Part shown: positions 1 to 64,000 of the stretch, one piece after another
Layout: every line of letters begins with the position of its first letter
Position numbering within the stretch: position 1 is the first letter of the stretch
Assembly (NCBI GenBank): GCA_009787835.1
Contig: WQSN01000001.1
Coordinates: 1-64,000 of the forward strand
From: Treponema sp.
GTDB lineage: Bacteria > Spirochaetota > Spirochaetia > Treponematales > Breznakiellaceae
Direction of reading: 5' to 3'
Length of the DNA: 64,000 nucleotides
Notes under the pieces: model-generated
Databases searched by the model: none
The model's input: only the letters and a program-made list of their open reading frames with translations
Told to the model about the DNA's origin: nothing
Position numbers and translations under genes: made by a program

Positions 1-1365
1 ATAACCATACCCGGCGCGGGAAATTTGACTTATAGCGGAAGAACATTCGGAGGCTGGAACACACAGGCTAATGGAGATGGAACCAATTACAACGCTGGAG
101 CAGCATATACTGTTAATGGAGATATTACTTTTTACGCAAAATGGAACATTGACGCTATTGAAACCGGAGTAGTTTTCAATGTGTCAACAACACTTGAATT
201 TACCTCGGCTCTTTCTTCAATACAAAGCAGTTCGCAGGATAATTTTACAATCAATGTAACATCTGACATGAGCCTGGCTCCCCAAAGTTTAACATCAACG
301 TCTTACGCGAATAAAACAATCACAATAAAAGGCAATAACTCATCACGTAAAATTAATCTTTCGAGTAACGGCTCTCTTTTTACTGCTGGAGCAAATGTTG
401 AACTGGTACTGGAAGATATTTTGTTGGAGGGGAGGAATGATAATAACGCATCGCTAGTAAAAGTTAACTCAACTGGAAAGCTGGTTTTGAATAACGGCGG
501 GAAAGTTACGGGGAATACATTTAATACTTCGGTAACTAATACTGGCGGTGCTGGTATTTTTATAGATGAAGGAACTCTTGAAATTGCCGGAGGAGAAGTA
601 TCAGGGAATAAGGTGAATGGGACAATCAGAGGAAATGTATTTGGAGGAGGTATTTACGCAGTTAATAACAGCAACATCTTGATGAGTAATGGAGCGATAA
701 GAAATAATATCTGTACCAATGTCGCATCAGGTGATGGTGTCAATGCTAATGGAGGAGGTATTTCAATTCGAAATAATAGCTATTTTGAGATGATAAATGG
801 AATTATTGAAAACAATAATTTGTTTAGTCAATCAACAAGTATGGCTGGTTCCGTACATGGCGGTGGAGTTTTTATTTATGAATCATCATCATTTATTTTA
901 TTAAATGGAAAAATTAGAAATAATATTATCAGTGCAATATCCAGTAACAATTATGGTGGTGCGGTTGGTGGCGGCGTACTTGTTGATGGTAGTTTTATTA
1001 TGAGCGGCGGGGTTATTAGCGGAAATAGTGTTACTCATTCAATAAATCCTAATAAAGGTTATGGTACTAATGGAATATACCTTGATGGTGCTTATGCAGG
1101 AGGTGTAGCTCCATGGAAGTGGAACGTAATTGTCAACTTCGTTAAAACAGGAGGTATTATTTACGGTAATGATGTTACAGGTAATGATGAAGATGGGTAT
1201 CAGCTTAAAAACACAGCACAAAATGATAATAGCGGACGTGGCAGTGGACACGCAGTTTACTTTGCAAATGATTTAGGTAACTCAAATCCAAGACGCAACA
1301 CCACATCCTACGCAAACAATAACATGGACTCAAGTAAATCCGGTTCTGCGGGCGGCTGGGAGTAA
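1..1365 (+). CDS. InlB-repeat / beta-helix surface protein, 5' end cut by window
   Basis: The reading frame is open from the first base, so only the C-terminal 454 residues are visible. The first ~50 match an InlB B-repeat (Listeria-Bacteroides repeat): a Y-GRTFGGWNT stretch, Asn/Gly-rich middle and an ITFYAKW ending. The rest is a long Asn/Gly/Ser-rich series of short imperfect repeats of the type GGGI-x-I-x-N-S and MSGG-x-I-x-GN, typical of right-handed parallel beta-helix proteins resembling polymorphic outer-membrane or adhesin proteins. Such proteins are normally exported and surface exposed; the signal sequence would lie upstream of the window. The protein ends in a Ser/Gly-rich tail with no clear sorting signal. 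Function beyond surface structure or adhesion cannot be read from the sequence. Confidence 0.75.
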   Translation: MTIPGAGNLTYSGRTFGGWNTQANGDGTNYNAGAAYTVNGDITFYAKWNIDAIETGVVFNVSTTLEFTSALSSIQSSSQDNFTINVTSDMSLAPQSLTSTSYANKTITIKGNNSSRKINLSSNGSLFTAGANVELVLEDILLEGRNDNNASLVKVNSTGKLVLNNGGKVTGNTFNTSVTNTGGAGIFIDEGTLEIAGGEVSGNKVNGTIRGNVFGGGIYAVNNSNILMSNGAIRNNICTNVASGDGVNANGGGISIRNNSYFEMINGIIENNNLFSQSTSMAGSVHGGGVFIYESSSFILLNGKIRNNIISAISSNNYGGAVGGGVLVDGSFIMSGGVISGNSVTHSINPNKGYGTNGIYLDGAYAGGVAPWKWNVIVNFVKTGGIIYGNDVTGNDEDGYQLKNTAQNDNSGRGSGHAVYFANDLGNSNPRRNTTSYANNNMDSSKSGSAGGWE

Positions 1366-1675
1366 AGATAAACATTGTAGCGCAAATGTATTTGATCACT
1401 TTTTTATTTTGTGTTGTTATAGCTGTTAATGTGCGGCTTATACAGCACGGATGACAGTTTATAGAAATTTAATATTAGCGTTTACGCAGCCCGCGTTTAA
1501 TATGTGGTATGTTTTTAAGAATTCCTTGTCTTGCAAAACGAAATTTAGCCTGTCATTTAAAGGATTTAACCGCTCCATGATTATATGATAATAAGGATTT
1601 AAAATATTATCAAGGAAAAAGCTGTGATAATATCTCAGCACTTGAACAGCAATAGTTGATATATTAAAATACAAT
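1366..1675. other. Intergenic region upstream of uxuB
   Basis: About 310 bases with no convincing gene. The 5' two thirds show no recognisable structure. The last 75 bases hold an inverted repeat (ATATTATCA at 1604-1612, TGATAATAT at 1625-1633), a further TGATAAT copy near 1586-1592 and the uxuB promoter, listed separately. Confidence 0.6.
1604..1670 (+). promoter_or_regulatory. uxuB promoter with upstream inverted repeat
   Basis: TTGAAC (1642-1647), a 17-base spacer and TAAAAT (1665-1670) form a good sigma-70-type promoter. Only five bases separate the -10 box from the ATG at 1676, and no Shine-Dalgarno site is present, so the transcript would be leaderless. Immediately upstream of the -35 box lies a perfect 9-bp inverted repeat ATATTATCA/TGATAATAT with a 12-base spacer, a plausible regulator site. 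Confidence 0.6.
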
Positions 1676-3289
1676 ATGCGTTTATCAGATGAAACAATTA
1701 AAGATGTAATTTTCTGGGACAAAGCGAATATTTCACTTCCAGGATTTGATCGCAAGGCGATGATCGCCGCGACAGGCAAGACTCCCCGGTGGATTCATTT
1801 TGGAGCGGGGAATATTTTCCGCGCTTTCCCGGCATCTCTTGCACAGAGCCTTTTAGAAATGGGAATTGAAACAACAGGCATTGTAGTTGCGGAAGGTTAT
1901 GACGGGGAAATAATAGATAAATGTTTTTTACCATTCGATAATTTATGTATACTGGTTACGCTAAAATCAGGCGGAACAACGGATAAAAAAGTAATCGCTT
2001 CTGTCGCTTCATCATTGAGGACGGATAAAAATTGGGCGGAATTAAGGAAAATTTTTATAAATCCTTCCCTGCAGATGGCGAGTTTTACAATTACGGAAAA
2101 AGGATACAATCTTACAGGCAAAAACGGGTCGCTGTTGGCTGACATCAAAGAGGATATTAATTCAGGTCCAGGGGAACCGAATAGTTATCTGGGCCGAATT
2201 GCCGCCCTATGCCATGAGCGTTATGTAAATGGGGCTTACCCTCTCGCTTTGGTAAGCATGGACAATTGTTCGCATAACGGCGATAAGCTTTTTGCCGCCA
2301 TGGAAACATTCGCAAAAGGCTGGACTGAAAAAAACATAACGGACGCGGGTTTTTTAAACTATATCCGCAACCGCAAAAAAGTATCATTTCCGTGGACAAT
2401 GATTGATAAAATTACGCCGCGGCCGGATGAAAGCGTAAGAAAAATGTTAAACGAAACCGGCATTGAGGACATGCAGGACATTGTTACGGAGAAAAACACA
2501 TATATCGCTCCTTATGTAAACGCTGAAGAAACACAGTACCTTGTAATGGAAGACGCTTTTCCAAACGGCAGACCCGCATTGGATAAAGCAGGCGTGCTTT
2601 TTACAGACAGGGAGACAGTAGACAAGGTTGAAAAAATGAAAGTCGGCACATGCCTTAACCCTCTGCATACAGCTCTCGCCGTTTTTGGATGTCTGCTTGG
2701 ATTTAAAAGGATCAGCGATGAAATGAAAGATCCTGATTTACTGAAACTTGCCGAAGGAATAGGCCGCCGCGAGGGTATGCCTGTTGTAATTGATCCAGGG
2801 ATTATAGAGCCTGATAAATTTCTTGATCAGGTAATAAATGTGCGTCTTGTAAATCCTTTTTTACCTGATACACCGCAGCGAATAGCGACAGATACATCGC
2901 AAAAAATTCCGGCGCGTTTTGGCGGAACCCTAATTGCCTATAAAGAGAGCGGAAAAATTTTACAGGATTTAAAATTGATTCCTTTGGTTTTCGCGGGCTG
3001 GCTTCGTTATCTTTTGGGTTATGATGACGAAGGAAACCCAATGAATGTGAGTCCGGATCCTTTATATGAAAATTTAAAAGCCGGTCTTGATGGAATTATT
3101 TTCGGGCAAATCATTATTGAAAAAACTTTTATTCACAGTAAACTTAAACCTTTGCTTTCCAATTCTTCCCTGTTCGGCCTTGATCTTTACGAAGCCGGTC
3201 TCGCAGAAAAGGTAGAAAATTACTTTTCTATGATGATATCAGATCGCGGAGCGGTAAGAAAAATTCTGTCAATAATTGTTAATGAGTAA
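1676..3289 (+). CDS. uxuB: D-mannonate oxidoreductase (fructuronate reductase), mannitol dehydrogenase family
   Basis: The 537-residue product is a polyol-specific long-chain dehydrogenase that would interconvert D-fructuronate and D-mannonate with NAD(H) in the cytoplasm. The Rossmann region begins near residue 39 (HFGAGNIFRAF). SMDNCSHNGDK near residue 195 is the family signature. K322-VGTCL-N328-PL-H331 resembles the catalytic K-x(4)-N-xx-H motif with one extra residue between K and N. Length fits the larger UxuB/UxaB members. Altronate/tagaturonate specificity (UxaB) cannot be excluded by sequence reading, but a UxaE epimerase at 31952 makes fructuronate the logical substrate. The gene is monocistronic and converges on the E1 gene. 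The ATG lies directly after the promoter and lacks an SD. Confidence 0.85.
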   Translation: MRLSDETIKDVIFWDKANISLPGFDRKAMIAATGKTPRWIHFGAGNIFRAFPASLAQSLLEMGIETTGIVVAEGYDGEIIDKCFLPFDNLCILVTLKSGGTTDKKVIASVASSLRTDKNWAELRKIFINPSLQMASFTITEKGYNLTGKNGSLLADIKEDINSGPGEPNSYLGRIAALCHERYVNGAYPLALVSMDNCSHNGDKLFAAMETFAKGWTEKNITDAGFLNYIRNRKKVSFPWTMIDKITPRPDESVRKMLNETGIEDMQDIVTEKNTYIAPYVNAEETQYLVMEDAFPNGRPALDKAGVLFTDRETVDKVEKMKVGTCLNPLHTALAVFGCLLGFKRISDEMKDPDLLKLAEGIGRREGMPVVIDPGIIEPDKFLDQVINVRLVNPFLPDTPQRIATDTSQKIPARFGGTLIAYKESGKILQDLKLIPLVFAGWLRYLLGYDDEGNPMNVSPDPLYENLKAGLDGIIFGQIIIEKTFIHSKLKPLLSNSSLFGLDLYEAGLAEKVENYFSMMISDRGAVRKILSIIVNE

Positions 3290-3336
3290 TAAGTTATATA
3301 CTAATCCCGCGGGAACTTCTTTTTACTGTAAATTTC

Positions 3337-5808
3337 CTAAACACCCAATCTGTTCTTTCTCATTATCTCGCCTGTAGTTTGCACAGTAACGGCATTATAA
3401 TCCGGCAGCGGGAGGATGCGTTCATGAATTGTGTCGATGATCCAGTCAATCTGCGGGAAGTAGAGGTGTTCCACCTCGGCGGCCGGGGTGATCCAGTTGC
3501 GGCTTCCTACAACAGACACAGGTGCGTCAAGATGATCAAACGCTAGAGTCTGAATATTACTCGCAACTGTATGAAGGAAAGAGCCGCGCTCGCACGAGTC
3601 GCTTGCGAGCAGAAGCTTTCCTGTCTTCTTTACAGATTCAACTATCATTTCGTAATTCAGCGGATTTATAAAACGCAGATCAATTACTTCTGCGGAAAGA
3701 TTGAACTGGTTTTCAAGCCTTTTCGCCGCTTCAATTGCAGGATAGAGAGTCGCGCCGATTGTAGCGATTGTTAAATCATTTCCCTGTTTGCGTATAACGG
3801 GTTCTCCTTCAGGCACTTCGTAATACCCCTGAGGAACGCCGTCCTTTTCAAATTGTTCACTGATGTCGTAAAGAAGCTGGCTTTCATAAAATATAACGGG
3901 ATCAGTGCCGCGCAGGGCCAGATTTAACATGCCTTTCGCGTCGTATGGAGTGGCGGGGAAGTATGATTTTAAACCCGGAATGTGAGCGGTTATAGCCGAC
4001 CAGTCCTGGCTGTGCTGTGCTCCGTATTTATTACCTACAGAAACGCGCACTACAAGCGGCATTTTTAAAAGCCCCGCTGACATTGCCTGCCACTTGGAAG
4101 CCTGGTTAAATATTTCGTCTCCGGCTCTTCCCATAAAATCGCAGTACATCAGTTCCACTACGGCCCTACCTCCCGATAGCGCGTAACCGACGCCTGAGCC
4201 GACTATAGCCCCTTCGGATATCGGACTGTTGAAGAGCCTGTTATACGGAAGAAGTTCGGAAAGCCCTCGGTAGACGGCGAACGCGCCGCCCCAGTCGCGG
4301 TTTTCTTCGCCCCATGCTGCCATTGTCGGGTCGATTGTAAAGCGGTGAAGCAGCGCCTCAAACAGCGCGTCACGGTACTGGAACGCCCTGTTCCTGGATA
4401 CCGGTTTTCCTTCCGCGTCGAAACCATAGCGGAGCCTGTCAGCGAGAGCTTTAACCCTTGGATTATCTGCAACTGGCTGCGCCAGCTCCGCTTCGCGGCT
4501 GTCAAGTTTTTCAGCCCTGCCGTTTGAATACATAACAGATTCTATAAACGCTCCGCCGCAGCGCGCGGAGATTTCATCGTTAACCGCAAGTTTTACAACT
4601 TCAGTCAGCCTGATTTTTATTGTTTCACGTAACGCGTCAAGTTCTGATTTGCCTGCTGCTTTATTCTCGACAAGATACGCGCCGTATTCCTGGATTGAGT
4701 CCGCTTCCTGCCAGAGTTTTATTTCTTCGGGCGTCCTGTAACTTGAAGCGTCGGAAGGGGAGTGGCCTGAAATCCGGTAGGTAAGAGTGTCAAGAAGCGC
4801 CGGTCCTTTCCCTTCAAGAAGTATGGCCTTCTTCCGGCTAATCGCGTCTGCTACAGCAAGCGGATTGTAGCCGTCCACCCGTTCTGAATGCATATTGTCA
4901 GGGTTAACGCCAGCGCCTACGCGCGCCATAATGCCGTACCCCATCGTTTCTCCGGAAGTCTGTCCGCCCATGCCGTAAAAATTGTTAAAGAAATTAAAGA
5001 GAATTGGAGGCGCTCCTCCGGCTTCTTTGGACCAAAGATTACGGTACTGATCCATTGCGCTTAACATCATCGCTTCCCACACGGGACCGCAGCCCATGGA
5101 AGCGTCGCCGATATTAGCGATTACAATGCCCGGTTTGCGGTTTATGCGCTTGTAAAGAGCGCTGCCTGCTGCTATGTCCGCCGAGCCTCCTACAATGGCG
5201 TTATTTGGCATGGAGCCAAAGGGCGTGAAAAATGCGTGCATGGAACCGCCAAGCCCCCGGTTAAATCCCGCCCTTCGGGCGAATATTTCACCTAATGTTC
5301 CGTACAGAACAAAATTTTCACCCAGATCGCGCATGGTTTTATGGGGAATCTTTTCGGCGATACTGAGCGTTTCGCCGTCAAGGTAACTTTTCATTACAGC
5401 TTCAAGGCGCTTCTGCCCGTAGGCGCTCTGCGTATATTGCCATAAAGCCGAGAAACATTTGGCTATTATTTCGCCGTGACTACGATGGCTGCCGAAAATG
5501 TAATCATCTATGGTCAGGTTAACGCACTGTCCGACCGCTGACGCTTCCTGTCCCATGGAAAGATGAGCAGGTCCTTTATGGTGATAATTTATACCGTTCC
5601 ATGTCCCCTGAGTTTTAAAGGAATTCAGCATGGATTCAAATTCGCGGATTACAGACATGTCGTACCAAATCTGAATGAGCCTCTCTTTTCCGTAAAGCTC
5701 AACCTCTTTTTTAAAATCAGGTTTATACTGATTAACCGGTATGTCCTTTATTTTTAGCATCTGCGGCTTACGCACTTCTTTTGGATCAATTAATATTGAT
5801 TTAGGCAT
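3337..5808 (-). CDS. 2-oxo acid dehydrogenase E1, fused alpha and beta subunits
   Basis: The 823-residue thiamine diphosphate enzyme carries both E1 subunits on one chain. Residues ~40-440 are E1-alpha: SHRSHGE near 107-113, GGSMHAF near 187-193 and the ThDP/Mg motif starting GDASMG at 234 and closing with Asn near 272-275. Residues ~480-820 are E1-beta: [11 protein letters not shown], then [19 protein letters not shown], a transketolase-like pyrimidine region and the C-terminal domain. It would decarboxylate a 2-oxo acid and acylate the lipoyl group of the E2 encoded at 7336-8772. Pyruvate, acetoin or a branched-chain acid cannot be distinguished. It is the last gene of the operon deoR-E2-E3-E1. 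The ATG has an AAGGAG site 8 bases upstream. Confidence 0.85.
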
Positions 5809-5882
5809 TTAATTCTCCTTGAATATTTAAATATTTTTCAGTAAAACTTTCATATAACATTTATTTTTATTTCCTTTTTTTT

Positions 5883-7289
5883 TCACATTTCCCAGACAAC
5901 ATCGCGGATAAGTTCGCTTACTGTAGGATGCGGGAAGATTAACTGTTTTACTTCGTCAATGCGGAATTCCTGCTCAATGAGGGCCGCGCCTCCCCATATA
6001 AACTCAGGCGCGTAAGCGCCAACGGCGTGTATGCCCAAAATGCGGCGGTTAAAAGCGTCGGCTATTACCTTAACCGCTCCGGTTCCCGAAAAGGTATTTT
6101 CCGCTGCAAAGCGGCCTGATAATTTCATTGGCAGGTTTGCTTTAATTATTTCAATACCTTTGACCGCGGCTTCCTGTTCCGTAATGCCCACTCCAGCGGC
6201 TTCCGTGATTCCGTAAACCGCCCAGGGTATCGCGTTGTAGCGCATCCTGTCCTGGGTTACGTGATAATTTTTTTCACCGGGATTTAATGTCTGAAGAATG
6301 TCAGATGACGCGACTTCACCCATGCGGTACGCGCTGTGCGCAAGAAGGCTTTTTCCAGTAACATCGCCTGCGGCCCAGATACGGGGAATATTAGTCCTCA
6401 TCCTGTCATCAACCGCGACGCCTTTCACGCTTGTATCAATGCCAGCCGTTTTCGCTCCCCATGTATCGGTGACAGGGCGGCGGCCTGCCGCCACCAGAAC
6501 AAGATCGGCTTCCTGTTTTTCCAGTTTTTTTTCTTTAGTCGTGAAAAAAACATCAGCGCCGTCAATTTTCTCTACTTTGCATCCAAGCTTAAAATTAACG
6601 TCCCTTAATGAGCGGCGCAGGACAGGTGAATGTTCCTTGTCCATAAAAGGAATAATTTCGTCCATCAGTTCAATAACTGTCACCTGGCAGCCCAGCGCTG
6701 AAAACAGACCCGCAAACTCAATGCCGATAACTCCGCCGCCGATGATTGTCAGCCACTTTGGCAGATTTTCTGTCGCAAGCAAAACAGATGAATCTGATGC
6801 GAAAGGATTGTCTTTAGCCCCTGGAATCGGCGGGATTAACGGAACAGAGCCCGCGCAGACAAGAACTGTTTTTCCCTTATACTCAGATGTTTGTCCGTCA
6901 TGTGAAACCGATTTTACTACAGCGGGTTTTTCACCCGAAGGCGGCGCGATAATTTCTCCCCTTCCGTTAATTGTTTCAACGCCGAAGCGTTTCATTTTCC
7001 CTTCAATTCCGCCGCGGAGTTTTGTAACTACTTCTGTTTTCCAGTTCTGAATGGCGTTCCAGTCATATGTTACCCGCTGAACCTTTACGCCGAATTTTTC
7101 CATTTCTTTGGCGTGAACATAAAGTTTCACGGAGTTAAGCAATGTCTTTGTTGGAATACAACCGGCGTTAAGGCATGTTCCGCCCAATTGATGTTCCTCG
7201 ATTAATAAAACTTTTTTCTTTGAATGACCAAGACGTTCCGCCGCCATATACCCGGCAGGCCCTCCGCCAATAATTATTGTATCAAACAT
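5883..7289 (-). CDS. lpdA: Dihydrolipoyl dehydrogenase (E3)
   Basis: This 468-residue FAD flavoprotein disulfide oxidoreductase would reoxidise the dihydrolipoyl arm of E2 using NAD+. An FAD-binding GGGPAG lies at residues 8-13. The redox-active pair C39/C44 sits in GGTCLNAGCIPTK. A second nucleotide-binding GGGVIGIEFAG lies mid-protein, followed by the AAGDV FAD motif. The C-terminal catalytic H454-P-T-V-S-E459 motif completes the set expected for an active enzyme. The gene lies 46 bases after the E2 gene and 74 before the E1 gene on the same strand, with an AGGAG site before its ATG, so it belongs to the same complex. Confidence 0.93.
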   Translation of the reverse strand: MFDTIIIGGGPAGYMAAERLGHSKKKVLLIEEHQLGGTCLNAGCIPTKTLLNSVKLYVHAKEMEKFGVKVQRVTYDWNAIQNWKTEVVTKLRGGIEGKMKRFGVETINGRGEIIAPPSGEKPAVVKSVSHDGQTSEYKGKTVLVCAGSVPLIPPIPGAKDNPFASDSSVLLATENLPKWLTIIGGGVIGIEFAGLFSALGCQVTVIELMDEIIPFMDKEHSPVLRRSLRDVNFKLGCKVEKIDGADVFFTTKEKKLEKQEADLVLVAAGRRPVTDTWGAKTAGIDTSVKGVAVDDRMRTNIPRIWAAGDVTGKSLLAHSAYRMGEVASSDILQTLNPGEKNYHVTQDRMRYNAIPWAVYGITEAAGVGITEQEAAVKGIEIIKANLPMKLSGRFAAENTFSGTGAVKVIADAFNRRILGIHAVGAYAPEFIWGGAALIEQEFRIDEVKQLIFPHPTVSELIRDVVWEM

Positions 7290-7335
7290 ATATACTCCTG
7301 AAACAAAACATCGAATTAATATACGCTCATTTTAA

Positions 7336-8772
7336 TCATCCTGCCGCCAGCAGCAGATCTATATCCTTAACTGCGTCGCATAACGCTTTCAGGAAACGCG
7401 CGGCCGGAGCGCCGTCTACCGCCTGATGATCAATTGTAAGACTGAAGCCGATATGAGGCTCAAAAACTGCATTGCAGCAGCCGCAATCGCCATTATCATT
7501 TTCCGCGGCGACGGGTTTCAGTTCAATGCCGCAAACGCCAAGGATGGCGACTTCGGGTACGTTAAGCACCGGAGTAAAACCTGTTATGCCAAGGCTGCCA
7601 AGGTTAGAGACTGAAAAGGTAGAGCCTGAAATTTCTTCAGGTTTCGCGGAGCCGTTCTGGCATGATAACGAGAGCCTTTTTGCCTCTGCTGAAATCTGAA
7701 CCAGCGAAAGCTGGTTTGCATTGCGTATAACGGGAACCATTAAACCGCGCGGGGTGTCAACAGCCATCCCAAGATGAACATTGCTGAAAGTTTTTATTTT
7801 ATCGCCTGTTTTATGGGAGTTCATATAGCTGTAACGCGTTAAAACGCGCGAAACGGCGAAGAGGATCAGATCGTTCACAGTAATTTTGCATAAAACCGGT
7901 TCAGAGAACAGACTGTATGAAGCCTTTATTCTCTCCCGCAATTCATTGAGCCTTAAAACAGAAGCCGATGCGTTTAACGTAAACTGCGCGGTTTCAGAGA
8001 GTGATTTATGCATGCGGTCAGATATGATCTTTCGGATTCCTGTAACGGGAACTTCAGTAAACGGAGCGCTGGAAACGGGAAGCGGGGGAGGGGGAGATGC
8101 AGGTTTTTTAATAATATCTTCCGCTGTTACCTTTCCTACAAAACCTGTGCCTTTTTGAGGAATTGTTCCGTCCGCCGCTTTAGCGGCTGCAGTGAGCGCC
8201 GGCCTGTTCTCAATGGCGGCTAACACATCGCGCTCCATTATTCTTCCCGCAGGGCCTGAACCCTGTAGTGCTTCTTTTGGCACAGCTTCCTTGTCCGCCA
8301 GATTTTTCGCCCTTGGGGAAATAGTCTGCGTGTTGGGAGCGGGAGGCTGTGTTTGCAGAACAGGGATTGATGTATTGTGAACTTGCGGCCTGGAACCTGG
8401 AGCCGGGACAGCGGAAGCGAGGGATTGAATACCCGGAGTATCATTTTTGGTTTGCGTCAGGTTTTCTCGCTTGATACCAGGCTCTATGCTTGCGGTTTTC
8501 GGCTCCCTGTTATCCAATCCCAGTTTCCAATTTTCACCTTCTTCTCCAATAACAGCAATTGGTTCCAAAACAGGTACATCATCGCCTGCCGGATGCAGAA
8601 TTTTTAAAATTTTCCCGGACGCTCCGGCTGGAATTTCAAAAGAAGCCTTGTCTGTTTCAACTTCACATACTACGGTCTCCGATGACACGCTTTCGCCTTC
8701 ATTTACTTTCCAGTCTGTAATGATACAGGATTCAACTGTGTTACCCTGACGGGGCATAATTAAAACATGCAT
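7336..8772 (-). CDS. Dihydrolipoamide acyltransferase (E2) with two E3-binding-like modules
   Basis: The 478-residue E2 core has a single N-terminal lipoyl domain (residues 1-80, lipoyl lysine K42 in ETDKASF) and a Pro/Thr-rich linker. A peripheral-subunit-binding domain follows near 150-190 (GSGPAGRIMERDV). A second, shorter copy of the same type comes immediately after (GTGFVGKVTAEDI, ~205-225). Another Pro-rich linker leads to the acyltransferase domain from ~245. The catalytic D448-H449-x3-D453-G (DHQAVDG) is intact. It would pass an acyl group from lipoate to CoA at the centre of the cytoplasmic complex. The gene lies between deoR and lpdA on the minus strand. The acyl specificity is not evident. 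Confidence 0.88.
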   Translation of the reverse strand: MHVLIMPRQGNTVESCIITDWKVNEGESVSSETVVCEVETDKASFEIPAGASGKILKILHPAGDDVPVLEPIAVIGEEGENWKLGLDNREPKTASIEPGIKRENLTQTKNDTPGIQSLASAVPAPGSRPQVHNTSIPVLQTQPPAPNTQTISPRAKNLADKEAVPKEALQGSGPAGRIMERDVLAAIENRPALTAAAKAADGTIPQKGTGFVGKVTAEDIIKKPASPPPPLPVSSAPFTEVPVTGIRKIISDRMHKSLSETAQFTLNASASVLRLNELRERIKASYSLFSEPVLCKITVNDLILFAVSRVLTRYSYMNSHKTGDKIKTFSNVHLGMAVDTPRGLMVPVIRNANQLSLVQISAEAKRLSLSCQNGSAKPEEISGSTFSVSNLGSLGITGFTPVLNVPEVAILGVCGIELKPVAAENDNGDCGCCNAVFEPHIGFSLTIDHQAVDGAPAARFLKALCDAVKDIDLLLAAG

Positions 8773-8789
8773 AGTATCTCCTTTTGGTT

Positions 8790-9545
8790 TTATGCTTTAT
8801 TTATTTTTATTCCTGCTTCAAGCAGGTCCTTTTCAGCATTATTCTCAAGATCATTATCTGTTAAAATAATATTCATAGCGGATAACGGCAGTACATTTGC
8901 AAAACCTGTTTTGCCGTACTTGCTGGAATCTGCGACCAGAATTGTTGTATGCGCGTGCGCTTTCATCGCCTTTACAATTTCAGCGCCTTCCATAAGGTGA
9001 GTTGTCATTCCGCGTTCAAGAGAAAATCCGTCTGTGCCGACAAAGGCAAGGCGCACATTGAGACGCTCAATTGTTTCAAGAGCGATAGGCCCTACAAGCG
9101 ATTCTGTAGACCTTCTGAACTCGCCGCCTGTCATCGTTATCTGCAGATGCGGATACATTCTGGCGTAGGAAAACACAAGCGTCGAATTTGTTACAATATG
9201 AATGTCTCGCTTTTCGGCAAGATAACGCGCAATTAAAGCGGTTGTAGTTCCCGCTTCAATCATAATGACATCGCCGTCCTCTACAAGTTTTGCCGCGGCT
9301 TTCGCGATTGCGTTTTTCCGTTCCGGAAACACCTTTTGTCTTTCAAGAATATTTCTGTGAATTGCAGCGGCGGCCCCTCCCCATTTCCTGTTTATCCAGC
9401 CCTTGTCTTCAAGCCCTTTTAAATCTCCCCTGATCGTTACTTCAGAAAGCCCTAAATCACGCGCCAGCTCTCCGACAGAAACCGAGCCTTCAGAAGACAG
9501 GCGGTCAAGGATTAAACGTTCACGATCACGAAGCTCTATGCTCAA
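8790..9545 (-). CDS. DeoR-family transcriptional regulator
   Basis: About 251 residues. The N-terminal winged helix (RERLILDRLSSEGSVSVGELARDLGLSEVTIRGDL, split over two helices) is typical of DeoR/GlpR. The C-terminal sugar-phosphate-sensing domain carries EAGTTT and FVGTDGF motifs. TTG at 9545 was chosen because AAAGGA lies 9 bases upstream and the N-terminus then matches the family; a longer frame begins at TTG 9578. It is the first gene of the E2-E3-E1 operon, 17 bases from E2, and faces the PHP/SDR pair, so it probably controls both sides of the divergon in response to a phosphorylated sugar or polyol. That role is inferred from position. Confidence 0.85.
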   Translation of the reverse strand: MSIELRDRERLILDRLSSEGSVSVGELARDLGLSEVTIRGDLKGLEDKGWINRKWGGAAAAIHRNILERQKVFPERKNAIAKAAAKLVEDGDVIMIEAGTTTALIARYLAEKRDIHIVTNSTLVFSYARMYPHLQITMTGGEFRRSTESLVGPIALETIERLNVRLAFVGTDGFSLERGMTTHLMEGAEIVKAMKAHAHTTILVADSSKYGKTGFANVLPLSAMNIILTDNDLENNAEKDLLEAGIKINKA

Positions 9546-9579
9546 TTTCAAAATTCCTTTTGATTGAGGCTGCTCCAAA

Positions 9580-9607
9580 ATTATTTAAAGTTTTAGAATA
9601 GCCTCAA
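9580..9607 (-). promoter_or_regulatory. Putative promoter of deoR-E2-E3-E1
   Basis: On the minus strand, TTGAGG (9607-9602), a 16-base spacer and AATAAT (9585-9580) would give a start near 9573 and a short leader that contains the AAAGGA site used by the TTG at 9545. Confidence 0.4.
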
Positions 9608-9671
9608 TTTACTTTCGATTTCCTTTCAATTATATATTGTATATAAATATATGGCAAGTGTTTTATTATAC

Positions 9672-9700
9672 TTGCGAAAGGATTTTAAATCAGATACTAT
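9672..9700 (+). promoter_or_regulatory. Promoter of the PHP-SDR pair (leaderless)
   Basis: TTGCGA (9672-9677), a 17-base spacer and TACTAT (9695-9700). The ATG of the PHP gene follows six bases later, so transcription would start at or beside the start codon. There is no SD in the usual window. Confidence 0.55.
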
Positions 9701-9706
9701 ATAGGC

Positions 9707-11074
9707 ATGATTGATTTTCCTGAAGCGATAAACAATCCATACATTGATATGAATGAGCGGCTTACCGCTTTACGTTCTTTTCATCAAACAGAACAATTAA
9801 ATGGCAATTTTCCAAAAAAAAGTGAAGAAATTAACAATCATATCCATACTGTTTACAGTTTCAGTCCATATACTCCCTCCATGGCAGCGCTTCAGGCGAG
9901 AAAATCAGGGCTTGCCGCAGCAGGCTCTGTTGACCATGATTCTATCGGCGCTGCGATGGAAATGCTCGAAGCATGCGCGATTTTAGGCATTGGCAGCTGT
10001 GTTGGTTTTGAAGTACGGGTCAGTTTCAGGAAAGGCGCGGATGGAAAAACATGTCCGTTCGCTGACAGAAAAATCAATAACCCAGATTCGCGCGGGATCG
10101 CTTATATGACAGTCCAGGGAGTGCCGCGCAAGGCTATTGTACGCTCACAGGAATTTCTTTCGCCAATCAGGGAGCAGAGGCTTAAACGGACAGAGGCGAT
10201 GACAGTTTCAGCTAACGTATTGCTGAAGGAAGCCGGATTTAATGAGATTGATTTTCAGCGTGATATATGTCTCAAATCCAAATACGCGCAGGGCGGAGGA
10301 ATAACAGAACGACATCTTCTCGCTTCCGCCGCACGTATAATAATTGATAAATACGGCAAAGGACAGGAACTGGTTTTGGCGCTTAAAACCAAATTGGGAA
10401 TTATTGTTCCTGTGAAAATTGAAGTATTACTTTCTCAGGCGGATAATCCTCATTACCTGTTTGATCTATTAGGGATTTTAAAACAGGATTTTTTACCAAA
10501 AATTTTTATACAGCCCGATGAAAAAGAATGCGTTCCGGCGCAAGAAATAGTATCATTTGCAGAATCATCAGGAGCTATTTCATCTTACGCCTATCTGGGC
10601 GATGTAGGGGAATCCCCGACAGGCGATAAGCGGGCGGAAAAATATGAAGATGATTACATCGAAGAACTGTTCGCGGAACTGGCTCGCCTTAAATACAGAG
10701 CTGTAACATATATGCCTCCGCGAAACACGCGTGAGCAGTTAAAAAATGTTCAGCGGCTTTGCCGTGAAATGGGTTTTATGGAAATTACAGGCGTTGATAT
10801 AAACACTTCGCGTCAGTCTTTTAACTGTCCTGAAGTTCTGCAGAATGAATTCCGTCATCTGCTTGACACAACATGGGCGCTGATTGCCCACGAGCGCCTG
10901 ACCACAGTTGATAAACGTTTCAGCCTTTTTTCAGATGAAAATCCGTTAGCTGCCATTAATCTGAAAGAGCGGCTAACGTTATACGCAAATTTAGGAAAAA
11001 GGCTTAACCTGAATAATCCGCAGGAGTCGGCCTGTGAAATGGCCGCTGAAATCGATAAAGGGAGATTTATATGA
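9707..11074 (+). CDS. PHP-domain metal-dependent hydrolase
   Basis: The 455-residue protein has the PHP signature near its N-terminus: H45-I-H47-T-x-YSFSPY and D76-H77-D78-S, metal ligands of the polymerase/histidinol-phosphatase superfamily, followed by GFEVRV. A phosphoesterase or related hydrolase activity in the cytoplasm is expected. The C-terminal two thirds has further conserved-looking Asp/Glu/His positions but no second domain I recognise. It overlaps the downstream SDR gene by ATGA, so the two are translationally coupled, and it is divergent from the DeoR operon. The substrate is unknown; the regulator type suggests a sugar or polyol phosphate. Confidence 0.75.
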   Translation: MIDFPEAINNPYIDMNERLTALRSFHQTEQLNGNFPKKSEEINNHIHTVYSFSPYTPSMAALQARKSGLAAAGSVDHDSIGAAMEMLEACAILGIGSCVGFEVRVSFRKGADGKTCPFADRKINNPDSRGIAYMTVQGVPRKAIVRSQEFLSPIREQRLKRTEAMTVSANVLLKEAGFNEIDFQRDICLKSKYAQGGGITERHLLASAARIIIDKYGKGQELVLALKTKLGIIVPVKIEVLLSQADNPHYLFDLLGILKQDFLPKIFIQPDEKECVPAQEIVSFAESSGAISSYAYLGDVGESPTGDKRAEKYEDDYIEELFAELARLKYRAVTYMPPRNTREQLKNVQRLCREMGFMEITGVDINTSRQSFNCPEVLQNEFRHLLDTTWALIAHERLTTVDKRFSLFSDENPLAAINLKERLTLYANLGKRLNLNNPQESACEMAAEIDKGRFI

Positions 11075-12288
11075 TAGTTGATTATACTGCAGCTTTAATC
11101 AGAGGGTTTTATATTGATTTAACGGGAAGACCGCAGACAGTAGTAACAGAGGAATGGCCCTCTTCAGCGCCGGAAAACGCGCTGAAACTTGAAATGAATC
11201 CTGAAGAAAACGGGAAGTTTTTCGCTGATTTTATGCGTAATAAATATGAAGACTGGAAAAAGTCATTCGCCTGCGGCGCAGGCGAGGGCAGGGTATTGCT
11301 CCCATCCTGCGCCGCATTGACAGATAACGGTAAAACAAAAGCTCTGTTCTGGATTGACAATGACATTGATTCTGCGCGTAAACGGCAGGCGGAAAGAGAC
11401 GATACACCAAGAATGGAAACACCGGATTCGCCTGGAGATGTTATAAGTGCGGAAGAACGCGCCTACCTTTTTAAAAACCGCATCGCCCTAGTTACAGGAG
11501 GCGCGCAGGGGATAGGGGAGGAAATAGTGCGAAACCTTACAGCTATGGGAGCTTTGGTTTTTATCGCAGACCTGAACCTTGAAGGAGCGCAGAGACTTAC
11601 CGCTATTGTCAATGAAAATGAAAAACGAACCGCCGCTTTGGCATTGCAGGCGGATGTATCAAGCGAAGAATCCGTTCAGTTAATGTTTAGCTCTGTATTA
11701 CAGCTAACAGGCGGCATTGACCTTTGCATAAGCAATGCCGGAGTGCTTAAGGCTGGCAGCGTGCTTGATCAGGAACTTTCTGATTTTAAATTTGTTACGG
11801 ATATTAATTACACAGGTTTTTTTATCATCAGTAAATTCGCAGGCCGCCTTTTACGCTCCATGCGCTATTCAGCTCCGCGCTGGAGTACTGATATAATTCA
11901 GATTAACTCGAAATCGGGACTGGAAGGTTCCAATAAAAACGGCGCTTATGCCGGAGGTAAATTCGGAAGCCTGGGTCTTGTAGCAAGTTTTGCGATGGAA
12001 CTGGTAGAATACGGAATTAAAGTAAACGCTGTATGTCCCGGAAATTTTCTTGACGGTCCTCTGTGGTCCGATCCGGAAAAAGGCCTTTTTGTTCAGTACT
12101 TAAAAACCGGAAAAGTTCCCGGCGCTAAAACAATTGCCGATGTCCGCACCTTTTACGAATCCAGAGTCCCGATGAAGCGCGGCTGTACAGGCAGGGATTT
12201 GGTACGCGCTATTTATTACATTGTTGAGCAGCAATACGAAACAGGCCAGGCCGTTCCTGTAACCGGCGGACAGATCATGCTGCATTAA
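11071..12288 (+). CDS. Short-chain dehydrogenase with N-terminal extension, sorbitol-6-phosphate-dehydrogenase-like
   Basis: The 405-residue protein carries an SDR domain from about residue 137: TGGAQGIG (142-149), N222-A-G, catalytic Ser near 280-282, and Y293-x3-K297. The ending PVTGGQ is usual for classical SDRs. VPMKRGC in the C-terminal part recalls SrlD-type dehydrogenases. The first ~130 residues are an extension I do not recognise; they could be a vestige of a fused aldolase as in rhamnulose-phosphate aldolase/dehydrogenase proteins, but no catalytic motif of such a domain is visible. The ATG overlaps the stop of the PHP gene (ATGA). NAD(P)-dependent oxidation of a sugar alcohol or its phosphate is inferred. 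Confidence 0.8.
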   Translation: MIVDYTAALIRGFYIDLTGRPQTVVTEEWPSSAPENALKLEMNPEENGKFFADFMRNKYEDWKKSFACGAGEGRVLLPSCAALTDNGKTKALFWIDNDIDSARKRQAERDDTPRMETPDSPGDVISAEERAYLFKNRIALVTGGAQGIGEEIVRNLTAMGALVFIADLNLEGAQRLTAIVNENEKRTAALALQADVSSEESVQLMFSSVLQLTGGIDLCISNAGVLKAGSVLDQELSDFKFVTDINYTGFFIISKFAGRLLRSMRYSAPRWSTDIIQINSKSGLEGSNKNGAYAGGKFGSLGLVASFAMELVEYGIKVNAVCPGNFLDGPLWSDPEKGLFVQYLKTGKVPGAKTIADVRTFYESRVPMKRGCTGRDLVRAIYYIVEQQYETGQAVPVTGGQIMLH

Positions 12289-12319
12289 CGAAAAAAAAGA
12301 ATACAGATTTACGAACAAT

Positions 12320-12401
12320 TGCGGCCTAGAAGACTTGAACTTCCATGCCTCTCGGCACCAGCACCTCAAGCTGGCGTGTCTACCAGTTCCACCAAGGCCG
12401 C
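12320..12401 (-). tRNA. tRNA-Leu (anticodon GAG)
   Basis: The 82-base cloverleaf on the minus strand has a perfect 7-bp acceptor stem (GCGGCCT/AGGCCGC) and discriminator A. The anticodon stem-loop is CCAGC-TTGAGGT-GCTGG with anticodon GAG. The long class-II variable arm TGCC-GAGA-GGCA and a GGAAG-TTCAAGT-CTTCT T-arm are typical of tRNA-Leu. The 3' CCA is not encoded. Confidence 0.95.
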
Positions 12402-12851
12402 AATAGACTTCATAAGATTTTATAAAATATAGTGTCATATCAGTAAAAAATTGTCAAGTAAATATCAATTCATCAAAAAAAATTGTTGAATTAATTTTTA
12501 ATTTTTTTTATTCACATCGGGATTTTCGTTTATTAATGAAATAATTTTATCCTGCATACATTAACTCTCCTTAACGGTAAAGATTATTAAAGCTATGAAT
12601 TAATTTGTATACAAGACGAAGTTCGGGCATTTCACATTGGTTAGTATATGCAAATTTATGGTTTTTTGATAGGTTTTAAATGTGTTTGATAAACATTTTA
12701 TTAAGTTGTTCCTTCTCTGTGCAGCGGGAGCGAATTTTCTGCTCAATACGATGTTTGTGTCCGGACATGGTTATTTATCGAATAACAAAAACCTTTTTAT
12801 TCATACTATAATTGGAGTCTGTCAATTATTAGGCAGGTAAAGGATGATTAA
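12402..12851. other. Intergenic region between tRNA-Leu and the LacI gene
   Basis: About 450 AT-rich bases without a convincing gene. On the minus strand TTGACA (12457-12452) and TATATT (12431-12426), 20 bases apart, could serve the tRNA, although the spacing is long. On the plus strand a palindrome TGTCCGGACA (12758-12767), an inverted repeat and a TATAAT box precede lacI. The middle 250 bases show nothing recognisable. Confidence 0.5.
12758..12812 (+). promoter_or_regulatory. Putative lacI-family gene promoter with inverted repeats
   Basis: TATAAT at 12807-12812 has no good -35 box. In its place sits the inverted repeat GTTATT-TATCG-AATAAC (12770-12786), preceded by the palindrome TGTCCGGACA (12758-12767). 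An activator-dependent or autoregulated promoter is a reasonable reading. Confidence 0.4.
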
Positions 12852-13823
12852 GTGATAAACGATATAGCAAAAGAACTCGGCGTTTCCAAAACAACTATAT
12901 CGAGAGCTATCAGCGGCAATGGACGCGTGTCAGAAAAAACCCGTAAACGCATATTAAAATATACTGCTGAAATTGGTTACATACCAAACGCCGCTGCGCG
13001 TAATCTCGCGACAACAAAAGCGAAAAATATCGCTTTCTCAATGCCCCTTAACAGGGATTCGATTAGATCAGATTATTTTCTGGAATGTTTGTTCGGAGTT
13101 AATAAAAAAGCGATAGAGGCCTCCTATGATGTTCTGATACTGGGGGATGAAATAGATACAATAAGCAGGGTAATTAACAGCCGTAAAGCAGACGGAATGG
13201 TGTTAACCAGAAATATTGGCGACACTGCCCTGGAAAAGCTTGCGCTGTCCGGTATTCCGATTGTTTTAACAGGTTCCACAAGCGTTCCGAATATTATTCA
13301 GGTAAGTTATGACGCGAAAGCCGCATTCAGTGATCTTACATTGCGTTTGATGGATATGTGGGAAGGGGATTTTGGGCTTATTGTTACAAGAAAAGAATTT
13401 CCTGCAAATCAAACGCGCGTTTCGGGTTTTTCACACGCCATTACAAAAAAAAACAGGACGACCTTCATTGAATATAACGCGGTAACGGAAGATGATGTGT
13501 ACAGGGCGTTTCACAGAATGAATAATAACGGTATCCGCAATATTATTTGCGGTGATGACGCTGTCTGTTTAAATTTATTAAATATTATCAAAGGCGGCGG
13601 CAGATTCGAAAGTAAATTTGATCCAGGGAAAACAGGGCATGACAATATAAATATCGCGTCATTTCACTCAAGCCATTATCTGGAAACTTTTCATCCTGAA
13701 ATACCAGTTGTCCAGCTTGATCCGGAAAAATTAGGTGACATCGCCTGTAAAATGCTGTTACTGAGCATCAATGGCTACGAAACTCCTGTAACGACGCTTT
13801 TGGATTATATAATCAGATTTTAA
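12852..13823 (+). CDS. LacI-family transcriptional regulator
   Basis: The 323-residue protein begins directly in a LacI helix-turn-helix (INDIAKELGVSKTTISRAI, then GYIPNAAARNLAT as hinge), followed by a periplasmic-binding-protein-like ligand domain. The GTG start is preceded by AAAGGA at 12839-12844; an ATG a few bases upstream leads straight to a stop and is not used. It stands just before the sugar importer, whose promoter carries a LacI-type operator at 13911-13926, so it is the likely repressor of that operon. The inducer is probably a galactan- or uronide-derived oligosaccharide, inferred from the downstream glycosidases. Confidence 0.88.
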   Translation: MINDIAKELGVSKTTISRAISGNGRVSEKTRKRILKYTAEIGYIPNAAARNLATTKAKNIAFSMPLNRDSIRSDYFLECLFGVNKKAIEASYDVLILGDEIDTISRVINSRKADGMVLTRNIGDTALEKLALSGIPIVLTGSTSVPNIIQVSYDAKAAFSDLTLRLMDMWEGDFGLIVTRKEFPANQTRVSGFSHAITKKNRTTFIEYNAVTEDDVYRAFHRMNNNGIRNIICGDDAVCLNLLNIIKGGGRFESKFDPGKTGHDNINIASFHSSHYLETFHPEIPVVQLDPEKLGDIACKMLLLSINGYETPVTTLLDYIIRF

Positions 13824-13872
13824 TTCTGTTCGCTCAATATTGACCTTTTTCAGGAAAAATGTAAAAAAAAGC

Positions 13873-13926
13873 TTGACAAATCCGCTATTTTGGTTGTATC
13901 CTGTATTTAAGCGCAACCGCTTGCGC
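13873..13926 (+). promoter_or_regulatory. Importer operon promoter with LacI-type operator
   Basis: TTGACA at 13873-13878 is followed by a weak -10 near 13895-13900. The region just after the start point holds GCGCAACCGCTTGCGC (13911-13926), a 16-bp near-palindrome with the central CG and AAnCGnTT core of LacI/PurR-family operators. Binding there would block transcription. The regulator gene is immediately upstream. Confidence 0.65.
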
Positions 13927-13958
13927 AGCCAAAATATCAGAGTGTTAAGGAGTGATTG

Positions 13959-14888
13959 ATGCTTTTACGAAAGCAAAACAGTTTTTTTTCCGATTTAATC
14001 AAGAATAAAGCCTTCCTGATACTGCTGCTGCCTGCGATAATTTACATAGTTATTTTCGCGTACCTGCCAATGACAGGCATTATACTGGCGTTTAAAAGAT
14101 ATACTTATGCAGGGGGAATTTTCGGCAGTCCGTGGAATGGGTTAAGAAATTTTAATTTCTTTTTTAAATCCGGACATGCGTTAATCGTCACGAGAAATAC
14201 TGTTTTATACAATCTTCTGTTTATCGTATTCAATACGATTTTGCAGGTAACAGTGGCAATACTGATTACCGAAGTCGGCGGCAGGTATTTCAAGAAAATT
14301 ACGCAGACGATGATGTTCCTGCCGTACTTTATTTCCTGGGTAGTCGTGTCCGTAATCGCGTTCAATTTATTAAGCTACGATGTTGGTATCATTAATACGG
14401 TAGTCAAACATCTGGGAGGCGAGAAAATATCATTCTATTCTGAACAGAAATTCTGGCCGTTTATATTAACGTTTTTCCAGGCATGGAAAGGCGTAGGATA
14501 CGGCTCAATAATTTATCTCGCGGCGATTATGGGAATTGACACCGAAATATATGAAGCCGCGCGGATTGACGGAGCGAATGTTTTTCAGCGGATTTTTAAG
14601 GTTACTATCCCTCAGTTAAGGCCGACAATAATTATTCTTTTCCTGCTGGCAATTGGCGGCATATTCAGGGGAAATTTTGATATGTTTTACAATCTTGTCG
14701 GAAGAAACGGATTGTTATACAGTGCGACAGATGTTATCGATACATTTACATTCCGCGCGCTAATGACAAACTCCGACTTTGGAATGTCGGCGGCTTCCGG
14801 TCTTTTCCAGTCCGTTTGCTGTTTCATCACAATCTTAATCGCCAATAAACTGATTAAAATGTATGAAAAAGACTACGCTTTATTTTAG
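13959..14888 (+). CDS. LplB-type oligosaccharide ABC transporter permease
   Basis: About 309 residues with six predicted membrane helices, a membrane-spanning component of a carbohydrate uptake (CUT1) importer. The cytoplasmic EAA loop reads EAARIDGANVFQRIFKVTIP (near 200-220), the docking site for the ATPase. The N-terminal FxYLPMTGIILAFK pattern is characteristic of LplB/YteP permeases for pectin- or alpha-mannan-type oligosaccharides. ATG 13959 has AAGGAG six bases upstream and is preferred to the TTG at 13956. It is the first gene of the operon behind the LacI-type operator. No ATPase gene follows, as is usual for this family, which borrows a shared MsmK-type ATPase. Confidence 0.9.
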   Translation: MLLRKQNSFFSDLIKNKAFLILLLPAIIYIVIFAYLPMTGIILAFKRYTYAGGIFGSPWNGLRNFNFFFKSGHALIVTRNTVLYNLLFIVFNTILQVTVAILITEVGGRYFKKITQTMMFLPYFISWVVVSVIAFNLLSYDVGIINTVVKHLGGEKISFYSEQKFWPFILTFFQAWKGVGYGSIIYLAAIMGIDTEIYEAARIDGANVFQRIFKVTIPQLRPTIIILFLLAIGGIFRGNFDMFYNLVGRNGLLYSATDVIDTFTFRALMTNSDFGMSAASGLFQSVCCFITILIANKLIKMYEKDYALF

Positions 14889-14908
14889 CCGCGGGGGAGG
14901 TTATTAAT

Positions 14909-15832
14909 TTGAAAAAAAATCCCAACGCGGTAAAGGGCGGCAAAGACGAAACCATTCTGCATATAATTGCGTATATCTTTGTAAGTATAGTCGCCCTTTC
15001 ATGCCTGCTGCCTTTTATACTTGTTATTTCCGCTTCGTTTTCTAGTGAATCAGCAATATTGAGGGACGGATTCTCATTATTGCCGAATGAACCGGGACTT
15101 GAAGCATACAGGCAGGTATTCAATCAGCCGAATGTAATTCTGCGCGCTTACATGGTTACCATTATCCTGACTATTTCGGGCACTTTAATCGCGTTATCTT
15201 TACAATCCATAACGGCTTATGTTTTGGCAAGGCGTGATTTTAAATGGAGAAACGGTTTCTCGCTGTTTTTCTATATAACGATGCTGTTTAATGGAGGTCT
15301 TGTTCCGTATTTCATCCTTATGACGCAGTATCTGCAAATGAGGAACAACTATCTTGCGCTGCTTTTGCCGCTTCTTTTCAGCGTATTTAATCTGCTTATT
15401 CTAAAAAGTTATATAATGGGTATTCCCCTTGAAATGATCGAATCGGCGAAAGTAGACGGCTGCTCTGTATTCAGAACTTATTTATCAATCATTTTACCGT
15501 TAATGAAACCGGCGCTCGCGACAATCGGATTATTTATCGCATTAGGTTACTGGAACGACTGGTACAGCGCAATGCTGTTTATTTCAGATGATAAAATGAA
15601 ACCCCTGCAGTATATGCTCTATGAAAAAGTAAACAACATAGAAGGATATAAACGTTTAATCGCATCAGGAACAACGAGTATAAGCGCGGAAGCTCTTAGC
15701 GCCATCAGTATACCTACAGAATCGCTTAAGATGGCGTTAACTGTCGTAGTTACAGGCCCCATTATACTTTTATATCCCATAATTCAAAAATACTATGTAA
15801 AAGGAATTACTCTCGGCGCAGTAAAGGGCTGA
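14909..15832 (+). CDS. LplC/YtcP-type oligosaccharide ABC transporter permease
   Basis: The 307-residue second permease of the importer is the MalG-like partner with about six membrane helices. Its EAA loop is EMIESAKVDGCSVFRTYLSI, followed by ILPLMKPALATI. The YWNDWYSAMLFI segment and a C-terminus ending in YYVKGITLGAVKG are hallmarks of the YtcP/LplC family. It starts at TTG with GGGAGG eight bases upstream. It lies 20 bases after the LplB-type gene and 61 before the binding-protein gene. Confidence 0.9.
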   Translation: MKKNPNAVKGGKDETILHIIAYIFVSIVALSCLLPFILVISASFSSESAILRDGFSLLPNEPGLEAYRQVFNQPNVILRAYMVTIILTISGTLIALSLQSITAYVLARRDFKWRNGFSLFFYITMLFNGGLVPYFILMTQYLQMRNNYLALLLPLLFSVFNLLILKSYIMGIPLEMIESAKVDGCSVFRTYLSIILPLMKPALATIGLFIALGYWNDWYSAMLFISDDKMKPLQYMLYEKVNNIEGYKRLIASGTTSISAEALSAISIPTESLKMALTVVVTGPIILLYPIIQKYYVKGITLGAVKG

Positions 15833-15893
15833 TGTATGTAAGATTAACGGTTTGTTAAACCGGATCTATATAATTTTTTTGGAGGAAAACATA

Positions 15894-17453
15894 ATGAAAA
15901 GGATTATGTTGATTTTGACGATGTTGATTGCGGTATCAGCAATGGTATTCGCCACCGGCAGCAGGCAGAGCAGTTCAGGACCCAGTACGCCCGGAATGAC
16001 TTATAAGGGACATGATGTATCGCAGACTATTACGCTTGTCGCGTATATGTTAGGCGATTTACATCCGGACGGGCAGCAAATTATCGACAGGGTAAACACA
16101 ATTCTCAGATCGACAATCAACGCAACAATAGAGTGGAGATACCTGTCATGGAGCGAACATGGCACAAGGTACCCTCTGCTTTTTACAAGTCAGGATGATT
16201 TTGATATTATCTTCACCGCTCCTCAATGGGCACATTATGAATCAACTGTCGGTATGGGCGGCTTTGAACCGATGACTCAAACATTCGTGCAGAGATTCGC
16301 TCCTGATGTCTGGAACATCATTCCGGCGGAAGCCTGGGATCAGTTAAAGATTAACGGTATTCCCTATGCAGTTCCTTCCGGTGAAGCGGCTCTCCGTTCC
16401 GATGTTAACGCGGTGCGCGGCGATTTTATGGAAATGGCAGGCATCAGGGATATTTCCACATTTGATCAATTGATTTCGTTTTTTACATGGATCGCGAACA
16501 ATCAAAACAGAACGGGAGGAGTATCTCCTTTAGGCGCTTCCACGGGCGGGTTTCTGTACAATTATTTCAGGCAAAACAATCTGCAGCTTTTGCCGGGAAC
16601 ACCCTATGAAATTTTATTTTATAATTTTCTCCAGCCCAATAATACCAGGGTCGCGTATCTGCTTGATCAGAGCTGGTTCAGGCAATACTGCCTTGATATG
16701 AAACGTTATTTTGAAGCGGGTTTTTGGTCGCGTGACAGCCTTGCCTCGACAAGCACATATCAGGAAAATTTCCTCAGAGGGCAGGCGGCGTCATTCAGCT
16801 GGAACATCGGTTCTGTGCTCAATTTCCTCCAGCAAGCCGACTCGGAACATCCTAACTGGAAAGTTACATTTGTTGATCCTGAACTGACAGGCTACAAGTG
16901 GGTAGAAGACTATAACAACAACAATCTGGCAATCAACGCATTCAGCAGAAAAAAAGAAAGAGCGATGATGGCTTTAAATGAACTGTACAGCAACAGGGAA
17001 ATCAACCGTCTGCTTCGTTATGGTATTGAAGGCGTGCATTACAATGTTGTAAATCAACTTTATTACCAGACAACCGCGCAGTCCAACAGATACCCTGTCG
17101 CCGGCAATGCTCCGGCATGGGTAATAAAAAACCCTGCCTTTACGCTTGAACAGTACATCCCGAACCCGACGGTGTATCAGCTTAAAGAACAGGAAGTGCG
17201 AAAGGTATGGGAGCGGAATAAAGCGCCGTCTCATCCTCTCACCAGGTTCACACTTGATACATCAAACATTACCACCCAGATAGCGATGATTAATACAATT
17301 CAGGAACAGTATTTCACGCCGTTAATCAGCGGCATGGCAGGCGATGTTGATGCCGCGATTGCGACTCTCCGCACGCAGCTTGACAGGGCCGGAATACAGG
17401 ATGTAATTAACGAGGCAAACAGGCAAATACAAAGTTATATGTCAAGACGATAA
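15894..17453 (+). CDS. LplA-like extracellular solute-binding protein without lipobox Cys
   Basis: The 519-residue substrate-binding protein begins at ATG 15894 after a strong GGAGG. The N-terminus has a charged MKR, a hydrophobic stretch and VSAMVFA|TGSRQ. The place where family 1 lipoproteins carry Cys is Thr21, so cleavage by signal peptidase I rather than lipidation is expected, or anchoring differs. The mature part is a large CUT1-type binding protein of the LplA kind, with many Trp/Tyr residues suited to binding long oligosaccharides. It delivers ligand to the two preceding permeases. Ligand identity is not visible; the glycosidases downstream suggest galactan- or pectin-derived oligosaccharides. 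Confidence 0.85.
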   Translation: MKRIMLILTMLIAVSAMVFATGSRQSSSGPSTPGMTYKGHDVSQTITLVAYMLGDLHPDGQQIIDRVNTILRSTINATIEWRYLSWSEHGTRYPLLFTSQDDFDIIFTAPQWAHYESTVGMGGFEPMTQTFVQRFAPDVWNIIPAEAWDQLKINGIPYAVPSGEAALRSDVNAVRGDFMEMAGIRDISTFDQLISFFTWIANNQNRTGGVSPLGASTGGFLYNYFRQNNLQLLPGTPYEILFYNFLQPNNTRVAYLLDQSWFRQYCLDMKRYFEAGFWSRDSLASTSTYQENFLRGQAASFSWNIGSVLNFLQQADSEHPNWKVTFVDPELTGYKWVEDYNNNNLAINAFSRKKERAMMALNELYSNREINRLLRYGIEGVHYNVVNQLYYQTTAQSNRYPVAGNAPAWVIKNPAFTLEQYIPNPTVYQLKEQEVRKVWERNKAPSHPLTRFTLDTSNITTQIAMINTIQEQYFTPLISGMAGDVDAAIATLRTQLDRAGIQDVINEANRQIQSYMSRR

Positions 17454-17463
17454 TCTTAACAAT

Positions 17464-17502
17464 AGACTTGTCCGGTAATCTTGTTAGCTGCCGGACAAGT
17501 CT
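17464..17502 (+). repeat. 12-bp stem-loop between binding-protein and GH35 genes
   Basis: AGACTTGTCCGG (17464-17475), a 15-base loop and CCGGACAAGTCT (17491-17502) pair perfectly. An A-run rather than a T-run follows on the plus strand, so it is not a standard intrinsic terminator. It may protect the 3' end of the abundant binding-protein message or tune readthrough into the glycosidase genes. Confidence 0.7.
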
Positions 17503-17527
17503 AAAAAAACGTTAGTTTACTGCATTT

Positions 17528-19615
17528 ATGAATTATAGTTTATCAATACCAAATCTGAAATTCCCTGTAACAGAGTTACCATTTGGCGGAGCGCGGGAAA
17601 ACGGCGAAACGCTGGGAATCAATAACAGATTTATGACTAAAAATAAAAAACCAATGTTCCCAATTATGGGTGAATTTCACTTTTCGCGTTATCCGCCGCA
17701 ATATTGGGAAGAATCAATCAGGAAAATGCGCTCGGGCGGCATCCGGATTGTAGCCAGTTATGTTTTTTGGATTCATCATGAGGAAGAAAAAGGCAAATGG
17801 AATTTCAGCGGACAGCGTGACCTGCGTATGTTTATTTCATTATGCTCAAAATTAAATTTATTATTTTTTCTGCGTATCGGTCCCTGGGCGCACGGTGAAT
17901 GCAGAAACGGCGGTTTTCCTGATTGGCTCCAGCATGACAAGTCGATAAAACATCGATCAAATGATCTTAAGTATTTGGATTTAGTACGTATTTTATACAA
18001 GAAAATTTTTGAAGAGGTTAAAGGGCTTTTATGGAAAGAAGGCGGCCCTGTGATCGGCATACAGATTGAGAACGAACACGGACACTGCGGAGGCGTAAAC
18101 GGAAGCGAAGGACTCGCGCACATGAGTGTCTTAAAAAAGATAGCTTTAGACGCGGGGTTTGACGTTCCATATTATACCGCGACAGGCTGGGGCGGAGCGA
18201 ATGTCGTTGACGGCGAAATGATTCCTGTGCAGGGCGGTTATGCGGATGCTCCATGGGAACAGCACACAAGGGAATTACCTGCCAATCAAAATTATCTGCT
18301 AACGCCGTTTCAAAATGATCCGTTAATCGGAAGCGATTGGGGGCATTCCTTTGAAACATTCACATACAGGGTTAAGGATTACCCGTATTTAACGGCGGAA
18401 CTTGGCGGAGGAATACAGGTAACATCGCGCAGACGTCCTGTAATTACGGCAATTGATACTGCCGCCCAGGCGTTATGCAAAATCGCATCAGGCGCTGCCA
18501 TGCTCGGGTACTACATGTACCACGGAGGAACAAATCCTTCAGGCGAATTAACTACGCTGCAGGAATCCACCGAAAGCGGTTCCTATACGGATGTGCCTGT
18601 GTTGTCTTACGATTTCCAGGCATGTATCGGCGAATACGGCGAACTGCATCAGAGCTACCGGAAGTTAAAACGGCTTCACATGTTCATAAATGATTTTGAA
18701 GAAATTCTCGCGCCGTCTGTAAGTTTTTTTCCTGCGGAAATGGTTAAAGATGCGGAAGACACGCAAACATTACGTATATGCGCAAGACATGATTTTGATT
18801 CCAATACCGGCTTTTTATTCATCAATAACCACCAAAGAAACAGAAACATGATTAGTCATAAAGAAACCGGTATCTCTGTTGAATTGCCAAACGAGACGAT
18901 TCATTTTCCTCTCATGAATATACCAACCGGATTTTATGGAATTTTCCCGTATAATATTGATCTCAGCGGTTTCTTTTTACAGTCAACAAACGCGCAGCTA
19001 TTATGCAAATTAAAAGACAAGTTTGTTTTCTTCTGTCATGAAAAACCGGTATTCAATTTCAAAGGCGAACAAGCTCCGGTAATTGTTCTGACAGAAGAGG
19101 AAGCGGATAATGCCTGGTTATTCGGCGATCAATTGTATATTACCAAAGGAGATTTAATTGAAAATGAAAACGGATTATGCATTACAACATGCAGAACAGA
19201 AGAGACGGTAATCCGTTTCCCGGATAAAAAAGAAATTTATTTAAAATTCAATAAAATTTATGTTAACTGTAAATTTACAGAGGTTTACAGAGATGATTTA
19301 TGCGCTGAATATGAACTGCTTCTCGATAAATTCAATGCTGATGGAATTAACGATATATTTATGGTTGTAGATTTCACGGGCGACAGAGCGGAATTGTACC
19401 GTGACGGTAAATTGGCGGCGGATTGGTTTACAACAGGTTTACCCTGGAGGGTAGGATTACGGCGCTTCAATTATGAAGGGCATTTTTCATTAAAAATATT
19501 CCCGGTAGTAAAGGACACTTACTTTGAATGTGAAATTAAAGAAGGTTTTTATCTCAATAATATATTTCTGGAAACTCAATACGTAAAACAAATAAATGAG
19601 GAAGCGTGGATATGA
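17528..19615 (+). CDS. GH35 beta-galactosidase
   Basis: The 695-residue enzyme matches glycoside hydrolase family 35: an N-terminal TIM barrel beginning around residue 40, R-x-GPWAHGECRNGGFPDWL near 116-134, and acid/base E183 in GIQIENEHG. The nucleophile E291 is in YLTAELGG, and beta-sandwich domains follow. It would remove terminal beta-galactose from galactan fragments. No signal peptide is visible, so it acts in the cytoplasm on imported oligosaccharides. Its stop overlaps the next start (ATGA), giving a coupled GH35-GH53-GH2 set. It follows the importer genes and probably shares their LacI control. The ATG has no clear SD. Confidence 0.9.
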   Translation: MNYSLSIPNLKFPVTELPFGGARENGETLGINNRFMTKNKKPMFPIMGEFHFSRYPPQYWEESIRKMRSGGIRIVASYVFWIHHEEEKGKWNFSGQRDLRMFISLCSKLNLLFFLRIGPWAHGECRNGGFPDWLQHDKSIKHRSNDLKYLDLVRILYKKIFEEVKGLLWKEGGPVIGIQIENEHGHCGGVNGSEGLAHMSVLKKIALDAGFDVPYYTATGWGGANVVDGEMIPVQGGYADAPWEQHTRELPANQNYLLTPFQNDPLIGSDWGHSFETFTYRVKDYPYLTAELGGGIQVTSRRRPVITAIDTAAQALCKIASGAAMLGYYMYHGGTNPSGELTTLQESTESGSYTDVPVLSYDFQACIGEYGELHQSYRKLKRLHMFINDFEEILAPSVSFFPAEMVKDAEDTQTLRICARHDFDSNTGFLFINNHQRNRNMISHKETGISVELPNETIHFPLMNIPTGFYGIFPYNIDLSGFFLQSTNAQLLCKLKDKFVFFCHEKPVFNFKGEQAPVIVLTEEEADNAWLFGDQLYITKGDLIENENGLCITTCRTEETVIRFPDKKEIYLKFNKIYVNCKFTEVYRDDLCAEYELLLDKFNADGINDIFMVVDFTGDRAELYRDGKLAADWFTTGLPWRVGLRRFNYEGHFSLKIFPVVKDTYFECEIKEGFYLNNIFLETQYVKQINEEAWI

Positions 19616-20595
19616 AACACTATGAATTTGACAGAGACTTCGCAATTGGCGCTGATATAAGCTGGTATCCGCAAATGCAGGAATCCGGATTTATATTCCG
19701 TAACCGGCATGGACAGGAGCAGGATTTACTTCTGATATTAAAAGAATACGGTATGGATACAATACGCCTGCGCACCTGGGTAAATCCGTCTGACCATCCT
19801 CATTCAGGGCATTGTTCCGCACAGGAAACTCTGGATTTTGCGCTTCAGTGTAAAGAAGCTGGTTTCCGCATCATGCTTAATTTTCATTACAGCGATTCCT
19901 GGGCAGATCCAAAACAGCAAAGAATACCGGCTGCCTGGGAAAAACTTGATTTTGATGATCTTGAAAAGCGTTTATACGATTACACTTTTCAGACAATAAA
20001 ATTATTTAAAGAGAACGATCTGGAACCGGAGTGGGTTCAGATTGGCAATGAAACCAATCCCGGAATGCTGCTTCCGCATGGCAGCGTCGATAATTTTGAC
20101 AAGTTAACGCGATTGTACAATGCGGGGCATGATGCAGTGAAAGCTGTATCAGCTAAAATAAAAACAATGATACATCTTGCAGAGTTTAACAGCACGGATT
20201 TTATCATGAAATATTTTGAAAATCTGGAAAAAAGAAACTGCCGCTACGATATGATGGGATTTTCGTTTTATCCGTATCATCTGCCCATGTTAACATACGA
20301 GACCTGCATGGAAGGGCTTTCACGTTCCATGACAGAAATCCCAAAACGTTTCACAAAAGATTTTATTATCGTGGAAACCGGCGGAGTTGATGAAAAGGAA
20401 GAGGAGACTTTTAAACTATTGAATGATGTTATCGAAGAAATGAAAAGCCAGCCCAAATGCAAAGGTATTTTGTTATGGGAACCTCAGGGAGCCAAAATAT
20501 GGAGCGGTTATCCGCTCAGCGCCTGGCGGGGAGACGGTCTGCCTGCTAAAGCTCTTGATGCCCTGTGCAGTATTAAAAAAGTTTCAGTTCTATAA
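19612..20595 (+). CDS. GH53 endo-beta-1,4-galactanase (arabinogalactan endogalactanase)
   Basis: The 327-residue GH53 enzyme starts at ATG 19612, eight bases after GAGGA and overlapping the GH35 stop. Family blocks are GADISWYPQM (13-22), IRLRTWVNP (51-59), HYSDSWADP (92-100), WVQIGNET with acid/base E147 and FIIVETGG with nucleophile E255. It splits beta-1,4-galactan of rhamnogalacturonan-I side chains. There is no signal peptide, which is unusual for an endo-acting galactanase and implies that it trims imported oligosaccharides inside the cell. It sits between two beta-galactosidases, and together they form a galactan-to-galactose module. Confidence 0.93.
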   Translation: MKHYEFDRDFAIGADISWYPQMQESGFIFRNRHGQEQDLLLILKEYGMDTIRLRTWVNPSDHPHSGHCSAQETLDFALQCKEAGFRIMLNFHYSDSWADPKQQRIPAAWEKLDFDDLEKRLYDYTFQTIKLFKENDLEPEWVQIGNETNPGMLLPHGSVDNFDKLTRLYNAGHDAVKAVSAKIKTMIHLAEFNSTDFIMKYFENLEKRNCRYDMMGFSFYPYHLPMLTYETCMEGLSRSMTEIPKRFTKDFIIVETGGVDEKEEETFKLLNDVIEEMKSQPKCKGILLWEPQGAKIWSGYPLSAWRGDGLPAKALDALCSIKKVSVL

Positions 20596-20607
20596 GGGAG
20601 AAAAAGC

Positions 20608-22986
20608 ATGTATCTGGAACATACATCCGCGAGGGCGCGCGAATGGTTTGGCTTTGACTGGGAATTTAAGCATGAAGAGGAAGATGATTTCCGTTCAGTG
20701 CAATTACCCCACGACTGGAGTATTGAGTATGCTTTTGATGAGAACGCGCCATCGTGCGGATCCGGCGGTTATGTAAAAACAGGCAAAGGTCTATACGTTA
20801 AACGTTTTTTAATTTCACCCTCAGCAAAGGGAAAAAAAATATTTTTACATTTTGACGGCGCATACATGTGCGCTTTTGTTTTTCTTAACAATAAGGAATC
20901 AGGCTCTCATGTATATGGTTACACTCCTTTTGAACTGGATATTACAGAACAACTGAACTTTGAAAGCGTGAATGAACTCGTAGTAAGTATCGATAATTCG
21001 CGCCAGCCCGGTTCACGCTGGTATTCAGGTTCGGGGATAACAAGGGATCTGTGGATTGAAGCTGTCTCTGCGGCGCATATTAAAACATCCGGCGTTTTTA
21101 TCCGCGCGAAGAATATTAAAAGCGAATCAGCTTCTTTACTTGTGGATACTGATATAATACTGCCGGGAACCGGGAGCGCGCATCTAAATACCCGTATTTT
21201 CGATAAAGATAATAAACTTGTATCAGAAGTTTTGATTGCGATCAAATCCGGCGGCGTTAGCTGTCATGAACAAGAGATCCGCTCTCCGCTGCTCTGGTCT
21301 CACAGCAGCCCGTTTATATACCGCGCGGAATCTACGCTGATTGTTGACGATGTAATTACCGATGTCTATACATCATCTTTTGGCATCAGAAAAATTGAGT
21401 TTAATCCTGACAGGGGTTTTATCATCAATGGAGATCAGGTCAAACTAAGGGGCGTTTGCCTGCACCATGACGGCGGCAGTGTTGGAGCCGCGGTTCCTGT
21501 AAAACTTTGGCGGCGAAGGCTTAATAAATTGAAAGATATGGGCGTAAACGCGATCAGGTTTTCCCATAATCCTCCTGATCCGGGATTACTGGATCTTTGT
21601 GATTCACTTGGTTTTTATGTAATGGACGAAGCCTTTGACGAATGGGCTCTCCTCAAATCAAAAGCTCTGGGTTCAAACACACATCAGAGCAGAGGTTATT
21701 CAGAGTGGTTTGATGAACATCATGAAGAAGATTTAAACGCCATGATTACGCGGGACAGAAATCATCCGTCTGTAATAATCTGGAGTATTGGCAATGAAGT
21801 GCCGGAACAGACACAAACTGACGGGCATTTAATCGCGCAAAAACTTATTGACATCTGCCACAAGCTTGATCCAACCCGTCTTTGCACACAGGCAAATGAT
21901 CAGATATGCGCAGAACCCAAAGCAGCAACGGAAGCTTTTCTGAATACCCTGGACATTGCAGGTTACAATTATACAGGACGCTGGAGAAGCCGCGCTGAAA
22001 CGTTATATGAAAGCGATAAACGCGGAAATCCCGCGCGTCTGATTATCGGCGCGGAAAATACCTCCGCGGCGGGAATACGGGGAGATTACAACCAGAAAAC
22101 CAAAGGTTCGGCGTTCTGGCACGGGTTTTATTACACAGCCGCTGCGCGGGTACAGAGATTGCTTCGCTTCACTGAAACCCACGATTATGTTTCAGGCGAT
22201 TTCATGTGGACAGGCGTCGATTATTTGGGCGAAGCGCATTGGCCCAACCGTTCTGCATGCTGCGGTGTTTTGGACACCTGCGGCTTTCCAAAGGATCATT
22301 ATTATTTTTATAAAAGTATATGGCGGCGCGATGAACCTTTTGTTTATCTATTTCCGCACTGGAATCTGGATGTGCCTCATGGTAATGTGATCCCTGTAAT
22401 ATGTTATACCAATTGTGAACAGGCAGAAATATTTATTAACGGTAAATCCTACGGCAAGAAGGCATCCAGTTATCCAGCATACGGTATGACAGAAATTTAC
22501 GGACACTTTGACAAGCCTCCTTTGCCTGTAAACACCGACGATATGTTCCTTAGCTGGGACGCACCTTACGAACCTGGAATCATTGAGGCCGCCGGTTTTA
22601 ATAATGGCGAAGAAATATGCCGCCATACAGTAAGAACCGCAGGCAAGCCTGCGCAGTTATCAGCTTGTATGGATACCGGGCAATTAATCTGCGACGGAAG
22701 GGATATCGCTCATATCGAAGTTCAGGTAAAGGATGCTGAAAATATTTTTTGCCCTCATGCCTGTGGCCGCGTATATGTAAACATCGAAGGCCCTGCGCAG
22801 CTTATCGGCATTGATAATGGTAAGCCCGATTGTACGGACAGCTTTAAGGGAAACAGTATGGAAGCCATGTCAGGACTTTTACTGATTATTATACGTTCAA
22901 AACGCGAGCCAGGAGAAATAAAAGTAACTCTCAGCGCTGATAAACTGGAAGGATGCCAGCTTACTTTACGTTCAGAAAGCGGTTAA
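20608..22986 (+). CDS. GH2 beta-galactosidase
   Basis: The 792-residue glycoside hydrolase family 2 protein shows a sugar-binding domain (residues ~10-150, HDWSIEYAF, GSGITRDLWI), an immunoglobulin-like domain and a TIM barrel starting near 270. Barrel motifs include RGVCLHHDGG and NAIRFSHNPP, acid/base E397 in IIWSIGNEVPEQ and probable nucleophile E483 in IIGAENTSAAG. The C-terminal 200 residues are the beta-rich domains common in this beta-galactosidase subgroup. No export signal is seen. The ATG has AAGGGAG upstream, 12 bases after the GH53 gene. With GH35 and GH53 it would release galactose from imported galactans. Another beta-glycoside specificity is possible. Confidence 0.87.
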   Translation: MYLEHTSARAREWFGFDWEFKHEEEDDFRSVQLPHDWSIEYAFDENAPSCGSGGYVKTGKGLYVKRFLISPSAKGKKIFLHFDGAYMCAFVFLNNKESGSHVYGYTPFELDITEQLNFESVNELVVSIDNSRQPGSRWYSGSGITRDLWIEAVSAAHIKTSGVFIRAKNIKSESASLLVDTDIILPGTGSAHLNTRIFDKDNKLVSEVLIAIKSGGVSCHEQEIRSPLLWSHSSPFIYRAESTLIVDDVITDVYTSSFGIRKIEFNPDRGFIINGDQVKLRGVCLHHDGGSVGAAVPVKLWRRRLNKLKDMGVNAIRFSHNPPDPGLLDLCDSLGFYVMDEAFDEWALLKSKALGSNTHQSRGYSEWFDEHHEEDLNAMITRDRNHPSVIIWSIGNEVPEQTQTDGHLIAQKLIDICHKLDPTRLCTQANDQICAEPKAATEAFLNTLDIAGYNYTGRWRSRAETLYESDKRGNPARLIIGAENTSAAGIRGDYNQKTKGSAFWHGFYYTAAARVQRLLRFTETHDYVSGDFMWTGVDYLGEAHWPNRSACCGVLDTCGFPKDHYYFYKSIWRRDEPFVYLFPHWNLDVPHGNVIPVICYTNCEQAEIFINGKSYGKKASSYPAYGMTEIYGHFDKPPLPVNTDDMFLSWDAPYEPGIIEAAGFNNGEEICRHTVRTAGKPAQLSACMDTGQLICDGRDIAHIEVQVKDAENIFCPHACGRVYVNIEGPAQLIGIDNGKPDCTDSFKGNSMEAMSGLLLIIIRSKREPGEIKVTLSADKLEGCQLTLRSESG

Positions 22987-23039
22987 AAACACTTCCTTTA
23001 AATTCCAAATATACACTGGAATGAATAAGACCATCGGTG

Positions 23040-23045
23040 TACAAT
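23040..23045 (+). promoter_or_regulatory. -10 box of aminotransferase gene (leaderless)
   Basis: TACAAT ends six bases before the ATG at 23052. The -35 region is poor (CTGGAA at 23016-23021). No SD is present. The layout matches the other leaderless starts in this window. Confidence 0.4.
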
Positions 23046-23051
23046 AAATTT

Positions 23052-24212
23052 ATGTATATTTCCAAATTAGCCAGCGCTTCCAGGACAAATATACTTCAGG
23101 TACTTGAAGAGCGAAGAGTTCAGCTTGTTTCTCAGGGAAAAGATATTATAAATCTCTCTGTCGGGACTCCTGACAGGCCGCCCGCGCCTCATGTAATGCA
23201 GGCGATCGCGGAAGCTTCCAAAAATCCTGAAAATTACAAGTACACGCTGACAGATCCTCAGGCGCTGACAGACGCTGTCAGAAACTGGTATAAAAACCGC
23301 TACAATACAGATATAGAAAAAGATGAAATACTTTCAATATACGGATCGCAGGAAGGATTCGCGCATATTTTCCATGCGTTATGCGACATCGGCGATATTG
23401 TGATAACTGGCTCGCCGGGTTATCCCGTATTTTTCTACGGTCCGCGAATGGCGGGAGCGGATGTATACCGCATTCCCTTGCTGCCGGAAAACGGATACCT
23501 AATCGACTTTGATTCAATTCCGCAGGAGATCGCGAAAAAAGCGCGGGTTATAATCGCAAGTTATCCGTCAAATCCGTTAGGCGCAATAGCTTCAGAAGAT
23601 TTTTATGTAAGGCTTGTCTTTTTCGCGAAAAAATACGGCATTGCGGTTATACACGACAACGCCTACTCTGAACTTGTACATGACGGTCAGCCAGGAGGGA
23701 GTTTTCTTTCAATACCCGGCGCGAAAGATATAGGCATTGAGTTTAATTCACTTTCAAAAAGTTATAATTTAACAGGTCTTAGAATCTCCTTTGCGATTGG
23801 GAACAGGCAGATAATCGAAGCTTTCAGGAAACTCAGGACAAATATTGATTACGGACTCTGCGCTCTGGATCACACCGCAGCGGTTGCATCTCTTACAGGG
23901 CCCCAGGATATCGTTAAACAAAACCGAGAGGCCTACAGACAGAGGCGCGACGCTTTCTGCGCCGCTCTTTCAGCTAACGGCTGGAAAACGCCAATGACGC
24001 CAGCTTCAATGTTTACATGGTTTCCGGTTCCGGTTAAAGGCGTTACAAGCGAACAGTTTTGCATAGATCTTCTGGAAAAGGCGGGCGTTATCTGCGTTCC
24101 GGGATCCAGTTTCGGCGCAGAAGGGGAGGGGTATCTTCGCTTCGCGCTTACTCAAACGCCTGAAAGGCTTGAAGAGGCCGCGCGCAGAATCGGAGAATAT
24201 TTAAAGAATTAA
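23052..24212 (+). CDS. Class I/II PLP-dependent aminotransferase, DapL-like
   Basis: The 386-residue fold-type I aminotransferase shows NLSVGTPDRPPAP near the N-terminus, YPSNPLGA (171-178), an HDNAYSEL block and the PLP lysine K236 in NSLSKSYNLTGLR, with RFALTQTPERLEEA near the end. The SKSYNLTGLR/NPLGA pattern is closest to LL-diaminopimelate and related alanine/aspartate aminotransferases, so a role in lysine or peptidoglycan precursor synthesis is possible. It lies between carbohydrate genes without obvious link, has its own leaderless-type start and is followed 30 bases later by an oxidoreductase gene. Substrate remains uncertain. Confidence 0.82.
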   Translation: MYISKLASASRTNILQVLEERRVQLVSQGKDIINLSVGTPDRPPAPHVMQAIAEASKNPENYKYTLTDPQALTDAVRNWYKNRYNTDIEKDEILSIYGSQEGFAHIFHALCDIGDIVITGSPGYPVFFYGPRMAGADVYRIPLLPENGYLIDFDSIPQEIAKKARVIIASYPSNPLGAIASEDFYVRLVFFAKKYGIAVIHDNAYSELVHDGQPGGSFLSIPGAKDIGIEFNSLSKSYNLTGLRISFAIGNRQIIEAFRKLRTNIDYGLCALDHTAAVASLTGPQDIVKQNREAYRQRRDAFCAALSANGWKTPMTPASMFTWFPVPVKGVTSEQFCIDLLEKAGVICVPGSSFGAEGEGYLRFALTQTPERLEEAARRIGEYLKN

Positions 24213-24242
24213 TGTTGGCTGGTATTTATTTTAGGAGGAAAT

Positions 24243-25436
24243 ATGTTAAATATCGCAATTATCGGAACCGGTAATATATCAAAAGCGCATATAGAGGCGT
24301 ATCTCGCTTTTCCCAAACGGTGCAGAATAACCTGCCTGGCAGATATTTTCCCTGAAAAAGCGGAACTGAAAAAGAAAGAATTTAATCTTGACACGGAAAT
24401 TTTTGATGATTATAAAAAAATTCCAAAGAGTGCTTCCATCGATCTTGTCAGCATCTGTTCTCCGCCTTTTATGCACGCCCAGACGGCAATTCATTTTTTA
24501 AAGGCAGGCATTAATGTCATAGTAGAAAAACCTATGGCCGCTTCTCTGGAAGAATGCGACGCCATGATCAAGGCGGCAAAAAAAAGCGGTAAAATACTCT
24601 CTCCTGTTGCGCAGAACCGTTTTAAAGATCCAATAATGAATCTTAAAAGAACCCTTGATTCGCAGATTATCGGCAAGGTGGTTCACGCGCAATTTGATTC
24701 TTTCTGGTGGCGGGGGCATTGTTACTATGATCTCTGGTGGCGCGGTACATGGGAAAAGGAGAGGGGAGGCTGCACATTGAATCACGCGGTGCATCATATT
24801 GACATGCTGGGCTGGATGCTTGGCCGACCTTCCAAAGTCAGCGCGATACTAAGCAATGTATCCCATGACAATGCCGAAGTGGAAGATATTTCTGTAGCGG
24901 TTATGCAGTATAAAGCCGGATCTCTTTGCGCCAAAGGCGCCCTGGCCCAGGTTACAAGTTCCGTTGTCCATCATGAGGAAGAACAGCAGATTGTTTTTCA
25001 GGGTGAAAATGCAAGTGTTTCAGCGCCGTGGAAAGTCCGCGCTTCATCTTCAATGCCCAATGGTTTCCCCCGGGAAAATCCTGACATTAAAAAGAAAATA
25101 GATAACTTTTATAAAACATCGCCTGCGCTTAAATATTCAGGGCATACAGGACAAATTGACAATGTGCTTACGGCAATTGAAAAAGGCAAAGATTATCTTA
25201 TAAAAGGCGAGGACGGCAGGCTCACTATTGAACTTATCACCGCAATTTATAAATCCGGAACCGAAGGCCGAATTATCGATCTTCCGCTTAAAAAGAACGA
25301 CCCCTTCTATACAGCGGATGAAATTATGTCCAATGTTAAACGCTTTTATAAAAAGACTTCATCGGTATTGGAACAGGAAGGAAATATTACTACCGGAAAC
25401 AGTTATAGCAATGTAAAAAGAAAGGAGAAAAAATAA
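24243..25436 (+). CDS. Gfo/Idh/MocA-family oxidoreductase
   Basis: The 397-residue NAD(P)-dependent sugar dehydrogenase has an N-terminal GTGNISKAH nucleotide motif (residues 8-16), the EKPMA catalytic-lysine motif near 95 and the C-terminal alpha/beta domain with GGCTLNHAVHHIDMLGWMLG, whose His-x3-D positions are typical of the catalytic site. AGGAGG precedes the ATG. It is coupled to the following gene by a one-base TAATG overlap. It probably oxidises or reduces a sugar, uronate or cyclitol in the cytoplasm; the neighbouring glycosidases suggest a glycoside-derived substrate. Confidence 0.85.
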   Translation: MLNIAIIGTGNISKAHIEAYLAFPKRCRITCLADIFPEKAELKKKEFNLDTEIFDDYKKIPKSASIDLVSICSPPFMHAQTAIHFLKAGINVIVEKPMAASLEECDAMIKAAKKSGKILSPVAQNRFKDPIMNLKRTLDSQIIGKVVHAQFDSFWWRGHCYYDLWWRGTWEKERGGCTLNHAVHHIDMLGWMLGRPSKVSAILSNVSHDNAEVEDISVAVMQYKAGSLCAKGALAQVTSSVVHHEEEQQIVFQGENASVSAPWKVRASSSMPNGFPRENPDIKKKIDNFYKTSPALKYSGHTGQIDNVLTAIEKGKDYLIKGEDGRLTIELITAIYKSGTEGRIIDLPLKKNDPFYTADEIMSNVKRFYKKTSSVLEQEGNITTGNSYSNVKRKEKK

Positions 25437-26515
25437 TGAAAATATCAGAAGGCATGAATTATGCTCCAAAGGGAAAACCTAATCCTGTTGTTAAAAAAGG
25501 AGAATTTTCTTTTGCAGCGGCAGCTTTGGATCACGGGCATATCTACGGTATGTGCAATGGCCTTTGTGAAGCAGGCGCGGATCTGAAATGGGTTTTCGAT
25601 CCTGATCCCGTTAAAGTTAAAAAATTTGTCACGCAATTTCCACAGGTAAAAATCGCCAGGAGTGAAGCTGAAATACTGGATGATAATGAAATTAAACTTG
25701 TCGCAGGAGCCGCTGTTACATCGGAACGCTGCGCTCTGGGAATGCGTGTTTTAAACGCGGGGAAAGATTATTTTACGGATAAAGCTCCGCTTACTGCATT
25801 GGATCAGCTACAGACAGCAAGGTTAATGGTTGAAAAAACAAAAAAGAAATACATGTGTTATTACAGCGAACGGCTGCATGTGGAAAGCGCTGTCTTTGCG
25901 GGCCAGCTTATTGAACAGGGCGCAATTGGCCAGGTAATTCAGGTTCTTGGCTTGGGACCGCACCGGCTGGGAGATCCAAAAACCAGACCGGACTGGTTTT
26001 TTATAAAAGAAAAATACGGCGGAATTCTTTGCGACATCGGCAGTCATCAGATAGAACAATTCCTTTTTTATGCCGGCTGCAAGGACGCGAAAGTAATTTA
26101 CAGCCAGGTTGGGAATTATAATCATCCTGAATTTTCTGAACTGGAGGATTTTGGCGATGCGATGCTTGTTGGCGATAATGGCGCGTCACATTATTTCCGG
26201 GTAGACTGGTTTACCCCGGACGGACTTCAGACATGGGGAGACGGCCGCTCTTTTATTCTTGGCACAGAAGGTTCGATTGAACAGAGAAAGTATGTGAACA
26301 TTGGGCAGAAAGGTTCGGGCGGGGATCATCTGTTCCTTGTCAATAAACATGAAGAAACCTACTACAATGTAAACGGAAAGACCGGTTTTCCTTTCTTTGG
26401 AGAGCTAATTCTGGATTGCATCAACCGTACAGAAAACGCCATGACACAGGAACATTGTTTTAAGGCTGCAGAACTTTGCGTGCTTGCGCAAATGAAAGCC
26501 GTCAGGATTAAATAG
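25436..26515 (+). CDS. Second Gfo/Idh/MocA-family oxidoreductase
   Basis: The 359-residue protein belongs to a divergent subgroup: in place of GxGxxG there is AALDHGHIYGMCNG (residues ~31-44), and the usual EKP motif appears as DKAPLT. The C-terminal domain retains GGILCDIGSHQIEQFLFYAG with the conserved Asp and His. It starts inside the stop of the previous gene (TAATG) after AAAGGAG, so the two oxidoreductases are co-translated and may act on the same metabolite or form successive steps. It converges on the beta-glucuronidase gene nine bases away. The substrate is unknown. Confidence 0.82.
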   Translation: MKISEGMNYAPKGKPNPVVKKGEFSFAAAALDHGHIYGMCNGLCEAGADLKWVFDPDPVKVKKFVTQFPQVKIARSEAEILDDNEIKLVAGAAVTSERCALGMRVLNAGKDYFTDKAPLTALDQLQTARLMVEKTKKKYMCYYSERLHVESAVFAGQLIEQGAIGQVIQVLGLGPHRLGDPKTRPDWFFIKEKYGGILCDIGSHQIEQFLFYAGCKDAKVIYSQVGNYNHPEFSELEDFGDAMLVGDNGASHYFRVDWFTPDGLQTWGDGRSFILGTEGSIEQRKYVNIGQKGSGGDHLFLVNKHEETYYNVNGKTGFPFFGELILDCINRTENAMTQEHCFKAAELCVLAQMKAVRIK

Positions 26516-26524
26516 TATATTAAG

Positions 26525-28309
26525 TTATATTTCTTTATAAAAATTTTGCAGTGTATAAAACGCCAGTTTTCTTGTTTTCCTGTCCGCGTCGATTAAACCC
26601 TTGCGGTTGTAGCCTTCCTGATAACGGTGAAGGCGTCTCGGACAGCGGAAATCGTAGAGTATCCACGGAGTAATTCCCGCAATAAATTTGCATTTCCTGA
26701 AAACCGCTATCTGTTGTTCATAGAGTTTTTTCTGTTTGTCTTCGGTAAACAGGTCATGTTCTGTACCGCGCTGACCTGATCTTGCGCAGGCGCCGAATTC
26801 GCAGATTAAAACAGGTTTACCGGGATTAGAGTTGGAAAGTATTTTCGGCAGTTTTTCAAAATCAGGATCATACCATCCGTAATATTCATTTATACCGATA
26901 ACATCCAGATTATCAGCCAGCCGGTCCCGTATTACCAGTTCTTTATGATCCAAAAGGCAGGCGGCGGATACCAGGCGCGAATCGTCGAGTTCTCTCGCTT
27001 TTTTAACAAGGTTTGACATAAACGCATAGCGATCTTCTGTGTCGGCGTTCTCATTTCCAACTGACCACAGGATTACACTTGCCCTGTTTCTGTCTCTCAG
27101 AACAAGTTCTGAAAGCTGATTTTCCGCATCGGCGTAGGTATCAGGGTTGTTAAACGCCACAGCCCAATAAACAGGAATCTCTTCCCAAAGCAGCACGCCT
27201 TCTTCATCGGCGATTCTGGCAAAACGCATGTCGTGGGGATAATGGGCAAGCCGAAGATAATTTCCGTTAAGCTCCTTAAGATCGCGGATTGTTGATCGGA
27301 TAACATCCTCGTTTGTGTTTTTTCCAAGCAGGTGATGATCCTCATGAACGCAGATGCCTTTTAAAAATATTTTTTTTCCGTTAAGTAAAATTTCATGCCC
27401 TGATACTCTTATTTCCCTGAACCCGATTCTGTCAAATACAATATCATCGCCAAAGTAAATTGCAGCATCATAGAGCTTTGGGTTTTCAGGACTCCAGAGA
27501 TTTAACATATTTTCTTTTACAGTAATATCAGAGCGGGCTGTTCCGTTTACCACAGGAATGTCAGCGTCAATATTCAGCTCTTTAATTGTCAGACGGACAG
27601 TACCGGTAATATCCTCATCTTCTTTTCCTGAAACTGAAATGTCCGCTCTGATTTTTGAATAACCGGAATCAGGCGCGAGTCTTATAAACCAGTCTTTAAT
27701 ATGGATTTTTGGAGTGCGTACAAGCAAAACATCGCGGTAAATGCCTCCGTAGTTATACCAGTCGGTATTGTCCATTGGAATCCGTTCAGGGCTGCGCCGC
27801 GCGTCGACGGTGATTACAATGCGGTTATCAATTTCAGCTATATCGCTGATATCAACATTGAAAGGAGTGGACGCGCCGTCATGGGTTCCGATAAATGTTT
27901 TATTCAGAAAAACAGAGGTTCTGTAAGCCGAACCTTCAAAGCGCAGAAAAAGCCGCTCATCCTTGCGCCGCCTGATATAACGGAAAGTGCGGGTATAAAT
28001 TCCGGAGCCTTCAAAATAGCTTAATTCCTTTCTTTCTGTATTCCATGCCGCAGGCACTTTTATCCTGTCCCATGCTTCCCAATCCCAGTCAAGAGGCTGA
28101 AGTTCTCCCTCATGGTTTGAGCGTATCTCTTTAAACCATTTTGCGCGGCGGCAGGTGTCGTACCAGTCTGCGCCGAAATTCCACCTGCCGTTTAGCGATT
28201 CAGTTTCTCTTCCGGTGATATTTATCAGATTATCAGAATTTAGTTTTATCTTTAAATAATCATCTTCATAATTTGTATTATGAATATCCGATAGATAATT
28301 TCCTGCCAT
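26525..28309 (-). CDS. GH2 beta-glucuronidase
   Basis: The 594-residue protein uses ATG 28309, preceded by AAGGAG; a longer frame begins at TTG 28336. Sugar-binding domain, immunoglobulin-like domain and TIM barrel follow the order of E. coli UidA, with a NYGGIYRDV block near 185. Acid/base E420 is in ILWSVGNEN and nucleophile E504 in LICEFGA. Near the C-terminus N568-R-K570 corresponds to the N-x-K motif that recognises the uronate carboxylate in beta-glucuronidases, which separates it from beta-galactosidases. It would release glucuronate from imported glycans or conjugates. It is the last gene of the minus-strand set headed by the GH4 gene. No export signal. Confidence 0.88.
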   Translation of the reverse strand: MAGNYLSDIHNTNYEDDYLKIKLNSDNLINITGRETESLNGRWNFGADWYDTCRRAKWFKEIRSNHEGELQPLDWDWEAWDRIKVPAAWNTERKELSYFEGSGIYTRTFRYIRRRKDERLFLRFEGSAYRTSVFLNKTFIGTHDGASTPFNVDISDIAEIDNRIVITVDARRSPERIPMDNTDWYNYGGIYRDVLLVRTPKIHIKDWFIRLAPDSGYSKIRADISVSGKEDEDITGTVRLTIKELNIDADIPVVNGTARSDITVKENMLNLWSPENPKLYDAAIYFGDDIVFDRIGFREIRVSGHEILLNGKKIFLKGICVHEDHHLLGKNTNEDVIRSTIRDLKELNGNYLRLAHYPHDMRFARIADEEGVLLWEEIPVYWAVAFNNPDTYADAENQLSELVLRDRNRASVILWSVGNENADTEDRYAFMSNLVKKARELDDSRLVSAACLLDHKELVIRDRLADNLDVIGINEYYGWYDPDFEKLPKILSNSNPGKPVLICEFGACARSGQRGTEHDLFTEDKQKKLYEQQIAVFRKCKFIAGITPWILYDFRCPRRLHRYQEGYNRKGLIDADRKTRKLAFYTLQNFYKEI

Positions 28310-28409
28310 ACATGTCTCCTTATTTTTTATTAACAAAAAAAATTATTTGATTTCATTGATAAAAGATAAAAACGCCATAAAAAAATCCGTTTCTATGATA
28401 TTTTCTGGA

Positions 28410-30527
28410 TCAAATATACGGTAAAATTCCTTCAGCATTTACTGTAAAACCTTCGGGAAAAGATGAACCTGTTTTATCTCCGTAACCTGCGGCCAGCATC
28501 GCGGCGGCAAGTAACAGGGCGCCGTTCCCAGGCAGATACAATGGCAGATTATTGTCGCCTGCCTGTTTATTATGGCCGTTATCAATCCAGGTGTTTTTTT
28601 GACTATCCATTAACAGAATATCAACAGCGTCCCTGTATCTGCCCAGGCGGCAGGCTGTCATTGCGATCATTGGAAAGTCCCAGCCGTAAAATGACTCTTT
28701 AATCCAAACAGAGAGAACCTTATCCAAAGTCGCAGACATTATATTACGATCAATTTTTTCGCTGTTTAAAACTCCGTACATTGCGAGCATGGAAGGGTGG
28801 TCGGTGAAAAAAGGCAGTTTGTTAAATGTATCAGGACAATTTTCATGCGCCATATATAATCCGTCTTTAACAGGAGGAAGACTCAGCTTTTCGGCGATTT
28901 CACCGTAACGGCTGTTTTCACCGAGCCTTAAAAGCCATTCATCAGCTTTTCTGAAGCACCACCGGAAATACTCAAGTTCAAATGCTGCATTTAAAACAAT
29001 TTTTGGATCATGGCGTTCCTGCACCGGTATATATGGCGGTCCAAGCACATACCTCCCTGCGGCAGTAGGGCTTGAGGAATTTGATTCTTCCCAATGGACA
29101 AAACTTTTCATGAACTCGGTAGTTTCCAGAATCACTTCACGGTATTCGCGCAGGAACTCATCGCTTTTTTCCGCGCGCTGGATCAGCTCCGCAAGCATAA
29201 CAGGATGCCCTTGCTGCCAGATCAACAAAACCGCGACGCTTGACGGGGTGTTTCTTCCTGCGGGGTCGCACATTTTGGGCCATCGCGCGCCTGAGTACCC
29301 TTGCGAAGAAGCTATTTCTTTTGCGGCAGGCAGAATCTTTTTGTAATACTCAAGCGATTTTTTTATATCTTCCAGTCTGCTCCATAAAGGCCAGTGCGCG
29401 TGATGCCAGAATAACATTTCAAGATGGAATTTTCCGTACCAGCTATTGCATGTAAGACCTGTCTCGGCGGGGGGGATACTGCCCTTGCTTTGAATCGAAA
29501 TTAGATACTGTGATAAAATTATCCTGCGTTCCAGTTCAGAAGCCCGGCTGTCTTTGGATCCGGAAAAGTCCATAAAACCGCCCGATTGCCATTGATGTTC
29601 ACGGTATAATTTGCATTTTGCTCTCGCTCTCTCATAGGAATCATTTTGATTATCACTTCCAAAGGCAATTGCGGCCCTGGCAAATGACGGAATGCTTACA
29701 GGCTCAAATTTTATATTGAATTCCATGTAGTCAGAATGCGGTAATAATTTTACTGTATGTTTTTCTTCTTTCGCGGAAACATAAAAACCATTTCCTTTAA
29801 TTGTAACATTGTATAATGTGTCATCAAGAATTCGTTCAATGCAAACGCTTTCGTATACTTTTGTATCCGCGCCCTGATCATTATTGTCAATTAACAGCCG
29901 CGTTGAATGCAAACCCGCGGCGTTAAAATCCGCGCCGGTCTTTTTGTGGCTGCCGTACGGAAAAACGAGTGTTATCTGCAATTTTTTTTCTGATAACAGC
30001 GGAGAAAAAACCCGGAAGTAAACGGAATCCTCATTGGGATGAGCAAAAGTTTCCGTTTTAACAATTATATTTTCAATTAAAAACTCTGAATATAAAATTC
30101 CTTCCCAAAGGGAGAGAAACTGCCTGACAGGTTTGCAGTTGTCCAAAGAAAGATTTTTTTTGGAGTATTCAAGGACTGTCTTTCCCAGATGAAACTTGTG
30201 TGCGTTAACCCTGATTTTTTTGAATAATTCTTCCTGCCCCTTCTCGCATGTCGCGTAATTTACGGTTCGTCCGTAAGTATCATAAGGCGTTAGGCGCAAT
30301 TCCGCCTCTTCCTCTTTTGAAAGAGGATATGAATGCCAGCCCCATTCAGCCATTGTGCAGAGAGGGAAAGCGTCATCTGCCGCCGAATATTCACTGAAGA
30401 AAGTCTGAAAACCTGTAAAATCCGCGGTATAACAGAATGCGCCGTTCCCGACAGAAAGCGGCGCTTTAATTTTTAAATCCCTGTAACAGGGATTATGCCT
30501 CTCTACTGCCGCCTTCCTGTCTGTCAT
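28410..30527 (-). CDS. Six-hairpin glycosidase-like protein of unassigned specificity
   Basis: About 705 residues. The N-terminal half is beta-rich (GNGAFCYTADFTG near the start); the C-terminal half looks like an (alpha/alpha)6 barrel with Trp/His-rich motifs: TCNSWYGKFHLEMLFWHHAH, YSGARWPKMCDPAGR, YVLGPPYIPVQE, HENCPDT and GWDFPMIAMTACRLG. I recall this pattern from uncharacterised six-hairpin proteins of gut and plant-degrading bacteria, but cannot assign a family number. The gene lies five bases after the GH4 stop if ATG 30527 is used; GTG 30554 would overlap it. Its place between an alpha-galacturonidase and a beta-glucuronidase suggests action on a uronide-containing oligosaccharide. 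No signal peptide. Confidence 0.7.
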   Translation of the reverse strand: MTDRKAAVERHNPCYRDLKIKAPLSVGNGAFCYTADFTGFQTFFSEYSAADDAFPLCTMAEWGWHSYPLSKEEEAELRLTPYDTYGRTVNYATCEKGQEELFKKIRVNAHKFHLGKTVLEYSKKNLSLDNCKPVRQFLSLWEGILYSEFLIENIIVKTETFAHPNEDSVYFRVFSPLLSEKKLQITLVFPYGSHKKTGADFNAAGLHSTRLLIDNNDQGADTKVYESVCIERILDDTLYNVTIKGNGFYVSAKEEKHTVKLLPHSDYMEFNIKFEPVSIPSFARAAIAFGSDNQNDSYERARAKCKLYREHQWQSGGFMDFSGSKDSRASELERRIILSQYLISIQSKGSIPPAETGLTCNSWYGKFHLEMLFWHHAHWPLWSRLEDIKKSLEYYKKILPAAKEIASSQGYSGARWPKMCDPAGRNTPSSVAVLLIWQQGHPVMLAELIQRAEKSDEFLREYREVILETTEFMKSFVHWEESNSSSPTAAGRYVLGPPYIPVQERHDPKIVLNAAFELEYFRWCFRKADEWLLRLGENSRYGEIAEKLSLPPVKDGLYMAHENCPDTFNKLPFFTDHPSMLAMYGVLNSEKIDRNIMSATLDKVLSVWIKESFYGWDFPMIAMTACRLGRYRDAVDILLMDSQKNTWIDNGHNKQAGDNNLPLYLPGNGALLLAAAMLAAGYGDKTGSSFPEGFTVNAEGILPYI

Positions 30528-30532
30528 AATTG

Positions 30533-31912
30533 TTAATTTAAGGTTTTGGAACACATCTCATCAAAAAGCGCGCCGGCATCGGACAGCGGCAGTTTTTGAA
30601 CTGCGTAATCAAGCGAAAAAATACGAAAGGCTTTATCCATATCGTTTTCATAAACAGCTTCAACAATTCCTTCCTGAGTCAGCAAATGATGCATTATCAA
30701 AGCCCTTACATCGGCGGGAAAACCATCAGTTACAACAGGGCTTATACTGTCACGGCTAAAGACCGCGTTGGTCTCAACTACAGCGTCCGCAGGAAGATCC
30801 GGTATCTGTCCCCTATTCGGATAATTTACATTTGTGACCAAATCACCAAGACCGATGAGAGCTTTAACTATTTTTATCCCTTCTTCTTCCGATAAAACCG
30901 GAGTCATCAACTGTGTTCCTTCGCTGTAGGATGCCGCTTTTTGTTTTAATTTCTCCCGGTCTTTAATCCGCCATGAAACAGGAGTCATCGTATAACCCCA
31001 GTTTTTTACCGCTTCCGGCGAAGACAAATACCAATCAGGCGGACAGAATTCCGCAAGATGCCTGTCGCCGGCTGCGGCGATTAACCCATAACGCTGGAAT
31101 AAATCCATTTTTACCCGCTCGGCGGATTTAAATAATCTGAACCTTTCGATTTCATCCGCGTCAATGCCGGGAGGTGGCGTTCTTAAAAAACCTGTGTCAG
31201 CGTTTTCATCAGCAAATTCCATATAAACCGGAAATATATCAACATCTTTCCAGGAAGCTTTATCAATCCATGTAAAGTGATTGATGCCTAAAACATTTAC
31301 TTTTATTTCCTCGCGCCTGATGCTTCCTTCATCAGCGAACCCCGCTTTCTCAACTACTGATGCCAGAAGATGCTGGGTGTTAAAAACTTCATGACAGCAG
31401 CCAAATGCTTTAATCCCCGGAAACTCCTTATAAAGCGTGCGTGTGCATACGCTCATCGGATTTGTATAATTGATAACCCATGCATCAGGCGCGTATTTTT
31501 GAATCTCACGCGCGATATGCCTGTATTGTGGAATTGTTCTGATAGCGCGGATAATTCCTCCAGGGCCGGCGGAATCTCCTACAGGCTGATAGATACCGTA
31601 TTTTTCCGGCAGATGAACATCAATTGCCATTTCTTCAAAATCACCCGGAAGTATCGATATAAAAATAAAATCGCTGTCAATTAAAGCGTCGGACAACGAG
31701 GAATTCGCGTGAAATTTCCAGCGGTCAAAATTGTGCTTTTCCATCAGCTTATTGCCGATTTTCTCGTTCACAAGAGCGTCATTATGATTAATGTCGAATA
31801 ATTCAATCGTTCCGCGAATATCTTTTTCAAATGCAAGATCCTGCATTAAAACCCATGCCCAGTTACGCGAACCGCCGCCGATGTAACATATCTTCAAATT
31901 TTCTTTACTCAT
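30533..31912 (-). CDS. lplD: GH4 alpha-galacturonidase (LplD type)
   Basis: The 459-residue NAD+- and metal-dependent family 4 glycosidase has an N-terminal dinucleotide motif CYIGGGSRNW (9-18), NYTNPM near 148-153, the active-site C173-H174-E175-V176 and GINHFTWI with H212. The CHEV variant of the GH4 cysteine motif is, to my knowledge, the marker of alpha-galacturonidases such as Bacillus LplD, distinct from the CHS-type alpha-glucosidases and alpha-galactosidases. It would split alpha-galacturonides from pectin. ATG 31912 gives the normal N-terminus; a longer frame to 31972 would overlap uxaE. It heads a minus-strand set with the six-hairpin protein and the beta-glucuronidase, and is divergent from uxaE. 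Confidence 0.88.
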   Translation of the reverse strand: MSKENLKICYIGGGSRNWAWVLMQDLAFEKDIRGTIELFDINHNDALVNEKIGNKLMEKHNFDRWKFHANSSLSDALIDSDFIFISILPGDFEEMAIDVHLPEKYGIYQPVGDSAGPGGIIRAIRTIPQYRHIAREIQKYAPDAWVINYTNPMSVCTRTLYKEFPGIKAFGCCHEVFNTQHLLASVVEKAGFADEGSIRREEIKVNVLGINHFTWIDKASWKDVDIFPVYMEFADENADTGFLRTPPPGIDADEIERFRLFKSAERVKMDLFQRYGLIAAAGDRHLAEFCPPDWYLSSPEAVKNWGYTMTPVSWRIKDREKLKQKAASYSEGTQLMTPVLSEEEGIKIVKALIGLGDLVTNVNYPNRGQIPDLPADAVVETNAVFSRDSISPVVTDGFPADVRALIMHHLLTQEGIVEAVYENDMDKAFRIFSLDYAVQKLPLSDAGALFDEMCSKTLN

Positions 31913-31951
31913 GAATAATAGATTACATCCTATTGTAAAATTTGGCAAGGA

Positions 31952-33388
31952 ATGATAAGAAAAAGTATGCAATATTACGGTTATGAAGCTTATGAAAAAT
32001 CAATTAATAATTTCGGGTCTGCCTCTGTTTTTATGGCTAAGGAAAACAATCAAACTTTCATTATTATTGCCGGAAACGGCAATTCAGACGCAGCTTTGGG
32101 GTTTTCATGCGAGGAAAGGGATAACGGCATATTCCGCTGCGAGTTGACCCATAAAAACGCATGCGTTTTACGGAAAATATTTCCCTGGACAGCGCCTGTC
32201 AGGGGTTTGCGGAAACCTGTCAGTATTGGTCTTGGAGACAGGTTAGGCATCGCCACAGCAGGGCATATTGATTTGTTTGAGAAAAATGACGTTTTTCCCG
32301 TTTTCGCGCAGCAGTCCATCCGTGAATTGAACCTTACAAACCGTACCTACGAAGATGTTCTGGACGCCGTTACATTCGCAGTGTTTCGTGAAGGATATAA
32401 AAAAGGTTTCGGCGCTGACGGCGATCATTTAAAAACAGCCAAAGATGTTGAATACGCGCTCTCGCTTGGTTTCACAATGATAACTCTTGATTGTTCTGAC
32501 CATATAAAAAACAATGTAAATGCAGACAGCGTTTCTGCGCTCCCCAAAAAATACATTGATAAGTACCTTAACAAAACATTCAGCATCGAAAGCGTGGATT
32601 TGGTATTTACAGAACAGGAGCTTAAACAATGCGCCGCCATTTACACGGACGCAATTGCTTTTGCAGCGGATATATATAATAAATTTTTTGCAAGTAAAAA
32701 ATATGAAGCGGATTTTGAGATTTCAATAGATGAGACCATTTCCGTAACAACGCCTTTACAGCACTTCTTTACAGCGAATGAACTCATTGATGCAGGAGTT
32801 TCATTTGCCACTATAGCGCCGCGCTTCTGCGGAGAATTTCAGAAAGGAATAGATTATATCGGCGATACTATTCAGTTTGAAAAAGAAATTACAATCCACG
32901 CTGCGATAGCCAGGCACTTTGGCTATAAACTAAGCATCCATTCAGGTTCTGATAAATTCAGCGTCTTTCCGGTTATAGGCCGGGTAACGCAGGGGCAGTT
33001 CCACATTAAAACAGCGGGAACCAACTGGCTGGAAGCGATGCGGGTAGTTGCGGTTACCGATCCATCCCTTTACAGGGAGATTCACAGTTACGCGCTTACC
33101 GCATTCGCCGAAGCCAGAAAGTATTATCATGTTACAACAGATCTTTCAAAAATACCTGATATTGCCAATGTCAACGATACGGAATTACCCGCGCTATTTG
33201 AGAACAATGATGTCCGCCAGCTTATCCATATTACCTATGGTCTTATCCTAAACCATAAGAAAAACACCGCTTATGTGTTTAAAGATCGGCTATATAAACT
33301 CTGGCGGCAAAATGAAAATCTATACAGAAACGCTCTTGTTAAGCATATTGGCAGGCATTTGGAATTATTGGGCGTTACGAATACTTAA
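31952..33388 (+). CDS. uxaE: Tagaturonate/fructuronate epimerase
   Basis: The 478-residue protein matches UxaE, the enzyme first described in Thermotoga that epimerises D-tagaturonate to D-fructuronate and replaces the UxaB-UxaA branch. Recognisable blocks are GLGDRLGIATAGH near 90, GADGDHLKTAKDVEYAL near 150, a SIDET block near 258, SIHSGSDKFS near 330 and the AGTNWLEAMR segment. With fructuronate reductase at 1676 it gives a galacturonate route through mannonate. The ATG lies only 39 bases from the divergent GH4 start; AAGGA abuts it, and ATG 31967 is an alternative. The GH4/uxaE pairing links release of galacturonate to its catabolism. Confidence 0.88.
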   Translation: MIRKSMQYYGYEAYEKSINNFGSASVFMAKENNQTFIIIAGNGNSDAALGFSCEERDNGIFRCELTHKNACVLRKIFPWTAPVRGLRKPVSIGLGDRLGIATAGHIDLFEKNDVFPVFAQQSIRELNLTNRTYEDVLDAVTFAVFREGYKKGFGADGDHLKTAKDVEYALSLGFTMITLDCSDHIKNNVNADSVSALPKKYIDKYLNKTFSIESVDLVFTEQELKQCAAIYTDAIAFAADIYNKFFASKKYEADFEISIDETISVTTPLQHFFTANELIDAGVSFATIAPRFCGEFQKGIDYIGDTIQFEKEITIHAAIARHFGYKLSIHSGSDKFSVFPVIGRVTQGQFHIKTAGTNWLEAMRVVAVTDPSLYREIHSYALTAFAEARKYYHVTTDLSKIPDIANVNDTELPALFENNDVRQLIHITYGLILNHKKNTAYVFKDRLYKLWRQNENLYRNALVKHIGRHLELLGVTNT

Positions 33389-33459
33389 TTATTTATTTTT
33401 ACATAATATTGAAAAGTGTCATAATTGTTTTATAGTCTTTTAATTGAATTATAATATAA

Positions 33460-33488
33460 TTGAAAAAAAGCCATGAATATGTTATTGT
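33460..33488 (+). promoter_or_regulatory. Promoter of hybrid histidine kinase gene (leaderless)
   Basis: TTGAAA (33460-33465), a 17-base spacer and TATTGT (33483-33488). The ATG follows after five bases (33494), with no SD. Confidence 0.5.
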
Positions 33489-33493
33489 AAATT

Positions 33494-35887
33494 ATGAGTA
33501 TAAAATCATTGCTTTATAATTGGCGTTATTTTGGAATTGGTCAGGATGAATATGAGAAGTGCTTAAAAAAAACTTTTCCGGATAATATATACAGCCTGCA
33601 AAAGGCAAATATTCTTGTAGCGACCCTGGCGTTTATTTATGTTATTGCCCGCTATTTTATTGATAGTAATGATCCTGTCAGTATGGCCAGAAACATGAGC
33701 GTTTATTTTGCAACCGGTCTTATTGCGTTAATTCAGATATTTTTTATTAACCACAAAATTAAACAGGTTAACAAAAAGAAACCTGTAAGTAATCAGTTGA
33801 TATATGCATTGATCATTATCTATTTTGTTAATGTTATTTTTTTTGGCATATATTTGGGTATTTGGGCAAATCCAGGAAAAATCGCGGGAGCTTTTTTAGG
33901 CATATTAATATGCGCGTTATTTATTTTTGATATACCGGCAATTTTCAGCATGAGCCTTACAGTCAGCGCAGCAATAATTTTTATGATATTAACCAGGATT
34001 GCAACACGAAACGGAATACCGGTCAAGGCTCATGGCGACTGGTTTATTGACTGGTCAAACGCAGTATTCGCCGGGGTAATAGGTATCTACTTTGGCTGGC
34101 ACATTGTCAAATCCAGGATTGGCAAATCTTTACATTCATCGGAAGCGGAAGCCGCAAATAAGGCAAAGTCTGTATTTTTAGCGAACATGAGTCATGAAAT
34201 CCGCACTCCCATGAACAGCATCATCGGATTTACAGAGCTTGCAATGTATGACAATTTGATGCCGAAAACCAGGGATTACCTGATAAAAATTCAAAAAAAT
34301 TCTGAATGGCTGATGCAGTTAATAAATGATATTCTGGATATATCAAAGATTGAATCCGGAAGAATGGAAATTGAAAATATTCCGTTTAACCCGCATGAGA
34401 TACTGGCCGCGTGCCGGACAATGATAATGCCGAAAGCGGTAGAAAAAAATCTGACAATGCATTTTTACGCAGAACCTTCTGTCGGCAAGAGATTGTACGG
34501 CGATCCCATAAAGCTCCACCAGGTGCTTGTAAACCTTCTTTCCAACGCTGTGAAATTTACCAATACCGGCATGATTAAAATGCTCGGCACAATTAAAAAT
34601 ATCAGCGCGGATAAAGTTACAATGTATTTTGAAATTATTGACAGCGGGATCGGAATTACCGCCGATCAAATGAAAAAATTATTTACTCCGTTTACACAGG
34701 CCGAAGCCGGAACTACGCGTAAATTCGGCGGCTCAGGGCTTGGGCTTGTAATTACCAAAAACCTGATAGAAATGATGGGAGGCAAGCTCTGCGTGGAAAC
34801 CACGCCTGGTTTGGGCAGTAAATTCAGTTTTGAGCTGACATTTGACGCAGTGGATGTAGCCGATGAAACCAATCCGTCTGAACGCATACTGTTTGATAAT
34901 AATCTTGAAAAACCAATTTTTGAAGGCGAAGTATTGGTGTGCGAGGACAATGCCATGAATCAGCAGGTTATCTGCGAGCATCTGGCGCAGGTTGGCATAA
35001 AAACAGAAGTAGCAAATAACGGCGAACAGGGCGTCGCTATTGTTCAGAAAAGAGCGCAGAAAATTTTTGAAGCCTCAGACAAAAATAAACCTGCCAATAT
35101 AAAACAATTCGATTTGATATTTATGGATATACATATGCCCGTTATGGACGGAATTGAAGCGACGGAGAAAATAATAGCAATCGACGCGAATATTCCAATT
35201 GTAGCCATGACAGCTAACGTAATTACCGATGACAGGGATATATACCTTTCTACCGGCATGAGGGAATGCGTCAGTAAACCTTTTACATCGCAGGTGTTAT
35301 GGCGCTGTCTCCTGAAATTTTTAAATCCAGTTAAATGGGAAAAAGAACGCATGCTGGAACATGAACATGCCAGCAATGAACTGTATCAGGAACTTATAAA
35401 TCTTTTTGTCAAGAACAACCGTGAGAAATTCAAGGAAATCAAAAACGCGATGAGCATTGGAGATATAGAACTGGCTCACAGGCTTGCGCATACTTTAAAA
35501 GGTAATGCCGGTCAATTAAATAAAGCTCCGCTTGCGAAAGCCGCATCGGAAGTGGAAACCAGCCTTAAAAACGGGGTTAACCTTGTTACATTCGCCCAGA
35601 TGGAAACTCTTAAAGCGGAGTTGAATAATACAATTGAAGAGCTGGAACCATTGGTTCAAATTAAGGAAAAACCGGTTGTTACAGGCGTATTGGACGATGC
35701 GTCCGCCCGTGATTTGCTGGATAAACTGGAGTTAATGCTGAAGAACGGCAACCCCGAGTGTCTGACATTTGTTAATGATCTTGGAATGATACAGGGAAGC
35801 GATGAGCTAATCAATCAGATGGATGATTTTGAATTTAATGAGGCGTTAAAAACCCTTGCCGTATTAAAGAAAAAATATTTTACATAA
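33494..35887 (+). CDS. Hybrid sensor histidine kinase with receiver and Hpt domains
   Basis: The 797-residue membrane protein has about six hydrophobic helices within residues 35-210 and no large periplasmic sensor domain. Next come an HisKA domain (H234 in [16 protein letters not shown]), a HATPase_c domain (N box LLSNAVKF, G boxes DSGIG and GGSGLGL), a receiver domain with phosphoacceptor D545 ([11 protein letters not shown]) and a C-terminal Hpt domain with H666 ([11 protein letters not shown]). It would run an internal His-Asp-His phosphorelay; the output regulator is not in the window. The gene is alone, starts leaderless and overlaps hemW tail to tail by 8 bases. Confidence 0.9.
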
Positions 35888-37052
35888 TTTGCAGCGTCTC
35901 AATTTCAGCAAAAGCCTCTGTTAAAAAATTATTTAAAAAAAACATGATTTTTTTATTATCATTATTCCAGCGTTTAAGCGTCTGCGGAATACAGTCCTCA
36001 ATTCCCATGCCAAACCGGCGTCTGAATTTTTCCCTGTCAATGCCGCCGCGGCTACGAAACCCCATAAGCATGCTTTCTTTTATTAATGATTTTTTATCCA
36101 GTTCTTCAAAAGTTGTCAGTTTTAGATAATCTGTTCTTTCAGGTTTTTTCGTTCTTCCGGTATTAATATAGCCTTCAATATCAGACTTATATGTAAAGCG
36201 TTTGGCGGTTCCTGTTTCTTCGTCAATTAACGTGCCGGATGCGGCAGGACCCGCGCCTAGCCAGCTATCCATGTGCCAGTAGCGTAAATTGTGAAGGCAT
36301 TGTCTGCCTGGCAGCGCGAAACTGGAAACCTCATAATGTTCATAACCGGCTTTTTCCAGCGCGTTCTTCCCCGCGAGCCACATCAAGTCCGCTTCTTCGC
36401 ATAACGGTACTGACAGTTGTTTTGATTTCAAATTTTCTTCCAGAGGCGTTCCGTCTTCAACAGACAGACTGTAAAATGAAACATGCGCGGGTTTATAATC
36501 AAGAAGCCTTTTAATATCTTCCAGTATATTTTTTTTACTCTGATACGGAAAACCTGCGATAAGATCGGCGGAAAATGCGTCCGGGAATAAATGCGAAACC
36601 ATGGTAAGGCATTTTTCCAGCATGTCAGCCTGCCCGATACGGTTAACCGCTTTCCGTGATGGTTCATGAAAACTCTGCACGCCGAGACTGATTCTATTTA
36701 TGCCTCCTTCAATACAGGCTGATAAAAATTCTTCATCAGTTGATTCTGGGTTTGCTTCTGTTGTAAATTCCGCAGGCGCGAAACATGAAAAAGATTTTAA
36801 CGCTTCAAGCAGCATCAGGAAACGTTTTGCACCTAACACTGACGGGGTTCCCCCGCCTATGTACGCTGTAACAATTTCCTTTACATTGAAATACTCAAAT
36901 TGACACCTGATATCTTCAATGACCTGTTTGACAAATTTATCCAGAACAGAATCGCATTTTTTTTCCGCGATGACAGAATAAAAATCACAATAATCGCAGA
37001 ATGAGGAACAAAAAGGAATATGTATATAAAGGGAAAAACATGATTGCCGCAC
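35880..37052 (-). CDS. hemW: HemW-like radical SAM protein
   Basis: The 390-residue protein is of the oxygen-independent coproporphyrinogen oxidase-like type. The iron-sulfur cysteines are C15-x3-C19-x2-C22 (CSSFCDYC), followed by [29 protein letters not shown] and the HemN_C region with [19 protein letters not shown] are typical of HemW, a heme-binding chaperone rather than the true oxidase. It starts at GTG three bases after the signal peptidase-like gene, so it is the third member of the lepB operon. The stop overlaps the convergent kinase gene by 8 bases. Confidence 0.88.
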
Positions 37053-37055
37053 TTG

Positions 37056-37793
37056 TTATAAAAGGGAAATTTTTACAATCGGCCAGAAGCGCAGAATCGC
37101 TGTGGCAGTAATCAACGATGATGAAACCGGTCCCCATGTGCGGGAATCATTAGTATTGCTGCGATCATCTGCAACAACAAAACATTCGTCAGGACCAAGA
37201 ATTATTGGATCCATGCTGCCTGAAAAAGGTATTGATTCATTCCAGAGCGCGGGCGTTTGGGGAATCATCGGATGATACGGTTTTTCAGAAAGCTCAAATT
37301 CTGTAAGGCTGAATGAACCGCCGGCAGGTTTTACCCTGAATACATAATTCTCCATATAGACTTCATCGCCGGGAAGAGCGATTACCCGTTTGATGTAATA
37401 TTGTTCTACTATCGAATTTGAAAAAATACTGATTCGCTGCGCGGTAAAAAACCTTACAATGCCGTCAACAATCTTTAATGGAACATTCCGCTCCTTTGTA
37501 TCTCCCATGTCTATCAATACAATGCTTCCGCGTTTATACGGAAGTGAATCACTTTTTCCTGTTATTTTTCCCGGCAGCGTAAAGGATGTAAAAATGATCC
37601 TGTCACCTGCAGCGAGTCCATTCTGCATGTTATCATTGTCCAATACCCAGACAGAAATAAAAAATGTTACCAGGCAATTGTATAATATGTATAAAGCCAA
37701 AAAAATTAAAATAAATTTTACAAACCGGTGACGGTGTTTCTTTTGTTCCTTGAAAGAGTACTTTCTTCTTTTATCATAACTGTTTTTATCCAT
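37056..37793 (-). CDS. Signal peptidase I-like protein with Asn in place of catalytic Ser
   Basis: The 245-residue type II membrane protein has a basic N-terminus, one transmembrane segment (~25-50) and the S26 fold: box B VLDNDNMQNGLAAGD, box D YYIKRVIALPGDEV with general-base K135, and box E DDRSNTNDSRTWG. The residue before Met in box B, normally the nucleophilic Ser (SM-x-P-T-L), is Asn55, and the following PTL is NGL. As read it should not cleave by the Ser/Lys mechanism, unless another residue substitutes. It lies 8 bases after an intact paralogue and three before hemW. It may be an inactive partner, a regulator of the active enzyme, or carry a different function. Confidence 0.82.
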   Translation of the reverse strand: MDKNSYDKRRKYSFKEQKKHRHRFVKFILIFLALYILYNCLVTFFISVWVLDNDNMQNGLAAGDRIIFTSFTLPGKITGKSDSLPYKRGSIVLIDMGDTKERNVPLKIVDGIVRFFTAQRISIFSNSIVEQYYIKRVIALPGDEVYMENYVFRVKPAGGSFSLTEFELSEKPYHPMIPQTPALWNESIPFSGSMDPIILGPDECFVVADDRSNTNDSRTWGPVSSSLITATAILRFWPIVKISLL

Positions 37794-37801
37794 AAAAAAC
37801 C

Positions 37802-38875
37802 TTAAATTATTTTTCCTATCCGCCCCAAGGGCCAGTAAATTATCATTCCCTTGCCAAGCACTCTTGATACTTTGACAGGCCCAAAATACCGCCCGTCTCT
37901 AGAATTATCGCGATTATCTCCCAAAGGGAAAACCCGTCCTTCGGGCACATACCAGCCAAGAGTATGCCGGGCAAGAAGCGCGGCATAACGCTTTTCATGC
38001 GGAGATGTTTTTCTGAGCGTTTCAAGCCTTGCCTTCTCATGGGCAAGATAATCGGGCGCTTTCAGATTTCCGGTGTTCTGCGCTTCATTTATTAGTTTCT
38101 CGGGAGCGTTCAAACCTATGTCCGATAATGCTGCGGCCTGTCCTGCCGCGACAAGCGCGGGGTATTGATTTTGCTGCATTATACGGCTGATATTATGATT
38201 CCAGCTGCGGGATGTAAAATATTGATTTTCTTCCACCCAGCGGTCTTCTCCGGAAAATAGAATCTTCATATCGCCGTTCTCTGTAATGAAACGGTCGCCT
38301 GCCGTTCCTGCTGCGCGTTTTATAAGAAAATGAACCCTTGGCTCTCCTGAGACATCCCTGTCAATATCAACCAATGAAAGGGTAAGCATATAGATAATAC
38401 GCTGAGCAATGTCAAAAACAGGGCCTTTGGAAATATATGATGGATTTTCAAAAATGATAATATCGTTTCTTATAGGCTTTATTGGGCTTGGCACTTTCAG
38501 AATACCGGGGAGCAATTCAGGCCCAAACACGATTTTATTGACAAAAACATGGTCGCCGATATTAAGAGAGTCGATCATTGAACCTGAAGGAATCCTGTAA
38601 GCCTGCACCAGATACTGATTAATCAATAACACCATACCGGCAGCCCATAAAAAAGCTTCTATCCAATCTATTATTGGATTTTTAGCCTTTCGCTTTTCTT
38701 TTTTTATACGGTGAATCCTTCTGCGGCGGGTAAGGTAAGTTTCAGTGACTGCCTGGACTCTGTCGAAAAAATCAGGATGGGAACCATCTTTTTTCAGGCG
38801 CGGTTGTTTTTCCGGAAGAGAATCTTCGCTCTTTAGTCCCTGTCGAGGTTCAGGCTGTTTGGATGTAGACGACAC
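37802..38875 (-). CDS. lepB: Signal peptidase I
   Basis: The 357-residue S26 peptidase has a charged, Lys/Arg-rich N-terminal cytosolic tail of ~70 residues, a membrane segment (~72-92) and catalytic S99 (IPSGSMIDSLNIGD) with K186 (FLIKRAAGTAGDRF). Between the catalytic Lys region and box E (GDNRDNSRDGRYFG) lies an insertion of roughly 100 mostly charged residues, making it longer than usual enzymes. It removes signal peptides at the outer face of the inner membrane. It heads the operon with the Asn-variant paralogue and hemW. The GTG start sits five bases from a perfect TATAAT box, suggesting a leaderless message. Confidence 0.9.
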   Translation of the reverse strand: MSSTSKQPEPRQGLKSEDSLPEKQPRLKKDGSHPDFFDRVQAVTETYLTRRRRIHRIKKEKRKAKNPIIDWIEAFLWAAGMVLLINQYLVQAYRIPSGSMIDSLNIGDHVFVNKIVFGPELLPGILKVPSPIKPIRNDIIIFENPSYISKGPVFDIAQRIIYMLTLSLVDIDRDVSGEPRVHFLIKRAAGTAGDRFITENGDMKILFSGEDRWVEENQYFTSRSWNHNISRIMQQNQYPALVAAGQAAALSDIGLNAPEKLINEAQNTGNLKAPDYLAHEKARLETLRKTSPHEKRYAALLARHTLGWYVPEGRVFPLGDNRDNSRDGRYFGPVKVSRVLGKGMIIYWPLGRIGKII

Positions 38876-38880
38876 ACTAA

Positions 38881-38910
38881 ATTATAGCATAAAGCAGGGC
38901 AGGGGAGCAA
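38881..38910 (-). promoter_or_regulatory. Promoter of lepB operon (leaderless)
   Basis: On the minus strand TTGCTC (38910-38905), an 18-base spacer and perfect TATAAT (38886-38881). The GTG at 38875 follows after five bases, and no SD can fit. Confidence 0.55.
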
Positions 38911-38953
38911 TAGGCTGCGAAAGTTCATGCCCTTCTTATCGCGGCAAGGTATC

Positions 38954-38982
38954 TTCACTTAATTATTTGTTTAAAATATAAT
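38954..38982 (+). promoter_or_regulatory. Promoter of ABC permease-ATPase pair (leaderless)
   Basis: TTCACT (38954-38959), a 17-base spacer and perfect TATAAT (38977-38982), with the GTG start at 38990 seven bases later. Confidence 0.5.
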
Positions 38983-38989
38983 TTTAAAA

Positions 38990-40045
38990 GTGATTTTATT
39001 GTTTTTTTGGGTAAAAATAGCCGCAAAAAAATTTATAAGTTTATTAAAAGTATCTCCCGTTATAATCATTTTTACTGTAATATTTACAGGAGCATTTTTA
39101 TATGCATTCGTAAATAATCATATCGTATTAAATCCTGATTCATGGACATTATATCTTATTATTTTATTTTTTGTCTTAATTTCTGTGTTGAATTCATTAA
39201 AAAGATATAATGTAACTCCGGTATTACTGGCATATTCTAAAAGTAAAAACAGCAATAAACATATTTGTATAATGTTTTTTATTAAAAGGGCCTTATTAAA
39301 TAATTTATTTTTAATAATTATTAATATCTTCGCCTATAATATAAATAGTATTACATTAATCTGTATAACAGTATTTTCTGTATTTATTTCTTTTCTGATA
39401 ATGTATCTAAAAAATATATATATAAATATTAAAATTAAAAATAATACAGAAAAAATATTGAAAATTAATCCAAAAATAAAAAGCATAATATATGATTATC
39501 TGACTTCAGATTTTTCCGCTATGACGGTTTTATGTATAACCATGTTCTTAATTCTTGTAAATGAATTCTCGAAAAATTCCGCATTTGATAATGATTTAAA
39601 AACGCAGACTCATTTTTTTATGCTGTTAACAATCATATTCGGTCTGGGATTTATTGGAATAATAGATTCAATACGAAATATAAACCGGAAATTCCACGCC
39701 ATATTGTCCGCGAATGATTTAAAATATCATGTTAAAAGGACCATTTTATTCCTTGCCGGAATCTATTGCTGGTTATTTGCTGTTTTTATTTATTTTGGCT
39801 TTACTGTAAGTGCCGCACTTATGTTTAAATATATATTTTGTATTTTAATTTTGTTTATGATATCAATATTTATGGCGTTTACAATAACAAATATACTGTT
39901 AAAATCAATTATTATGATTCTTTTACTGGCCTTTACTGTATGGATTAGCTCTTTAACGTCTCCATTTTTAATAGCGCTTATAATACCGCTTGTTTTTGCA
40001 TTTGCGAAAGCAAAAAATGAATACAGGGAGTGGTTTTTATTATGA
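38990..40045 (+). CDS. ABC-2-type multi-spanning membrane protein (permease)
   Basis: The 351-residue, very hydrophobic protein has about eight to ten predicted membrane helices and no soluble domain. No motif identifies it alone; the ATG of an ABC ATPase overlaps its stop by ATGA, so it is read as the membrane half of an ABC-2-type transporter. Base composition is strikingly AT-rich, with many Ile/Asn/Lys codons ending in A or T, unlike the flanking genes, which suggests recent acquisition or relaxed selection. GTG 38990 follows a TATAAT box by seven bases. The cargo is unknown; small peptides, lipids or drugs are typical of such pairs. Confidence 0.7.
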   Translation: MILLFFWVKIAAKKFISLLKVSPVIIIFTVIFTGAFLYAFVNNHIVLNPDSWTLYLIILFFVLISVLNSLKRYNVTPVLLAYSKSKNSNKHICIMFFIKRALLNNLFLIIINIFAYNINSITLICITVFSVFISFLIMYLKNIYINIKIKNNTEKILKINPKIKSIIYDYLTSDFSAMTVLCITMFLILVNEFSKNSAFDNDLKTQTHFFMLLTIIFGLGFIGIIDSIRNINRKFHAILSANDLKYHVKRTILFLAGIYCWLFAVFIYFGFTVSAALMFKYIFCILILFMISIFMAFTITNILLKSIIMILLLAFTVWISSLTSPFLIALIIPLVFAFAKAKNEYREWFLL

Positions 40046-40776
40046 TACTCTGTGAAAACCTTTCCAAAACATTCAATTCCGGTTCGGGTATAAAAAATAT
40101 TAATCTTCAGTTTCTTCCCGGATTCATTTACGGCATTATAGGTTATAACGGAGCGGGAAAAACCACGCTATTGAACTGTATCGAAGGTTTATATACTGCA
40201 ACATCGGGATTTGTGTTACACAATGACATTAAAACAACCAATGAAAAAGATTTTGTCTCAATTCGCAGAAAAATAGCCTTTTTGCCAAGTGATGAATATT
40301 TGTATCCAATGTTATCATGTTCCGAGAATATTGAACTTGCGACAATCTTGAAAACCGGTAAAAATAAACTGCTCAATGAAACAGAAGCGCTGATAAAGTA
40401 TTTTGAAGTTGATAAATATTTAAATAAAAGATTCCGGGAATGTTCAACAGGAATGAAAAAGAAAGTGCAAATTGTCATCAGTCTGATAGGCGGCATTGAT
40501 ACCATTATTTGGGATGAACCAAATGACGGTCTTGATATAGTTTCCAATATAAAAATTAAAAATCTGCTGAAATACTATAAAAGTAAAAATGTTACGGTGC
40601 TTTTTTCAAGTCATGTTATAGAGTTCCTTGATAATTTTATAGACAAATTTGTCCTGCTGAATGAAGGTGAAGTTATTGATAATAATGATATAAAAAACAT
40701 CAGCTCGCTTGAAGAATTATTTATTAAAAATATGCTTCCCGATGATCAGGTAACTGATTTGTTTTTTAACAAATAA
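40042..40776 (+). CDS. ABC transporter ATP-binding protein
   Basis: The 244-residue nucleotide-binding domain has Walker A GYNGAGKTT (near 34-42), a signature region ECSTGMKKKVQI in the form common to ABC-2 systems, Walker B TIIWDEPNDGLD and H-loop SSHV. It lies immediately after the membrane gene with an ATGA overlap; the upstream in-frame GTG at 40030 is less likely. It powers the partner permease. It shares the AT-rich composition of the pair. It converges on amrS with an 11-base tail overlap. Confidence 0.9.
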   Translation: MILCENLSKTFNSGSGIKNINLQFLPGFIYGIIGYNGAGKTTLLNCIEGLYTATSGFVLHNDIKTTNEKDFVSIRRKIAFLPSDEYLYPMLSCSENIELATILKTGKNKLLNETEALIKYFEVDKYLNKRFRECSTGMKKKVQIVISLIGGIDTIIWDEPNDGLDIVSNIKIKNLLKYYKSKNVTVLFSSHVIEFLDNFIDKFVLLNEGEVIDNNDIKNISSLEELFIKNMLPDDQVTDLFFNK

Positions 40777-41860
40777 TTCCAGACATTTTTCCGCATTTTC
40801 CGCATTTGTACCTTGCGCCTGGCAGAAGGGGAAATGATATGTTTTCATTTTTTTTATTCTCTGTATCCTGCATGGAAACTTCTCCAAAAACATTAACACG
40901 GTAGCCGTTTCGCCTGACAAGGATTTCACCGCAATTTTCACAACTGGTATCATTGACCGCGCTGATATTGCCGGTATAAACATACATAAGTTTCTTCCGC
41001 GCTTCCTTGGCGCTATTGAGCAGGAAACCGCTTTCAGTAGGCGGAGCGTTCCAGCGGTATTCAGGATGATAGGCTGATAAATGCCATGGTATTTTTTTCT
41101 TATCCAAAGAAACTATAAAGTCTGCGATTTCTGATAATTCCCTACTGGAATCATTTAACTGCGGCACAACAAGCGTGGTAATTTCCAGATGAACATTCAT
41201 TATGTAACACAGTTTAATATAATTAAGTGTAGTCTGTAAATCGCCGCCAAGTAATTGTTTGTAAGTATCATCAGAAAACGATTTTAAATCCACATTGGCG
41301 GCATCTGTAAGTTTTAAAAGTTCTTTGGCCGCATGTTGATTGATGCAGCCGTTGGTAACAAGCACATTGGCGATACCATGTCTTCGCGCAAGCGCCATGC
41401 AATCAAGAAGGAACTCAATGTGTACCAGAGGCTCGGAATATGTATAAGCGATGGAAGAAGTGTCATATTTGAGCGCCGAGGAAATTATTTCGCCGGGTTT
41501 CATATATCTGCCCTGAATATCCGTTTTTTGGGAGATGCGCCAGTTCTGACAAAAAGGACAGTGGAGGTTACAACCGGTAAACCCAAGCGAAAGTATTTGT
41601 GAACCTGGTTTAAAGTGATAGAGAGGTTTTTTTTCTATTGGATCAACCGCAAGTGAAGATATAAATCCGTAAAAAGGAATTATAGCCCTGCCGGATTTGT
41701 TACCGCGGACGCCGCAGGATCCAAATCTGCCGTTTTTTATAACGCAATTGTTATGACAGAGTTTGCAGCTAACAATTCCATCGTTTTCATCAGCGTAAAC
41801 CGGAATTTCAGCCGCTGTACCCATCTGCGAAAAATCAGAGTAGTCGCAGGTATCTGTCAT
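40766..41860 (-). CDS. amrS: AmmeMemoRadiSam-system radical SAM enzyme
   Basis: The 364-residue protein begins with a Cys-rich lead (SCKLCHNNC...GSCGVRG near 31-52). The radical SAM triad is C97-x3-C101-x2-C104 (CNLHCPFCQNW), followed by PGEI, AYTYSEP, VTNG and NVDLKSF blocks typical of AmrS. The C-terminus carries a zinc-ribbon-like pair (CENCGE and CGKCGK), longer than in many homologues. The family is associated with Memo and AMMECR1 proteins; neither partner is nearby. Its start overlaps the stop of a small upstream gene by one base. The reaction is not established for this family. Confidence 0.88.
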   Translation of the reverse strand: MTDTCDYSDFSQMGTAAEIPVYADENDGIVSCKLCHNNCVIKNGRFGSCGVRGNKSGRAIIPFYGFISSLAVDPIEKKPLYHFKPGSQILSLGFTGCNLHCPFCQNWRISQKTDIQGRYMKPGEIISSALKYDTSSIAYTYSEPLVHIEFLLDCMALARRHGIANVLVTNGCINQHAAKELLKLTDAANVDLKSFSDDTYKQLLGGDLQTTLNYIKLCYIMNVHLEITTLVVPQLNDSSRELSEIADFIVSLDKKKIPWHLSAYHPEYRWNAPPTESGFLLNSAKEARKKLMYVYTGNISAVNDTSCENCGEILVRRNGYRVNVFGEVSMQDTENKKNENISFPLLPGARYKCGKCGKMSGIIC

Positions 41861-42225
41861 TAGGAAGCCTGGCTCATGTTTTTTACATGAACCTTCGCGG
41901 CGAATTGCGTATTATCGTCCACTTCAAAAGGCTCAAGAATCATGCCAACCGCGCCGCGGCGAATCCATATTTTTACCATTGGCACTCCTTCTCCAGATTC
42001 TGTTACAGCGGAAGGTATTTCCTCAACAAACATCACATCTTCAAATAAAAATTCCAGAACAGCGGGATTTGGCCCTAAAGGATCATTTACAAGTATCAGT
42101 TTATTTTTTTCTGAAGGATGTGCTCTTGGATGGCCGAAGAAAGGAACGCCGTCTTTAGGCTGTCCTTTCGCGTATTTGGCGATACCGCTTAATGGCAGCA
42201 TTTCAAGATAGTTATTTTTATTCAT
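41860..42225 (-). CDS. Small protein of unknown function coupled to amrS
   Basis: The 121-residue soluble protein has no family I recognise. It is rich in Pro, Gly and acidic residues in its middle and ends in a beta-like stretch (VKIWIRRGAVGMILEPFEVD). There is no signal peptide, membrane segment or Cys motif. AGAGG precedes the ATG, and TATAAT lies upstream at 42252-42247 on the minus strand. Its stop overlaps the amrS start as TAATG, so it is translated in step with the radical SAM enzyme and could be its substrate, partner or chaperone; that is inference from coupling only. Confidence 0.7.
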   Translation of the reverse strand: MNKNNYLEMLPLSGIAKYAKGQPKDGVPFFGHPRAHPSEKNKLILVNDPLGPNPAVLEFLFEDVMFVEEIPSAVTESGEGVPMVKIWIRRGAVGMILEPFEVDDNTQFAAKVHVKNMSQAS

Positions 42226-42246
42226 GCCAACCTCTCTGTGTATGAG

Positions 42247-42252
42247 ATTATA
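42247..42252 (-). promoter_or_regulatory. -10 box for small gene-amrS operon
   Basis: Perfect TATAAT on the minus strand, 21 bases before the ATG at 42225 and leaving room for the AGAGG ribosome site. No convincing -35 box. Confidence 0.45.
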
Positions 42253-42271
42253 TCAATGAAATTTAATTATA

Positions 42272-42300
42272 TTGAAACCATTCAATTTTTCAAGTACGAT
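42272..42300 (+). promoter_or_regulatory. nudC promoter
   Basis: TTGAAA (42272-42277), a 17-base spacer and TACGAT (42295-42300), giving a short leader that includes AGAGGG before the TTG start. Confidence 0.5.
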
Positions 42301-42317
42301 TTAAAAAGAGGGATATT

Positions 42318-43109
42318 TTGAATAATCGTTCTTTTTTCTTCCAGGGTGATGCGCTGCTCCTTCCGCAGGATATTCCGGATTCCCAAATATATTCAGGTCT
42401 TTCTCCGGATTTATCCAATAATTTTATTAATCCAGAAATATTTAATATTTCCGCAATTGATGAAAATGTCCATGAGATGATTAATGTTGTGTCCATCCTT
42501 CCTGAAACGCCGCTTCAGGATAACTGGAAAAAAATTCCTGTTCGCCAGCTTCTTGCCGCCAGCGCCGCGGGAAATTTTAATATCGACAGGATCATCCGCG
42601 CCTGCCACATTGTACAGTGGCGAAGCGAATCCCGCTTCTGCGGAACATGCGGTGCTAAAAATGACTTTATTTACGGAGAAACGCATTGCCTGTGCCCTGT
42701 CTGCGGAAGAATGGAGTTTCCAAGAATTTGCCCCGCTGTTATTGTTTTAATTACTGATGACAGAAACAGAATCCTTCTTGCGCATAACAAAAGATTTAAA
42801 ACAAAAGTATATAGCCATATATCAGGCTTTAACGAAGCAGGAGAATCGCTTGAAAAAACCGTAGCCCGGGAAATCCGCGAAGAAATAAATATAGAGGTTT
42901 GTAATATTGTTTATTTTAAATCTCAGGCCTGGCCTTTCCCCAATTCACTGATGCTGGGATTTAAAGCGCATTATTTATCGGGGACAATCAAACCTGACGG
43001 AATAGAGATTGAAGACGCCGCCTGGTTCGAAAAAGATAATCTGCCTGAACTCCCGGGACATGGCTCGCTGTCGCGCGTACTCATTGATTCATGGCTTGCG
43101 GGTAATTAA
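42318..43109 (+). CDS. nudC: NADH pyrophosphatase, Nudix family
   Basis: The 263-residue protein has a divergent N-terminal domain, then a zinc ribbon (C108-x2-C111 and C126-x2-C129), then FPRICPAVIVLI and the Nudix box GFNEAGESLEKTVAREIREEI (starting at G170). SQAWPFPNSLMLGF after the box matches the SQPWPFPxS signature of NudC-type enzymes, which cleave NADH or remove NAD caps from RNA. It starts at TTG with AGAGG upstream. It is divergent from the amrS pair and convergent with the antiporter gene. Confidence 0.9.
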   Translation: MNNRSFFFQGDALLLPQDIPDSQIYSGLSPDLSNNFINPEIFNISAIDENVHEMINVVSILPETPLQDNWKKIPVRQLLAASAAGNFNIDRIIRACHIVQWRSESRFCGTCGAKNDFIYGETHCLCPVCGRMEFPRICPAVIVLITDDRNRILLAHNKRFKTKVYSHISGFNEAGESLEKTVAREIREEINIEVCNIVYFKSQAWPFPNSLMLGFKAHYLSGTIKPDGIEIEDAAWFEKDNLPELPGHGSLSRVLIDSWLAGN

Positions 43110-43138
43110 GTACAGGAGAAAACAGCGACAGACAGATA

Positions 43139-44311
43139 CTACGTTTCTGCGCTCTTGGGATATGCTGCATTTAACAGCAATGGCGTAATAAGAACCGTAA
43201 TAAGCACAACAACTATTATACTTGGATACATGATTGAGCTTAAATATCCCAATGCCATACCTTTGGAAGCGACAATGAATGAAACTTCGCCTCGCGGGAT
43301 CATGCCAAAGCCGACCTGTAAACTTTCCCTGTTTGTAAAATTGCATAATTTTGCGCCTAATCCGCAGCCGATCAATTTTGATAATATCGATATTATGACC
43401 AGTAAAAGCGTGAATATAATTAAATTGCCTGTCATGCCGTCAAACGATGTGTGTATGCCGATATTCGCAAGGAATATTGGAGTAAAAAACATATAGGATA
43501 GCCAGTGAGTTTTTGTTTCAAGATATTCAACGCATCTAGTACTGCAAAAAGCGACACCCGCGATATATGCTCCTGTTATGTCTGCCAGTCCAAAAAGTTC
43601 GGCAAGATACGCCATAAGGAAACAATAGGCTATCGCAAAAACCGTAAACCTTCTTCTTTCGCCTTTTCTTGCATAAGCCCAATTAAAAATTTTATTGACA
43701 AGAATGCCTGCTCCAATGGCAAACACAAAGAAAGCGATGATTTTCAATAGAATTATCCCCAGAGAAAGAAAGGATAAACCGTTTGAGCCTATGCCCATTG
43801 TTACAGCCAGAACGATAATAACCAGAATGTCATCAAAAACAGACGCTCCCAACAGGGCTGTTCCTGTTTTGGTTTTTAATTTCCCCATTTCAGATAGAGC
43901 CTCAACCATGATGCTCGTTGACATTGACGCAAAAACAACGCCGATGAAGAAACATTGAAATACCGAAAGCCCCAGCATTTTACTGAATACAAGAGCCAGG
44001 GCAAATCCGCCGCCCAGTGCAGCGATTATGCCGAAAATGGAGATTAAAAGCGATGGTTTTAACATGCCTTTAAGCTGCCTGAAATCGGTTTCCATTCCGG
44101 CGGAAAAAAGCAAAAAAATAACTCCAAACTCCGCGATTGTACTAATTGTTTCATTCGGCTCAACCAATTTTAAAACAGCAGGACCTAATAAAACTCCCGC
44201 AATAAGCGCGCCAATTACCTGCGGCATATGGATGCTTTTCATTGTGATGGAAAAGGCTTTTGTTACCAGCAGGATTAACGCGATAATAAGCAGAATATAG
44301 GTATTTGTCAT
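43139..44311 (-). CDS. Cation:proton antiporter, CPA2 family
   Basis: The 390-residue membrane protein has roughly twelve hydrophobic segments. MPQVIGALIAGVLLGPAVL near the N-terminus, FLLFSAGMETD, the paired acidic residues in SVFDDILVII (central ion-binding helix) and FGMIPRGEVSFIVA near the C-terminus are signatures of NapA/KefB-type exchangers. It lacks the cytosolic RCK (KTN) domain of regulated K+ efflux proteins. It exchanges Na+ or K+ for protons across the inner membrane. AAGGAGTGA precedes the ATG. It is divergent from recA. Confidence 0.9.
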   Translation of the reverse strand: MTNTYILLIIALILLVTKAFSITMKSIHMPQVIGALIAGVLLGPAVLKLVEPNETISTIAEFGVIFLLFSAGMETDFRQLKGMLKPSLLISIFGIIAALGGGFALALVFSKMLGLSVFQCFFIGVVFASMSTSIMVEALSEMGKLKTKTGTALLGASVFDDILVIIVLAVTMGIGSNGLSFLSLGIILLKIIAFFVFAIGAGILVNKIFNWAYARKGERRRFTVFAIAYCFLMAYLAELFGLADITGAYIAGVAFCSTRCVEYLETKTHWLSYMFFTPIFLANIGIHTSFDGMTGNLIIFTLLLVIISILSKLIGCGLGAKLCNFTNRESLQVGFGMIPRGEVSFIVASKGMALGYLSSIMYPSIIVVVLITVLITPLLLNAAYPKSAET

Positions 44312-44355
44312 ATTAAGTCACTCCTTATTTATTTATATATAAATTTTCCTGACTG

Positions 44356-44414
44356 ATTATACTATTTTAAATGATCATTAAAAAATACTTGACAAACTTG
44401 TAGTATCCTATAGC
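44356..44414. promoter_or_regulatory. Divergent antiporter/recA promoter region
   Basis: TATAAT on the minus strand (44361-44356) serves the antiporter. TTGACA at 44389-44394 on the plus strand, followed by TATAGC at 44409-44414, is a possible recA promoter, but the 14-base spacing is short. No obvious LexA-type palindrome was recognised. Confidence 0.35.
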
Positions 44415-44499
44415 AATTTTTTTTTTAATATGATAGAATAATTTTATTAAAGTAAAGCGCTAAACATACACGCGCCATATATAGGGGGAGGAGATAATC

Positions 44500-45741
44500 A
44501 TGGCAAAATCTAATGATTCAGAAAAGACCAGGGGCAATCCTAACGCGTCAAGCGAGGAAAAAGCGAAAGCCCTGGAAGCAGCCCGTCTTCAGATTGAAAA
44601 ACAATTTGGCGCGGGATCATTAATTAAACTGGGAGAGCATAATGCCGCTTCCGGTATTGAAGTAGTGCCTTCAGGCTCAATACTTCTTGATGAGGCATTG
44701 GGAATCGGAGGCTATCCCAGGGGGCGTATAATCGAAATATACGGCCCTGAGTCTTCGGGAAAAACTACGCTTGCCCTGCACGCGATAGCCGAAGCCCAAA
44801 AATTAGGAGGAAACGCCGCCTTTATTGACGCGGAACATGCCCTCGATCCTGTTTACGCTAAAAATCTTGGGGTTAACATAGACGAATTATGGGTATCGCA
44901 GCCTGATAACGGTGAACAGGCAATGGAAATTACAGAAAGCCTTGTCCGTTCCGGCGCTGTCGACGTCATTGTTGTAGACTCCGTCGCGGCCCTTACCCCT
45001 CAGGCGGAAATTGAAGGCGAGATGGGTGACGCTCAAATGGGCGCTCAGGCGCGTTTAATGAGCCAGGCATTGAGAAAACTTACAGCGACAATCGGTAAAT
45101 CGCGTACAATATTAATTTTTATTAATCAGATTCGCATGAAGATTGGAGTCTTCTTCGGAAACCCCGAAACGACAACCGGCGGCAACGCGCTTAAATTCTA
45201 TTCATCGGTCAGGCTGGAAGTGCGAAAAACTGAGACAATCGAAGTGAGCAAGGATGTTGATGCTATTGGCAACAGGGTGCGCGTTAAGGTTGTAAAAAAT
45301 AAAGTCGCGCCTCCTTTCAGAAAAACAGAAATTGAGTTAATGTTCGGTAAGGGAATTTCAGCGTCAGGCAGCCTTTTGGACTGCGCGGTAAAGAACGAGC
45401 TGATAAAGAAAAGCGGCGCATGGTATTCCTACAATGATGAAAAAATAGGGCAGGGCAGGGACAATACCCGTGAGTATCTTGAGCAGCATCCTGATTTCTC
45501 CAAAGACCTTGAAAAAAAATTAAAGGCAATTATTTTCCCCGGAAGAGAGTTTCCGCAGGCAAAGAATGCCGCAGCCAGGACAAGCGTAGAAATGCCTGAT
45601 TTAAAACAGACTGCGCAGGGTATTACAGCAAAAACCCCGGTATCCGCAGCGGTAGCGGAAAAAGCGCCTGTTTATGAAACTGCCTCCGCGCCCCGCGGCC
45701 GTCCAAAAAAGACAGCTGCAGGAGAAGACGCATTATTTTAA
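44500..45741 (+). CDS. recA: Recombinase RecA
   Basis: The 413-residue RecA has Walker A GPESSGKT (82-89), the [10 protein letters not shown] Walker B region, [17 protein letters not shown] and loop L2 region [23 protein letters not shown]. The core is followed by a C-terminal tail of about 60 residues, Ala/Pro/Lys-rich rather than strongly acidic as in many bacteria. It forms nucleoprotein filaments for homologous recombination and DNA repair. A strong GGGGGAGGAG precedes the ATG. It is probably monocistronic; a 14-bp hairpin follows the gene. Confidence 0.98.
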
Positions 45742-45796
45742 TGGCAGTTGCATATTCGCATCTTTTGTATAATTAAAAAATATTATCTTAATTCAG

Positions 45797-45833
45797 TGTT
45801 TGTCCATAAAGCATAAGGTTTTATGGACAAACA
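45797..45833. repeat. 14-bp perfect stem-loop after recA
   Basis: TGTTTGTCCATAAA (45797-45810) and TTTATGGACAAACA (45820-45833) pair perfectly around a 9-base loop. There is no adjacent T-run on either strand, so a standard intrinsic terminator is unlikely, though it may end or stabilise the recA message. The next gene's promoter starts 13 bases later. Confidence 0.7.
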
Positions 45834-45845
45834 TAAATTGTTATC

Positions 45846-45874
45846 TTGACTTTCTGTTAAAATTATAACATAAT
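45846..45874 (+). promoter_or_regulatory. Promoter of the 45881 gene (leaderless)
   Basis: TTGACT (45846-45851), a 17-base spacer and CATAAT (45869-45874). The ATG follows after six bases and lacks an SD. This is the best-matching promoter of the leaderless group and probably drives the long operon through 54549. Confidence 0.6.
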
Positions 45875-45880
45875 CTCAGA

Positions 45881-46975
45881 ATGAAAAATTTTGTGCAATA
45901 TTTATTACTGTTTCTGTTGGTAATCACGGCCCTAACGCCATGTTTTACACAGCAGTACTACAGCGGAGACGGCGGAAGAAACATTAGGCTTGCAATTTAT
46001 GAACCTCAGCCGCAGGGGAATGTATCGGGGGATCAGTTAACATATATCCAGAGCATGTTAAATAATAATTTTAACAGATTTTCTGCGATTAGATTAATTG
46101 ATCAGCAATATCTTGAAAGAATAATAGCTGAACAGGATGCCGCATCCAGCGGCAGATTTAGTGATGAGGATTATATCAGAATTGGAGCTCTGGTAAACGC
46201 CCAATATATGCTTTTCGGCACAATACAAAGCCTTTCCGCAGACCGTTACAGGCTGCATCTGTCCATAACAGAATCTAATGAAGGATTACGTGTTGCCACC
46301 TTCATGAAAGACGGCAGCATCACTTCATTGGTATACGAAGCGACAGATGAACTGCTTAAGGGACTGGGAGTTATCCTTACCGCAGAAGGCAGGAATGAAC
46401 TGCAAAGGCAGCAAAAAGCGGCAGTGCAGGCTGAACAAAGAATGGCAAGAGATACGGCCAGAAATGAAAGAGCCAGTAAAACCGGAAGCGCTTTCGATGC
46501 AGCAAAGGAACAAAGGATTGATCATGCGCACAGATCATTTCTGGGCACAAATGTTTTCTTTAAATTTGAACCCGGTGAAATTTACGGCGGCGGTTTAGAA
46601 GTTGAGGCTTTCGTTCCAATATTTCCGTTTATAACGCTTGGGGTTTCAGCTAACATTGGCCTCATGTTTCCGGATGATTACAAAATCGGCGATGGAGATT
46701 TTTTTTCATGGTCAGTCTCCCCTGTAGCCGGCATTATTTGGCCTGCTAACCAGAGTATAAAAATATTTTCAGATGTATTATTTGATTTTGGCAACTTTGG
46801 CGCGTTAAACGGGATATTCGCCGAATGGTTTACCCTGTCTTATGATATTGGCATTCAGTTTCATATTCCAAACAAAAATTATGTTTTAGGCATGAAATAC
46901 CGTGGATCTTTTTATGATGAAAAGCATTACACAAGCACGTTTGTTCTGGGCGTATCCTTATGGTGGGGGAATTAA
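45881..46975 (+). CDS. Exported CsgG/LpoB-like domain plus C-terminal beta-barrel-like protein
   Basis: The 364-residue protein has an N-terminal signal peptide (hydrophobic to ~20, ending near PCFTQQ). Residues ~33-155 are like the CsgG/LpoB-type fold (RNIRLAIYEP, QSMLNNNFNRFSAIRLIDQQYLERI, ALVNAQYMLFGTI). An Ala/Glu/Arg-rich coiled stretch follows (~165-205). The last 150 residues alternate aromatic and polar strands ending in LWWGN, the look of an outer-membrane barrel. It is probably an envelope protein; no catalytic residues are visible. It is the first gene of an operon with scpA, scpB, rluB and cmk-rpsA. Close relatives occur in treponemes as conserved hypotheticals, by recollection. 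Confidence 0.65.
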   Translation: MKNFVQYLLLFLLVITALTPCFTQQYYSGDGGRNIRLAIYEPQPQGNVSGDQLTYIQSMLNNNFNRFSAIRLIDQQYLERIIAEQDAASSGRFSDEDYIRIGALVNAQYMLFGTIQSLSADRYRLHLSITESNEGLRVATFMKDGSITSLVYEATDELLKGLGVILTAEGRNELQRQQKAAVQAEQRMARDTARNERASKTGSAFDAAKEQRIDHAHRSFLGTNVFFKFEPGEIYGGGLEVEAFVPIFPFITLGVSANIGLMFPDDYKIGDGDFFSWSVSPVAGIIWPANQSIKIFSDVLFDFGNFGALNGIFAEWFTLSYDIGIQFHIPNKNYVLGMKYRGSFYDEKHYTSTFVLGVSLWWGN

Positions 46976-46992
46976 CAAGGCCGGTGTCTTTT

Positions 46993-47715
46993 ATGGAATC
47001 TAAATCCTACGCGGCGGCGCACAGTTTCAAGCTAAGTGAATTTGAAGGTCCGCTGGATCTTCTTCTCTACATGATAAAAAAAAATGAAATAAACATTTAT
47101 GATATTCCTATTGCCCAGATCACCGAACAGTACATTGAGTACCTCAGTCAGGCGGAAATTCTGGATCTGGAAGATATTACAGGTTTCCAGTCGATGGCGG
47201 CAACCTTGCTTTATATTAAAAGCCGCACTTTGCTGCCTGTAGAAATGGAAGACACGGATGAAGATCCCAGAGCGGAACTTGTCGAACGGCTGATCGAATA
47301 TCAGAAATATAAAAAACTTTCCGAGCTGATGGAAGAAAAAGAAAAAGAAAATGAATGGGTAATCGAACGGCGCAGGCTTCAGCATAATTTACCATTTACT
47401 GATGACGATATTTGGGAGAAGGTCGATATATGGGACCTGTTAAAAACATTTTCATCCTTAACCATAAATTTACCGGCAGAGCGGATAATCGATCTCTATG
47501 AAGAAGTCAGCGTAAATGAAAAAACCACTTTGCTTATGGAATTTCTTGAAAACAGGGGTGAATGCAGATTTACAGAACTTATAACCCACCCGGGATCACT
47601 TGATGTTGTCTGCGCTTTTCTTGCTGTCCTTGAAGCGGCTAAACTGCGCATGATTATCATCTTTCAAAACCGTCTCTTTGGTGATATTCTTATACGACCA
47701 AGTGAAAGCGGCTAG
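46993..47715 (+). CDS. scpA: Segregation and condensation protein A
   Basis: About 240 residues. The kleisin ScpA signature FKLSEFEGPLDLLLYMIKK lies at the N-terminus, followed by DIPIAQITEQYIEYL and the AATLLYIKSRTLLP block, with a winged-helix C-terminus. It bridges SMC heads with ScpB in chromosome condensation. ATG 46993 was chosen; an upstream in-frame ATG at 46960 would overlap the previous gene by 16 bases. It is followed 72 bases later by scpB. Confidence 0.93.
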   Translation: MESKSYAAAHSFKLSEFEGPLDLLLYMIKKNEINIYDIPIAQITEQYIEYLSQAEILDLEDITGFQSMAATLLYIKSRTLLPVEMEDTDEDPRAELVERLIEYQKYKKLSELMEEKEKENEWVIERRRLQHNLPFTDDDIWEKVDIWDLLKTFSSLTINLPAERIIDLYEEVSVNEKTTLLMEFLENRGECRFTELITHPGSLDVVCAFLAVLEAAKLRMIIIFQNRLFGDILIRPSESG

Positions 47716-47722
47716 TGACTCC

Positions 47723-47749
47723 TGTACTTACAGCGAAGCTTCCAGTACA
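47723..47749. repeat. Dispersed palindromic repeat, copy A
   Basis: This 27-base element has 6-bp inverted ends (TGTACT/AGTACA) and lies between scpA and scpB. A second copy, inverted and 23 of 27 bases identical by eye, sits inside the radical SAM gene at 55365-55391. Confidence 0.6.
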
Positions 47750-47787
47750 ATTACTGACTGCGCCACTATCCATATAGGGAGTATTTT

Positions 47788-48339
47788 GTGACAGAAAATC
47801 TTGAAAAAGAAACAGCGCTTGTTGAAGCGGTTCTCTATCTAGAATCGGACCCAATAGACCAAGGCGGTATCGCAAAGAAAAGCGGTCTGTCAAAAGAAAT
47901 AGTTAAACTCGCGCTGGATAATCTGGGCGAACGGTATGCGTCAGCCGCGGATTGCGGCATTGAGCTGTCTCAAATAGGCGGCGGGATTATGATTACCGCC
48001 AAACGCGTGTATTGGGAAAATTTAAAAGAATACTACGGTAAAAAGAGCGAAGGGAAAATTTCACGCGCGGCAATGGAAACGCTCGCGATTGTCGCATACT
48101 CGCAGCCAATTACCCGCGCGGAAATTGAAAAAATCCGCGGAGTATCTGCGGATAATATGATACGCCTGCTCCTTGAAAAGAAACTAATACATGAAGCGGG
48201 GAAAAAAGACATTCCCGGCAGACCTGTTATGTACGGCACCACTAAAGATTTTCTGAAACTTTTCCGACTTAATTCCATCGCCGATCTGCCAAAATTGAGT
48301 GAAGGCGATATAGAAAAATTTGAATTGGAGGGTGAATAG
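47788..48339 (+). CDS. scpB: Segregation and condensation protein B
   Basis: The 183-residue protein is of the double winged-helix type. Motifs are EAVLYLESDPID near the N-terminus, ISRAAMETLAIVAYSQPITRAEIEKIRG in the middle and GRPVMYGTTKDFLKLFRL near the end, all typical of ScpB, the dimeric partner of ScpA in the SMC complex. It starts at GTG with AGGGAG six bases upstream. It overlaps or abuts rluB. Confidence 0.95.
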   Translation: MTENLEKETALVEAVLYLESDPIDQGGIAKKSGLSKEIVKLALDNLGERYASAADCGIELSQIGGGIMITAKRVYWENLKEYYGKKSEGKISRAAMETLAIVAYSQPITRAEIEKIRGVSADNMIRLLLEKKLIHEAGKKDIPGRPVMYGTTKDFLKLFRLNSIADLPKLSEGDIEKFELEGE

Positions 48340-49072
48340 TATTAGGCTGCAGGTTTATCTATCCCATGCCGGAGTTGCCTCAAGAAGGGCGGCAGAAGAA
48401 ATAATAGCCCATGGCAGGGTTTCAGTAAACGGAATAACAATTACCACAGCAGGGTATAAAGTAGAGGAGAACGACGCAGTCCTTCTTGACGGAGAACCTG
48501 TTCAGACAGAAAATCGATTGCTTTATTTGGCGCTGAATAAACCTGAAGGTTATATTTGCAGTTCAAGCGATCCGCAGGGACGCCCCCTTGCGCTTAGCCT
48601 TCTCCCAAAAACAACTGAACGGCTGTATAATGTAGGCAGACTTGATTTTTTATCATGCGGTCTCATTTTCTTTACCAATGACGGAAAATTCGCTTCCCGT
48701 TTAGGGCATCCGTCATGCGGATTGGAAAAAGAATATTTGGTAGAAGCGGCAGGTCCCATTCCGGATATCGCTGTTGAAGCTTTTAACAAGGGGATTACAA
48801 TCGAAGATATTCATTACAGGGCTAAATCCGCTGAAAGAACCGGCCGCAAAAGCATTCGAATTGTTTTGATTGAGGGTAAAAACCGTGAAATACGCCGTGT
48901 TTTTTCCCATTTTCATCTGCATGCGGTAAAGCTGTGCAGGGTTCGAATCGGCCCTGTTATTCTTGGAGATATGGCACAGGGAGCATCACGCCATTTAACC
49001 GATAGAGAACTTGATTCATTGAAAAACGGTGAAACTGGAATGAGAACCTGGAATTGGAGAAATTTATGGTAA
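48332..49072 (+). CDS. rluB: Pseudouridine synthase RluB/RsuA family
   Basis: About 246 residues. An N-terminal S4 RNA-binding domain (RLQVYLSHAGVASRRAAEEII) is followed by the pseudouridine synthase domain with catalytic Asp in GRLDFLSCGLIFFTNDG and LIEGKNREIRRVFSHF. It modifies 23S (RluB-type) or 16S rRNA; the gene order scpA-scpB-rluB favours RluB. The start is unclear: GTG 48332 lies inside the GGAGG ribosome site, TTG 48320 is far inside scpB, and ATT 48341 has ideal spacing and gives the family's usual N-terminus. The 3' end overlaps cmk-rpsA by 7 bases. Confidence 0.88.
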   Translation: MNSIRLQVYLSHAGVASRRAAEEIIAHGRVSVNGITITTAGYKVEENDAVLLDGEPVQTENRLLYLALNKPEGYICSSSDPQGRPLALSLLPKTTERLYNVGRLDFLSCGLIFFTNDGKFASRLGHPSCGLEKEYLVEAAGPIPDIAVEAFNKGITIEDIHYRAKSAERTGRKSIRIVLIEGKNREIRRVFSHFHLHAVKLCRVRIGPVILGDMAQGASRHLTDRELDSLKNGETGMRTWNWRNLW

Positions 49073-51513
49073 TAGCGATTGACGGTCCCGCCGGATCCGG
49101 GAAAAGCACCATTGCTAAACTGCTCGCGGAAAAATTAAAAGATGAAAAAGGAACTGGGTTTACATACATAAACTCCGGAAAACTGTATCGTGCGATTACC
49201 TACGGATGTTTACAGGTTAAAATAGACACACAGGATAGTGAAAAAGTAATAAATTATGCTAAGAATATAAATATTTTTTATCAAAAAGACCAGGTTTTTC
49301 TTGATGGAGTAAATGTCACAGAACACCTGCATACAGACGAAATAGACAAATATTCATCACCGCTTTCTGCCATTGTTCCGGTCAGACATATTGTTAATGA
49401 CCTAATACGTTCACTCGCGCAGGGGCGCAATATAGTGGTAGAGGGCAGGGACATGACCACTGTTGTTTTTCCTGATACACCGTACCGTTTTTATCTTGAC
49501 GCTTCGGCCGATTCCAGGGCTTTACGGCGTTTTACCCAGGGAACATCCAATCTTGGACTGGAAGAAATAAAAAAAGCTATTATGGAACGCGATGAAATCG
49601 ACAAAAATAAAACAGAGGGAAGTTTAAAAATCACAAAAGGAGTTCAATATTTAGATACATCGGGCTTGACGATTATCCAAGTTTATGAGACATTGAAAGA
49701 GGAGATTAAGACTAATACTAAGAGGACAAAAAAGAAAATGGCAGAGAGGGAAGTGCGCACGGACACAAGTCCGACGGACACTAGTCCGGTAAAAGATGAC
49801 GAGAACATTCAAACTCAATTACAGGAAGAATACCTAAAATCAATCGAACAGCTTGAAGAAGGTCAGCTTGTCGAAGGTAAGGTTATTCAGGTTACTCCGG
49901 AACAGGTATTTATCGATGTTGGTTATAAATCGGAAGGCAAAATTTCAATAGCGGAATTTACCGATATTCCAAAAGTCGGTGATGTTGTGCCGGTAATCCT
50001 CATCGCGAAGGAAAACAAACACGGCGAAGTAATTGTTTCCAAGCAGAAAGCGGACGCTAAGATTTTCTGGAAAAATCTCAGACAGGCTCATCAGGAGCAT
50101 CAGCCAATTGAAGGAACTGTTGAAAAACAGGTAAAAGGCGGATTTGATGTTAATCTTGGCGCAGGCGTTCACGCATTTCTTCCCGTAAGTCAGTCTGATA
50201 TTCAAAAAATTGAAAAACCCGAAAAAATTCTTAACATGAAAATACGCGCTTATGTGGAACGTCTTTACTCCGACGGAAAAATTAATATTGTAGTAAACAG
50301 GCGAAAGTGCATGGAAGAAGAACTTGAACGCAAGCGCAATGACTTCTTTGAAAACACTCCTGTCGGATCTGATATTACAGGCATTGTAAAAAGTTTTACA
50401 TCATTCGGCGCGTTTATCGATCTTGGCGGATTCGACGGATTACTGCACATAAATGACATGAGCTGGGGCCATGTTACCCGCCCGAAAGATTTTGTAAAAA
50501 AAGGCCAGGAAATCGGTCTGAAAGTTATCCGTATAGATCGCCAGGAAAAACGGATTAACCTTTCGCTTAAACATTATTCAGATGATCCCTGGATTCATTT
50601 TGAAGAAAAATACCATGTCAATGACATTGTAAAGGGAAAAGTCACAAAACTTACCGATTTTGGAGCGTTCATCGAACTTGAAGAGGGTATCGAAGGACTT
50701 GCCCATATTTCTGAATTTTCCTGGGTAAAGAAAATTCACAAACCTCAGGATCAGTTAAAACCCGGCGATGTTGTTGAATGCATGATCCTGGGTTATGATC
50801 TCCAGGCAGGAAGAGTGTCTCTGGGACTGAAACAGGTGCATGATAATCCATGGGAAACCATCGAAGAAAAATACCAGGTAGGTTCAAGGATAAAACGTAA
50901 GGTAGTAAAAATTACCAATGCCGGCGCTTTTATTGAACTGGAAGAAGGCATAGACGGTTTCCTGCATGTTGACGATATGTCCTGGACCAAAAAGGGAAAA
51001 AATTCCGGAAACGATCTTTCAACCGGACAGGAAATAGAAGTAATGGTAATTTCTGTTGACGCCGGAAACAGGAATATCAAGCTTGGTATTAAACAGTTAT
51101 CAGAAGATCCATGGAAGAATTTCTGCGAAAACTACAGAAGCGGCTCTCCGGTAGAGGGAGAGGTTGCGTCTGTTACGGATTTCGGTATTTTCCTCCGCGT
51201 TCCCGGCGGCATTGAAGGACTAATCCATAAAACCAATCTTGTTGAAAACCGTGATGAAGATCCGGAAGAAGCGCTGAAAAAATTCAAGGTTGGCGATAAG
51301 GTAAAGGCGATTGTGCTTGAAATTCAAAGCGACAAACAAAAAGTCGCTTTTTCCATTCGTGATTATCAGAAGAAGGTGCAAAGAGAAGAAATATCCCGTT
51401 ATATGACAGGATACGATAACGAAGGATCTTCAGATTCCACCTATACTCTGGGTTCTGTCCTCAAATCCAAAAATACACAATCAGGTGATTCTGAGGATAA
51501 TAAAAAAACCTAG
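49066..51513 (+). CDS. cmk-rpsA: Cytidylate kinase fused to ribosomal protein S1
   Basis: 815 residues. Residues 1-~220 are cytidylate kinase (P-loop DGPAGSGKST at 6-15, YINSGKLYR, VEGRDMTTVVFPD, DASADSRALRR), which phosphorylates CMP/dCMP. A short charged linker with palindrome-encoded TDTSP repeats (~229-241) leads to six S1 RNA-binding repeats ending near 780, of which the third to fifth are the most regular (GAFID/GAFIEL...GLLH/GLAH). S1 helps the 30S subunit bind mRNA. The fusion is known in treponemes. ATG 49066 follows GGAGA; a TTG 12 bases upstream is less likely. An in-frame ATG at 49738 with AGAGGA upstream could also make free S1. Confidence 0.95.
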   Translation: MVIAIDGPAGSGKSTIAKLLAEKLKDEKGTGFTYINSGKLYRAITYGCLQVKIDTQDSEKVINYAKNINIFYQKDQVFLDGVNVTEHLHTDEIDKYSSPLSAIVPVRHIVNDLIRSLAQGRNIVVEGRDMTTVVFPDTPYRFYLDASADSRALRRFTQGTSNLGLEEIKKAIMERDEIDKNKTEGSLKITKGVQYLDTSGLTIIQVYETLKEEIKTNTKRTKKKMAEREVRTDTSPTDTSPVKDDENIQTQLQEEYLKSIEQLEEGQLVEGKVIQVTPEQVFIDVGYKSEGKISIAEFTDIPKVGDVVPVILIAKENKHGEVIVSKQKADAKIFWKNLRQAHQEHQPIEGTVEKQVKGGFDVNLGAGVHAFLPVSQSDIQKIEKPEKILNMKIRAYVERLYSDGKINIVVNRRKCMEEELERKRNDFFENTPVGSDITGIVKSFTSFGAFIDLGGFDGLLHINDMSWGHVTRPKDFVKKGQEIGLKVIRIDRQEKRINLSLKHYSDDPWIHFEEKYHVNDIVKGKVTKLTDFGAFIELEEGIEGLAHISEFSWVKKIHKPQDQLKPGDVVECMILGYDLQAGRVSLGLKQVHDNPWETIEEKYQVGSRIKRKVVKITNAGAFIELEEGIDGFLHVDDMSWTKKGKNSGNDLSTGQEIEVMVISVDAGNRNIKLGIKQLSEDPWKNFCENYRSGSPVEGEVASVTDFGIFLRVPGGIEGLIHKTNLVENRDEDPEEALKKFKVGDKVKAIVLEIQSDKQKVAFSIRDYQKKVQREEISRYMTGYDNEGSSDSTYTLGSVLKSKNTQSGDSEDNKKT
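49753..49788. repeat. Tandem small palindromes in the Cmk-S1 linker
   Basis: GTGCGCAC (49753-49760) is followed by CGGAC-ACAA-GTCCG (49760-49773) and CGGAC-ACTA-GTCCG (49775-49788). The last two are a 15-base direct repeat, each a 5-bp stem with a 4-base loop, and encode TDTSPTDTSP. Confidence 0.75.
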
Positions 51514-51524
51514 GCAGGAATCAC

Positions 51525-53039
51525 ATGCTGTCTAAGATTGATGTCACAAAATTTCATACTCTAATCGAGATTAATTCTCTGATAAATTCAAATTATGAAA
51601 GCGTTCATAATCTTCTTCTGCAAATTATGGAATCGGCTACAAAGCTCTCAGAAGCTGAAGCTTCATGTCTTATGCTGATGGATAAGGATAAACAGGAACT
51701 TTACTTTGAGGTTGCACTTGGTTCAAAGGCGACTGAAGTGAAAAAGTATACAGTGAAACTCGGAGAAGGGATTGCCGGCTGGGTTGCGCTGCATAATAAA
51801 TCGCTGATAATAAATGATCTGGCAAATGACAAACGCCATTTAAGCAATATCGGAGAAGAAATAAATTATAAATCAAAAACAATGATGGCAGTTCCCATGA
51901 GGATCAAGGATAAATGTATTGGCATTCTTGAAGTAATAAATAAAATTTCAGAACCTGGTTTTTCCCAGGAAGATCTTGAATGGCTTGAAATTTTCGCAAA
52001 TCAGGCGACTTTGGCAGTTGTAAACGCCAAACATATTGAAGAAGCTAACAGTGAAATTCAATTGCTGCAGAACCAGCTAAATACAGATCATGGGTATCAT
52101 ACAATAATTACAAAGAGCCCCGCAATTCTGGAAAAATTGGAGATGATTGAAAGGGTTGCAAAAACAGATTCTTCTGTTCTGCTTCTGGGGGAGAGCGGGG
52201 TAGGGAAGGAACTTTTCGCGGAGCAGATACACCTGCGCAGTAAACGCTCGAAAGCTACGTTTATCAGGGTAAACTGCGCCGCCTTGCCTGAAGGGCTTTT
52301 GGAAAGCGAGCTGTTCGGTCATGTAAAGGGAGCGTTTACAAACGCTGTTTCAAACAGGCAGGGACGTTTTGAAATGGCGGATAACGGCACAATCTTTCTG
52401 GATGAAATAGGCGATTTGCCTTTATCCCTGCAGGCTAAAATATTACGGGTTATTCAGGAAAGAAAATTTGAAAAGGTTGGTTCAGATTCAACAGTATCTG
52501 TAAATGTGCGCATAATTGCGGCGACAAATAAAGACCTTGAAGAGCAGGTGGAAAAAGGCCAGTTTAGAAGCGATTTATATTACAGGCTCAATGTGCTCCC
52601 GATCTATATTCCGCCGCTGCGCCAGCGTCTTGAAGATATTCCCGAGCTTGCGCATTTCTTTCTTGGTAACTTCATGCGTGAAACCAAAAAACAGTTCTCG
52701 GGTTTTTCCCAGGATGCGCTTCAGGTAATGCTGTCTTATTCCTGGCCTGGCAATGTCCGCGAACTTCAGAATTGCATTGAACGCGCCTGCGTTATCGGCA
52801 AGAACAAATGGATTGGACCCGAAGATCTGTTCCTGAAATCCGGAGAAATGCAGGAAGAGGAAGCCATGGATCGAAATCTGAAAATAGCCATAAATGTTTT
52901 TAAAGGCAGTTTTATTCGCAAGGTGCTTGAAGAAAATGACTGGAATCAGACAGAGGCAGCCAGGGCACTTGCCATACAGCGCACTTATTTGTCAAGATTA
53001 GTAAAAGAATTAAATATAATAAATCCAAAGGAGCAATAA
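51525..53039 (+). CDS. GAF-domain sigma-54-type transcriptional activator
   Basis: 504 residues. The N-terminal GAF sensor domain (~25-170, with GEGIAGWVA) precedes an AAA+ central domain with Walker A GESGVGKE (222-229), the sigma-54 contact loop GAFTNA (269-274, a common variant of GAFTGA), Walker B DNGTIFLDEIG and WPGNVRELQN. A Fis-type helix-turn-helix closes the protein (NQTEAARALAIQRTYLSRLVKEL). It would use ATP to activate sigma-54 RNA polymerase in response to a small ligand bound by GAF. It lies 11 bases after cmk-rpsA and overlaps the TPR gene by one base. Target genes are not indicated in the window. Confidence 0.9.
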   Translation: MLSKIDVTKFHTLIEINSLINSNYESVHNLLLQIMESATKLSEAEASCLMLMDKDKQELYFEVALGSKATEVKKYTVKLGEGIAGWVALHNKSLIINDLANDKRHLSNIGEEINYKSKTMMAVPMRIKDKCIGILEVINKISEPGFSQEDLEWLEIFANQATLAVVNAKHIEEANSEIQLLQNQLNTDHGYHTIITKSPAILEKLEMIERVAKTDSSVLLLGESGVGKELFAEQIHLRSKRSKATFIRVNCAALPEGLLESELFGHVKGAFTNAVSNRQGRFEMADNGTIFLDEIGDLPLSLQAKILRVIQERKFEKVGSDSTVSVNVRIIAATNKDLEEQVEKGQFRSDLYYRLNVLPIYIPPLRQRLEDIPELAHFFLGNFMRETKKQFSGFSQDALQVMLSYSWPGNVRELQNCIERACVIGKNKWIGPEDLFLKSGEMQEEEAMDRNLKIAINVFKGSFIRKVLEENDWNQTEAARALAIQRTYLSRLVKELNIINPKEQ

Positions 53040-53749
53040 TGCAAAACAACGATACTTCCAGCGGAACTTCCCGCGGCGCACAATCAAATCAAAATGATAA
53101 ATTAACGGATAAGATAAACGATTTTGTTCAGAGAAACAGAAAGGGAATTTTAACAGCAGTAATTATCCTGGCGGTAGGTATCGCAGGAACAATCGCGTTC
53201 TTTTCCCTGAATGATTATTTCAACAGGAAAGCAATTGCGGATCTGGAAGAACTGGATAAAAGATTATCAGAACTAAAAACGGAAATTAATGAAGAGTCTG
53301 GAACAGGGGACGCAGAAGCACTTCTTGCGGACTTAAATGCATTTGCAAAAAATAAATCAGGTTTCGCAGGCGGTAAAGCATGGTCAAGCATCGCTCAGAT
53401 TCACACCGACAGGAAAGAGTGGGCGGAAGCTGAAAGCGCGTGGCGTAATGCCGCCAGGGCAGGCGCTAAAACCTATCTGGGACCTGTTGCATTATTCAAT
53501 GCGGCGGTTGCCGCGGAAGAGCAGGGAAAACTGGAAGAAGCCATTGAATTGTTGAGAAACTGCATTGCGCATAAATTTGATTTCCCTGCGGCTCCCCGCG
53601 CGCAATTTTCAATAGGCAGGATAAACGAAAGCCTTAACAATATTCCCGCCGCGATTGAAGCATACCGCGCTGTAATGATTAACTGGTCACATATCACTGT
53701 ATGGTCTAATCTGGCGCAAAGCCGCATCACGGCTCTTGAGATTAGATGA
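53039..53749 (+). CDS. Membrane-anchored TPR protein
   Basis: The 236-residue protein has a polar N-terminus (~38 residues), one transmembrane helix (~39-57), a short coiled segment and three to four TPR-like repeats (GKAWSSIAQIHTDRKEWAEAESAW, ALFNAAVAAEEQGKLEEAIELL, AQFSIGRINESLNNIPAAIEAY). The layout resembles YfgM/BamD-like envelope scaffold proteins. Its ATG overlaps the previous stop by one base after AAGGAG, and its own stop overlaps the lipoprotein start by ATGA. A role in envelope assembly is possible but not shown. Confidence 0.8.
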   Translation: MQNNDTSSGTSRGAQSNQNDKLTDKINDFVQRNRKGILTAVIILAVGIAGTIAFFSLNDYFNRKAIADLEELDKRLSELKTEINEESGTGDAEALLADLNAFAKNKSGFAGGKAWSSIAQIHTDRKEWAEAESAWRNAARAGAKTYLGPVALFNAAVAAEEQGKLEEAIELLRNCIAHKFDFPAAPRAQFSIGRINESLNNIPAAIEAYRAVMINWSHITVWSNLAQSRITALEIR

Positions 53750-54549
53750 AAAAAATAAAAAAGCGGCATAAAAAAGAGCGGATTTTCCGGACGACATTTT
53801 TTTTAACAGCAGCTTTTTTATTAATATTTTTTTCATGCGGCATTGACGAATATTATTATCTTGAACAGGTTGATGAGAGAAATATCACAGTAACAATGGG
53901 CAATATTGTGGAAATTATTGTTCCTCCAGTGAATACAGGAAGGTTTTATTATTTCTCCAATTACAGTATTTTATACAGAATATACATAAGCGGTAATCAT
54001 ATACCGAGTGTAGATATAATGAATAATCTATCTGTTATCAGCCCGGATCTGACAAGTGATTATAACAGATTTTTATATATTACCGACCCCACATCTTCAT
54101 CGCTTCCTTCAGCAAGCACTTTTCGCGATTATTTTGAACTGGAATTTGAACTGCTTCCTGAAGCTGGAATAGACATCAGTAATACCGTTTTATCTGAAAG
54201 AGGCGGAAAACTGGAAATCACATTTCCGGAGATTGATTATGAATATCCTGCAACAGTCTATAATGATCATGAAGTCCGTCTGCGCAGGTCTTACAGGCCC
54301 AGCGGTTTACTTATTAATCCAAAACCGCAGGACGATCCCTATTTTCGCAATACGCCTGAATTAAATGATTTTATTAATGCAATAAGCGACAGTAATGCAG
54401 ATGTTATTGTGCGTGAAGGCCTGTCAGAGCATTATGCCTATATTTCTATGTATATTGTCTCCATGGGAATTGATTCGAATTTTTCCCAAATATACAGTAA
54501 ACCTACACATATTGGCGTTTTCAAACTGCCTGACGCGCCGGATTATTAG
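53746..54549 (+). CDS. Predicted lipoprotein of unknown function
   Basis: The 267-residue protein has a strongly basic start (KKIKKRHKKER), a hydrophobic stretch and a lipobox-like LIFFSC with Cys31, typical of the relaxed spirochaetal lipobox. The rest is Tyr-, Ser- and Asn-rich with predicted beta strands and no motif I recognise. It is coupled to the TPR gene (ATGA), so both may be parts of one envelope assembly. It is the last gene of the long plus-strand operon, and two tandem hairpins follow it. Confidence 0.75.
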   Translation: MKKIKKRHKKERIFRTTFFLTAAFLLIFFSCGIDEYYYLEQVDERNITVTMGNIVEIIVPPVNTGRFYYFSNYSILYRIYISGNHIPSVDIMNNLSVISPDLTSDYNRFLYITDPTSSSLPSASTFRDYFELEFELLPEAGIDISNTVLSERGGKLEITFPEIDYEYPATVYNDHEVRLRRSYRPSGLLINPKPQDDPYFRNTPELNDFINAISDSNADVIVREGLSEHYAYISMYIVSMGIDSNFSQIYSKPTHIGVFKLPDAPDY

Positions 54550-54648
54550 CGCTTTAGTTTTGTTTATGTCTATAATTAGAGTATTTATGGCGAGATTTTG
54601 TTTGTAGGTTTTACTAATCATAATGTTTATTCTGTCTACCAGGATTAC

Positions 54649-54700
54649 GAGCGGTTTTATCGCTCTACATTTCGCTTTGGCGGAATGTCGTAAACCGCCA
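54649..54700. repeat. Two tandem hairpins between convergent genes
   Basis: GAGCG-GTTTTAT-CGCTC (54649-54665) and TGGCGG-N11-CCGCCA (54678-54700). They sit in the 195-base gap between the lipoprotein gene and the radical SAM gene. T-runs are lacking, so they are not standard terminators, but they may act on both converging transcripts. Confidence 0.65.
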
Positions 54701-54744
54701 TATATTTACTTGATCATGTAAAGATATCAAATTAAATATATTAG

Positions 54745-57273
54745 CTAACAATATAAAAAATTATATACATCAAAATATGAAGCCCATTCTGTACTAACAG
54801 CTAAGTTTTCTGCATCAGTTGTAACAATATTCCTGGCAAGAACTTCTTTGCGTCTAAAATCATATAATGACACACAATCATTTTCAAGGCGTTTTTGTCT
54901 GTAAACCTTGTCATGTTTCGCGTTAACATAATCTATACTTTCAGCACTGTTGTAAGTAAACCCCCACAATAAAGATGTTAACGAATATTTCTTCTTGCCG
55001 CATGGAATTAGAAAACATTTAGCATTATTAATTGAGATTCCCTGCGGAATATTTTTATTTAATTTTTCTATGAACATATATGTGTCAATTTCTGAGTGAA
55101 AATCCGCTGCGGCGATTTCGCAGTCTGCACTGACTCCGGTTGATAAAGGAGACGCGATTTCAATTTTCGCGAGCGGATTGAAACCCTGAGTAAACATGAC
55201 AGGAATTTCAGCTCTAATAAAAGACATGGAAAATATTTCTATAAGACTTAAATGTCCATGAAAAACAGCGTTCCCATTTTTGCTGAAACTGAATAATACC
55301 CTGTAAATATCCGGATCACTTTTGCGAGGCGGTGAAACGCCTGCATCACCATTTTGTTGTTTAGTGTACTGGAGGCTGTGCTGTAAGTACGGTATAACCA
55401 AATCCATATTTCTCAGTGGTTTTATTTCATTTCCGTATTCCTTTACTTCAGGAACGCGATTTTTACATACTCCGCATAATGTGCATTTTTCCCTGCATGA
55501 TGGAGTGCGTTCAGCATTATTGGATTTTTCAAGTTCCTGTTTTAAATATTCTTTGGTTACACAGGAATCAATTCCATTCCACGGCAGCGGCTCATTTCCT
55601 GATAAAAACCAGTCTGTCATTTCGCAATTTTTATCAAGCAATTGCAGCCATTTTTCCTTATCGATAAATTCATCCCATGCGTCAAGTCTGCTGCCGCTTC
55701 TCCATGCCTCTTCACACAGAAGACCTGCGCGCTCATCTCCCCTGCTCAATAAACCTTCTATCCTGGAAATTACTGGATCAGAAATGCTGACCTTGTGTCC
55801 CAAAGGTTTTAATTTTGATTTTATATAAAGCATCTTTTCCATCGCGGCGGCGCTGTCTATTTGCGAAGCCCATTGATAGGGCGTATGTGGTTTTGGAATG
55901 AATATGCCAACATTGATATTAAAGTGCATACGTGTTCTGCGGCCTACATCTGTTATGAAAGAAACAATCTCCTCTTCCTCGCTGGTTGTTTCATGTCCAC
56001 CTGATTGCATGTTAAAGGTCTCTGTTCTTTTCAGGGGAAGACCAATCATAAAATAAAACTTTGCGGTTTTCCAGCCGCGTTTTTTGGCTTCGCCAAGAAT
56101 CGTAAAAACTGAATCTCGGGTAACTTCCTTGTTGATTGACATCTGCCAGAAATCATGCGGAGTTTCAACGGCAAAAGTTAATCCGCTTTTTCTTGTAACA
56201 GAAATTTTTTCAAGGAGCAAAAGCGAAAAGCCGGATACTTTTAAAGATGGCATCTGGAAAGAAACATGTGATGAGTAAAATAATTTATTGAGAGTTTCAA
56301 CCAACTCTTCCACGCCGTTGTAGTCGCCCGATGAAAGAGAAGACAGGCTAATCTCGCGCCAGCCGCTCTCTTTTACAAGATCATTCACTTCACTGACAAT
56401 TTGTTCAATGCTTTTTTGCCGGGCGGGTCTGTACCAGAAACCGGCATGGCAGAAACGGCAGCCATTTGGACAGCCGCGCATTATTTCTACAGCGCCGTGA
56501 TTATGAATAATTTTCATGTTAGGAACGGGAAACGTCATTGATACCTTTGCCGCCTCATCGTCTTCGGAAAAGCCCCAATAAATCGCGCGGGATGCTTTTT
56601 CCTTTCCGTAAACCCACATGTTCGGATGACTGGATATTTTTTCAAGAAGAGCCGCCCTGCCCTGCCCTCTTTTTTTAAGCTGCGCCAGTTCAGCGGCTAA
56701 ATCAAAAAAGCCAGCTTCAGCCTCTCCTATCCAGAAAGCGTCGATATAAAGCGAATACGGAAGCGGATTTGAAACAGCCGGCCCTCCCGCAATAACAATC
56801 GGAAAAAAAGATGATTCGCCTTCTGCTGAAATTCCTTGCGGTTTTAATCTATTCCTGTCATCGCAGCGTAACGGGATACCCGATACTTCAAGCATTGTTA
56901 AGATGCCGTTTAGACCGAGCTCATACCCAATGGTAAACATCAGGAGATCGAGATTGGCCAAACTAATTCCTGTATCAAGTCCGTATAGTGGGACATTTTT
57001 TTTGTACAGCAATTTTTCAAAATCGGGAGCCGGAGCAAAGGCCCTATCGCAGACTATACCGTTTATATTATTCATGCGGCTATAAATAATGCGCATAGCC
57101 TGATTCCCCATCCCGATTTCATAAAGATCCGGAAAGGCTATCAAAGTTTGAAAAAAGTCTTCATTGTTTTTTGTAATTCTGCCCGCTTCGCCGCCGACAT
57201 ATCGGGAAGGTTTTTCCACTTCCAGTAAAGAACCGCCGAATACCGCTACAGGATCAATATATTTCACCGTCAT
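54745..57273 (-). CDS. B12-binding-type radical SAM protein fused to DUF2344 domain
   Basis: 842 residues. The N-terminal region is related to cobalamin-binding domains (LIAFPDLYEIGMGN, IVIAGGPAVSNP). The radical SAM core has C268-x3-C272-x2-C275 (CPNGCRFC), SLSSGDY and FVTDVG-type motifs. Near 600-615 a Cys cluster (CREKCTLCGVC) follows. From ~650 a DUF2344 (radical SAM-linked) domain begins with VLFSFSKNGNAVFHGHLSLIEIFSMSFIRAEIPV. The two parts match the TIGR03960 and TIGR03936 families, separate genes in many bacteria. The linker between them (~635-650) is encoded by palindromic repeats. The ATG overlaps the rodA stop by one base, making it the last gene of the mre-rod operon. The reaction is unknown. 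Confidence 0.88.
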   Translation of the reverse strand: MTVKYIDPVAVFGGSLLEVEKPSRYVGGEAGRITKNNEDFFQTLIAFPDLYEIGMGNQAMRIIYSRMNNINGIVCDRAFAPAPDFEKLLYKKNVPLYGLDTGISLANLDLLMFTIGYELGLNGILTMLEVSGIPLRCDDRNRLKPQGISAEGESSFFPIVIAGGPAVSNPLPYSLYIDAFWIGEAEAGFFDLAAELAQLKKRGQGRAALLEKISSHPNMWVYGKEKASRAIYWGFSEDDEAAKVSMTFPVPNMKIIHNHGAVEIMRGCPNGCRFCHAGFWYRPARQKSIEQIVSEVNDLVKESGWREISLSSLSSGDYNGVEELVETLNKLFYSSHVSFQMPSLKVSGFSLLLLEKISVTRKSGLTFAVETPHDFWQMSINKEVTRDSVFTILGEAKKRGWKTAKFYFMIGLPLKRTETFNMQSGGHETTSEEEEIVSFITDVGRRTRMHFNINVGIFIPKPHTPYQWASQIDSAAAMEKMLYIKSKLKPLGHKVSISDPVISRIEGLLSRGDERAGLLCEEAWRSGSRLDAWDEFIDKEKWLQLLDKNCEMTDWFLSGNEPLPWNGIDSCVTKEYLKQELEKSNNAERTPSCREKCTLCGVCKNRVPEVKEYGNEIKPLRNMDLVIPYLQHSLQYTKQQNGDAGVSPPRKSDPDIYRVLFSFSKNGNAVFHGHLSLIEIFSMSFIRAEIPVMFTQGFNPLAKIEIASPLSTGVSADCEIAAADFHSEIDTYMFIEKLNKNIPQGISINNAKCFLIPCGKKKYSLTSLLWGFTYNSAESIDYVNAKHDKVYRQKRLENDCVSLYDFRRKEVLARNIVTTDAENLAVSTEWASYFDVYNFLYC
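55327..55391. repeat. Palindromic repeats inside the radical SAM gene, incl. copy B
   Basis: AGGCG-GTGAAA-CGCCT (55327-55342 with flanks) and the dispersed 27-base repeat copy B (55365-55391) lie next to each other. Read on the minus strand they encode PYLQHSLQYT and DAGVSPPRKS, the linker between the radical SAM and DUF2344 domains. Confidence 0.65.
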
Positions 57274-58583
57274 TAACGGTTATGCCTTCTTATATAAATG
57301 CTTAAGTTAAGGCCGATACCTATCATTACGGCAAGAACTGCCGAGCCTCCGTATGACATAAACAACAGCGGAATACCGGTAATAGGCATAATGCCCATGG
57401 TCATGCCGACATTTATTATAAAGTGAAAACTGATCATGCCGACAAGTCCCGCGCAGATATATTTCGCGAAAGGATCGGCTGTGTTTTTCATGGTTACCAA
57501 CAGGCGCTGACAAATTACAAAGAAAAGCACGAACACCAGAAGCCCGCCCAGAAAACCCGCTTCTTCAGAAAATATTGAAAAAATAAAATCCGTGCTTTGT
57601 TCCGGGAGGAAGCGGTAATGGCTCTGCGTACCCTGCAGATAACCTCTGCCTGTCAGTCCTCCGGCTCCTATGGCTGTAATGGATTGAATAATATTCCAGC
57701 CTGCACCGCGCGGATCTACATTGGGATCTATAAAAACGATAAGGCGCATAATCTGATATTCTTTTAAAATTAATCTGGCTGCGTAGGATGTAATAAGTGA
57801 AATAATAATTATTGCGGAGCTGTAACCAAGCCAGTAAAAATATTTTCTTTTATATTTCAAATAACCAAAAATGGCAATCGCGGCAATGACCAATATAAAA
57901 GCCACGGCTAGCATAATTATTTTTGGATTGGTAAGAGATGAAATAACGGGCAATGTTTTCTGCAGAATGTAAATCTGCCAGAACGGCAGCACAAGAAGAA
58001 CTCCTGTCAGCCCGAGACATAATACCATAAATGCTACATAACGCAGTGATATGCCCGCTGCAAATGTCATTGTCATAAGGATAGCTATATAAACAAGTGA
58101 TGTGCCAAGATCAGGCTGTACTAAAACTATTCCCATTGGAATAAAAACGATCACACAACTGACAATAAAACGCGAGAATGAATTTTCGTTTCGCTCTGTA
58201 TCGGCCAGATAGCGTGCAAGGAGAATTATAACGGTGATTTTCACAAACTCCGATGCCTGAATGCCGACAGAGCCAATTCGCAGCCACCGTGTGGCGTTCT
58301 GAACAAGCCTGCCGAAAAGCAGAGTATATAAAAGCGGCAGTAGTGAAATCAGGTATATGTAAAGCGAAAGATTATAAAATCTTCGGTAATCGACAAAGGC
58401 AAGCCCGACGGCAACTGATAATCCTATGGATGCCCAAATTATTTGCCGTATATATTCCTCGGATACCTGAACGCCCGCAGATGTTATTCCGGATGAGTAG
58501 ATAAACAGAATTCCCATCACCAATAGTATGATCACAGAAAGCAGCAAAAAATAATCCAACTTTAATATGCTGTTAATTCTCAT
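57273..58583 (-). CDS. rodA: Peptidoglycan glycosyltransferase RodA
   Basis: The 436-residue SEDS-family membrane protein has about ten transmembrane segments. It carries the conserved region QIIWASIGLSVAVGLAFVDYRRF, VQPDLGTSLVY with the catalytic Asp of SEDS glycosyltransferases, GRGYLQGTQSHYRFLPEQSTDFIFS and GIPLLFMSYGGSAVLA near the end. It polymerises glycan strands with PBP2 for cell elongation. Its ATG overlaps the mrdA stop (ATGA) and its stop overlaps the radical SAM gene start. The protein is somewhat longer than typical RodA because of a middle insertion of extra hydrophobic segments (~215-265). Confidence 0.95.
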   Translation of the reverse strand: MRINSILKLDYFLLLSVIILLVMGILFIYSSGITSAGVQVSEEYIRQIIWASIGLSVAVGLAFVDYRRFYNLSLYIYLISLLPLLYTLLFGRLVQNATRWLRIGSVGIQASEFVKITVIILLARYLADTERNENSFSRFIVSCVIVFIPMGIVLVQPDLGTSLVYIAILMTMTFAAGISLRYVAFMVLCLGLTGVLLVLPFWQIYILQKTLPVISSLTNPKIIMLAVAFILVIAAIAIFGYLKYKRKYFYWLGYSSAIIIISLITSYAARLILKEYQIMRLIVFIDPNVDPRGAGWNIIQSITAIGAGGLTGRGYLQGTQSHYRFLPEQSTDFIFSIFSEEAGFLGGLLVFVLFFVICQRLLVTMKNTADPFAKYICAGLVGMISFHFIINVGMTMGIMPITGIPLLFMSYGGSAVLAVMIGIGLNLSIYIRRHNR

Positions 58584-60427
58584 TCTCTTCGCCCCTGAAT
58601 TGGCATTAAATACTGAAATCCCAAAGTCCGCACTGCTTCTTCATAAGTCTGATTTGCGAAGTACCCCTGAAAAATTACCGCGGACGCGTAAGGAGCCCAC
58701 CATTCCCACGGGTTAGCAGCTTCTACAATAACTGAAACAACAATTTTTTCATCGTCATTTACGCTGTTATAAGGAGCGTAAGCCGCAAACCATGAATGCC
58801 ACCTGTCCTGCAGCCCGACTTCGCTTGTACCGGTCTTTCCCGCGATTTGAACCGATCTGATATTTAACGGGTATTGGGCAGTTCCGGCTTCAATAACATT
58901 GCGCATGTCCCGGCGCACGGTCTCAAAAACATCGCGGGAAATATTACTTTCGCGTAACACTTCAGGCGTGACATTATACTCTACTGCGTTGGTCACACCG
59001 TCGCGTACTTCCTTTAAAATATGCGGTTTATAAATAACGCCGTTGTTTACTACCATACTGACCATATTCGCAAGCTGAAGCGGCGTTACAAGCGTATAAC
59101 CCTGTCCTATGGATAAAGTCATTGTATCGCCTGCCACCCATCTTTCATGGAAACGTCTTTCTTTCCATTGCGGGGTTGGTATAAATCCAGCCAGTTCGCC
59201 GGGAAGATCAATGCCCGTAAGTTCGCCAAACCCAAATTCCTTTGCTGTAGAAACTATCCTGTCTACGCCCATATAATCTCTGCCGACTGTCCAATAGTAA
59301 ATATTGCATGATTGCGCCAATCCCCTCTGAAGGTTCAGCCTTCCGTGTCCAGGACGGCGGTTGTGACAGTGCCAGTCACGGTTGCCATAATTGATCATTC
59401 CCTGACACAGAACAAATTGTTCAGGCGGAAACACGTTTTCCGCAAGTATGCCCGTAGTCATAACAATTTTAAAGGTAGAAGCCGGAGGGTAAGATGACTG
59501 AATAGTTCTGTTTAAAAACGGTTTATTCGGATCATTTACAAGAATTTGATATTCGGAACGAAGACCGTCTGTAAATATATTAGGATCATACCAGGGATAG
59601 GAAACCATCGCGAGAATTTCCCCGTTTGGGCGCATAACAACTATCGCTCCAATCCGCGGTCCAAGAGCATTTTCAACAAGCGTTTGCAGTTCTGTGTCAA
59701 TTGTTAAAATTAAATTTTTTCCCATTTCAGGAGGCGCCAGAACCGTGTTTTGACTGCCGGCAATCCTTCTGCCCCTGACATCCACAGTTCTGGTTTCCCT
59801 GCCTTCGCTTCCGCGCAGCAGATGATCGTACTGTTTTTCAATTCCCGCTTTTCCAATAACATCTCCCTGCTGATAACCCATATTATAAAGAGTTGTAAGC
59901 TCATCGCGGGTAATATCGCCTACATAACCTAAAATATGCGAAAGGCTGCCCGCGCTGCCGTAATTGCGCACAGGCTTGATTTGCCATGAAACGCCTGGCA
60001 GATTGTTCTTTCTTTCAGCGAGAGCCGCAATTGTTGAAAATGAGACATTTGAGGCAATTTCTACAGGCTGATACAACTGTAAATACTGACGCGGAAGCCT
60101 GTCCATTATCTCTTCGGAAGGAAGAGCCAAAATCTCCGAAAGAGCTTCAATAACTCCGTCAATCTCACTGCCGGAAATATCCGCAGGCGTTATGCTGACA
60201 GCGTAAGAATCCCTGTTTATAACAAGAGGACGGGAAAAATTACGGTCATATATTTCTCCTCTTTGCGCGGGGATGGAAAAAGTTCTTCGCGAAATATCCT
60301 GCGCTCTTGTAAGGTATACATCGCCTGAAAGTATCTGCATGCTGAAAAGTTTTACGCTGTAAACAATAAAAATGATTACAAACAAAATTCTTAGCGCGTT
60401 TAAACGCATACTATGATTTTCCTGCAT
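58580..60427 (-). CDS. mrdA: Penicillin-binding protein 2
   Basis: The 615-residue class B PBP has an N-terminal membrane anchor (~12-30), a dimerisation region starting IPAQRGEIYDRN, and a transpeptidase domain with nucleophile S317 (STFK), S373-C-N375 and K531-TG (KTGTSE). A Cys/His-rich loop (C341, C354, H355, H361) recalls the zinc-site region of E. coli PBP2. It cross-links peptidoglycan during elongation with RodA. AGAGGAG precedes the ATG. It lies in the order mreB-mreC-mreD-mrdA-rodA. Confidence 0.96.
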   Translation of the reverse strand: MQENHSMRLNALRILFVIIFIVYSVKLFSMQILSGDVYLTRAQDISRRTFSIPAQRGEIYDRNFSRPLVINRDSYAVSITPADISGSEIDGVIEALSEILALPSEEIMDRLPRQYLQLYQPVEIASNVSFSTIAALAERKNNLPGVSWQIKPVRNYGSAGSLSHILGYVGDITRDELTTLYNMGYQQGDVIGKAGIEKQYDHLLRGSEGRETRTVDVRGRRIAGSQNTVLAPPEMGKNLILTIDTELQTLVENALGPRIGAIVVMRPNGEILAMVSYPWYDPNIFTDGLRSEYQILVNDPNKPFLNRTIQSSYPPASTFKIVMTTGILAENVFPPEQFVLCQGMINYGNRDWHCHNRRPGHGRLNLQRGLAQSCNIYYWTVGRDYMGVDRIVSTAKEFGFGELTGIDLPGELAGFIPTPQWKERRFHERWVAGDTMTLSIGQGYTLVTPLQLANMVSMVVNNGVIYKPHILKEVRDGVTNAVEYNVTPEVLRESNISRDVFETVRRDMRNVIEAGTAQYPLNIRSVQIAGKTGTSEVGLQDRWHSWFAAYAPYNSVNDDEKIVVSVIVEAANPWEWWAPYASAVIFQGYFANQTYEEAVRTLGFQYLMPIQGRRE

Positions 60428-60431
60428 AACG

Positions 60432-60929
60432 CTAACTCCTCTCCGGCAAGATAAATTTAAATTGCTTTAAAAGAAAAAATAATAAAGGCGCGCTTAGTGA
60501 GTTAAGGCCGATCTCGATCCATAAGGTTGATGATAAAAACGGGTATGCGGGAACGGAGAGAGGAAAGATCAGGTTTAAAAGCAAAAGAATTAACGCTTTT
60601 ATCAAGGTTGCCGCCGAACAAAGGATTACCGGCATAAAAATAATATCAAGGAAAAACGCTCCCTTGAAAAGGCCTGTTAATGCACCGATTAATGTGCGTA
60701 CAAGGCAATTCAGCCCCAAAGGAGACGCGGAAAGAAAATCCAGCAGTATTCCTGAGAAAAAACCTGAAACCTGCCCTGTCATTGTTCCGTTTATATACGC
60801 GGAAAAAACAACAATGCACAATGCCAAATCCGGTATTACATTTAAAAAGGCAATCTTCGCGATGAGTGTAGACTGCAGAATCCCTGCGATTATGCTGAAA
60901 ATTACTGTCCAGATAATACTTCTGACCAT
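60432..60929 (-). CDS. mreD: Rod shape-determining protein MreD
   Basis: The 165-residue hydrophobic protein has about five transmembrane helices and the MreD pattern IPDLALCIVVFSAYINGTMTGQVSGFFSGILLDFLSASPLG. It connects MreC and the elongation machinery in the inner membrane. One base separates it from mreC and four from mrdA. Confidence 0.92.
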   Translation of the reverse strand: MVRSIIWTVIFSIIAGILQSTLIAKIAFLNVIPDLALCIVVFSAYINGTMTGQVSGFFSGILLDFLSASPLGLNCLVRTLIGALTGLFKGAFFLDIIFMPVILCSAATLIKALILLLLNLIFPLSVPAYPFLSSTLWIEIGLNSLSAPLLFFLLKQFKFILPERS

Positions 60930-60930
60930 G

Positions 60931-61845
60931 CTATTCCTGCCCTTCTTTATTTGTTTCTGCTTCTATTACGAATACATATTCCAGTCTTGAATAGTCGAGC
61001 ATCGGCATTACTTCAATTTCCAGAGTGGATTCAAACTCTAAAACAGTAACCCTGGAAACCCGTCCTATATTGATGCCTGCCGGGTACACGCCTCCCATAC
61101 CGCTTGAAATAATTATATCTCCGAAATTTATTTCATTCATTGCCCGTCTCGGAACAAAACGCATCAAAAGCGGAGATTCAGGATTTCCCTGCCCTTCAAT
61201 TATGCCTTCCAGACGGGAAACGGATAAACGCGCCGATATCTGGGAATTTATGTCAAAAACAGGCATTATAAGACTTTCAAACGCTCCCGTATAAATCACC
61301 TTGCCCACCAGCGCCTGTGTTCCGTTCTGCCATGCGACAACAGACATATTATCCGCAACTCCCGCAACACTGCCCTTGTTGATTACCAGCGCAGAAAAAA
61401 GATTGTTCGGATCACGGCCGGAAATTTGAGCGGGTATATACCGGTAACGCAGGGTTTGCGCAAAACCAAGCTGATCCCTTAACCGGATATTTTCCTGATA
61501 AATTTCCGCGCTTGAGTGCTGCAGTTCTTCATATCTTTCTAGCTGCTTTAATAACTCAGCGTGTTCTCTTCTTAAATCGGCCAATTCCTTAACGGACAGT
61601 ACAGTTCTGGATACGAAAGATGATAATTCATTTATCCCTCCCCTGATACCGGAAAAAATTGACAGTCCAATATTTTTCGCGTTAAACACAAGGTTAAGAT
61701 TTGAAAACATGAGGAGAGCTGCGGAAATAATAAAAAGAGATATAAAAACCAGAACAGACGTGTTTAACGGTGTTCCTGGCGCTTTGCCGCTGCTCTTGTG
61801 AAAAAGAGCGCCAAAGATACCGCCGCGCCGCATGGAACTAGCCAT
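60931..61845 (-). CDS. mreC: Rod shape-determining protein MreC
   Basis: 304 residues. A short cytoplasmic N-terminus, a membrane helix (~30-48), a coiled coil (~80-115, [21 protein letters not shown]) and a beta-rich periplasmic domain with [23 protein letters not shown] and [20 protein letters not shown] are diagnostic. It scaffolds PBP2 and RodA in the periplasm. The ATG at 61845 lies 8 bases inside mreB; ATG 61833 is an alternative. Confidence 0.94.
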
Positions 61846-62866
61846 TCAGTCTGTCATAGATATTCCTGGTTAAGTCAGAACCTCTCATATAATCGAAATA
61901 TTTTCCGGCTCCCAGGGCCACGCAAAGTTCAGGCTGATCGGCAATAATCGCGGGAACTCCCGTTTCCTTCGCGATAAGTTTATCCAATCCTTTTAACAGC
62001 GAACCGCCTCCGGTCATTACAATACCGTGGTCAACAATATCCGCGGCAAGTTCAGGCGGCGTTTTACCCAAAACAACTTTTATTTCATCTACAATTGAAG
62101 TTATTGGATCTTTTAATGCTTCCCTGACTTCCACTGAATCTATTTCAAGCCGGCGAGGAAGACCTGTTATTGCGTCATTGCCTCTCACTTCAAGTTTTTC
62201 TATTGTTTTATCGGGTGAGGCGTTTCCTATTTCCATTTTCAGCCGCTCCGCCATGTGTTCGCCGATTATCAGGTTGTGAACGCTGCGTATATGCTTGATA
62301 ATCGCGTCATCAAATTCATCGCCGCCGATACGAATTGCGCTTGTGACTACCATACCGCCCAGCGAGATAACAGAGATTTCCGATGTACCGCCTCCGATAT
62401 CGCATATCATGTGGCCGGCAGGTTCTCTTATTGGAATGTCCGCACCAATCGCGGCTGCGAGGCTTTCTTCGATTACGTGAACCTCTCTTGCGCCGGATTT
62501 ATACGCGCTTTCTTCGACAGCGCGCCTTTCAACCTCGGTAATACAGGATGGAACCCCAATAACCATTCTGGGTTTCAGAAAACGATAACGCGGAAAAACA
62601 CGGTAAATAAAATATCGAATCATTTTTTCAGTTGATTCTATATCAGCTATTACACCGTCGCGCATCGGTCTAATGGCAATAATATTCTCCGGAGTTTTCC
62701 AGAGCATTCGTTTGGCATCAGCCCCCACAGCGACAATTCTTTTTGTTCCGCGCTCTACCGCCACAACAGACGGTTCATTCAGGACGATGCCCTTGCCCTT
62801 AATAAAAATAAGCGTATTACAGGTTCCTAAATCAATACCAAGATCTGATGATATACCGCCTAACAT
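61838..62866 (-). CDS. mreB: Rod shape-determining actin homologue MreB
   Basis: The 342-residue protein has actin-fold phosphate-binding loops GIDLGTCNT (10-18) and [18 protein letters not shown], adenosine motif [14 protein letters not shown], and an overall length typical of MreB. ATP-dependent filaments at the inner membrane direct lateral wall synthesis. The start is preceded by a very strong GGGAGGGAGGG. It is 28 bases downstream of a TPR gene and overlaps mreC by 8 bases. Confidence 0.97.
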
Positions 62867-62894
62867 GTTTCCCTCCCTCCCAAATTAATTATAT

Positions 62895-63836
62895 CTAAAT
62901 ATTTAGCCGTGCTCTAGCTCTTGCATGAGTTGGATCCTGCCTGTATGCAATTCTCCATTCAGAGCGCGCCCTGGTTGTATCGCCCTGCAGGTTATACAAC
63001 TCACCCAATTGATAATGAACCTCGGCATTTTCTCCCGATGTCTCCAAAATACCCATATATTGTCTTTCCGTTTTATCATAATCGCCTGAAAGAATATAAA
63101 TCTCTGCTAAAAGAAAACGTGAAATATTAACTGATTGTGAATCTTGTGAGTTATCAACGCATTGCTGAAGGTAGCCAATTGCCATATTATACTCTTCCAT
63201 CGCCATATATGAACGCGCAATTGATAATAATAACGCGTCAGACGGCTGTTTTTCATCAATAAATGCGCGGGTAAACGCTTCCACACTGCTGCGGTAATCG
63301 CCGCAGGCTGCGTAAGAAAGTCCCAAAAATTCAGGTATATCATGCGCTTCATAAGACAGGTTATTGGCTGTTTCAAGATATTTTATTGCAAGATCTGCGT
63401 ATTCATTCCCCTTATTGCTGTATGCTTTTCCCAATACATAATAAACCCGTCCGTCTGATGCAGCGTCTTTAAGAAGCAGAGCTTTCCGTAAAGAACGGAT
63501 ACTTTCATCCAGAAAGAAAAGCGTATTCTGGTTATTTATCTGGGAAATGCCAATCTGATAAGCCGCGAAACCGTTTGTTGTAAGCATAAAATAATCTATA
63601 GGTTTTTCTGTTAACGAATTTTTACTGATTTCGTATGCCTGTTCGTATTCTTCATTGTTCCAGATGCGTAAAATTTCCCTTTTTTCATTAACTACTGCTC
63701 CGTTTCTTATTCTTGAAACAGTAAAATATACAACAGCGCCGATGAAAATGATTAAAAAACCAAATATAAGTGCGCGTATTGTTTTAAGCCTGTATATATG
63801 CCGCCCATAGCGGATTCGTGTTTTATCCTGTAACAT
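62895..63836 (-). CDS. Membrane-anchored TPR protein upstream of mreB
   Basis: The 313-residue protein has a basic N-terminus, one membrane helix (~22-42) and about six TPR-type repeats covering residues ~50-305 (for example DGRVYYVLGKAYSNKGNEYADLAIKYL, ISRFLLAEIYILSGDYDKTERQYMGIL, AEVHYQLGELYNLQGDTTRARSEW). The TPR domain would face the periplasm if the N-terminus is inside. The short spacing to mreB suggests co-transcription and a role with the elongation complex, by position only. A good promoter lies at 63880-63852. Confidence 0.85.
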   Translation of the reverse strand: MLQDKTRIRYGRHIYRLKTIRALIFGFLIIFIGAVVYFTVSRIRNGAVVNEKREILRIWNNEEYEQAYEISKNSLTEKPIDYFMLTTNGFAAYQIGISQINNQNTLFFLDESIRSLRKALLLKDAASDGRVYYVLGKAYSNKGNEYADLAIKYLETANNLSYEAHDIPEFLGLSYAACGDYRSSVEAFTRAFIDEKQPSDALLLSIARSYMAMEEYNMAIGYLQQCVDNSQDSQSVNISRFLLAEIYILSGDYDKTERQYMGILETSGENAEVHYQLGELYNLQGDTTRARSEWRIAYRQDPTHARARARLNI

Positions 63837-63851
63837 TTTTCTTGATAATTA

Positions 63852-63880
63852 ATTAAATACGATTTACGGTAGAATGTCAA
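63852..63880 (-). promoter_or_regulatory. Promoter of the TPR-mreBCD-mrdA-rodA operon
   Basis: On the minus strand perfect TTGACA (63880-63875), a 17-base spacer and TTTAAT (63857-63852), giving a leader of only about 8-9 bases before the ATG at 63836. A further TATAAT (63941-63936) lies upstream without a good -35 box. Confidence 0.6.
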
Positions 63881-64000
63881 TTATATTCCATGATTATTAT
63901 AAAAAAACCATAAATATTAGCTTGATAATAACTAAATTATACTGTAAATTAAACCTGCGATGAACGCGCTGCCGCTCACTTGACAGTCTGACCACTTTTA

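Follow-up and report, generated by a model that had tools for sequence, protein, structure and literature searches.

Promoter-adjacent start codons and probable leaderless mRNAs in a minority of Treponema genes

A minority of the genes of this Treponema genome carry a -10 box set directly against a start codon that has no Shine–Dalgarno (SD) site, and the best reading of this arrangement, to which we give a probability of about 0.85 on the evidence of the sequence, is that these genes are transcribed as leaderless mRNAs. Seven such starts lie in the window, by which we mean the whole stretch of DNA that was analysed (64,000 nucleotides). The original prediction had proposed leaderless mRNAs for these seven genes; this part of it remains the best reading, and the enrichment of -10 boxes by which it was to be judged has been found, whereas its claims that first genes are leaderless and internal genes SD-led, and that this would be unusual for a spirochaete, do not hold.

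Seven starts in the window and their orthologues

In all seven genes the -10 box lies 5–7 bases before the start codon, as had been described and as we confirmed letter for letter; the -35 hexamers and spacers given for six of the genes (none had been given for the aminotransferase) are correct as well. The uxuB-like gene (1676–3289, plus strand like all features below except those of lepB), which encodes mannitol dehydrogenase domains, is preceded by TTGAAC (1642–1647), a spacer of 17 and TAAAAT (1665–1670), 5 bases from its ATG. The gene that had been named PHP (9707–11074), which has no Pfam match at 1e-5, has TTGCGA (9672–9677), a spacer of 17 and TACTAT (9695–9700), 6 bases from the ATG. 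In the case of the aminotransferase class I/II gene (23052–24212), TACAAT (23040–23045) lies 6 bases from the ATG and the best -35-like candidate at a spacer of 17 is TGGAAT (23017–23022). The hybrid histidine kinase gene (33494–35887; HisKA, HATPase_c, receiver and Hpt domains) has TTGAAA (33460–33465), a spacer of 17 and the -10-like TATTGT (33483–33488), 5 bases from the ATG, which is the weakest of the seven boxes. The signal peptidase I gene lepB (Peptidase_S26; 37802–38875, minus strand) has TTGCTC (38905–38910, minus strand), a spacer of 18 and TATAAT (38881–38886, minus strand), 5 bases from a GTG. The gene named ABC permease (38990–40045), also without a Pfam match at 1e-5, has a poorly matching TTCACT (38954–38959), a spacer of 17 and TATAAT (38977–38982), 7 bases from a GTG. 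Last, the 45881 gene (45881–46975), to which no function was assigned and whose N-terminus looks by eye like a signal peptide, has TTGACT (45846–45851), a spacer of 17 and CATAAT (45869–45874), 6 bases from the ATG. Thus five of the seven genes (uxuB, PHP, kinase, lepB and 45881) have a TTG -35 box at a spacer of 17–18.

A search for SD motifs of at least 4 bases found none at any of the seven starts, as had been claimed, and none of the seven has the SD 4–13 bases before the start by which we define an SD-led first gene; recA has a strong SD, also as the original prediction had it. No SD-bearing alternative start was found in the first 80 codons of any of the seven genes, so that a wrong choice of start is not supported as the cause of the pattern; in the lepB frame the GTG is the sole start codon over that distance.

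The arrangement is partly conserved among relatives. In the case of lepB, the -10 box lies 5–7 bases from the start in 11 of 16 same-genus orthologues and the best site has TTG in its -35 box in 14 of the 16, while the position of the start varies (17 loci were considered, of which L258 was dropped by the start rule, and the start of L265 was taken as TTG). The aminotransferase box is kept at 6–7 bases in four of five close orthologues, drawn from 17 non-own loci, and the position of the start in all five. For the PHP gene (13 of 17 non-own loci were given, two of which were skipped for late-starting matches), the box lies at 5–7 bases in 5 of 11 orthologues and the start is kept in seven; the matches in L152 and L154 are not independent, because their upstream sequences are nearly identical, and in L151 and L156 the best-scoring box lies at 9 bases. 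The ABC gene has the box at 5–7 bases in one of five orthologues (from seven non-own loci) and its start kept in four, and the 45881 gene has a single usable orthologue, the sole one of 17 loci that matches from residue 1, which shows TTGACT-18-TAAATT at 5 bases.

The uxuB gene behaves differently: the ATG is aligned in all 14 orthologues (all the non-own loci fetched), none of which has an adjacent -10 box, and 7 of these 14 congeners are SD-led, which suggests that genes can switch between SD-led and leaderless modes. The start of the hybrid kinase is not comparable across relatives, because the matches begin well inside the protein (among the matches listed, at residue 110 at least and mostly near 215). 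The spirochaete records around recA (L002–L017) gave no match to lepB, the ABC gene, the 45881 gene or the kinase; of seven queries run against these records, recA alone matched, apart from a single match (27%) by the 40030 gene.

It may be that the promoters are real and that the transcripts nevertheless have a very short leader (approximately 1–10 nt), or that the transcription start falls just within the gene and translation begins at a later codon. The sequence fixes the start site no better than to about 2 nt, the 159 no-SD first-gene starts sampled below have 8, 6, 8 and 11 matches at distances 8, 9, 10 and 11, and the two PHP orthologues with a box at 9 bases would agree with a short leader. 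However, the matches are most numerous at 6–7 bases, which is the spacing that places +1 on the start codon, and the use of a later codon is at odds both with the lack of a downstream SD-bearing start in the seven genes and with the conserved start positions of uxuB, the aminotransferase, the ABC gene and, in part, PHP, if not with the variable one of lepB. We therefore consider this explanation unlikely, and leaderless transcripts the better reading.

Promoter sites and their distances in the rest of the genome

The enrichment was measured over 800 kb of the genome beyond the window, or 26% of the whole. A simple rule set the starts instead of a trained gene finder, and it is blind to the -10 box: it takes the first SD-bearing start, or else the first ATG, so that lepB and the ABC gene are outside the counts, since no-SD GTG and TTG starts are excluded. 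With the window included, 638 ORFs were called and 586 used; genes were left out if the stretch contains no neighbour upstream of them or if they have fewer than 120 upstream bases. A first gene caller, which set the starts by codon score, was dropped because it placed many starts inside genes.

Among the 159 no-SD first-gene starts of this sample, 44 show a -10-like hexamer 6 or 7 bases before the start versus 10.8 expected (P approximately 3e-14). The peak of TATAAT-like hexamers is sharp, with 29 at distance 6 and 15 at distance 7 over a background of about 5, and distance 5, where three of the seven window genes sit, is barely enriched (7 versus 4.7). The boxes are also linked to a -35 element: TTG is found at a spacer of exactly 17 in 11 of the 51 adjacent sites outside the window, while every other spacer between 8 and 29 has 0–4 (four each at 12 and 25). 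When the 5'-most ATG of all first genes is taken without the SD filter, window included, the peak is weaker yet present (20 matches at 6 bases and 13 at 7, with a mean of 8.8; n=250). The original prediction was to be refuted by a lack of enrichment at this spacing, and the result leaves it unrefuted.

A promoter model trained on genome sequence outside the window was used to rank 110 upstream positions per gene. The adjacent site comes first in six of the seven genes and second in the hybrid kinase, where a site at 36 bases is slightly better (4.5 versus 4.3); dinucleotide shuffles of each gene's own upstream region match the observed score at P 0.002 to 0.015 (400 shuffles per gene). Over the sample, the strong sites of the no-SD genes cluster at 5–7 bases and those of the SD genes do not, in a histogram that involves some circularity, sites of this kind having served to train the model. 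The same histogram, which serves as illustration alone, has one SD gene whose best site is 4 bases from its start.

These scores bear on a second explanation, in which the true promoters are further upstream, the leader is translated independently of an SD and the adjacent boxes stand idle or play a secondary part. The upstream site of the hybrid kinase is consistent with it, and so are the 108 of 159 no-SD first-gene starts that have no -10 box at 5–7 bases, which must be put down to some other SD-independent route or to wrong starts. On the contrary, the first rank of the adjacent site in the six other genes and, with the circularity just mentioned, the clustering of strong sites argue for the adjacent boxes, and we regard idle boxes as quite improbable.

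Regarding leaderless starts themselves, none of three sets of control ATGs has a peak: 3 matches versus 5.2 expected at the next in-frame ATGs (n=152), 17 versus 19.6 at other-frame ATGs (n=449) and 27 versus 28.5 at opposite-strand ATGs (n=647), so that a quirk of A+T-rich DNA was rejected as the cause of the class-wide pattern. That the boxes are functionless hexamers, frequent by chance near starts in A+T-rich intergenic DNA, is thus a highly improbable explanation: the upstream DNA is indeed approximately 66% A+T, any one distance has such a hexamer at about 5 of the 159 starts and chance may explain a weak individual case like the hybrid kinase, but the excess is limited to distances 6–7 at real starts, does not appear at the ATGs that the upstream regions carry on either strand, goes together with TTG at a spacer of 17 and is found again in genomes of 62–70% G+C. 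Single genes may be false positives, since chance alone should yield about 11 of the 44 matches at 6–7 bases.

Only first genes show the pattern, the internal no-SD genes having no peak (2 and 2 matches at distances 6 and 7, background 1.2; n=94). Most first genes of the Treponema genome are not of the promoter-adjacent type: an SD is present in 161 of 320, with promoter-like sites mostly 16–90 bases upstream, and the adjacent-box excess amounts to approximately 11% of first genes, which contradicts the proposed split between leaderless first genes and SD-led internal ones. As judged from an excess of approximately 6.5% of all genes, the predicted leaderless starts are a minority mode beside SD-led initiation.

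Other spirochaete genomes

A similar peak is seen in four other genomes sampled from the genus, the order or the class (G013, G008, G019 and G046), and families f1, f3, f5 and f6 all have sampled genomes with the signal. The genomes of 62–70% G+C show it over a near-zero background, with 9 matches at 5–7 bases versus 0.27 expected in G046 and 3 versus approximately 0.15 in G021. Two other spirochaete genomes sampled have no such peak, and neither does E. coli; the sample of G062 holds only 11 no-SD first starts.

In animal mitochondria, mRNAs freed by tRNA trimming begin at or next to the start codon. Within the genus, a start codon is found abutting the 3' end of a tRNA (the gap is 0 in G008 and 4 in the G011 aminotransferase orthologue), so that trimming of the tRNA would release an mRNA whose 5' end is at the AUG or adjacent to it. 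Tentatively, then, leaderless initiation may be an inherited second start mode of the spirochaete class, in which a conserved core, for example lepB, keeps its promoter against the start throughout the genus while the start position and flanks vary, and in which some same-genus mRNAs are made leaderless by tRNA trimming at an abutting start codon; we consider this possible, though rather doubtful.

Predicted mode of initiation and known systems

The promoters would be ordinary ones of the sigma-70 type, whose position sets the start of transcription on the start codon or no more than about 2 bases from it. RNA polymerase would bind the -35 and -10 boxes and start 6–8 bases past the -10, on the first base (A or G) of that codon, and the transcript would begin with AUG or GUG, without an SD. 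By analogy with the leaderless mRNAs that have been studied, the 5' start codon would be bound by a ribosome loaded with initiator tRNA, probably an intact 70S; both the 5' ends and this mode of loading are what we infer.

Should the 5' ends prove to lie where they are predicted, translation without a leader would apply to a set of treponeme genes that includes signal peptidase, and the expression of such genes would respond to whatever favours leaderless mRNAs. Among 20 of the 41 listed sample sites, a Pfam scan pointed to FtsH, FliG, a Mur ligase and a MurG-like enzyme as candidates. The starts of such genes would be misplaced by gene finders that require an SD, and switching of the uxuB type between SD-led and leaderless orthologues would be a natural experiment on the evolution of the mode.

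Leptospira belongs to another class of spirochaetes. As is predicted for our Treponema, L. interrogans has leaderless transcripts, approximately 440 of its mRNAs having a start mapped by differential RNA-seq at most 10 nt from the start codon (PMC5243855); the available part of that study reports no general promoter motif besides that of sigma-54, whereas the -35 and -10 boxes of Treponema are plain. A computational survey by phylum (Zheng et al. 2011, PMC3160421) predicted genes of the same kind for 6 of the 18 spirochaete genomes it covered, in a similar share (3.9% on average, from 1.8 to 6.9); the names Treponema, Leptospira, Borrelia and Brachyspira are absent from its main text. In view of these two reports, the idea that leaderless starts would be unusual for a spirochaete is unsupported.

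There is also a likeness to Deinococcus-Thermus, where leaderless genes without an SD, approximately 30% of ORFs, have a TANNNT motif a few bases before the start codon, which is reported, on experimental proof, to act as the promoter -10 and to be strengthened by a -35 box (PMC12340547). Treponema differs by its excess of approximately 6.5%, its fuller TATAAT and its frequent -35 at a spacer of 17. As a positive control, our stringent test gives 5.1% on 200 kb of a D. deserti plasmid (an excess of 5.5 genes of 107), so that it undercounts loose TANNNT boxes, and this control does not calibrate the percentage, since the excess falls below the published share. A promoter-adjacent leaderless mode is thus already known in other bacteria and in Leptospira, and the evidence for it in the Treponema sequence is strong.

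Promoter boxes at the start codons of seven genes

The original prediction held that seven genes of the window (uxuB, PHP, aminotransferase, hybrid kinase, lepB, the ABC gene and gene 45881) carry a -10 box against the start codon and no Shine-Dalgarno (SD) site. The seven promoter boxes were all found as written, the -10 box ending 5, 6, 6, 5, 5, 7 and 6 bases before the start codon, respectively, and none of the starts (0/7) has an SD motif of at least 4 bases. Alternative SD-bearing starts within 80 codons were found for none of the 7 genes; the reading frames are open for merely 1–10 codons upstream of the starts, and in lepB the GTG is the sole possible start within 80 codons. When 110 upstream positions were scanned with a -10/-35 model built from 44 sites lying outside the window (consensus TATAAT and TTGACA, spacer 17 preferred, 0.78), the adjacent site ranked best in 6/7 genes and only second in the hybrid kinase; shuffled sequences equal the adjacent-site scores of the seven genes with P 0.002–0.015.

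The gap between the divergent lepB and ABC genes (38876–38989, 114 intergenic bases) carries both of their adjacent-start promoters, a pair of leaderless-type promoters pointing away from each other. The names PHP and ABC permease are unconfirmed, since there is no Pfam match at 1e-5 for 9707–11074 (PHP) or 38990–40045 (ABC permease); there is none either for 45881–46975 (gene 45881).

At sigma-70 promoters, transcription begins some 7 bases downstream of the -10 box. With a distance of 6, the transcript would start with the start codon's first base; the message would have no leader and would have to be recognised through its 5' start codon. The sequence architecture supports a transcription start at the start codon, while ribosome recognition through the 5' start codon is suggested by analogy with leaderless mRNAs studied elsewhere. 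The pattern is real and well supported, and leaderless mRNA is its most likely reading.

Enrichment in the rest of the genome

The window forms the first 64 kb of contig 1 in a draft genome of 3.08 Mb, and its RecA shares 90% identity with the RecA of a metagenome-assembled Treponema. To cover 800 kb beyond the window, 40 pieces of 20 kb each were taken from 16 contigs of this genome, and genes were called by a rule that is blind to -10 boxes. This gave 548 usable genes, 293 of which (53%) have an SD. First genes, defined by a gap of 40 bases or more to the upstream neighbour, number 320, and 159 of them have no SD. The genome-wide enrichment proposed as a check was found in this sample, with a peak at 6–7: at the 159 starts, -10-like hexamers (TA at positions 1–2, T at 6, at least 4 matches to TATAAT) number 29 at distance 6 (Poisson P = 3.4e-14) and 15 at distance 7; the mean over distances 15–99 is 4.7. 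Distance 5 by itself is weakly enriched (7 vs 4.7).

The same count gives no peak at the next in-frame ATGs (n = 152), at ATGs in other frames of those upstream regions (n = 449), at opposite-strand ATGs (n = 647) or at internal genes without SD (n = 94; 2 at distance 6 and 2 at 7, background 1.2). Moreover, TTG lies at spacer 17 in 11 of the 51 sites of distance 5–7, the other spacers from 8 to 29 giving 0–4. The peak at real first-gene starts, the null controls and the TTG at spacer 17 together establish that the adjacent boxes, taken as a class, are promoters. The excess at distances 5–7 amounts to 35.8 genes, equivalent to 6.5% of the genes and 11.2% of the first genes. Without the SD filter the peak is weaker: among 250 starts, those of the window included, 20 hits fall at distance 6 and 13 at distance 7, where the mean is 8.8. 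The promoter-like sites of SD-led first genes lie mainly 16–90 bases upstream, most commonly about 25–31, as seen in one scan begun at 15 bases and another begun at 0, which has one site at 4.

Conservation and spread

Same-genus orthologues were compared under uniform criteria, a site being "kept" if a -10 box lies at 5–7 bases. The site is kept in 11/16 orthologues of lepB, 4/5 of the aminotransferase, 5/11 of PHP (two with nearly identical upstream regions), 1/1 of gene 45881 and 1/5 of the ABC gene. In lepB, the clearest case, no orthologue has an SD (0/16), TTG occurs within the best-scoring -35 in 14/16, and the promoter-like site still stands against the start even though N-terminal length and start codon position differ. 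The adjacent promoter of uxuB is lineage-specific: it is kept in 0/14 orthologues (L135–L148), and 7/14 of these are SD-led. A change of start mode on the branch leading to the window is therefore probable.

The identical pipeline was applied at distances 5–7 to small samples (about 130–200 kb) of one genome or record each. Sites exceed expectation in the same genus (G013, 11 vs 1.7; G008, 14 vs 5), in the same order (G019, of another family, 11 vs 2.6, 9 of the 11 carrying TTG at spacer 17; G021, of 70% G+C, 3 vs about 0.15), in the same class (G046, 9 vs 0.27) and in the D. deserti plasmid taken for comparison (6 vs 0.5). Elsewhere in the phylum, G062 gives 3 vs 0.7, too few to judge, and there is no excess in G043 (2 vs 3.1) or G067 (8 vs 8.2), nor in E. 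coli (2 vs 1.9). The G067 sample (L297–L306, 28% G+C) has TTG at spacer 16, not 17, in 5 of its 8 chance-level sites, which are few. The pattern is apparently restricted to one spirochaete class in this small sample; this, the conserved lepB and starts that abut tRNA genes are the points of note.

Starts abutting tRNA genes and known leaderless genes

In one congener (G011, locus L170), the aminotransferase orthologue has no adjacent promoter. A tRNA-Thr gene (2657–2729, likewise on the - strand) has its 3' end 4 bases before the ATG of this orthologue (2652, - strand), and trimming of the tRNA would yield an mRNA with almost no leader. In another (G008, locus L223), a 355-aa metallophosphoesterase-like ORF (18389–19530, + strand; Pfam Metallophos at residues 28–211) has its ATG directly at tRNA-Met, with a gap of 0, and use of its next start, 36 codons downstream, would remove part of the Metallophos domain. 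A tRNA-to-start gap of at most 5 was found for 1/3 tRNAs in G008, and for 0/9 in G000, 0/2 in G013, 0/11 in G019 and 0/3 in G046. Many mitochondrial papers are among the matches listed for tRNA-abutting starts.

In the literature searched, no title on leaderless mRNA in Treponema is among the matches listed; the word "leaderless" occurs once in a T. pallidum proteome paper, within a reference, and is absent from a T. pallidum transcriptome paper (PMC12223175). Leaderless genes with an adjacent -10 box are established in Deinococcus-Thermus (PMC12340547), about 440 mRNAs of the spirochaete Leptospira interrogans have a mapped start at most 10 nt from the start codon (PMC5243855), and a 2011 survey predicted 1.8–6.9% leaderless genes in 6/18 spirochaete genomes (PMC3160421), a range within which the share observed here, 6.5% of genes, falls. 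The leaderless type is already known, and the Treponema sp. genes most likely add a further case.

What the first reader, a model, noticed from the sequence alone, without database searches (positions are those of the whole stretch)
37056..38875. Tandem signal peptidases, one with the nucleophile Ser replaced by Asn
The upstream gene keeps S99/K186. The downstream paralogue keeps the Lys and box E but reads N-D-N55-M-Q-N-G-L where S-M-x-P-T-L is expected. Retention of the fold and operon context with loss of the nucleophile suggests a pseudoenzyme, regulator or changed chemistry. Both are co-transcribed with hemW.
Basis: partly seen in the sequence, partly recalled or inferred. Interest (0 to 1): 0.65.

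Follow-up and report, generated by a model that had tools for sequence, protein, structure and literature searches.

The report
Spirochaete signal peptidase gone catalytically silent
Next to their normal signal peptidase, most spirochaetes keep a second copy whose cutting residues have been lost many times over while the rest of the protein stays conserved, so it has probably become a non-cutting partner or scaffold in protein export although databases still call it an active enzyme.

Summary
LepN (37056-37793, -) is an intact S26-family protein reading N55-M-Q-N58 where an active SPase I has S-M-x-P. It keeps K135 and most of box E. It sits 8 bp behind a normal SPase (LepS, S99/K186) and 3 bp before hemW.

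The Asn is private to this species (1 of 37 congeners), but the loss is not. Across 163 LepN orthologues from 33 spirochaete families the nucleophile is S64 T56 A26 N4 G4 I3 V3 E3; Lys is K115, R30, the rest other residues. Only 36 keep Ser+Lys, against 124/124 in LepS. The Ser278 and Ser88 equivalents also drift, while neighbouring non-catalytic residues are nearly invariant. The nucleophile column changed at least 56 times on the tree. dN/dS is 0.07-0.5 in close pairs. The outgroup tandem is intact, so the second copy was ancestrally active.

Best reading: a class-wide, repeatedly decaying signal peptidase whose selected role is mainly non-catalytic, inferred to be a membrane scaffold or partner for LepS or its substrates. 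The TP0185 and BB0031 equivalents, annotated 'signal peptidase I', belong to it. Known parallels: SipA, SpsA. Partner and function are untested.

The parts
37056..37793 (-). lepN: dyad-broken signal peptidase I paralogue, 245 aa
   Evidence: PF10502 72.2 bits; Asn55 at the nucleophile, K135, Thr214 at the Ser278 position; AlphaFold2 model pLDDT 87.9 matches E. coli SPase at Z 15.8
37620..37643 (-). box B of LepN with N55 and N58 (codons AAC, AAT)
   Evidence: sequence read directly; nucleophile column variable, Pro58 nearly invariant in orthologues
37802..38875 (-). lepS: canonical signal peptidase I, 357 aa, S99/K186/S325
   Evidence: PF10502 100.5 bits; Ser and Lys in 124/124 orthologues
35880..37052 (-). 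hemW, downstream gene of the same apparent operon
   Evidence: TIGR00539 223 bits; hemW follows lepN in 124 of 151 loci

Best explanation
LepN is the second copy of an ancient tandem duplication of signal peptidase I in spirochaetes. In class Spirochaetia the selected function of this copy no longer depends, in most lineages, on the Ser-Lys dyad: the nucleophile, the general base, the Lys-orienting Ser and the oxyanion Ser have each been replaced repeatedly and by different routes, while the fold and the structural residues of boxes B, D and E stay under purifying selection (shown by sequence). The likeliest mechanism (inferred) is a non-catalytic membrane scaffold: anchored in the inner membrane with its S26 domain in the periplasm, it uses the retained peptide-binding cleft and LepN-conserved residues to hold exported proteins, signal peptides or LepS itself, and so assists or tunes processing by the intact LepS made from the same operon. 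In the window's species the copy cannot work as a Ser-Lys protease, because Asn55 cannot replace the Ser.
For: Ser+Lys in only 36 of 163 LepN; neither Ser nor Thr at the nucleophile in 43; no usable nucleophile or no Lys in 77; dyad broken in at least one member of 26 of 33 families; LepS Ser/Lys in 124/124. Ser278 column T81 S32 A14 G7 F6 and Ser88 column N70 S69 T14, versus M56 163/163, R136 162, D143 162, D209 161, R211 159, D216 159, S217 162, G221 162. Site rates: nucleophile 0.39 in LepN vs 0.02 in LepS; M56, R136, D209 about 0.03. At least 56-57 changes at the nucleophile column and 23-24 of dyad state on two trees built without the trait columns, against 0-2 at most structural columns (P58 4, R218 12). 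dN/dS (NG86) 0.10 for the Ile pair, 0.15-0.30 for Ala pairs, 0.07-0.11 for Thr-Lys pairs. lepS directly upstream in 120 of 153 loci, hemW downstream in 124 of 151. Outgroup tandem in families f47/f60 keeps Ser, Lys and Ser278 in 6 of 6 second copies. Fold: Z 15.8 to E. coli SPase, 14.2 to the dead homologue SipA. Precedent: SipA without the dyad is essential for pilus polymerisation and its dyad-equivalent residues can be mutated without effect (PMC4049620).
Against: 15 orthologues keep Ser, Lys and Ser278 together and 36 keep Ser+Lys, so some LepN are probably active. Dyad-intact forms keep Ser278 more often (15/36 vs 17/127, Fisher p 0.0005), which would fit selection for catalysis in those lineages, although the phylogenetic-pairs test is inconclusive. 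The nucleophile column is still slower than the median site and mostly holds small residues. Families f8, f13, f14 and f22 appeared to have only LepS followed by hemW, so LepN is dispensable there. In f3 lepS lies elsewhere in the genome. The Borreliaceae-like pair shows weaker constraint (dN/dS 0.47-0.70). No interaction or phenotype is known.
Confidence: 0.66

Rival explanations
1. LepN is still a peptidase with altered chemistry: Thr (or Ser) with Lys or Arg works as a slower or narrower nucleophile-base pair, and the Asn, Ala, Ile, Val, Gly and Glu forms are minority losses.
For: Thr-Lys is the commonest state (50 of 158; 27 of 37 in the window's genus); Lys is kept in 78 of 81 members of family f1; small residues are favoured at the nucleophile column.
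Against: 43 of 163 have a residue that cannot act as a nucleophile, scattered among Thr forms, with purifying selection continuing (Ile pair dN/dS 0.10); Lys is lost in 48 of 163; the window's own protein has Asn. Thr-Lys type I signal peptidases are not known to me.
Confidence: 0.17
2. LepN is an active but largely redundant second signal peptidase that is being lost: catalysis decays neutrally and the gene follows, with no new function.
For: Gene absent in several families; eroded 184-194 aa remnants in genus g58; higher dN/dS in the Borreliaceae-like pair; 36 dyad-intact members.
Against: Dyad-broken copies are kept full length in 26 of 33 families with near-invariant structural residues and low dN/dS; neutral decay would not spare M56, R136, D209 and S217 while the dyad changes dozens of times.
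Confidence: 0.13
3. The Asn is a private mutation or sequencing error in one MAG and the gene is otherwise ordinary.
For: Asn in only 4 of 163 orthologues; the window is a draft genome in 143 contigs.
Against: Two separate changes in box B, one needing two bases; the genus norm is Thr, not Ser, so correcting one base would not give a canonical dyad.
Confidence: 0.03

Closest known systems
SipA of Streptococcus pyogenes (PDB 4n31, 4k8w; PMC4049620)
   Same: SPase I fold with the peptide cleft kept and the Ser-Lys dyad replaced (Asp48/Gly85); dyad-equivalent residues can be mutated without loss of function; some homologues keep the dyad; closest distinct protein after E. coli SPase in the structural comparison (Z 14.2).
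   Different: SipA belongs to a pilus operon with a sortase; LepN sits in a housekeeping operon with lepS and hemW, is found across a bacterial class, and has a LepB-like box E.
SpsA of Staphylococcus aureus
   Same: Inactive SPase I paralogue lacking two conserved catalytic residues, in a cell with an active SpsB; dispensable (PMC12445088).
   Different: Reported for staphylococci; LepN comes from a spirochaete duplication and shows many independent dyad losses. No sequence comparison with SpsA was made here.
LepB (SPase I) of Escherichia coli
   Same: Same family and fold (Z 15.8); boxes B-E recognisable; structural residues kept.
   Different: The catalytic Ser90, Lys145, Ser278 and Ser88 positions are not conserved in LepN.
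BB0030/BB0031 of Borrelia burgdorferi and TP0185/TP0926 of Treponema pallidum, annotated signal peptidase I
   Same: Borreliaceae-like genomes have LepS-LepN in tandem, and the T. pallidum-sized genome has LepN-hemW-tuf plus a distant LepS: members of the same two groups. Equating them with these locus tags rests on gene order and memory.
   Different: Borreliaceae-like LepN has Glu at the nucleophile and no Lys; the T. pallidum-like LepN has Ser with Arg; papers call BB0031 and TPASS_20185 signal peptidase I.

Membership tests
Signal peptidase I family (Peptidase_S26, PF10502) by homology | family profile over the curated cut-off and SPase fold | tested here: met
   72.2 bits vs 22.9; TIGR02227 69 vs 47; Z 15.8 to 1t7d
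Active type I signal peptidase | Ser nucleophile in box B (S-M-x-P) | tested here: not met
   Asn55; non-Ser in 99 of 163 orthologues
Active type I signal peptidase | Lys general base in box D | tested here: met
   K135 in the window protein; lost in 48 of 163 orthologues
Active type I signal peptidase | Ser278 equivalent in box E | tested here: not met
   Thr214; Ser in 32 of 163 orthologues
Active type I signal peptidase | cleaves signal peptides | not testable with these tools
   needs a biochemical assay
Pseudoprotease | catalytic residues lost in homologues that stay under purifying selection | tested here: met
Pseudoprotease | a demonstrated non-catalytic function | not testable with these tools
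   no phenotype or partner known
SipA-type pilus assembly factor | clustered with pilin and sortase genes | tested here: not met
   neighbours are lepS and hemW

The most novel reading that the evidence does not exclude
Spirochaetes run a two-subunit signal peptidase: LepS cuts, and LepN, a former peptidase kept by most of the class, is a dedicated non-catalytic subunit that presents or selects substrates, so that the second 'signal peptidase I' of the syphilis and Lyme agents is not a peptidase.
Probability: 0.3. Interest if true: 0.75.

Novelty: new variant of a known kind. Interest (0 to 1): 0.55.

Why it matters
It would correct the annotation of a gene present across most of a bacterial class, including the agents of syphilis and Lyme disease, from enzyme to probable pseudoenzyme. 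It also gives an unusually clear natural series: one orthologous protein with an intact ancestral state, many independent dyad losses by different routes and a few gene losses. That makes it possible to ask when and why a protease keeps being selected without its chemistry, and whether bacterial signal peptidases, usually thought to act alone, can have a dedicated partner subunit.

Tried and rejected
Isolated mutation or sequencing error: rejected as a full explanation (two private changes, one needing two bases; the genus norm is Thr). Asn as a conserved alternative catalytic residue: rejected, Asn in 4 of 163. Test whether dyad retention goes with Ser278 on independent branches: inconclusive, few informative pairs. 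Literature: no held paper found that discusses the dyad of spirochaete signal peptidases; subscription papers are not held, so prior notice cannot be excluded. Heterodimer prediction was not possible (single chains only). The YN00 method failed for several dN/dS pairs; NG86 values stand for those. Co-evolution between LepN and LepS was not tested.

Full report
CHECK. The minus strand carries lepS (37802-38875, 357 aa), lepN (37056-37793, 245 aa) and hemW (35880-37052), spaced by 8 and 3 bp. Both Lep proteins score above the Pfam S26 and the NCBIfam 'signal peptidase I' equivalog cut-offs, so automatic annotation would call both active. LepS has S99, K186 and S325. LepN has N53-D-N55-M-Q-N58, K135 and box E DDRSNT214NDSRTWG: the equivalents of E. 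coli Ser88, Ser90 and Ser278 are Asn, Asn and Thr. The names LepS and LepN are mine.

RELATIVES. The window lies in a 3.08 Mb draft genome; its nearest named relatives are Treponema/Spirochaetaceae MAGs, which I take to be of the termite-gut treponeme kind (inference). LepN was found in 137 of 149 genomes, most of the same genus, family and order, and a match to the LepN profile in 287 of 297 genomes of the class. The class figure is an upper bound for true LepN, because the profile also matches LepS: genomes of families f8, f13, f14 and f22 showed only LepS followed by hemW. I aligned 163 LepN from 33 family groups.

RESIDUES. Nucleophile: S64 T56 A26 N4 G4 I3 V3 E3. Lys: K115 R30, then S, L, E, V, Y, A and others. 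Ser278: T81 S32 A14 G7 F6 and others. Ser88: N70 S69 T14 G8 A2. By contrast M56 is 163/163, R136 162, D143 162, D209 161, R211 159, D216 159, S217 162. Ser+Lys together occur in 36 of 163, Ser+Lys+Ser278 in 15. LepS keeps Ser and Lys in all 124 sequences that cover the sites. The lost half differs by lineage: family f1 (the window's) keeps Lys in all but a few members but has Thr, Ala, Ser, Asn, Ile or Gly at the nucleophile; f3 mostly keeps Ser but has Arg (15 of 16); f4 has Glu, Val, Leu, Gln or Tyr for Lys (8 of 8); Borreliaceae-like f24 has Glu and no Lys. In the window's genus: TK 27, SK 3, AK 3, IK 2, NK 1, AR 1.

EVOLUTION. Trees were built without the trait columns. The nucleophile column needs at least 56-57 changes, Ser versus not 33-34, dyad state 23-24, Lys state 15; structural columns need 0-2, except Pro58 (4) and Arg218 (12). 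Many inner branches are weakly supported, so the counts are approximate. Empirical-Bayes site rates: nucleophile 0.39 in LepN versus 0.02 in LepS, Lys 0.23 versus 0.02, Ser278 0.28 versus 0.02, while the M, R and D neighbours are about 0.03 in LepN. The nucleophile column is still at the 22nd percentile of LepN rates, so small residues are favoured there. In close pairs of dyad-broken LepN, dN/dS (NG86) is 0.07-0.30, with 0.50 for one Thr/Ala pair; lepS and hemW of the same pairs are similar or somewhat lower; the Borreliaceae-like pair is higher (0.47; YN00 0.70). Outside the class, in families f47 and f60, the second copy sits behind a long LepS and before hemW in most loci seen and keeps Ser, Lys and Ser278 in 6 of 6. 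The simplest history is an ancestral tandem of two active enzymes, then repeated loss of catalysis in the second copy within the class.

CONTEXT. lepS is directly upstream of lepN in 120 of 153 loci and hemW directly downstream in 124 of 151. In f3 lepN stays with hemW (16 of 16) and lepS is elsewhere. In the 1.14 Mb single-contig f3 genome, LepN (Ser with Arg) is followed by hemW, EF-Tu and an L3-like ribosomal protein, which fits the TP0185 region of T. pallidum (from memory), and an intact LepS (612 aa ORF) lies near 1,008 kb. Papers list TPASS_20185 and BB0031 as signal peptidase I.

STRUCTURE. An AlphaFold2 model from the 88-sequence alignment has mean pLDDT 87.9, with a long N-terminal helix (residues 6-45) and a beta domain. 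The best solved matches are E. coli SPase I (Z 15.8, 146 residues, 2.5 A), S. pyogenes SipA (Z 14.2) and S. aureus SpsB (Z 13.5).

MECHANISM. Shown by sequence: the window protein lacks the Ser nucleophile, and the family has repeatedly lost the dyad under continued constraint on the rest of the fold. Inferred: the selected role is mainly non-catalytic, a membrane-anchored scaffold or partner acting on exported proteins or on LepS. SipA is the best-tested precedent: no detected peptidase activity, essential for pilus polymerisation, insensitive to mutation of the dyad-equivalent residues (PMC4049620). LepN-conserved residues outside the active site (E165 160/163, Y173 159/163, W184 143/163, F115 153/163) could be a binding surface; E165 and Y173 are shared with the active outgroup, W184 and F115 are not. 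Not shown: any interaction with LepS, any phenotype, or absence of activity in vitro. Some dyad-intact LepN may well be active, so a mixed family is likely. The confidence of 0.66 is for a mainly non-catalytic role in dyad-broken species including the window's; the specific two-subunit model is given 0.3.

NOVELTY. Dead SPase paralogues are known (SipA, SpsA). What appears new, within the papers searchable here, is the spirochaete-wide family with many independent dyad losses and the resulting doubt about the annotation of the second signal peptidase of pathogenic spirochaetes.

Noticed in passing
L033:1381-1761 (own genome, contig C7, about 8,286-8,666): A third S26 gene, 126 aa, with intact S-M, K-R and D-S-R motifs, divergent from a LysM/M23-type peptidase gene.
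   Followed up: no
L201, L213, L219-L222, L224, L234: LepS of the T. pallidum-sized genome (612 aa ORF) and of families f47/f60 (670-706 aa ORFs) is about twice the usual length, with a hydrophobic N-terminal extension and a long insert between boxes D and E.
   Followed up: no
L185:2380-2931, L186:2369-2950: LepN remnants of 184-194 aa between lepS and hemW in genus g58 of family f4, without a recognisable Lys box or box E: an apparent end stage of the decay.
   Followed up: partly
   Followed up: partly
window 38990-40776: Divergent pair upstream of lepS: a 351-aa multi-membrane-span protein and an ABC transporter ATPase, overlapping by a few bases.
   Followed up: no
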